From a virus, in IMG/VR virus record IMGVR_UViG_3300003177_000026, positions 1 through 24,274 of that record: a stretch of DNA of 24,274 nt; one strand, given 5' to 3'. The notes under the pieces are model-generated. The model was given only the letters and a program-made list of their open reading frames with translations. It did not search any database and had not been told where the DNA came from. Shown in pieces: positions 1-24,274 of this stretch. Position 1 is the first letter of the stretch. The number at the start of each line of letters is the position of its first letter. The translations under genes and the position numbers were made by a program.

Positions 1-20
1 AAAATTTGATTTGTTTTCAC
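1..20 (-). CDS. Start of an early-operon gene, truncated by the window edge
   Basis: On the minus strand an AGGAG ribosome binding site is followed about 6 bases later by a GTG and six sense codons (V/M-K-T-N-Q-I) before the sequence ends. Position downstream of the 78-aa early gene suggests the next gene of the leftward early operon. In Mu-like phages this is where transposition or replication genes lie, but nothing of the protein is visible, so no function is proposed. Confidence 0.4.
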
Positions 21-38
21 TTTTTGCTCCTGTTTTTA

Positions 39-60
39 AATACCTCCATTCTGAGGTATT
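39..60. other. Intergenic stem-loop, 8-bp stem and 6-nt loop
   Basis: AATACCTC and GAGGTATT are perfect inverted repeats around the loop CATTCT. It lies between the 78-aa early gene and the next leftward gene, directly upstream of that gene's AGGAG site. In the leftward transcript it is followed by TAAAAACAGG rather than a U-run, so it is not a clear intrinsic terminator. It may modulate mRNA stability or translation, or bind a protein as DNA. Confidence 0.4.
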
Positions 61-72
61 ATAATTTAACCC

Positions 73-309
73 CTATTTTATGGCTTCTACTCCATGATTA
101 TCATTGAACTTTATGTACCCCATATCTAAAAGTTTGTTGTACACTTTCCATGATTTACTACCGTGTTTAAAAATATCAGTAGTTTTTTTATTTAGTCCAT
201 CATAGACACCGACTGATATTCCTTCTTCTTTTCTAAAGTTCGCAATACTTGAGTATTTTCTTCTAATAGCAGTCTCATCAATAAAAAAGAATTTATTTTC
301 TTTTTGCAT
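73..309 (-). CDS. Small early protein, possibly a DNA-binding regulator
   Basis: The product is 78 aa, basic and soluble. The ATG at 309 is chosen because AAAGGA lies 9 bases upstream and because the longer frame (to 420) would start inside the -35 box of the early promoter. The first leftward gene opposite a repressor is where Cro/Ner-type regulators sit. The stretch from about residue 18 (SSIANFRKEEGISVGVYDGL) recalls small phage proteins of the BcepMu gp16 kind, in which a helix pair precedes a short variable loop. That similarity is from memory of the pattern only. It could equally be an unrelated early protein. Confidence 0.6.
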   Translation of the reverse strand: MQKENKFFFIDETAIRRKYSSIANFRKEEGISVGVYDGLNKKTTDIFKHGSKSWKVYNKLLDMGYIKFNDNHGVEAIK

Positions 310-385
310 CTTTATTATTCCTTTCTTATGTTTTTTTGATATACTTGTTAAATATAATCTGCTTTGTGCCGATTTATATCTTATG

Positions 386-411
386 AGTGAATTATAGTAA
401 ATTAATTCACT
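386..411. promoter_or_regulatory. Operator 1: 9-bp inverted repeat over the early promoter
   Basis: AGTGAATTA and TAATTCACT are perfect inverted repeats separated by 8 bases (TAGTAAAT). The site covers the -10 box and most of the spacer of the leftward early promoter. It is the obvious binding site for the repressor encoded at 465-1166. Confidence 0.7.
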
Positions 412-420
412 AAATGTCAA
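391..420 (-). promoter_or_regulatory. Leftward early promoter
   Basis: On the minus strand TTGACA (420-415) is followed after 18 bases by TATAAT (396-391), a near-perfect sigma-70 promoter. It points at the 78-aa early gene, leaving a leader of roughly 75 nt. The spacer and -10 box are covered by the inverted-repeat operator at 386-411, so repressor binding would block RNA polymerase. Confidence 0.75.
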
Positions 421-429
421 GAGAATTGA

Positions 430-445
430 TGAATTATAGTAAATT
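430..445. promoter_or_regulatory. Operator 2: direct repeat of the operator core
   Basis: The 16-mer TGAATTATAGTAAATT here is identical to 388-403 inside operator 1 and lies exactly 42 bp away, about four helical turns, so both would face the same side of the DNA. It lies 20 bp before the repressor start codon, suggesting autoregulation. Unlike operator 1 it lacks the matching right arm. Confidence 0.65.
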
Positions 446-464
446 TATCTAAAAAGGTGTATTT

Positions 465-1166
465 ATGGATACCAATATGCTATTAAAAAAGATGATAGAC
501 GTTAGTGGTAAAAAAACCCAAAAAGCTTTTAGTGAGTGGATTGGAGTGTCTCAGTCTTATATTACAAAATGGAAAAATCAAGGATATATACCTGATGAAT
601 ACGTAAAAAAATTTAATAGTGAATTTGGTAAATATTTTACTGTGCCAGATGAATTTGAACAAATCGCTTCAAATGATTTTAACAAAGATGTTTTATGTGA
701 TTATATGAACGAATCAACACATCAAAACAACTCAATAGACATAAAATACTTCCCAAACTCTTATGGCTCGATGGGTGAGGGCGGAGTAAGCTATGAGACA
801 CTTCCATCTGTAATGAGCTTCGATAAAGATTTTCTTATTAATACCATAGGCATATCAAACTTTAAAAATCTATTGATAATAAATGCAGTCGGTAACTCAA
901 TGTCTCCAACGATAGAGGACAACTCAAAGCTTTTTATAACTCCGTTCGAGAATGAGGGTAATACTTTCATTGATGGCGGTGTATATGTTATATATGCGCC
1001 TCAGAGTGGATACCTTGTAAAAAGAGTTATGCTGAACTCTATTAATGGCTCTATAACGCTTAAAAGTGATAACAGTGAGTATGACAATGTAGTAATGACA
1101 AAAGACATACTAAACGGTTGCAAGGTAATAGGTCGTGTCGTTGGTAACTTTAGCAGTAAAATATAA
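465..1166 (+). CDS. CI-type phage repressor with S24 peptidase-like domain
   Basis: The 233-aa protein is the likely master repressor of lysogeny. Residues about 1-58 form a helix-turn-helix of the bacteriophage CI repressor type (TQKAFSEWIGVSQSYITKW). Residues about 90-230 form a LexA/S24-like domain with the expected serine in GNSMSP (Ser145) and lysine in YLVKR (Lys186). Start ATG 465 has AAAAAGGTG about 8 bases upstream. The gene is divergent from the early promoter and sits next to two operator copies. I see no Ala-Gly or Cys-Gly dipeptide in the hinge (residues about 85-115), where LexA-type self-cleavage usually occurs. The serine-lysine pair is present, so the enzyme fold looks intact. 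Confidence 0.9.
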   Translation: MDTNMLLKKMIDVSGKKTQKAFSEWIGVSQSYITKWKNQGYIPDEYVKKFNSEFGKYFTVPDEFEQIASNDFNKDVLCDYMNESTHQNNSIDIKYFPNSYGSMGEGGVSYETLPSVMSFDKDFLINTIGISNFKNLLIINAVGNSMSPTIEDNSKLFITPFENEGNTFIDGGVYVIYAPQSGYLVKRVMLNSINGSITLKSDNSEYDNVVMTKDILNGCKVIGRVVGNFSSKI

Positions 1167-1168
1167 AA

Positions 1169-1279
1169 ATGTTCAATAAAAAATACATCGACAGTTGGAA
1201 AGTAAGATTTATTGGCAGTCTTGTATTGTGGATTATATTTTTAATTGTGTACTTTATTTTTAATGGTTTTAAAATTTAA
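1169..1279 (+). CDS. 36-aa single-pass membrane peptide
   Basis: An ATG two bases after the repressor stop opens a 36-aa frame: a basic N-terminus (NKKYIDSWKVR) then one hydrophobic segment (about residues 14-33, GSLVLWIIFLIVYFIF). There is no strong ribosome binding site, so translation would depend on coupling to the repressor. The frame fills the gap between repressor and the next rightward gene, which supports it being real. Co-expression with the repressor would suit a superinfection-exclusion or inner-membrane partner role. That role is inference only. Confidence 0.5.
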   Translation: MFNKKYIDSWKVRFIGSLVLWIIFLIVYFIFNGFKI

Positions 1280-1293
1280 CAGTAAGGTGTAAG

Positions 1294-2058
1294 ATGGGCG
1301 AATCAATAGGAACTATTATAGCAACAATATGGATGTTGTCTCCATTTGTCTTAGGTTTTTTTCTATACAGGTGTTCAAAGAAAAACAAAAAGAGTGATGT
1401 TGATAAGTATATAGAGCTAAACTTTAACGACGATATAGAAAATGACATAGAAGACTATGAAGAGTTCATAGAATACAGATATGATGATTTAAAAGTGCAG
1501 TTTGATTACGTTGATGCAAAAGACGAAAAGACAACGAGAAGAGTGAAAGTGAACTCAGTTGACGATGAGTATCTTCGAGGATGGTGTTATGAAAGGTCAG
1601 CATCAAGGACTTTTAGACTTGATAGAATTGTTAAGCTGTATGATAAGGATGGGAAAAAAGTAAAAGACATAATGGGCTTTTTTAAAGATGCGTATGAGAA
1701 ATCATCTGATTATATCTTGATGAATTATATAGATGAACATATTGATTTACTGAAAGTTCTAATTTATCTTGTAAAAGCAGATGGCAGATACTCCGCGAAA
1801 GAGAAAGTGGTTGTTAGAAAATTCTTACGAGATATGACAGAGATAGACTTTGAAGATGCTCTTATTGATAAAATAATGAAAAGTATCACTGCTCCATCAT
1901 TTGAAGAGTTTAAGTCATATGTTGATGAATTGTCAAGTAGAGAGAATAGATATAACCTGATAAAAGTTACAGAAGATATAATAGGAACACAAAACACAGT
2001 GCATCCAAATGAGCAGCAAGCACTAGACTATATCAAGATGGTTGAGAATAAAAAATAA
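1294..2058 (+). CDS. Membrane-anchored protein with WYL-like and TerB-like regions
   Basis: The 254-aa product begins with one transmembrane helix (about residues 5-25) and a basic stop (RCSKKNKK). An acidic linker (about 35-62) leads to a region ending in YERSASRTFRLDRIVKLYD, the hallmark of WYL-type domains. The C-terminal half (about 148-250) contains LVKADGRYSAKEKVVVRKFL, typical of TerB-like helical domains. Start ATG 1294 has AAGGTGT about 4 bases upstream. It follows the repressor in the same direction and so is probably made in the lysogen. Lysogenic-conversion, superinfection-exclusion or stress-sensing roles are plausible. None is shown by the sequence. Its stop is one base from the convergent stop of the late operon. 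Confidence 0.7.
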   Translation: MGESIGTIIATIWMLSPFVLGFFLYRCSKKNKKSDVDKYIELNFNDDIENDIEDYEEFIEYRYDDLKVQFDYVDAKDEKTTRRVKVNSVDDEYLRGWCYERSASRTFRLDRIVKLYDKDGKKVKDIMGFFKDAYEKSSDYILMNYIDEHIDLLKVLIYLVKADGRYSAKEKVVVRKFLRDMTEIDFEDALIDKIMKSITAPSFEEFKSYVDELSSRENRYNLIKVTEDIIGTQNTVHPNEQQALDYIKMVENKK

Positions 2059-2059
2059 T

Positions 2060-2698
2060 TTATGAAGTTAAAACTTTCAGATAGTGATAGTTTAAATAAC
2101 GTGAGAACTTCTTATTAAAACTTCCATTCATTAGGTCTTGATAATAAAGTCTTCGTTTTTTATACTTCGCTTTATCTACAAAAGAGTATAACATTCTTAG
2201 ACTTTCATCTCCTTTCCCAGTCTTTATATAAACTCCGCGTTTCAATACAAAAGGTTTTATGCCTTTAGTTTTATAAATAGGATCACTTCTTTTTTTTGGA
2301 GCTTTTTCCATGAGAGTTTGAATTTTTAATGCTTTTGGAATAGGTTTGCTGTTTGATAATCCTGCATACTTTGTTAGATTTTTTCTTATTGGTACTGCTA
2401 TCTTCTTATGTTTTGGGAGTCTTACTCCTCCCCATTCCTGAAAACCCATTCCCTCAACAGCGTGATGTGTTTCAATTGTGAGATTTCTCTTATTTGACTT
2501 CTGTACTTTTATAGAACGTGGACTTTTCATGTATTTAGTTCTGAGTTCCATAGTATCATCGATACCATTGACTATATCTTTTCTCATTCCATCAAACGCT
2601 GTATCGTTCATAGCGCGTGAGATGATATAAGGCATATCTTTAGCTAGTTTGTTGAATGTGTCTAACTGATCCGTAATATCAAACTCTATCGCTTCCAT
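2060..2698 (-). CDS. Basic virion-like protein, possibly gpZ-like minor tail protein
   Basis: The 212-aa product is very basic and lacks membrane segments. The N-terminal part (AMNDTAF, then LRTKYMKSPRSIKV) resembles the layout of lambda gpZ-type minor tail proteins, which carry an Ala-x-Asn-x-x-Ala helix followed by an Arg-rich sequence. I rate this only as a possible relation. It is the last gene of the late operon, start one base after the endolysin stop, and away from the other tail genes, which is an odd place for a tail completion protein. It converges with the rightward lysogeny genes without a visible terminator. Confidence 0.5.
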   Translation of the reverse strand: MEAIEFDITDQLDTFNKLAKDMPYIISRAMNDTAFDGMRKDIVNGIDDTMELRTKYMKSPRSIKVQKSNKRNLTIETHHAVEGMGFQEWGGVRLPKHKKIAVPIRKNLTKYAGLSNSKPIPKALKIQTLMEKAPKKRSDPIYKTKGIKPFVLKRGVYIKTGKGDESLRMLYSFVDKAKYKKRRLYYQDLMNGSFNKKFSRYLNYHYLKVLTS

Positions 2699-2699
2699 A

Positions 2700-3107
2700 C
2701 TATGCCTTGAATGTTACTAAGTGGTCTTCGTTTCTCACGTCTAAATGTACCCATAATGTTTCAAGTTCAAGTCCTCTTATGTGTGGAAACTCATGCGGAT
2801 TATTTATGATGTAGTTTCGTACTTCTTCTGCACTGTAATGACTGAACACAATATCAAAGGCATTAGCGAACGAGTGCTGCGAGCCGTAAGAGTAGTTCGG
2901 GCTATCCGGCGTGCGTATTCCGCTCCACTCCCTTGATCCACCCCAATAGTAATTGTTTATAGTCATTGTTCCAAGATTAAAATGATCTTTGAGTTTGTCA
3001 ATCGTCTCGATGAGTCTTATATCAACATACCTCCACGCTTTTTCTCCGTACTTCTCGTACATCTTCTTTGGTACTAACTCATGAACTTTAAAGTATTTAC
3101 TTTGCAT
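2700..3107 (-). CDS. Endolysin, peptidase M15 (D-Ala-D-Ala carboxypeptidase-like)
   Basis: The 135-aa product is a small zinc peptidase that would cut peptide cross-links in murein at the end of the lytic cycle. The M15 metal motif is visible as SQHSFANAFD (His and Asp ligands, H-x6-D) near residues 78-88, and the second histidine in WVHLDVR near residue 120. I chose ATG 3107 (MQSKYF) because GGAG lies 7 bases upstream. The frame can be extended five codons to 3122. It overlaps the end of the upstream 3-TM protein gene. There is no signal peptide, so export would need a holin. Confidence 0.85.
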   Translation of the reverse strand: MQSKYFKVHELVPKKMYEKYGEKAWRYVDIRLIETIDKLKDHFNLGTMTINNYYWGGSREWSGIRTPDSPNYSYGSQHSFANAFDIVFSHYSAEEVRNYIINNPHEFPHIRGLELETLWVHLDVRNEDHLVTFKA

Positions 3108-3546
3108 TTTTACTCTCCGCATATGCTTTAACTGATTTCTCTACACTTCTACCGACTACATAACCACCCAAACCGAGCTTTAGAAGTTGCCACATATCAC
3201 TTGGTATTTGTAACATAGTCGCTTTATCTGTAAACATACTCAAATATGGGTATATGATGTAGTTATTAGCGATTATAAATACGAAGACGAGCATTGTTAT
3301 AGGTCGCCAATTCTGTGCTAACCAACTCCCACTATTTGCCTCTGCCTGAATAATCTTGCTTTGCGATTCAATAACAGTTTTTGAGTAGTCATTTAGCTGT
3401 CTATTCATCTCAAGTTGATAAGCTTGCAACCCAGCTTCAAGTTTTGCTTTCTGTTCCGGTGTAAGGTCAGGCGGAAAATATGACTTAATCATACTTGTAC
3501 CTGCATCAACTACCTTACCTATTAAATCTCCGATTATTGGTATCAT
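3097..3546 (-). CDS. Holin-like 3-TM protein
   Basis: The 149-aa product has a weakly hydrophobic N-terminus (IPIIGDLIGKVVDAG), an amphipathic Gln-rich helix (about residues 28-70), the landmark SGSWLAQNWRPITMLVFVFI, and two further hydrophobic stretches. The WLAQNWRP sequence followed by two membrane helices is characteristic of the 3-TM holin family found in gene transfer agents and many phages. It directly precedes the endolysin and its ATG overlaps the stop of the gene before it (ATGA). It is a strong candidate for the holin that releases the M15 enzyme. Confidence 0.75.
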   Translation of the reverse strand: MIPIIGDLIGKVVDAGTSMIKSYFPPDLTPEQKAKLEAGLQAYQLEMNRQLNDYSKTVIESQSKIIQAEANSGSWLAQNWRPITMLVFVFIIANNYIIYPYLSMFTDKATMLQIPSDMWQLLKLGLGGYVVGRSVEKSVKAYAESKNAK

Positions 3547-4241
3547 ATTTCTTCCTTTTTATAAAGTTTTCCAAACTCCCAAGAATAAGTCTGCGTATGT
3601 CCTAGCAGTCCATCTTCTAGCCATCCGAACACTCTGCCAAATATTACTACTTTAAAAGCGTACTTGTCTCCTACCATTTGATTAAACTTATAGTTGAAGT
3701 TGTATGCAGGATTGCGAAGCGTCCACCAAAACACGCTCCAAAACTCAAATAGTGGATATTCAGCTCGTATGTCACCCAAATCAAAAGCGTTTCCTTTTAC
3801 GTGCATCATATTCGATCTATCAACTGCTTTGCGAAGTTTGGACTTTATGAACTCCGGCATCCACGTTTTACGCTCTCCGTTGATTATAGTCTCGTTAAAA
3901 CCTTTGTCATATGTATCCTCATTTGCATCATCATCTAAAAACAGCCATAATGACAAAGAAAAAAGATACTCGCTGCGTGAGACGTATTTACGCTTGATAA
4001 GTCCTCTGCATGAACTGTGACTGCCTCCGTCAAGTATCCAGTATTTATTATCAACGGCACTTCCTGAGAGTACAGGATTACGCTCACACAGTCGCTTTAA
4101 CTTGATGTCATTGTTTAAATGATAGTTATAGACTGTATTGCGCAGATATTTTCTGAATGGAATTGCAACGAACACTAGCGGAAAAAACACTCTTCGGAAG
4201 ATGACGGTAAACAGAATTACTATGTAGTAGATGTATTTCAT
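3543..4241 (-). CDS. Membrane-anchored phage protein of unknown function
   Basis: The 232-aa protein starts with a hydrophobic segment (about residues 3-29, YIYYIVILFTVIFRRVFFPL) followed by a basic stretch. The rest is soluble, rich in Trp and Tyr (WSVFWWTLRNPAYNFNYKF) and ends GLLGHTQTYSWEFGKLYKK. Related phage proteins of this form are usually called hypothetical (I associate it with DUF7338). It lies between the two holin-like genes and overlaps both by a few bases, so it is co-translated with the lysis genes. A spanin or anti-holin role is possible but unsupported. Confidence 0.65.
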   Translation of the reverse strand: MKYIYYIVILFTVIFRRVFFPLVFVAIPFRKYLRNTVYNYHLNNDIKLKRLCERNPVLSGSAVDNKYWILDGGSHSSCRGLIKRKYVSRSEYLFSLSLWLFLDDDANEDTYDKGFNETIINGERKTWMPEFIKSKLRKAVDRSNMMHVKGNAFDLGDIRAEYPLFEFWSVFWWTLRNPAYNFNYKFNQMVGDKYAFKVVIFGRVFGWLEDGLLGHTQTYSWEFGKLYKKEEI

Positions 4242-4588
4242 GACTTGGTTTTCTCTTTTTTTATTTCTTCAAAAGTTGCTTTTGCACCTAGTTTCTCAGT
4301 TATAATTAACTCTATAAGATAAAAACTTCTCGTTCCTTGATGTCCTATAAACCCACTTATTGCAACTGCTAAAAGTTCATTTATCCCATACCCAATGAGT
4401 CCCAAGTAAACAAGCAGTGTAAGACCGATATTTACAAACATATCCATAAAAAAAAGTGTTATTTTTTTAAGCACTGAGAAGCCTCTAACATCTCTTCTGA
4501 TAAATGATACTGTAGCTCCCCATACACCAGCCAAGAAAGCAAAAAGCGTTGAAATAAAATCTACATCCCCAAAGTTATTATGTGGCAC
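4238..4588 (-). CDS. Putative LydA-type holin, GTG start
   Basis: The 116-aa product has three hydrophobic stretches (about residues 12-30, 42-70 and 72-88) and a charged C-terminus (EEIKKEKTKS). The pattern FLAGVWGATVSFIRRD at the first helix followed by a helix pair ending GHQGTR is that of LydA/superfamily III phage holins. The start is GTG at 4588 with CGGAG 8 bases upstream, just after the stop of the DUF1353 gene. Two holin-like genes in one lysis block suggest a holin/antiholin pair. Confidence 0.65.
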   Translation of the reverse strand: MPHNNFGDVDFISTLFAFLAGVWGATVSFIRRDVRGFSVLKKITLFFMDMFVNIGLTLLVYLGLIGYGINELLAVAISGFIGHQGTRSFYLIELIITEKLGAKATFEEIKKEKTKS

Positions 4589-4590
4589 TT

Positions 4591-4905
4591 TTATACTCCG
4601 TATTTGATTTTGTGGTAAAGTCTTACAGCCATCACCATAGCTCTTGTGTAGATGTTCTTCTCCACTTCAAACAACAGCTCTTCAAAGAGATCATCAGCTT
4701 TTTTATACAGTTCTATGTCACAGAAGTAGTCGTGCACTATAATAGCTTTGAGGTACTTTGGCTTAAACGGCGGAACAAACCACCACAATACTCGTGGAAT
4801 GTTCGCGCCATTCGTCTCGTATCCTGATTCTATAACCACATCTCGTGTGACTATTGGAGATTGAAGCTTGTATGTGTTGTTTGAAGTTGGAGAGACGACT
4901 ACCAT
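4591..4905 (-). CDS. DUF1353-family phage protein
   Basis: The 104-aa product shows the DUF1353 core: a V-x-x-GYETNGANIPR segment (about residues 27-38), WWFVPPF, then AIIVHDYFC and a C-terminal helix with RAMVMAVRLYHKIK. DUF1353 genes are common next to lysis or tail fibre genes in phages of Gram-negative bacteria. Their function is not established. The ATG overlaps the end of the upstream fibre-associated gene by 7 bases. Confidence 0.8.
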   Translation of the reverse strand: MVVVSPTSNNTYKLQSPIVTRDVVIESGYETNGANIPRVLWWFVPPFKPKYLKAIIVHDYFCDIELYKKADDLFEELLFEVEKNIYTRAMVMAVRLYHKIKYGV

Positions 4906-5459
4906 ACTATAGCATCCAAATCATCTTGTGTTGCAGCTGCTTGTGCTTGTGCTTTCAAATTAGCAGCTTTAGTAAGCAAGCTTATTTTATAAGCCTTACC
5001 ATCATTAAGCACTTGTATAAGTTGTGCTATTGTATGAAGTTCATAATTCCAAGTAGTTGGATTTCCATTACCATCATCTTTTGAACATTTTAATGCATCA
5101 TCAATACCACCACTTACCAATCCAATCAAATTCAGCTGGTCAATCTGCTCACTCTGATAGTGATAAGTTGTAGGGGTTGCAGTATCTAAAGCTGTTGAAG
5201 TAAATCCGCTAACTATTTGACTTGAACAAGCATTATTGATTTCAGATATTTTTGCAAACTTTAATTCATCTAAAGTTCTAAAATCTTTGAAAGATAAAGC
5301 ACCAGTAGTAGTATCTACAGAATTATAATTATTGTCGATAGCTACTTGCCAATCTGTTTCACTTACTTCAATGTTTGGTGTAGGTATTGTTTTGTGAATT
5401 TCACTATCATACCACCCTAAAATCTTTCCATTTGTTTCATCATAATGTGCATATTTCAT
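4899..5459 (-). CDS. Tail-fibre-associated protein, DUF4376-like
   Basis: The 186-aa product begins MKYAHYDETNGKILGWYDSE, a typical opening of phage fibre-associated and chaperone proteins. Its C-terminal half (about residues 85-186, from EINNACSSQIVSGFTSTAL to AAATQDDLDAIVW) has the DUF4376 layout: a helix, a short beta element of Y-x-Y-x-x-x-x-x-D-Q-x-N type, then a long helix. DUF4376 proteins lie next to tail fibre genes and probably fold or decorate the fibre. ATG 5459 has a TAAGGAG site 6 bases upstream. Confidence 0.75.
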   Translation of the reverse strand: MKYAHYDETNGKILGWYDSEIHKTIPTPNIEVSETDWQVAIDNNYNSVDTTTGALSFKDFRTLDELKFAKISEINNACSSQIVSGFTSTALDTATPTTYHYQSEQIDQLNLIGLVSGGIDDALKCSKDDGNGNPTTWNYELHTIAQLIQVLNDGKAYKISLLTKAANLKAQAQAAATQDDLDAIVW

Positions 5460-5468
5460 AATTTCTCC

Positions 5469-6215
5469 TTAATACCCTACTGCAATCCAAACACAACCTG
5501 CTGCGTTCGTTGACATTGAAAATCCCGTTGTTGACATACTTGATGTAAAAGCAGAAACAGCACCACCATCCGTATCTCCATTAATATACTTATTTGAATT
5601 TACTAAAAAAACTGCATTCGGAAACGTTATTGGAAAGGTAATTGTTACTAGACCGCCTGAGTATGTTGTAGTATCAAACCCCCACTGAATAATCAGTCCA
5701 CTAGGTAATTTCTGATAACCATTTACTGCTAAACCGCTAGTAAAGTCAGCGGGAAGTCCTCTTACTAAGTCAGCATTCAAACCATTTAGCAGTGCAGGAA
5801 CTGTTATTTGACCTTTACTCACTGCTTCATCTGCATTAACTGCATCTGCTACTTTGAAAGGTAGCTTTTTCCAATTTCCATTTAAATTCGTGACTGGATC
5901 ATCATTTGTTACTCCATCCGCTAAGACTTCGTAATAGTGTCCGTCACTTCCTTTTACCACGTCACTTACTGTTTGAGTTGCTATTGCACTTGTGTTGTAT
6001 GTGAAGTTTGTATTGTAAGGCATTTTTAGTGCCTTAGCTAATTGAGACAAATCATCATCAATAAGTGTGTATCCTGCATCTTCTACAACTTGAAACACAT
6101 TCCATTGATTGTCATTGATTACTTTTGCCAAGTATCTAGTACCTGCGTTAAAGCCATCTCTGTCTATTGCAGTTCCATCTGCTGCCGCGCCGTCTGCTAC
6201 TTTAAACTTCTGCAT
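5469..6215 (-). CDS. Tail fibre protein (host recognition)
   Basis: The 248-aa product has a fibre N-terminus (QKFKVADGAAADGTAIDRDGF), a short shaft with a second FKVADAVNADEAVSKGQ motif near residue 119, and a C-terminal receptor-binding-like domain. That domain starts about residue 168 (NGYQKLPSGLIIQWG) and has the alternating beta strands and final WIAVGY seen in gp53-like fibre tips. It is short for a fibre, which suits a compact tip domain. It lies between gp48 and the DUF4376 gene, as in many Mu-like and P2-like phages. Confidence 0.8.
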   Translation of the reverse strand: MQKFKVADGAAADGTAIDRDGFNAGTRYLAKVINDNQWNVFQVVEDAGYTLIDDDLSQLAKALKMPYNTNFTYNTSAIATQTVSDVVKGSDGHYYEVLADGVTNDDPVTNLNGNWKKLPFKVADAVNADEAVSKGQITVPALLNGLNADLVRGLPADFTSGLAVNGYQKLPSGLIIQWGFDTTTYSGGLVTITFPITFPNAVFLVNSNKYINGDTDGGAVSAFTSSMSTTGFSMSTNAAGCVWIAVGY

Positions 6216-6236
6216 TGTTTTCCTTTGTTTTTAGAT

Positions 6237-6833
6237 TTAACACGCTGATAACTCGCCTAGCTCATCGCCGAATTGAGAGTATCCGAATGTAAATGGAGTG
6301 ATTGAGTTGATAGGTTTATTTTCAAATATTACATTGACATAAGGCGGTTTTAAATAGAGTGCTAACCATTCTAATTTTTTGTAATTTGCACATGAGATAG
6401 TGTCACTAAACTTGATTAAAAGTTCCATATTCCTGCTAAGTGCAGGGTCTCCGAATTCGTCGCCAAATTGAAGCTCTCCAAATTCCATAGATACCGGAAG
6501 TGTCATAAAAGATACAGTTTCATTTATGAAGTTTCCAAAGTCTATTATGATTGTTTTATAGTCATAATCTTTGTTTAGATATTCGACTATTATTCTTTGG
6601 ATCTCTCTTTTTGTAAAGAGTTCCGTTTTGATAAGACAATCTTGTCCGTGTCTATCGGCTAGATTTTCACTTTGTATGATGTTGAAGTCGTTATAAAATG
6701 CCGTTGCAGTGTCGTATGAACGCTCAAATTCTCCACTCATGCCGTCTATAAGCTTATTTGAGTTGTCGCCTAACTCCCATGCTTTGCCAGTTGGTAAAAA
6801 TGACTTTATAAGTTCTGCAAATTTTAGAGCCAT
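6237..6833 (-). CDS. Mu gp48-like baseplate protein (DUF2313)
   Basis: The 198-aa product has the DUF2313/YmfQ N-terminus: a helix then LLPxGxAW-like SFLPTGKAWEL (residues about 11-21), followed by a phage-typical region in which a helix of acidic residues (SGEFERSYDTATAFYNDF) links to a C-terminal domain with FGELQFGDEFGDP. In Mu this protein joins the baseplate wedge to the fibre. The start overlaps the end of gp47 by 10 bases, the order Mu uses. Confidence 0.85.
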   Translation of the reverse strand: MALKFAELIKSFLPTGKAWELGDNSNKLIDGMSGEFERSYDTATAFYNDFNIIQSENLADRHGQDCLIKTELFTKREIQRIIVEYLNKDYDYKTIIIDFGNFINETVSFMTLPVSMEFGELQFGDEFGDPALSRNMELLIKFSDTISCANYKKLEWLALYLKPPYVNVIFENKPINSITPFTFGYSQFGDELGELSAC

Positions 6834-7855
6834 GTTATGACTCCGACATCAAGCACTTCATTATCTGCGATTACTTTTGTGTCTGTAGTTGCAGGTATAA
6901 CGAGTCTTGCGCCTTGAGATTGTAAATACTCAGCTAATCCTGCATAAGCATAAGTAGTATTTGGTTTTTGCGTGAGATACAGGTAATCTTTTATTGATTG
7001 AGTAACACTTGCTTGATTTGTAGCGTCATTTATAGCTAATTGTATGCTAAAATCTACTTTTGTAATAAGAGGTAAGAAATAATCTACACTTACATAAATA
7101 GGTACTGCATTTTTGCTTTCAAAGTATGCTTTTAGTTCATCCAAATCTGCTTGAACTGCAACACCATCATTTGAATATGTAAGTATTGTTATTCCAAACG
7201 TTCCAACTCCATATTTGTTGTCGCTTATAAAAGATGCTTTGACATTTGGAAGTTCATTTGCAAGTGCTTTATAAAAACTTTCATTATTGACATACGATGC
7301 TGTAGCGAATTTTTGTCGAGTTCTAGTTCTTACGCTTTCTATCGTCTCTTCATCTATCGCACCGCTAAAGCCATCTACACAATGAGCTTTGTTGTTTATC
7401 CCAACTATTGGAACAGAGAGAAACATATCAATACTTTGAAGTGTATTATTCAATGTGCCACTTTTTACGCTTTCACATTTTACGTTAGCAACTCCGAGCA
7501 GTATCGTACCATCTTCAATAGTGATGTATTCTAAGTTGTTATAGACTAGCTTTGTTCCGGTCGGCACTATTGTTGCATCTGTGCCGTAGAATGTTACCGT
7601 AGCAGTTGCTTTTGTTGGGTTTTTTCGCGTGATGTTTTTAAGTGGAGCGAAGTATTTTAATACCCTGTCAGATGAACATGAATTAAGAAAGCTATCTTTT
7701 TCAATGCGATCCAAGTAAATGTATAAAAGTTGAAATGTAGCACTAAGTGAGTTTGATATTTGTTCAAAGAATGACTTTTTAAGCGGAGTGATTGCATTTT
7801 TTAATGATGCTATAAAGTCGTTATATATCCGATTCTTTAACTCTAATATTGTCAT
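6824..7855 (-). CDS. Baseplate J-like protein (Mu gp47)
   Basis: The 343-aa wedge protein has the baseplate J core: SCSSDRVLKYFAPLKNITRKNP, then TATVTFYGTDATIVPTGTKL, GTLNNTLQSIDMFLS, and DGFSGAIDEETIESVRTRTRQ. These are all landmarks of the gpJ/gp47 family. I chose ATG 7855 (MTILELKNR) rather than the longer frame to 7906, because 7855 has AGACGGA upstream and the extra 17 residues would read through the leader hairpin at 7878-7894. It begins the third leader-punctuated block of the late operon. Confidence 0.9.
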   Translation of the reverse strand: MTILELKNRIYNDFIASLKNAITPLKKSFFEQISNSLSATFQLLYIYLDRIEKDSFLNSCSSDRVLKYFAPLKNITRKNPTKATATVTFYGTDATIVPTGTKLVYNNLEYITIEDGTILLGVANVKCESVKSGTLNNTLQSIDMFLSVPIVGINNKAHCVDGFSGAIDEETIESVRTRTRQKFATASYVNNESFYKALANELPNVKASFISDNKYGVGTFGITILTYSNDGVAVQADLDELKAYFESKNAVPIYVSVDYFLPLITKVDFSIQLAINDATNQASVTQSIKDYLYLTQKPNTTYAYAGLAEYLQSQGARLVIPATTDTKVIADNEVLDVGVITWL

Positions 7856-7861
7856 TTTGTC

Positions 7862-7911
7862 ATTCCGTCTATTAGTTGAGTGTTGCACACACTCGGTATT
7901 AAGCAATTATA
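7862..7911 (-). promoter_or_regulatory. Late leader element J: TATAAT, hairpin, ACTAA-n-AGACGGA
   Basis: Reading leftward: TATAAT (7911-7906), 11 bases, a hairpin GAGTGT-GTGCA-ACACTC (7894-7878), then ACTAATAGACGGA (7876-7864), and the gp47 ATG at 7855. The same ordered elements occur before terS and before the gpW-like gene. I read it as an internal promoter plus a structured 5' leader. Which part acts as DNA and which as RNA is not known. Confidence 0.65.
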
Positions 7912-7918
7912 TCTTAAA

Positions 7919-7935
7919 TTCTTTGATAAATCAAA
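7919..7935. repeat. 17-bp repeat copy A (pairs with 20323-20339)
   Basis: The leftward strand reads TTTGATTTATCAAAGAA, identical to the copy at 20323-20339. The core TTTGAT-TT-ATCAAA has 6-bp inverted arms. Here it overlaps the stop codon of the gp46-like gene and lies just upstream of the TATAAT of leader J. Confidence 0.6.
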
Positions 7936-8344
7936 CTATTTTTGTCAATATATTTAGGTTTTCATCTAAAGAGTAGATTAAATTATCTTTATTCTCATTA
8001 TTTCCGTAAAAAATTATAGTTCTGTCTAGTCTATTTCCGTTTTTAACAGACAAAATATCAATCTTATTTACTATTCCGTCATCTATGAGCCACTGCAAAG
8101 CCTCTCTTAATCCATTTTCATTCTTTTTTATGTTTTCATCACTTAGTTTTTCTAAATGATACTCTTTGTTTCCTACTGTCTTGCCATCTATTTGAGTGCC
8201 TATCTGTCTTTTGCTTGCATCTGTAAAGATAGATAAGATTGAAGCAGTTATGTAACTGTCATCTTTCTTAGTGTCGTTATTTTCTACTGCTGTATCAAAG
8301 AAAAAATCAGTACCTATTATATGATCTTGTAAATAAATATCCAT
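7931..8344 (-). CDS. Mu gp46-like baseplate wedge protein
   Basis: The 137-aa product has a gp46/gpW25-like arrangement: an early DLY-type segment (MDIYLQDH), a central YITASILSIFTDASKR, and an acidic ALQWLIDDGIVNKIDILS strand-turn near residue 88, the part that forms the wedge fold. It lies between gp45 and gp47, exactly the Mu order. Its TGA lies inside the 17-bp repeat. Confidence 0.8.
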   Translation of the reverse strand: MDIYLQDHIIGTDFFFDTAVENNDTKKDDSYITASILSIFTDASKRQIGTQIDGKTVGNKEYHLEKLSDENIKKNENGLREALQWLIDDGIVNKIDILSVKNGNRLDRTIIFYGNNENKDNLIYSLDENLNILTKIV

Positions 8345-8353
8345 TTATTATCC

Positions 8354-8878
8354 TTATGATGGAGGGTTTGTCTCCGCTTGTGAATTTCCTGCACTGTCAG
8401 TACCTTGAGAATGTGTATGTGTATCATCTATTGATGTTCCGTTTGCCGTGATAGTTCCTGTAAATGCTGATACGCTTGCGTTTACTGTGAAGCTTGAAGT
8501 GTTTATAGTATAATCTGTACAGTCAGACTGAATACTTTTTGCCTTAATCGTTATCTTATCTTTTTCAACTTTTATATAGTCTCCGTTTTGGTTATAAACA
8601 ACACTATCACCGCTTGCAACATCAATGATGCTCGCTATATGCTCATTTGCTATAACGATGCTTTCATTTCCTATCCTTGCAACTACGCATCGACTGTCAA
8701 GTGGAGCATTTGAGTTGAAACCGAACTGATTTACTTTTAATGCGTCTTCAATATTTCTAAGTGTCTTTAGCTGCACTTCTTGAAGCTTTCCATTACCGCC
8801 TATGACGTTTGTATATTTACCTATTTTTAAGATGTTTTCTAATTTTTCGTTAATATACTCTATGATCTGATTAAACAT
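8354..8878 (-). CDS. Mu gp45-like baseplate spike/assembly protein (gpV type)
   Basis: The 174-aa product is the membrane-piercing spike under the tail tube. An N-terminal helix leads to an OB-like domain (about residues 28-105, LQEVQLKTLRNIEDALK to VASGDSVVYNQNGDYIKVEKDKITI), then a beta-helix stretch of alternating residues. The tip carries DDTHTHSQG, the H-x-H metal-binding apex of phage spikes. I start at ATG 8878; TTG 8881 is also in frame. The start overlaps the end of the gpP gene. Confidence 0.85.
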   Translation of the reverse strand: MFNQIIEYINEKLENILKIGKYTNVIGGNGKLQEVQLKTLRNIEDALKVNQFGFNSNAPLDSRCVVARIGNESIVIANEHIASIIDVASGDSVVYNQNGDYIKVEKDKITIKAKSIQSDCTDYTINTSSFTVNASVSAFTGTITANGTSIDDTHTHSQGTDSAGNSQAETNPPS

Positions 8879-9791
8879 CAAATAATCCTTTGCTCACGAA
8901 AGTAACATTTGACACTGTTCCGCTATTGTCTTTTGTATATGTTATCTCCTTGATTAAAAATGAACTGTTTACTATCTCTGTTTCTATTTTCACTATCGTG
9001 TTTATTTCAAGTTCCCATCCGTGAACAACTGCTGATAATGACAATTCTTCAGATTTATTCTTGTTATACTGCCATTTTGCAAGGTCTTGATTTGTCTTAT
9101 CTTCCGTATTAACTTTTACGAACGGGCGAAATCTTGATACTGTGTCATCTGATACTATTCCGTCTGTTACATCATCTATCATACTTTCTTTTTTGTAAAC
9201 ATATTTGTCATGTCTATACGTGAGCTTTTTCGTGTATTTGAGACTTTTAAAATCATCGTCTTTGAGTATGATTCCACTCTCTTTTTTATCGTTCTTTACT
9301 ATGACTATATTTCCGTCTTTATCGCTTATAGGCAGTGTATTTGTTTGTTTGCATAGTCTGTTTATAGCATTGAAGTATGTCTCGCCAACTTTAGTATTAA
9401 ATACTTTTAGTGGAGATAGTTTTATATTTGATACTACTTTCATCCCAAACTCTGAAACTATATTGCTCATTATTTGCAGCACATTCAGCTTGTTGTACTG
9501 CTGAGGCGTGAGAATGTTGCTGTCTATAAGGTCTCCGGTCTTACTTCTTCCTGATATTCTAGTAGGCATCTTTTTATCGCATATTGATGCTGTTATCTCG
9601 TCAATGTATCCAGTTAAGAATGTTTTATCATCGACAAGTATCTCTACAACATCATCATTCTGTATGGATAATTCCGATCCGTTTAAAATCTCCATAGAGA
9701 ATGTGTGCGCGATTGATGTCATAGATTTAGTGATCGATACTTTTTCCCATCCGCTGTATTTTACATTGTTTACTTTTAATTCTAATATCAT
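8871..9791 (-). CDS. Mu gpP/gp44-like baseplate hub protein
   Basis: The 306-aa hub protein starts with a beta-rich domain (MILELKVNNVKYSGWEKVSI), has the gp27/gpD-like core with LTGYIDEITASI and NVLQIMSNIVSEFGM, and TYFNAINRLCKQTNTLPISDKDG, all typical of gp44 and late-control D proteins. In the virion it links tube and spike. ATG 9791 overlaps the stop of the upstream gpN gene (ATGA-type), so translation is probably coupled. Confidence 0.85.
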   Translation of the reverse strand: MILELKVNNVKYSGWEKVSITKSMTSIAHTFSMEILNGSELSIQNDDVVEILVDDKTFLTGYIDEITASICDKKMPTRISGRSKTGDLIDSNILTPQQYNKLNVLQIMSNIVSEFGMKVVSNIKLSPLKVFNTKVGETYFNAINRLCKQTNTLPISDKDGNIVIVKNDKKESGIILKDDDFKSLKYTKKLTYRHDKYVYKKESMIDDVTDGIVSDDTVSRFRPFVKVNTEDKTNQDLAKWQYNKNKSEELSLSAVVHGWELEINTIVKIETEIVNSSFLIKEITYTKDNSGTVSNVTFVSKGLFDV

Positions 9792-10990
9792 CTTGAAAGC
9801 ACCACTATATCGCCACTTATAAATATTGGATTAACGATTGAATTATTATCAAGCACCTCATCTACTCGTGAAATATCATTGTACTTATCCATTGTATATT
9901 GAAAAATGTCAGTAGTTATAGATACTCTATCTGTTTTTAAATTCTGCAGTTTTGAAAACTTAGCAGTGTAAAAAGATATAAACTCTTTGCGTGACTCTTG
10001 GTACTTGTCTAATAAGTCTTGCTTTGCTACAGTGTCGCCAATATCTCCGTTGTTAATTATGTCATTTTCTAACAATTCCATCACTCTTAAAATATCATCT
10101 TTACAACTTCCAAAGTCATCGCCTGTTGAAAAGTTTACATATTCAAGATTTTTTATAGCTGTGTGTATCATACCTGCAATTACACAATTTTGATAAGCTT
10201 TTGATGCTTCTAGTGCTTTAGCCTCCGCATAGTTGTTCGATGTTCTTATGCTGTTTGCCTCTGCCATTTCTCTCAGTGATGAAGTGTAATTCTTTTGTGA
10301 AGTAGAACTAAAAAGTTTTAAGTTCGTTACATCGTCAAAGTTTGCCCAAATGCTCACTATCTCATTTGCAAGGCTATCAACTGATATGATGTCGCCTTTT
10401 ACAGTTCCTATTATATTTCCTACTTTAGATTTGATATTTTGTGAGAAGTCTCTAGTGTCTTCAAGAAATTTTATGCCGTCTTCAACTTTTCCCCACATTT
10501 TCGTTATATCATCCACTACGCTATTACGAAGCAAATCTCCAATAGCAGGATAAAATGACTTTTTAAAGTTTGCTATTGCTGCAGGTCTCACATCAACTGT
10601 ATAAAGTATTTCTTTTGTCTTTTTGAGTTTATTTGTAGCTTTTTTGAAAGTTATATCTACTGTTGCCATTCCTATTTTAGAAATAGACTCTTTTATGCTC
10701 CATGTATCGACATATACTTCTATCTTTCCGTGAAACTTGTCTATAAGTATTCCGCTTGATGTATCCTCTAATGCTTGTTTTATTGCTTGTTTTTGGTCTA
10801 AGTAGTTATCTCCGCCTATGTACCCACTAACTTTTATAGTATTGTTTTTTAGTCCATTGCTTTCTGTAAGCGTTCCACCATTTATAAAGCTATGGTCCGT
10901 TAATCTTTGGCCGCCTGATAATTCATCATCTTTTGTATAAAAAGGTACTCCGCGAAATGAAGACTGATTTAGTTTTTTTATATCAAACAT
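9788..10990 (-). CDS. Mu gpN-like baseplate / DNA-circularisation family protein
   Basis: The 400-aa product carries the DNA_circ_N signature at its N-terminus: SSFRGVPFYTKDDELSGGQR, then HSFINGG and a GYIGGDNYLDQKQAIKQAL segment (residues about 12-95). Despite the family name, Mu gpN is a baseplate component that binds the tube end. The rest is helical. It overlaps the tape measure stop by one base and is followed by gpP, the Mu order. Confidence 0.85.
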   Translation of the reverse strand: MFDIKKLNQSSFRGVPFYTKDDELSGGQRLTDHSFINGGTLTESNGLKNNTIKVSGYIGGDNYLDQKQAIKQALEDTSSGILIDKFHGKIEVYVDTWSIKESISKIGMATVDITFKKATNKLKKTKEILYTVDVRPAAIANFKKSFYPAIGDLLRNSVVDDITKMWGKVEDGIKFLEDTRDFSQNIKSKVGNIIGTVKGDIISVDSLANEIVSIWANFDDVTNLKLFSSTSQKNYTSSLREMAEANSIRTSNNYAEAKALEASKAYQNCVIAGMIHTAIKNLEYVNFSTGDDFGSCKDDILRVMELLENDIINNGDIGDTVAKQDLLDKYQESRKEFISFYTAKFSKLQNLKTDRVSITTDIFQYTMDKYNDISRVDEVLDNNSIVNPIFISGDIVVLSR

Positions 10991-12498
10991 TAGAATTGTT
11001 TCCCATCGTTTAAAAATACATCTGTTTGTGTTGATCCTGCTGTTTCAACACTTCTTACTTTTCCATCTGCTACATTTACATGAACGGCTACCGGTACTAC
11101 TGTTTTGCTGTTGTTTTGAATAGTTTGCAATGCGTTTTGTGGCTGTGTCTGCTTTTGTGGTTCATCGCCTGAGAAAAAACCGCTTACAGTATCGACAATA
11201 CCGCCTAAACTCATATTTGACAATTTATCAGCATATTTCATAATCATTGCAAACTTACTTACTACCCAGTCTATCTGCTTTCCTATCATTCCAAAATACC
11301 AATTAAACCCATCACCTATGAACTTAAATACTTTTACAGCACCTCTTCCAAATCTATCTACTAGATTTCTGAATCCATCAAACTTATTATATGCCCATAT
11401 TACACCGGTTGTGACTGCTGCGAATCCTGCAACAATCAATCCTATAGGATTTGCATACATTGCAGCATTAAGCGCGAACATTCCTATTTTAAATAGTGCA
11501 ACACCTGCTACTACATCTCCGATATGATTTTGCAATGAAGACAAAAGTCCTATGCCGCCTTTTATTGCGTCAAACACTCCGACAACTGCAACTTTAACTT
11601 TTGTAATTGCCTCGTCTCTGTATTTTGCATTTTTAAACTTCTCTGTGAAGTCGCTCATTAATCCGGTAACTTCTTTGAGAACTGGAGTAAGTGCTTTGAA
11701 CTTTATGCTGTTTACTGCGAAGCTCAAATCTTGCATAGTATCATTATAGGCTGCTGCTGCTTTTATGTCCTCTTTTGACGCACCGCCTCCTAACTCTTTA
11801 AGTCTTTTGCGTGAGGCTATCAATCCGTTTACACCCTCATCGAGCATAAGTAATGATTTTCTACCAGTCATACCAAATGCGGCATCAGCTAAAGCCATCT
11901 TCGATTGTTGTGTTGGAAGCTTTGCATATGTCTTTAGTATCATCTCATATGCTTCTTTATTGCTTTTTGCACCTTTTAACTGCATTGCTAGTGCAGGACT
12001 TATCTTTTTAATGACATTTGCCATAAGTCCTGATCCTGTAGATTGAAATACACCAAGCCTCTTTGTAAAACGAGTAAGTGAAGCATCCATATCATCAGTT
12101 GATAGTCCTGCGTGTTTGGCCTGCTCATGCATCGCTTGAAGCTCATCAGTAGGTAGTTTTAAATTCCCTGCTTTTTTACCTAATTTATCAAGAGACTCTG
12201 CTTGCTGATTGACTGCCATAGCAAGCCCGCCTCCAAGAAGAAAGCTTCCTATTCCTGCAAGCTTACTAAATCCTGATGCGTATCCTTTCAGTCCTTTTTT
12301 TCCTGCATTTATGCTTCTGTTTACTCTGGTTAGTTTCTTGCTTAATCTTGTGAGTGACGACTGGCTTTTATTTACATTCGATGAAGCTTTTTTAGATGCA
12401 TTTCCTAAACCTATAAAGGACTTTGCAACATTTTTAAGCGGTGATGATGCTCTATCGACAATTGATACTTTACCCTGTGCAGGTTTTATTGATGCCAT
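10990..12498 (-). CDS. Tail tape measure protein
   Basis: The 502-aa protein sets tail length. It has a basic N-terminus, a glycine-rich segment (KLAGIGSFLLGGGLAMAVNQQ, about residues 76-96), a phage tape-measure helical region with LGKKAGNLKLPTDELQAMHEQA, and a hydrophobic block (about residues 325-375, from VVAGVALFKIGMF to VIWAYNKF) that would enter the host membrane. At roughly 1.5 Å per residue this predicts a short tail of about 75 nm. ATG 12498 has AAAAGGAC 8 bases upstream. It follows the frameshifted tail chaperone, as in most long-tailed phages. Confidence 0.9.
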   Translation of the reverse strand: MASIKPAQGKVSIVDRASSPLKNVAKSFIGLGNASKKASSNVNKSQSSLTRLSKKLTRVNRSINAGKKGLKGYASGFSKLAGIGSFLLGGGLAMAVNQQAESLDKLGKKAGNLKLPTDELQAMHEQAKHAGLSTDDMDASLTRFTKRLGVFQSTGSGLMANVIKKISPALAMQLKGAKSNKEAYEMILKTYAKLPTQQSKMALADAAFGMTGRKSLLMLDEGVNGLIASRKRLKELGGGASKEDIKAAAAYNDTMQDLSFAVNSIKFKALTPVLKEVTGLMSDFTEKFKNAKYRDEAITKVKVAVVGVFDAIKGGIGLLSSLQNHIGDVVAGVALFKIGMFALNAAMYANPIGLIVAGFAAVTTGVIWAYNKFDGFRNLVDRFGRGAVKVFKFIGDGFNWYFGMIGKQIDWVVSKFAMIMKYADKLSNMSLGGIVDTVSGFFSGDEPQKQTQPQNALQTIQNNSKTVVPVAVHVNVADGKVRSVETAGSTQTDVFLNDGKQF

Positions 12499-12531
12499 GT
12501 TTCAAGTCCTTTTTTGTTTGAAATACACTCA

Positions 12532-12555
12532 AAGCGATAAATCTAATTATCGCTT
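12532..12555. other. Stem-loop between tail chaperone and tape measure genes
   Basis: AAGCGATAA and TTATCGCTT form a perfect 9-bp stem with a 6-nt loop. The stop codon of the extended chaperone (12545-12543) lies in the loop. There is no U-run after it on the coding strand, so it is more likely an mRNA-stability or translation element than a terminator. Confidence 0.5.
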
Positions 12556-12922
12556 GGAATACATTTTAAAGCCAATTCATAAAGAGTATCTATTCTGTTG
12601 AGTGTTTTTAGTTCAGATGGCTGAGTGTGAAACACACTCATTATAGTTGCCATCTTCTCTAAATACTCTACTCTTCGCCTATAAACTTTCCCACTAAACC
12701 TGCAAGTTTATTGTAGTCAGATGGATGCAGGCTTCCAACTTGTTCACCTGTCAGTCCAGTAATGTTACATACTGCATCTTTGAGATTTGCACCTGTTGGA
12801 ATTGCTATGACATCAAGGAAATCATCAGCAGATATGTCCGCTTCTTCTTTTACTTGAATATCTTTTATTTCATTTTCGCCTAGTGCGTCTTTGATTGATC
12901 GTCTTAGTGTAAATTTCTGCAT
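12543..12922 (-). CDS. Extended tail assembly chaperone, made by -1 frameshift
   Basis: At 12692-12686 the coding strand carries G GGA AAG, a canonical -1 slippery heptamer and the same one lambda uses for gpG-T. After the slip the reading frame continues VYRRRVEYLEKMATIMSVFH and ends IPSDN with TAG at 12545-12543, giving a 126-aa product instead of 84. The gene between tube and tape measure having a -1 extension is the rule in contractile and siphovirus tails. The extended form binds the tape measure during assembly. Confidence 0.85.
12622..12645 (-). promoter_or_regulatory. Degenerate copy of the late leader hairpin inside the chaperone extension
   Basis: Reading leftward: TATAAT (12645-12640), then TGAGTGTG-TTT-CACACTCA (12640-12622), then ACTAAAA about 10 bases further. 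The GAGTGTG/CACTC arms match leaders S and J, but the loop is TTT instead of GTGCA and the AGACGGA block is missing. It lies within translated sequence, so it may be chance or a decayed copy. Confidence 0.35.
12668..12922 (-). CDS. Tail assembly chaperone, short form (Mu gp41/P2 gpE type)
   Basis: The 84-aa zero-frame product (MQKFTLRRSIKDALGENEIK) has the acidic, helical composition and size of gp41/gpE-type chaperones, with TGLTGEQVGSLHPSDYNKLAGLVGKFI near its end, the conserved part. It chaperones the tape measure before tube polymerisation. ATG 12922 overlaps the tube protein stop. The slippery site lies 18 bases before its TAG. Confidence 0.85.
   Translation of the reverse strand: MQKFTLRRSIKDALGENEIKDIQVKEEADISADDFLDVIAIPTGANLKDAVCNITGLTGEQVGSLHPSDYNKLAGLVGKFIGEE
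12686..12692 (-). other. -1 ribosomal frameshift site GGGAAAG
   Basis: The heptamer sits in frame as G-GGA-AAG, allowing both tRNAs to re-pair on GGG-AAA. The -1 frame is open from there to 12543. No strong stem-loop lies within 10 nt downstream. The nearest hairpin (12622-12640) begins about 45 nt away, so stimulation, if any, is not evident. Confidence 0.8.
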
Positions 12923-13281
12923 TATCTAACCTTTACATTTCCGGTAAACTCATACTCTACTACACCATCTGAAGCAGTAACACTTGGATCTGCTGTCTGT
13001 GTCATATTTGTACCGACTACTGTTTTACCATCGACAAGTTCTAAGATTACCTCGCCGTCTTCCATGTCTCTGAATTTGTCCGTATCTGCTTTTTTGAGCG
13101 TTGATACTTGCACCTTGACGTATCCTGCTTTTCTCTCTTGCGTTGTAAACATAACTTCGCCAGTTCCGTCATCAAGAACAGATGTTTTTTCTGCTCCAGA
13201 TGGCTTATACTCAGCCGTTCCTGTCTTAACTTGGATTGTCTGATTATTAATAGTCAGTCTTTTAATTCCTACGCTTGCCAT
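12922..13281 (-). CDS. Tail tube protein (Mu gpM-like)
   Basis: The 119-aa product forms the inner tube of the contractile tail. It is beta-rich with the tube-family opening IKRLTINNQTIQVKTGTAEY, the central VMFTTQERKAGYVKVQVSTL and the end GVVEYEFTGNVKVR. Length and pattern match the Mu-type tail tube family. It follows the sheath gene by nine bases (AGGAGG upstream of ATG), as in Mu. Confidence 0.9.
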   Translation of the reverse strand: MASVGIKRLTINNQTIQVKTGTAEYKPSGAEKTSVLDDGTGEVMFTTQERKAGYVKVQVSTLKKADTDKFRDMEDGEVILELVDGKTVVGTNMTQTADPSVTASDGVVEYEFTGNVKVR

Positions 13282-13290
13282 TTATTCCTC

Positions 13291-14748
13291 CTAAACTTCA
13301 TAGTTGATTAACATTGCTTGCTGTAGAAGCACGTTAATTACATCAATGTTCATTGTTGAGTTGATACGATTGCCGACTTTTTCTACAACAATACTATCCT
13401 CAAAACCTTTTAAGTTTTCACACACTGCGTCTTTTACAAGTTGCTCATAATTTAGTACCAAATACTGTTTATAAAGATTTGGAGTCATTACTTGAACACC
13501 TGGTCCGAATAGATCAGAGTCATTCCCTACTTTAAAGTTTTGGTACTGTGACATTCTTACTATGAATGTGTAACGAACATATGAGATAGTCAAGAACACT
13601 CTTAGATCTGTATCATCAACATTGAGCGCGATACCTTGCGCATCTTTTTGAAGCGTAGTTACTGTTCTATCAATGATTACTTTGCTTCCCATAACTCTAT
13701 AAGTAGCAACACCACCACCAGCCAAAACATTTCGCTCTGTTCTAATTCTCTCACTCAATGGCAAGAAACCTGCAAGTTCTTTGTTTAAATAACCTGCGCC
13801 CGGATTACTTTGTGCAATGTCTCCAACAAGTGCAATCATTCCGGCAGCTTGCTCAAAACCAGTTGCAAACACAGAGTAGTTATCAAGAACTGTAATAAAT
13901 GCACTGTTGATTGAATCTGTTTTTGTTGTGAGGTTTGTAACAGTATCGTTCACACCTACAACACAAAAACCATCGAGTAGTTCAGTAGCCTTGAAGTTGT
14001 CAGTAAGCGCAACATCTATAAGTGAAAGATTAGAGTTGTCAGTATATGGTTGTGCAATCAAATTAAACTGATTGTTTTCGAGTATTGATTGTACTCCAGT
14101 TGTTGTAAGGTCAGGATCGCCTGCACCGCCTGCAAAATCTGAAATGGCAACGGTAAGTCCAAGTGGAGTAACATCATCGGAATTGTAGTTCATCATTGAT
14201 TTTAGCGTGTTTCCGTATGTACCTTTATGCACAGCTGTCAAGTTCACTTGCTCAAGCACTGTTGCATCAACTGCCGCAGTAAACTGATTGTCTGTGTATT
14301 CTGCAATTTTTGCGTTCAATGCTGTTGCGATCGATGCACCTGTGTCTCCGACTGCAACTGCTACCTTATAAGCTCTGCCATTTACATAAAATGCAAGTGT
14401 TCCATTTTCAGTTGCCGTTCCTGTGATTGTAACATTACCTGCTGCTTGAATACCATTTGCATCGTCATCAAGTGCGATTACTTTTAATTTAACGCTCTTG
14501 TTGATGTCGTAGTATCTTCCAATAGCTGCTGCAAGCATAGAAGTAGCACCGAATTTCTTTACTGCTTCCTCTTTTGAAAAAATGTCAAGCACTTCATTTG
14601 GAACTGCTGTACCTGCTGCTGTTTTTTGTCCGAATATCAAAGCTGTGTACTCTTGCTTGATTGATCCAGTTGTGCTAATTGCTTTTCTAAGCTCTGCATA
14701 CACAAAAGGGATATTCATATTAAAAATTTCATTAAAACCAATAGCCAT
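13291..14748 (-). CDS. Contractile tail sheath protein (Mu gpL-like)
   Basis: The 485-aa protein is the sheath subunit that contracts on infection, close to Mu gpL in length. Visible landmarks are IPFVYAELRKAISTTGSIKQEYTALIFG at the start (residues about 14-40), AVGDTGASIATALNAKIAEY (about 125-145), ALVGDIAQSNPGAGYLNKELAGFLPLS, and the C-terminal VQVMTPNLYKQYLVLNYEQL. This gene marks the phage as a myovirus. The start overlaps the DUF2635 stop by one base. Confidence 0.9.
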   Translation of the reverse strand: MAIGFNEIFNMNIPFVYAELRKAISTTGSIKQEYTALIFGQKTAAGTAVPNEVLDIFSKEEAVKKFGATSMLAAAIGRYYDINKSVKLKVIALDDDANGIQAAGNVTITGTATENGTLAFYVNGRAYKVAVAVGDTGASIATALNAKIAEYTDNQFTAAVDATVLEQVNLTAVHKGTYGNTLKSMMNYNSDDVTPLGLTVAISDFAGGAGDPDLTTTGVQSILENNQFNLIAQPYTDNSNLSLIDVALTDNFKATELLDGFCVVGVNDTVTNLTTKTDSINSAFITVLDNYSVFATGFEQAAGMIALVGDIAQSNPGAGYLNKELAGFLPLSERIRTERNVLAGGGVATYRVMGSKVIIDRTVTTLQKDAQGIALNVDDTDLRVFLTISYVRYTFIVRMSQYQNFKVGNDSDLFGPGVQVMTPNLYKQYLVLNYEQLVKDAVCENLKGFEDSIVVEKVGNRINSTMNIDVINVLLQQAMLINYEV

Positions 14749-14933
14749 TATTTAGCTCCTCTTTTTTTAGATGTTTTCGTCTTGGATAAATCCTCAATCT
14801 TTACATCTCCATCGTTTAAGCGATTCATCCAAAATGAAGATACACTCTGAACTACTATGCCGTCTTGTGAAACTCTTTTCATAGTTTCAGGGTTTATTAC
14901 TTTTAAGCCATCTTTAGGCGTAATTTTAAACAT
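14748..14933 (-). CDS. DUF2635 family protein (Mu gp38-like)
   Basis: The 61-aa product has the short DUF2635 layout: an N-terminal strand (MFKITPKDGLKVINPETM), a VVQSVSSFWMNRLNDGDV core and a basic tail (KTKTSKKRGAK). In Mu this gene sits directly before the sheath gene, as here. Its function in tail assembly is unknown. It overlaps the upstream terminator gene by 8 bases. Confidence 0.8.
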   Translation of the reverse strand: MFKITPKDGLKVINPETMKRVSQDGIVVQSVSSFWMNRLNDGDVKIEDLSKTKTSKKRGAK

Positions 14934-15468
14934 TTAAAGGCACTCCCTCATTTGTTATTTGAATATTTGCGATACTTCCTTGCCAGTCGAAATCTTCAAG
15001 TGTCAATGGAATTACAGGAAGTGCGTAATCATAAGACACTTTGTAACTCATCATCGCCATTCCTATATCGTTCCCGCTTGAATTATCATGCTCTGTTGAT
15101 GAGCTTTGAAAAACGACATCCTCAAAAAGTGCGAAATAATCATCAGTGATAGAAGATACTCTTTCAGTGAGTATTCTTCCCATTGCGTTATCGACTTCAA
15201 GCATTACGTTCTCTATGACTTCGTAAAAGTCTCCGTTGTCAATTGTATTGTCACTCACAACTATGCCGACATTCAAGTCAAGCTCTCGTGATGTGTGTGT
15301 AGTGAACTGTTCAGATATAGATTCGTTTTTAGAAAAGAGTGTAAGATATGGAAAAACATCATTCTCGACTTGATTTATGCGTCCACTGTAAACACGACCT
15401 GCAACACTTGATACATTTGCTTTTAGCACTTGCTCAAAGTATTGTCGAATAACTGTTTTTTTATACAC
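14926..15468 (-). CDS. Putative tail terminator (Mu gp37-like), GTG start
   Basis: The 180-aa product begins with GTG at 15468, supported by AAGGA 6 bases upstream. It has an N-terminal helix (VIRQYFEQVLKAN), then VYSGRINQVENDVFPYLTLF and ELDLNVGIVVSDN, the alternating helix/strand order of gpU/gp37-type terminators. Position immediately before the DUF2635 and sheath genes, and length close to Mu gp37, support that role: capping the tail tube before head joining. Confidence 0.65.
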   Translation of the reverse strand: MYKKTVIRQYFEQVLKANVSSVAGRVYSGRINQVENDVFPYLTLFSKNESISEQFTTHTSRELDLNVGIVVSDNTIDNGDFYEVIENVMLEVDNAMGRILTERVSSITDDYFALFEDVVFQSSSTEHDNSSGNDIGMAMMSYKVSYDYALPVIPLTLEDFDWQGSIANIQITNEGVPLNV

Positions 15469-15470
15469 GC

Positions 15471-15773
15471 TTAATCCTTGAGATAGATGTCAATACCACC
15501 TATGCCATCTTTTCTAACATCTCTCACTCTGTAGTTCTTTGCATCGATTGACAAAATATCGTTTTGCTTAATGTCGTTTGTATCCAATGTATTAAACATC
15601 GGTTTTTCCTCTGTGATAGGAATACCATCATCAGATATTGAAACAAAGGCATCTGTTTTGATGATGTTGAATGTTAGGCCTGTACGTGTATTTGTGCAAG
15701 GAGTACCAAACTCGCTCGAACTTAACATATTCGCATGGTCCGCTTTCATCATTTCATCAAAACTAAGTGCCAT
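15471..15773 (-). CDS. Putative head-tail joining protein (lambda gpFII-like)
   Basis: The 100-aa product matches the size and location of lambda FII-type attachment proteins. It has an acidic N-terminal helix (FDEMMKADHANML), then a beta-rich part containing ISDDGIPITEEKPMFNTLD and ending DAKNYRVRDVRKDGIGGIDIYL. It would close the head after packaging and bind the tail. The ATG overlaps the upstream stop by one base. Confidence 0.65.
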   Translation of the reverse strand: MALSFDEMMKADHANMLSSSEFGTPCTNTRTGLTFNIIKTDAFVSISDDGIPITEEKPMFNTLDTNDIKQNDILSIDAKNYRVRDVRKDGIGGIDIYLKD

Positions 15774-16060
15774 TACTTCTTAGCACCTTTTAAAGTTTCA
15801 ATTTCAGCTTTTAAAGTTTCAATTTCAGTATCTTTTTCACTGTTTTCAGCTTTTAAAGTTTCAATTTCTTTTTTGATTTCTTCATCAATCAATTTTTGTG
15901 ATGCTACAACTTTTTTAGATGGATCAACTGCATGTCCATCTTTAATAAATTTTTTTGCATCAGCATCAGGCAAATCTACAACTTCGCCAGCGTTAGCAAA
16001 GCTTGATGCTTTGCTTCCTTTAGGTGTAACTTTTACAGTTTTCAAAAGTTCAACTTTCAT
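15773..16060 (-). CDS. Small head-region protein with C-terminal coiled coil
   Basis: The 95-aa product has an N-terminal beta domain (residues about 1-50: VKVTPKGSKASS and GEVVDLPDADAKKFIKDG, of the small phage-protein type with a V-DLP-x-x-A-x-x-L-I-x-x-G pattern). This is followed by a coiled coil of Lys/Glu heptads (EIETLKAE repeated). It lies at the lambda FI position, between major capsid and the FII-like gene, but shows no clear FI similarity. The coiled-coil part is encoded by 21-bp repeats. Confidence 0.65.
   Translation of the reverse strand: MKVELLKTVKVTPKGSKASSFANAGEVVDLPDADAKKFIKDGHAVDPSKKVVASQKLIDEEIKKEIETLKAENSEKDTEIETLKAEIETLKGAKK
15787..15868 (-). repeat. 21-bp tandem repeat encoding EIETLKA heptads
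   Basis: The plus-strand 19-mer CTTTTAAAGTTTCAATTTC occurs at 15787, 15808 and 15850, i.e. spaced 21 and 42 bases, so four 21-bp units, one diverged. Each unit is one heptad of the coiled coil. Repeat number could vary by slippage without breaking the frame. Confidence 0.75.
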
Positions 16061-16070
16061 TATCTACTCC

Positions 16071-17086
16071 TTATGCCAATACTGTCGCTACGAGCGTAGA
16101 GTTTGCATCTACAAGTAACGGCGCACGTGTTTGAATTGCCTCAACTTCAATAACTTTCTTAGCTTTTGAAACTTTAGAAATGAAGTTACGAACATCTTTT
16201 GCAGCACGAACATCATCATTCATTGTTGTGAAGTCAATATCCATATCTCCTGCATATCCTGCAATATCTACATTACCATTCACGGCGGATAGAACTGCGA
16301 CTTTTCTTGCAGGTACTGCTTTTTGAGATACGCCATTAGCGTCAGTATAATTTCCATCATAACCCCATAGCTCCAAACCTTTGTAAGTTCCATAGAAAAT
16401 AGCACCGCTTACATCAGCAAACGATTTAAACACTAGCGATCCGTTTTCAATACGTCTGTTATCAAGCTCTTTTTGAACATTTGCATTACTTACTAATGCT
16501 CTCATAGTAGCAATACGACCTATTACGTGAGTTGCGTTTGATCCATCTTGTCCGATAAGGTCAATAAATGTTTCAATATCACTCTCAGGTGTTCCGCCTG
16601 CTTCGTTCCAATAGTTACCAGAAAGTAAGTCGATAGTATTTGATGCTTTACGCGCAAAATCAACTATACGGTTTTCACCCTTACCTACAACAGAGATTTG
16701 ACCATCGAAACAAGCATTAATTGCCATAATTTCCATAGCATTTTCAATCATCTCTCTTTGCTCTTGCTGAATCTCTGCGATCATAACGGCAGCTTTTGCA
16801 GCGTATGTAGTCTGCGTGTAAACATTTTGACCGCGTAGTCGCTTTTTCAGCTCACTTGATGTAAGCGTCATTAAATCTTGAAGCGTTGGAAGTTTGAAAG
16901 TATGCTCATCAAAGCTAAGTTTCTCTGTTCCATCTGCAACTGCATCAGGATTAACGAATTGAGCGACACGAATACCTCTGAATTGCTTGTCAATCTCTAC
17001 GATTTCAGAGTCTTGTGTTGCACTTGTTCCGAAAAACTGAGTGACTTTCCTAATGTTCTTGTTAAATCAGTAAATTCGATACCCAT
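16071..17086 (-). CDS. Major capsid protein (lambda gpE-like), frame broken at codon 14
   Basis: The gene opens at 17086 (TAATG overlap with the decoration gene) and reads MGIEFTDLTRTLGK. The next in-frame codons lead to TAG at 16999-16997 after 29 codons. One base back, an uninterrupted frame reads VTQFFGTSATQDSEIVEIDK and runs on through the whole gpE domain (FDEHTFKLPTLQDLMTLTSS to LLVDANSTLVATVLA) to 16071. Joining the two gives 338 aa, very close to lambda gpE (341). The simplest account is loss of one A from GGAAAAG at 17047-17045. The longest uninterrupted frame starts at an internal ATG (16871), lacks the first 72 residues and would not be a full capsid subunit. The rest of the gene is intact. 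Confidence 0.85.
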
Positions 17087-17454
17087 TATTTATTTCCTTT
17101 TTTTAAGATGATGCCTTTTGCCTGTAAAATACCTGCAATAGCCGCTTTTGTTTGTGTTCCAGGAAGTGTCACGCTATTTTCGTTAAACTCTCCGATATAA
17201 CCGACACCTGCTGCGTTTCCTGCTGTTGCATCGACATCCTCTGCAAGAACTACAACTGTTTGAGCGTCATATCCTAGCTGTGGAGTTGCAGCAGCGACAC
17301 CGCTTCCAACTACATTCGCATCTGTATATAATCCAGTGTCTTGCAACACAACTACTTGACCTCTTGTATATGCTTTTCCTGCTGCCAAAGTGATACCGAA
17401 ATCGTTTTCAATTTCAATTACCAAGTTATCAGGAGCGATTGTTGATACACCCAT
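17086..17454 (-). CDS. Head decoration protein (lambda gpD-like)
   Basis: The 122-aa product would stabilise the expanded capsid as trimers on its surface. It is beta-rich and Ala/Gly-rich: VIEIENDFGITLAAGKAYTRGQVV, then TPQLGYDAQTVVVLAEDVDATAGNAAG and an EFNENSVTL-x-G-TQ element, the gpD-like plan. It lies between scaffold and major capsid, exactly the lambda order. Its TAA overlaps the major capsid ATG. Confidence 0.85.
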   Translation of the reverse strand: MGVSTIAPDNLVIEIENDFGITLAAGKAYTRGQVVVLQDTGLYTDANVVGSGVAAATPQLGYDAQTVVVLAEDVDATAGNAAGVGYIGEFNENSVTLPGTQTKAAIAGILQAKGIILKKGNK

Positions 17455-17456
17455 CT

Positions 17457-17825
17457 TTAATTACCTCCGAAAGTTTTTTCTAAAGCCTCTTCGGCTTCTT
17501 TGTTTGCTTTTGCATCAGCGTCGAGTGTTTCCTCTTCATCTGATTCATCTAAGCCATCAAGTTCTTGTGCGCCTGCTTCGAAGTCAGTTCTCTCTTTCTT
17601 CATTTGTGCGTCACGTAACTTTAAAAGTGCAATAGCGGCATCGCCTACGCTTTGACCGTCGTCGATAGCTTTTGCTGTGAACTCTGCGCTTGCTCCAAGT
17701 GCGATAATACCGCTTACACGCTCGCGCTCTTTTGCAACTGCATTTTCAGTTGATGTTCTCAAAGCTTCGGCGTGTTCATCTGTCAAAGCTTGAACTTCTA
17801 CATCTGTATAAGTTTTCTTACTCAT
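17457..17825 (-). CDS. Nested scaffold protein (lambda Nu3-like), internal in-frame start
   Basis: An ATG at 17825, in frame with the protease, is preceded by AAGGAGA only 4-5 bases away, the best ribosome binding site in the head region. The predicted 122-aa product (MSKKTYTDVEVQALTDEHAE onward) is highly acidic with long helices and ends EEALEKTFGGN. This copies the lambda C/Nu3 arrangement, in which excess scaffold is needed relative to the protease. Confidence 0.85.
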   Translation of the reverse strand: MSKKTYTDVEVQALTDEHAEALRTSTENAVAKERERVSGIIALGASAEFTAKAIDDGQSVGDAAIALLKLRDAQMKKERTDFEAGAQELDGLDESDEEETLDADAKANKEAEEALEKTFGGN

Positions 17826-18497
17826 ACTTTCTCCTTTTGGTTGATTTTTGATTTGTGCCGAAGCTGAGTTTACTCTCAAAGTATCCTTTAACATTGCCGC
17901 TACTTGTTCGTTCTCATCGTCAGTAATGTTTGCTTTGTAGTTTGCAACACACGCTTTTACACTCTCAACTGCCAGTGCTTTAGCTGTCATTGGGTCGTCT
18001 TCTTTTCCACTTGAAATGATTTCATCGCAGAATCCATTTGTTAATATGTCTTCTCCGTAGAAGTATGTTTCATCATCTAAGAGTTTTTTCATCGCTTTTT
18101 CATCTTTCGATGTTTTAGCGATATACTCTTTTATGAGTAGTTTTGTAAGGCTTTCTACATGGTCAGCATCTTTTCTAAGCTGTCTTGCGTCTCCCCATGA
18201 GATAATGCTTGCGTTATGTATCATATAGACTGCATTGTCGTATGCTTTTATGCTATCTCCTGCTAGTGCTATGTAAGAAGCCATAGAAGCAGCTAGTCCG
18301 GTTATTACAACTTCAACACTTCCTTTCTCATATGCTCTAATAGCATTAAATATTGAAATTCCTTCCATGACGCTTCCGCCAGGAGAGTTTATCTCTATTG
18401 TAATATCTCCGCTTTGCTCATCAAGCTGTTCTTTTATATATTGTGACGAGACTGCTCCCCATCTTCCAATATCACCATCTATCTTAATTACTGACAT
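17457..18497 (-). CDS. Prohead protease with C-terminal scaffold domain (lambda C-like, ClpP-type)
   Basis: The 346-aa product has a ClpP-like peptidase (residues about 1-190) with oxyanion segment INSPGGSV (about 37-43), catalytic serine in GLAASMAS (Ser71) and histidine in YMIHNAS (His94). The C-terminal part (from about 225) is an acidic, helical scaffold. It matures and scaffolds the prohead, with the scaffold also made separately from an internal start. The start overlaps the end of the portal gene by 14 bases. Confidence 0.9.
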   Translation of the reverse strand: MSVIKIDGDIGRWGAVSSQYIKEQLDEQSGDITIEINSPGGSVMEGISIFNAIRAYEKGSVEVVITGLAASMASYIALAGDSIKAYDNAVYMIHNASIISWGDARQLRKDADHVESLTKLLIKEYIAKTSKDEKAMKKLLDDETYFYGEDILTNGFCDEIISSGKEDDPMTAKALAVESVKACVANYKANITDDENEQVAAMLKDTLRVNSASAQIKNQPKGESMSKKTYTDVEVQALTDEHAEALRTSTENAVAKERERVSGIIALGASAEFTAKAIDDGQSVGDAAIALLKLRDAQMKKERTDFEAGAQELDGLDESDEEETLDADAKANKEAEEALEKTFGGN

Positions 18498-19938
18498 ATA
18501 TTTCCTCCTGTAAAGGTTTTATTAGCTCTTTTTCTTTTTTCAATATGTTCACATTCGTTTCAAAATCTCCAAAACCAAGTTCAACAGTTGCCTGTTCTCT
18601 TGTAAGAAGATGATTGTCGATTGCAGACACTTTCGCTTTCACGTCTTTTTGTGGATCAACACTTCCCATTGGGTCGCCAATCCATATTGATTTCAGATAT
18701 GCACTTCTGTTTTCAAAGAAGTCTGGCACGTCCAAATCTCCACTCAACACTCCCCACGTTATAACTTGGTCTCGTATAGGCTTGCAGAACGATGTGATGA
18801 ACAGCTCACGCTCAGGCTTAACGAACTTTTGCATCTGTAACATTGCAGCGCGTGAAGCTGAGTAGCTAGATGTGAATTGAGTTAAGATTATCTCAAGTGG
18901 TATTCGTGTTGATGCTGCAACTTTCTGCATTGATGTCATTACGAACTTATCGTAGTTTGGATTGTCTCGACCTTGTTGATGTATTTTTAACTCGTCGCCC
19001 GGCAATAACTGTGTGATGCTATTCTCTTTTATAGTATTCTTTTCAGTCTGCTTTTGCTCAGTTGGATTAAGCAGGTCCGCTTCACTTCCAAATATATCCT
19101 CTTTTGATTGAGTCGTGATTGACCCAAAGAATATTGCTGAGAGTTTTGCTGCTGTTAATTCATATTTCATATACTGATCGATTGCATCAACGTCTCGCAT
19201 TACTGGAGATAGAAAAGGAATACCTCTTTTGAGTTTTGCGCGTTCTCTGTTGAACACATGAAGTATGTTTCGCTTTCCTTTTGAGAATGCTTTTACTTTT
19301 TTAAATGTATTGTCTTTTTGAATTATTGAGTATGATACAGGCATCCCGTTTCTGTTTACTTTTATGCCGTGTTCAAAACCAAGTTCATATGATTTTACGT
19401 GTTCTGCTCCGATCATGTTTATTTGAACTACTTTTCCGCTTCTAACTGGTGTAAGTGGAAGTGAAACAAAACAATCGCCATCTCTTTTATACTGCATATA
19501 TGCGAGTCTTTGAATTGCATAGAAGTTATCTTTAGATGTAACATCGCACATCGTTGATTCTGCCCATGCATTAAAATAGTCGTCAAACATCTCTTCTGTG
19601 TTCTTTGCTTTCTCTTCTGTAAGTGATGGAATAAGTCTGCGTTGTATAGTAGATTTTGAGTGAAGTCCGCTTCCTACAACATGATCTACAGCTGCTGATA
19701 TAGTTCCTTTATAAAAGCCATTGTTATAATATTTATCTCGTGATGTCGCTCGTAATGTCACAAGGTCTAATATGTCTAACTCTTCAGGATTATCCCATTG
19801 CGCAACTTCATAGTTAGGTGTTGGTCGAGATGCGTCGTGTATTGATCCTATAAGTGCTGTAGCTGCTCTAAGTCTTGACGCTTTAAAAGCATATTCAGGG
19901 TTAAAATAGCCTCTAGCTTTATCTACAAAATTAAGCAT
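18484..19938 (-). CDS. Portal protein (lambda gpB-like)
   Basis: The 484-aa product forms the dodecameric DNA channel at the capsid vertex. Landmarks of the lambda portal family are LRATSRDKYYNNGFYKGTIS near residue 60-80, IGAEHVKSYELGFEHGI, VFNRERAKLKRGIPFLSPVM near 230, and PLEIILTQFTSSYSASRAAMLQ (about 350-372). It overlaps the gpW-like gene at its start by 8 bases and the protease at its end by 14, so the three are translated as a unit. Confidence 0.9.
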   Translation of the reverse strand: MLNFVDKARGYFNPEYAFKASRLRAATALIGSIHDASRPTPNYEVAQWDNPEELDILDLVTLRATSRDKYYNNGFYKGTISAAVDHVVGSGLHSKSTIQRRLIPSLTEEKAKNTEEMFDDYFNAWAESTMCDVTSKDNFYAIQRLAYMQYKRDGDCFVSLPLTPVRSGKVVQINMIGAEHVKSYELGFEHGIKVNRNGMPVSYSIIQKDNTFKKVKAFSKGKRNILHVFNRERAKLKRGIPFLSPVMRDVDAIDQYMKYELTAAKLSAIFFGSITTQSKEDIFGSEADLLNPTEQKQTEKNTIKENSITQLLPGDELKIHQQGRDNPNYDKFVMTSMQKVAASTRIPLEIILTQFTSSYSASRAAMLQMQKFVKPERELFITSFCKPIRDQVITWGVLSGDLDVPDFFENRSAYLKSIWIGDPMGSVDPQKDVKAKVSAIDNHLLTREQATVELGFGDFETNVNILKKEKELIKPLQEEIYVSN

Positions 19939-20218
19939 TTAATCTTCTCGTGAAAATTGTTCTAAACTTTGGAGAGAGAGTAGAGGAGTCTATTAGGTTT
20001 TCAATCTTCTCAGTCCACTTATTGACTTGTGATTCTACTTCCTTGATGTTTGTGCGCGTGAGAGTTCTTGATGAGCTTTGCCCATTTGAAATAGTATATG
20101 ATTGCGCTTGTGATATAGCAGATAGAGCGTTTTCCCACTCATCTAAGTTGTCGAGGAAATAATCTTCTAAAGACTTACCGAGCTTCGCGGCTCTTAGTCT
20201 ATCTGCATTTGTTATCAT
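19931..20218 (-). CDS. Putative head-tail joining protein (gpW-like)
   Basis: The 95-aa product is mostly helical with the segment SYTISNGQSSSRTLTRTNIKEVESQV (residues about 40-65), the pattern of gpW-type proteins (an NGQ/SRT strand turn before a final helix). It lies between large terminase and portal, the lambda W position. I chose ATG 20218 (MITNADRL), which follows AGACGGA. A longer frame to 20254 would run into the leader hairpin. Confidence 0.65.
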   Translation of the reverse strand: MITNADRLRAAKLGKSLEDYFLDNLDEWENALSAISQAQSYTISNGQSSSRTLTRTNIKEVESQVNKWTEKIENLIDSSTLSPKFRTIFTRRLNA

Positions 20219-20224
20219 TAAGGC

Positions 20225-20284
20225 AATTCCGTCTTTTAGTACGATGTTGCACACATCGTTTTTTATCGATTCACCACAATTATA
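20225..20284 (-). promoter_or_regulatory. Late leader element W: TATAAT, hairpin, ACTAA-n-AGACGGA
   Basis: Reading leftward: TATAAT (20284-20279), 20 bases, hairpin CGATGT-GTGCA-ACATCG (20258-20242), extended by one pair on each side, then ACTAAAAGACGGA (20240-20228), and ATG at 20218. Compared with leaders S and J the loop GTGCA is the same, but three stem pairs differ and still pair. That points to selection on structure. Sequence upstream of the -10 (ATTTAAG-n-TATAATTG) is also shared with leader J. Confidence 0.65.
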
Positions 20285-20318
20285 ACTTAAATATATTTAA
20301 AAGTCAAAGAAAATATAG

Positions 20319-22217
20319 CTATTTCTTTGATAAATCAAAGTTTTTAATCTGTTGTTGTAAAAGTTTTACTGCTGCAAGCTGATATACTTCAAGGTCCAAT
20401 GCCTCATTTCTCTCACGCGTCTTGATGTATGTCTGTTCTAAAAAGCCGCGTTTGTTCTTTTTAAATACTTTTTTTTCTGCTGTGAGTTGATTAAACCACT
20501 CTTCGTCAAAGCTGTTATTGTGATGTATATAGCCGTCATCATCAACATTAAGAGCTAGTCTGTCGAAAATAATATCTTTCGCTTTTGTTGTGGCTACCCA
20601 CATAATGACACTTTCATCTTTCTTTGCTTGTTTCAAAGTAGCAATAGGTCTTGAGTCATTTGTCTTCACTTCCTTGTCATCACCTTTTAAAAGAACGAAC
20701 TTGCTAGGATGTTTTTTGACAAAGTTTTTAACCTCATCTGTTTTATGACCGCCCATATCTATGAATGACCGGTATATGTTCACTTTCTTTCCGTCTTGCA
20801 TAAAGAAGTCTTCTTTTGATACTTCTAGCAGTTTATCCCACACATACTTGTTGATAGGATCTCCCATTATCTTTCCTGCTCGTATGTTATAGCTTGTTTC
20901 TCCATCACACCAAGCCTTAATGAGATATTCCAGTCTATCATCTTGTGTATCGACTGTCATGAGTAAAATCTTCGCGCCGTTTGGAATGTAGTCATAATCT
21001 TCCGCATTGTTCATCAGGTTGTTTGTATTGAGGGTGACTGCTTTTTCTTCCCATGTCTCAGCAAGCCAAGTGTTTTTAAATGATTTCATCTTCTCTGCAT
21101 CATTCAGAGAGTTCACAAAAGTCTCTGCTATCTTCGCCCATGTCGTATTTGGTTGAAAAGAGTACCCAGCCCAAATATGATAGCCTCGCTTTTTTCTTCC
21201 AATGCGATTATATTCAGCAGTCTTTCCACACTCTATACAGAGAGCCTCGCCGTTTCTTTTGTCTTGTGGATCATCTTCGTTTTCAAACCAATTTCTATTC
21301 TCTTTCGGGTCTTGCCATTTTCCGCAACAATAAAAAGGTCTTGTTTGTCTCCACTTGCCTTTTTTATCCATAGCTTTCTTATGGTCGTGACTTATAAGCT
21401 CTTCGCAGTTGATACATTTCATCTTAGTATCTTCCGTGTGCCAGTGTTTCACACCGTCTCTATACTCTTGCGGTATGATGAGATTTTTAAACTCTAATAT
21501 CTGATAGTGTCCGCACTTCGGACATGGTAAGTATCTAAATCTCATATCAGTTTCATTGAATTTTGTTTCTATTTTTGAGTGATATTTTATTGTTGGAGTT
21601 GAGCCTATCATAACTTGACCGTTCCAGTACGACTCAGTTCTTTTTTTTGCAAGCTCGTAAGGGTCTCCCTCACCATCTACATCGTCTGGGAATCTATCAT
21701 ACTCATCAAGTCGTATCTTCTTAGCTGTTGCAGATGCGTAGTTGTTTGCAGATTTTCCACCGCGCGACTCAATAAAGCCACCCGGATAAGCTTTATAATT
21801 TAGATTGTTTTCTTCTCGTGTCTTGATGATGCAGTCGCCTACATATGGAATATCTCGTAATAGTGGTTTTAACTCTTTTTTGCTCCACTCTCCGGCTTTG
21901 GAATCGTTCGGCTGAAATATAATCTGAGGGCATGGATCCTCTACAATGTCATACGCTACTGAGAAGTTCACTATCTTTGTGTATCCAACACGAGTGCTTT
22001 TCATCCACACTAGCAGTTCTATATCATCATCACTTGTATCTCTCAGTATGTCCTCTTGATATGCAAATGGAATAAATCGACCAGTTATCGCTGAACTCTC
22101 AGCAGATAAATACCCGTGTTCCTTTGCAAATTCAAGCGTATTTGTTTTTGGCTTCGGCTTTAACTCTTTAAATATTTCAGCTATTATCGACTGTTGCTTA
22201 TATGTTAGATTTTTCAA
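20319..22217 (-). CDS. Terminase large subunit (lambda gpA-like), TTG start
   Basis: The 632-aa DNA-packaging motor is close to lambda gpA (641). The ATPase has the phage Walker A-like STRVGYTK (about residues 74-81), a Walker B-like IRLDEYD (about 168-173), and the SANNYASA segment. Cysteines at CPKC (232-235), CINC (268-271), CC (297-298) and CIEC (327-330) form a zinc-binding insert. The nuclease part has TVDTQDD (Asp423) and FIDMGG (Asp487), with EALDLEVYQLAA near the end. It begins with TTG at 22217, in an overlap with the small subunit. Confidence 0.95.
   Translation of the reverse strand: MKNLTYKQQSIIAEIFKELKPKPKTNTLEFAKEHGYLSAESSAITGRFIPFAYQEDILRDTSDDDIELLVWMKSTRVGYTKIVNFSVAYDIVEDPCPQIIFQPNDSKAGEWSKKELKPLLRDIPYVGDCIIKTREENNLNYKAYPGGFIESRGGKSANNYASATAKKIRLDEYDRFPDDVDGEGDPYELAKKRTESYWNGQVMIGSTPTIKYHSKIETKFNETDMRFRYLPCPKCGHYQILEFKNLIIPQEYRDGVKHWHTEDTKMKCINCEELISHDHKKAMDKKGKWRQTRPFYCCGKWQDPKENRNWFENEDDPQDKRNGEALCIECGKTAEYNRIGRKKRGYHIWAGYSFQPNTTWAKIAETFVNSLNDAEKMKSFKNTWLAETWEEKAVTLNTNNLMNNAEDYDYIPNGAKILLMTVDTQDDRLEYLIKAWCDGETSYNIRAGKIMGDPINKYVWDKLLEVSKEDFFMQDGKKVNIYRSFIDMGGHKTDEVKNFVKKHPSKFVLLKGDDKEVKTNDSRPIATLKQAKKDESVIMWVATTKAKDIIFDRLALNVDDDGYIHHNNSFDEEWFNQLTAEKKVFKKNKRGFLEQTYIKTRERNEALDLEVYQLAAVKLLQQQIKNFDLSKK
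20323..20339. repeat. 17-bp repeat copy B (pairs with 7919-7935)
   Basis: The leftward strand reads TTTGATTTATCAAAGAA, identical to copy A, with 6-bp inverted arms. It codes for the last residues of the large terminase (NFDLSKK) and lies about 40-60 bp upstream of the TATAAT of leader W. Both copies are thus at gene ends directly upstream of the same kind of leader. Confidence 0.6.
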
Positions 22218-22854
22218 ACTGCTTACCTACTGCCTGCAAATCACTCAATATCTTGTTAATATCATCTGTAACATACTCTTTGATTGTAGTCTTGTCTGCA
22301 TTCTCTAAGTTAACAGCGTAGTTATTCGGCATATTTATCATTGCGTTTCGTATCATGCTCATAGCTGCGCTTAAAATTTGGATAGCTTCGTCTTTAGTAA
22401 ACAGGTCCTCTTCTAATTTTCTATTTTTTATCTCTTCATTTTTTGCAAGGAAGTACTCTTTCAATATTGATGCTTTTAGTTTCAATCCGTCAAGATACGC
22501 TCTGTCTTTTGTGTTTGCTTGATTGTCTATTGCGCTCTCAATTTCTTCGAGCAGACTTCTTGCTTCTGTATCACTATTAAATGACTTCGATTCTTGTTGT
22601 TTTTGTTTGGTCTGTTTTTTTGCTTTTGGTTTTTCTTTTGTATCTGTTTGTTTTTTTTGAATATTGTTGTGATTGTTTGAATATTGAGGATCATCAGGAT
22701 TGCGTCCTAATGCTTTGCAGGTTTTTATATAGTAGTATTTTTTAGCTCTTGTGCATCCTTTTAGTTTTCCATCTCTTTTTTGATTTGATAGATAGCTAGG
22801 ATTAATCCCTAATCTTTTAGAAAGTTCTGCACCACTTAAAAGCTCGTCTTTCAT
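22198..22854 (-). CDS. Terminase small subunit (lambda gpNu1-like)
   Basis: The 218-aa product recognises packaging-site DNA and loads the motor. It starts with a winged-helix-like region (LSGAELSKRLGINPSYLSNQ, about residues 6-25), then a Lys/Gln-rich linker (about 60-100), a coiled coil (about 100-150) and a C-terminal domain ending EYVTDDINKILSDLQAVGK that would hold the large subunit. I chose ATG 22854 (GGAG 6 bases upstream), not the longer frame to 22887, which would read through the leader hairpin. Confidence 0.8.
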   Translation of the reverse strand: MKDELLSGAELSKRLGINPSYLSNQKRDGKLKGCTRAKKYYYIKTCKALGRNPDDPQYSNNHNNIQKKQTDTKEKPKAKKQTKQKQQESKSFNSDTEARSLLEEIESAIDNQANTKDRAYLDGLKLKASILKEYFLAKNEEIKNRKLEEDLFTKDEAIQILSAAMSMIRNAMINMPNNYAVNLENADKTTIKEYVTDDINKILSDLQAVGKQFEKSNI

Positions 22855-22861
22855 TTGTAGC

Positions 22862-22909
22862 TCCGTCTGTTTAGTAGAGTGTTGCACACACTCGTTTAAT
22901 AGAATTGTA
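22862..22909 (-). promoter_or_regulatory. Late leader element S: TACAAT, hairpin, ACTAA-n-AGACGGA
   Basis: Reading leftward: TACAAT (22909-22904), 10 bases, hairpin GAGTGT-GTGCA-ACACTC (22893-22877), ACTAAACAGACGGA (22875-22862), and ATG 22854. The hairpin is identical to leader J and structurally equal to leader W. It heads the whole late region. The three 12-bp repeats at 22923-22958 lie just upstream, where an activator could contact polymerase. Confidence 0.65.
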
Positions 22910-22922
22910 TCATAAAAAACTC

Positions 22923-22958
22923 AGTAAATTATTTAGTAAATTATTTAGTAAACTTTTT
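22923..22958. repeat. Three 12-bp tandem repeats upstream of the late promoter
   Basis: AGTAAATTATTT occurs at 22923 and 22935 exactly, and at 22947 with two changes. Spacing is about one helical turn. Each exact unit includes AGTAAATT, also the core of both repressor operators at the left end (396-403 and 438-445). This may be a binding array for the repressor or a late activator. Confidence 0.65.
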
Positions 22959-22987
22959 GTTGATTAGATTACGCTGTTTGCATTACA

Positions 22988-23019
22988 CTATTGCAACTTT
23001 TTAAATATAATTGCAATAG
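22988..23019. promoter_or_regulatory. 9-bp inverted repeat with TATAAT in its spacer
   Basis: CTATTGCAA and TTGCAATAG flank a 14-base AT-only-plus-one-C spacer (perfect arms). The plus strand reads TTACAC-17 bases-TATAAT (22983-23011), so a rightward promoter could be controlled by a protein bound here. The target would be a short antisense or regulatory RNA, since no rightward gene follows. Confidence 0.45.
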
Positions 23020-23060
23020 CTGTGCGCAATGCTTTGATTTGTTTAGTCGAATTTGAAAAA

Positions 23061-23154
23061 TGCAGTAACTGTGAGAATACGCGCCCCAGAACCACTCTCG
23101 AGAGCAATCATATCGTCAGAGTACCTTAAAGTATTTTACTCTCATCGTTACGCA
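23061..23154. ncRNA. Candidate structured RNA
   Basis: The segment is much richer in G and C than its surroundings and the ends pair: TGC-GTAAC with GTTAC-(T)-GCA, TGAGA with TCTCA, ATAC with GTAT, about 17 pairs with small bulges, and an inner ACTCT/AGAGT helix near the palindrome CTCTCGAGAG. Structured RNAs often stand out in this way in AT-rich genomes. The strand is undecided because the pairing works on either. On the leftward strand it also contains two tiny frames (9 and 22 codons) separated by CTC-TGA-C. Confidence 0.35.
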
Positions 23155-23163
23155 ACAGTTTAT

Positions 23164-23556
23164 TTACTTATAAAGTCCTGTACTCTTATCACCTTTGTTT
23201 AGCTTTCTCCACTTGAATTTCAACTCACTTACTTTCCCATTGTTTTCAGCTAAGACCTTTACTAGCTTTATCCCGCCAAAGTAAATCGCATCATTTACAT
23301 CCGACAAACAATATATAGCCTCACCATTACCAAATCTTATTCCAGTTGATATCTGTCTCTTTCCATTTCTAAAGTTAGTAACTATGTTCGCGTTATATAG
23401 ATATTTATCCATATTAGGATTTAACAAAGTTGCCATATTCTTACAATTATTCTCAGACTGTAAAACTAAAAATCTATCTTGCTGATTCATTGCACTTAGG
23501 TTTGTTCCTGCTGCTATCATAGCAATAATCATGCTAAATATTATTTTTTTCATCAT
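23164..23556 (-). CDS. Secreted small protein of unknown function
   Basis: The 130-aa product starts with a clear signal peptide: MMKKIIFSMIIAMIAAG followed by a probable cut after NLSA (about residue 22). The mature part is about 108 aa, beta-rich (YNANIVTNFRNGKRQISTGI, EAIYCLSD) with two cysteines (about 38 and 83) that could form a disulphide in the periplasm. Start is ATG 23556 or 23553, with GGAGAG just upstream. It has its own promoter and is followed by a non-coding region, so it looks like an independently expressed accessory gene. I recognise no family. Confidence 0.7.
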   Translation of the reverse strand: MMKKIIFSMIIAMIAAGTNLSAMNQQDRFLVLQSENNCKNMATLLNPNMDKYLYNANIVTNFRNGKRQISTGIRFGNGEAIYCLSDVNDAIYFGGIKLVKVLAENNGKVSELKFKWRKLNKGDKSTGLYK

Positions 23557-23580
23557 AACTCTCCATTTGAAATTTTTATT

Positions 23581-23586
23581 ATTATA
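23581..23586 (-). promoter_or_regulatory. -10 box of the secreted-protein promoter
   Basis: On the minus strand TATAAT lies about 25 bases before the start codon, preceded by two copies of CTTTTAGTT and no good -35 match. Weak -35 boxes are usual in Campylobacterota-type promoters. The TGTTGCAC between the copies echoes the leader hairpin sequence, perhaps by chance. Confidence 0.5.
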
Positions 23587-23625
23587 ACTAAAAGTGCAAC
23601 AAACTAAAAGCTGCGCTTAATGAGT

Positions 23626-23647
23626 TGAAGAAGTCTATTCTTCTTCA
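23626..23647. terminator. Weak 8-bp stem-loop after the upstream leftward genes
   Basis: TGAAGAAG and CTTCTTCA form a perfect 8-bp stem with a 6-nt loop, overlapping the stop codon of the 26-aa ORF. It has no U-run, so termination would be partial. It lies just before the secreted-protein promoter, which fits a transcription-unit boundary. Confidence 0.35.
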
Positions 23648-23725
23648 TTTACTTGGCTTATATACCCAGTCTCCTTTTCTTTTTCTAACCAATATCCATT
23701 TTGAAAAGCCTATTGATCTACTCAT
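23645..23725 (-). CDS. 26-aa basic peptide, coupled to the upstream gene
   Basis: The ATG overlaps the TGA of the preceding gene (ATGA), and GGAGAG lies 5-6 bases upstream, so translation is likely. The product MSRSIGFSKWILVRKRKG... ends DWVYKPSK and is strongly basic. I recognise no family. It is short enough that it may be fortuitous. Confidence 0.35.
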   Translation of the reverse strand: MSRSIGFSKWILVRKRKGDWVYKPSK

Positions 23726-24231
23726 AATTCTCTCCATCCTAATATCTCATCTTCTGTAATACTCTCATTCTCAAAGTAGTTCATATTCCATTGTCCGTTA
23801 AATAAGTCTGTTTGAGGATTTGCAACTGCGAAACACTTATCTGCTTCACTCACTATTATTTGTCTGTCTTTTGGAACTTCACTTCTTTTTAAAATGTCAT
23901 GCAATTCATTGATATTTCTGAAATATCTTATATTAATATTGTTTTTCTTTGCATATTCTATCTCCTTTTCCATTCCGTGTGATACTTCATTGCCTATATA
24001 AACATATAGATAATCGCACCCATCCATTAGCCTTAATGCGCTCTTCATGCCTAATTCTCTTTCAGACTGAACATTATCATCTAAGAACTGAGTGAGTGTC
24101 AGATGTGGAACTACTATATCATGGCCATGAATAGTTACTTTTCTACATATCTCTTTCGTTGTTTCGAGTTGTTCATTAAATTGCTTTTTTGTATCCGCTC
24201 TGTATTTGCTGCATATGTATATTCTACTCAC
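23722..24231 (-). CDS. DUF4406/DUF7768-like, nucleoside deoxyribosyltransferase-type protein, GTG start
   Basis: The 169-aa product opens with IYICSKYR (a Rossmann-like strand and loop), has VPHLTLTQFLDDN (about residues 41-53), then RLMDGCDYLYVYIGNEVSHGMEKEIEYAKK. These are the landmarks of phage SLOG/nucleoside 2-deoxyribosyltransferase-like proteins, with the S-x-GM-x-x-E motif that in the enzymes contacts nucleotide. A nucleotide-metabolism or signalling role is likely for the family, but the substrate is unknown. Start is GTG 24231 with GGAGAA 8 bases upstream. The last 60 residues are an added tail without clear similarity. Confidence 0.75.
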   Translation of the reverse strand: MSRIYICSKYRADTKKQFNEQLETTKEICRKVTIHGHDIVVPHLTLTQFLDDNVQSERELGMKSALRLMDGCDYLYVYIGNEVSHGMEKEIEYAKKNNINIRYFRNINELHDILKRSEVPKDRQIIVSEADKCFAVANPQTDLFNGQWNMNYFENESITEDEILGWREL

Positions 24232-24232
24232 G

Positions 24233-24274
24233 TTATTTCTCCAAACTGTCTTTTATTCTATTTGCATAGTGCAG
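24233..24274 (-). CDS. C-terminal end of a further leftward gene (partial)
   Basis: The leftward frame reads LHYANRIKDSLEK then TAA at 24235-24233, two bases before the GTG of the next gene. The TTTGGAGAA within it supplies that gene's ribosome binding site, a usual operon arrangement. Only 13 residues are visible. Confidence 0.4.
   Translation of the reverse strand: MHYANRIKDSLEK

Follow-up and report, generated by a model that had tools for sequence, protein, structure and literature searches.

A structured leader at three phage late gene blocks and its very probable counterpart before the host gene cvfB

Three late gene blocks of a phage, headed by the terminase small subunit gene (terS), a gpW-like head-tail adaptor gene and the baseplate J gene, each begin with a leader of the same kind, and we regard it as practically certain that these copies, with those found in related phages, form one structured leader. 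The leader is, with high probability, truly common to the phage and to the chromosomal gene cvfB of Sulfurimonas and its relatives. The reading that we favour, though only tentatively, is that the leader serves to control cvfB after transcription, probably autogenously, and that phages use it at the starts of their modules.

The window (the whole stretch of DNA analysed here, 24,274 nucleotides of the IMG/VR record IMGVR_UViG_3300003177_000026) carries the three copies, here named S, W and J, on its minus strand (Table 1). They read exactly as a preliminary description of this DNA had claimed, with a hairpin and an AGACGGA-type element in each, and an ATG lies 7-9 nt downstream of each copy. 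The claimed position at module boundaries also holds, as terS, the gpW-like gene and baseplate J each open a block, and the separate transcription starts that had been suggested are supported by predicted sigma70-type promoter sequences at each copy. W (TTGACT-17-TATAAT) and J (TTGATT-17-TATAAT) have good -35 boxes, while S has an extended -10 (TGATACAAT). The gap between promoter and hairpin is 20 nt in W as against 10-11 nt in S and J; assuming a start about 7 nt past the -10 box, as inferred from standard spacing, the hairpin is predicted to start about 5-13 nt into the transcript. Allowing one mismatch, GTGTGCAACAC occurs six times in the window against 0.34 expected, a count reached in none of 100 shuffles, and S, W and J account for three of the six. 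Elsewhere in the window, late genes mostly have upstream sequences of other kinds, several with sites of AGGAG or AAGGA type. The W hairpin was also considered as a plus-strand terminator and rejected, this feature being absent from the other copies. A search of Rfam 15 at gathering score gave no match in the window or in ten phage and cvfB loci, in agreement with the earlier view that the element has no name.

Table 1. Leader copies and the genes behind them in the window; bit scores are those of the phage covariance model.
Feature	Position	Strand	Details
S leader (before terS)	22862..22909	-	62.5 bits, E 3e-10; minus-strand order TACAAT (22909-22904), GAGTGT GTGCA ACACTC, TACTAAACAGACGGA
S extended -10	22904-22909		TACAAT
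S hairpin	22888-22893; 22883-22887; 22877-22882		GAGTGT; GTGCA loop; ACACTC
S 3' parts	ACGGA 22862-22866; ATG 22854		TACTAAACAG
W leader (before gpW-like head-tail adaptor)	20225..20307	-	64.8 bits; promoter 11/12; minus-strand order TATAAT (20284-20279), CGATGT GTGCA ACATCG, TACTAAAAGACGGA
W promoter	20302-20307; 20279-20284		-35 TTGACT; 17-nt spacer; -10 TATAAT
W hairpin	20253-20258 (+A 20259); 20248-20252; 20242-20247 (+T 20241)		CGATGT; GTGCA loop; ACATCG; 7th A-U pair present
W 3' parts	ACGGA 20228-20232; ATG 20218		ACTAAAAG
J leader (before baseplate J)	7862..7934	-	71.8 bits; promoter 10/12; minus-strand order TATAAT (7911-7906), GAGTGT GTGCA ACACTC, AACTAATAGACGGA
J promoter	7929-7934; 7906-7911		-35 TTGATT; 17-nt spacer; -10 TATAAT
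J hairpin	7889-7894; 7884-7888; 7878-7883		GAGTGT; GTGCA loop; ACACTC
J 3' parts	ACGGA 7864-7868; ATG 7855		AACTAATAG
terS	22198..22854	-	PHROG 57 terminase small subunit; opens packaging block
terL (GpA-type)	20319..22217	-	PF20454/PF05876; packaging block gene 2
gpW-like head-tail adaptor	19931..20218	-	PHROG 118; DUF6148 weak; opens head block
Baseplate J	6824..7855	-	PF04865; opens baseplate/fibre/lysis block

The window encodes a CI-like S24 repressor and the phage is thus probably temperate. Relatives of its TerL were found in Sulfurimonas MAG contigs (L011, 97%; L012, 69%), which places its host in this sulfur-oxidising genus or near it, and in viral contigs as well (L009, L010, L013-L017). 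Annotated phage records gave no close relatives. The authors of the SNW-1 prophage paper state that no Sulfurimonas phage had been reported before (PMC11290706).

It had been set beforehand that a lack of further covarying copies in related phages would speak against the element. Related phages were located via TerL and J, and eight copies were added from five phage genomes, making 11 phage copies in all: S and W in L009, S, W and J in L011 with its remainder L078, J in L085 (the W copy of which is identical to that of L009), and J in each of the L016 and L017 phages. The covarying stem, first noticed between S/J and W, where three pairs are changed and pairing is retained, extends to these eight copies. 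Across the alignment of the 11 copies, pairing is kept in 98.5% of stem cells, changes on both sides occur at five of the six stem pairs, and there are 16 double-change cells against 5.7 in shuffles (0/500), which bears out the proposed selection on the folded form. The covariation score is 0.776 against 0.380 when shuffled (0/500), and a shift of the partner by 1-3 columns abolishes it. The clearest single cases are a paired A-U for G-C swap in both L009 copies and the stem of L016 J, where GAATAC/GTATTC encloses GAGAA. MFE z-scores are modest when the window copies are taken singly (-1.2 to -1.6), so that the case for the fold rests on covariation and not on folding energy. Five stem cells hold U.G or G.U pairs, which points to a fold in RNA of the coding strand, the mRNA. 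The pattern GNRNA fits ten of the 11 phage loops (GTGCA, GCGCA, GTGAA and GAGAA), the sole exception being L017 J, with GAAAG and a mismatch; an extra copy, L358, has the loop GAAAA.

A covariance model built from phage copies only and run over 289 kb of phage DNA recovered every hairpin leader at E<1e-7, the E-values of the leader models being rough by design, and below these returned only leaders of an alternative form, here form B, and one new leader, L012:3396. Pattern scans of viral contigs were less discriminating. The tight pattern gave false matches in coding sequence only; a broadened hairpin pattern gave 32 stretches, of which L009/L047 and L057 alone were genuine; among the matches listed for the looser pattern TATAAT..ACGGAATNRCC there was one new leader, L358, the rest being mostly chance; and those listed for TATAAT..GAGGATT were mostly chance.

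In form B (L010, L012-L017) the -10 box of the W gene and ACGGAATNRCC are unchanged and GAGGATTNAAAMACTC lies between them instead of the hairpin. By pattern scan, form B was also found in further viral contigs, among them phages of three other types whose head block it opens: TerL, leader, small protein, portal and capsid in L042; GpA TerL, leader, small protein, lambda-type portal and capsid E in L087; leader, DUF2213 and capsid in L036. In the L016 and L017 phages form B precedes W and the hairpin precedes J. Form B lacks a GNRNA loop and carries a second GGA, at the loop edge. As a covarying hairpin it was rejected, having little covariation, mostly three invariant pairs and an MFE no better than that of shuffles; L012:3396 is the only copy in favour of such a hairpin. 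Among relatives, each leader form is found with each gpW allele, namely hairpin with MIT (window and L009), form B with MIT (L015), hairpin with MAKTA (L011) and form B with MAKTA (L010 and others). The free mixing demonstrates past recombination within the leader or close to it.

The phage model was then applied to bacterial genomes, mostly fragments or MAGs. It gave no match in 228 Sulfurimonadaceae genomes except one phage contig, and in 399 Campylobacterales genomes its matches, apart from one phage contig, were at two sites (E 1.9e-4 and 3.7e-4 per genome), both of which adjoin the 5' end of a chromosomal cvfB gene (S1_2 + CvfB_WH protein). When the search was confined to 246 kb surrounding host cvfB genes, the model gave 36 weak-to-strong matches, 35 of them at the cvfB leader; the other, L205:2366, is without ACGGA. 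A sequence-only host-leader model, trained on ten leaders taken from cvfB regions, gave 24 matches, one per genome in 24 of the 228 Sulfurimonadaceae, and all 24 precede cvfB, a figure that partly re-finds the training copies because of their origin; independent evidence comes from the phage-only model, built without any cvfB leader. The host-leader model recovers the phage copies weakly (best E 0.013). A 14-mer, ACTAAAATACGGAA, is common to the phage copy L009 W and the host leaders L168, L177 and L183, a length reached in 3 of 200 shuffles.

We detected cvfB in 113 of 121 Sulfurimonadaceae, and many of the upstream regions read TATAATGTC, hairpin, ACGGAAnnAC, AAGGAA and start. As the AAGGAA Shine-Dalgarno is separate from the adjacent ACGGAAnnAC in many host copies, the latter is more than a Shine-Dalgarno sequence. 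Some 25 hairpins can be told apart among the host leaders, most of them without a GNRNA loop. The host cvfB leaders L107, L111 and L117 have ACGGAATTACC and no hairpin, and in other Campylobacterales some cvfB genes likewise retain ACGGAAnnAC without it. Many Sulfurimonadaceae cvfB genes have a different short upstream region in which the leader is absent, and cvfB itself gave no match in 51 of 110 sampled Campylobacterales or in the phage MAG G001. As a general chromosomal motif, ACGGAATWAC..ATG was not clearly above the reversed control and was dropped. The link to host cvfB, the persistence of ACGGAAnnAC beyond the hairpin and the GAGGATT form in other phages had not figured in the preliminary description.

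In CvfB, S1 and winged-helix domains are combined; the structure of a relative has been solved (3go5), and the title of Matsumoto 2010, as cited in PMC6477937, calls the family an RNA-binding module; cvfB is assigned here by homology alone. In the literature found there was no paper on a cvfB leader and no documented autogenous control of cvfB.

From these observations we conclude that S, W and J are one kind of 5' leader RNA. Each has its own sigma70-type promoter and would place a hairpin near the 5' end of the transcript, with an ACGGAAnnAC-type element further on, where the ribosome binds. A host post-transcriptional regulator would recognise the leader, since the sole chromosomal gene found with it encodes an RNA-binding protein and it stands at phage late blocks as well; a common trans-acting factor for the phage and cvfB leaders is on balance probable. 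Genes for RNA-binding proteins are usually under autogenous control, as is established for S1, S15 and others, which makes CvfB the first candidate. CvfB, controlling its own mRNA, would be the simplest regulator, and as the leading candidate ligand it may be the common factor, although we hold this less firmly than the existence of such a factor. Several observations weigh against this reading, among them the weak recovery of phage copies by the host-leader model, the many Sulfurimonadaceae cvfB genes that lack the leader, the sampled Campylobacterales in which cvfB gave no match, and the scant covariation of form B. Control by an RNA-binding protein is thus the favoured one of the functions originally offered, the only chromosomal leader gene found being cvfB.

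Through its copies the phage would have terS/terL, its head block and its baseplate block controlled in the same way. Binding at ACGGAAnnAC would set translation of the first gene, the rest of the block following through tightly spaced or overlapping downstream genes, and the hairpin would serve for docking or would guard the 5' end. Recognition of the loop by one ligand throughout is unlikely, as GNRNA is lost in most host hairpins and some host leaders have no hairpin. The arrangement recalls the autogenous leaders of E. coli rpsA/S1 and rpsO/S15, which share with it a short structured 5' leader, a non-canonical ribosome-binding region and the gene of an RNA-binding protein, the likeness to rpsA extending to the S1 domains of CvfB. 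A conserved structured leader directly before an RNA-binding protein gene, as looked for in autogenous leaders, is what is found at cvfB. It differs in that there is no known cvfB leader family, copies also stand at phage late genes and CvfB is a candidate ligand only.

The hairpin could instead be a 5'-end stabiliser that protects late mRNA from 5' exonucleolytic or pyrophosphohydrolase-dependent decay and so increases its level, ACGGAA being simply a ribosome-binding site. It begins about 10-12 nt past the -10 box in most phage and host copies, the host stem sequence varies freely and many host loops are tolerated, all much as in ompA-type stabilising hairpins, which lie near the mRNA 5' end with a free stem sequence. 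However, the ompA type has neither the gene-specific distribution nor the conserved downstream element seen here, and stabilisation leaves unexplained the chromosomal restriction to cvfB (24/24), the persistence of ACGGAAnnAC beyond the hairpin and the fixed GAGGATTNAAAMACTC of form B. As a full account it is rather unlikely; as a possible job of the hairpin itself, it is compatible with CvfB control.

Antitermination of the boxB/nut kind, with an N-like peptide or host factor bound to the GNRNA hairpin and polymerase reading through the block, is also unlikely. The small stem and the five-nucleotide GNR(N)A-type loop near the transcript start, found in ten of 11 phage hairpins and matched by the GAAAA loop of L358, are of the lambda boxB class, and a single element per promoter heads each long block. 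Against this, the stem here has 6 bp, the 11-copy alignment holds no consistent boxA-like sequence, and intrinsic terminators number 4 and 7 in the window where 5.3 and 6.5 would be expected, which is no excess. Moreover, the element reaches the start codon and retains ACGGAA, neither of which antitermination needs; the host copy at cvfB has no long operon requiring readthrough, and form B lacks this loop.

Repression of late genes and cvfB by CsrA, bound to ACGGA (ANGGA) over the ribosome-binding site, is quite improbable. An ANGGA is present in all copies near the hairpin, as in CsrA/RsmA leaders, form B has its second GGA, and csrA is present in 23 of 26 leader-bearing genomes; yet it was not found in G229, G511 and G359 (possibly incomplete), of which G511 and G359 have the top-scoring cvfB leaders. 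Of the two GGA sites, one in a hairpin loop, that mark CsrA-regulated leaders, the hairpin form has one only; none of the loops, GNRNA in phages and varied in hosts, contains a GGA site, and conservation runs beyond GGA into AAnnAC.

The preliminary description had also offered a recombination linker, that is, a leader retained mainly as short homology at module borders. The reshuffling of leader form and gpW allele among relatives upholds the exchange itself, and lambdoid phages likewise have conserved short boundary sequences with signs of exchange, but without a covarying fold or a chromosomal host copy. Covarying stems lower the identity between copies, contrary to what a homology linker needs, and the cvfB copies lie away from module borders. 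Exchange is thus a consequence of where the leader lies and not a sufficient reason for its form, and the linker as such is very improbable. A DNA operator, bound just past the -10 box by a dimeric phage repressor, is hardly credible: a 17-bp inverted repeat does overlap the initial transcribed region and the window has its CI-like repressor, but within one phage the arms vary with compensation (GAGTGT vs CGATGT) around a constant centre, W is shifted by 10 bp relative to the -10 box, and G.U pairs break the DNA symmetry, which together with the unrelated stems argues for recognition of RNA.

Returning to CvfB control, temperate phages of Campylobacterota may have captured the autoregulatory leader of cvfB, their packaging, head and tail blocks becoming a CvfB regulon whose late mRNA might titrate CvfB; we put this forward with some reserve. 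As the only bacterial gene found with a similar leader encodes the RNA-binding protein CvfB, the data suggest that the phage has placed the genes for building its particle under a host RNA switch. No targets of the CvfB family in Campylobacterota were found reported in the literature searched, and the leader would, if this is true, be the first defined candidate RNA target of CvfB in that phylum. Phage structural operons would then be tied to a host post-transcriptional switch and not to a phage-coded late activator, and a host switch acting at the RNA level would time the late phage genes.

A stem for form B, the leader form in which another sequence replaces the hairpin, is supported by a single copy, the additional leader of related-phage locus L012, with stem ATAGT/ACTAT and loop ATTAAAAC. 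Another gpW leader, from L358, reads GGGTA-T-GAAAA-T-TACCC, a hairpin of 5 bp with one mismatch and a GAAAA loop, followed by ACGGAATTACC, and is intermediate between the hairpin form and form B. In the L036 phage (G007), the baseplate J gene (52% identity) is without the leader, in contrast to the DUF2213 head gene, which is preceded by a form-B leader.

In one group of Sulfurimonadaceae host cvfB loci (L104-L106, L108-L110, L114, L115, L119, L120, L122, L123 and L128), the ACGGAA motif was absent; here TATAAT lies just a few bases 5' of the ATG, leaving a very short 5' UTR or none.

Within the window, a perfect promoter lies a short distance upstream of the CI-like repressor gene and points away from it, and together these look like an early lysis/lysogeny control region. 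Since the listed start of a 115-aa ORF falls within this promoter, its true start is probably further downstream. The WYL/TerB protein is a possible accessory or defence-type regulator.

Coordinates of the features
Feature	Sequence	Position	Strand	Remark
TTGACA-18-TATAAT promoter	window	391-420	-	
S24 repressor gene	window	465-1166	+	
115-aa ORF	window	73-420 (as listed)		
WYL + TerB domain protein	window	1294-2058	+	adjoins repressor gene
DUF7768/nucleoside 2-deoxyribosyltransferase-like protein	window	23722-24231	-	upstream of terS
Leader	L012	3396-3452		between terL and 90-aa ORF
gpW leader	L358	3568-3627		
J gene	L036	797-1828
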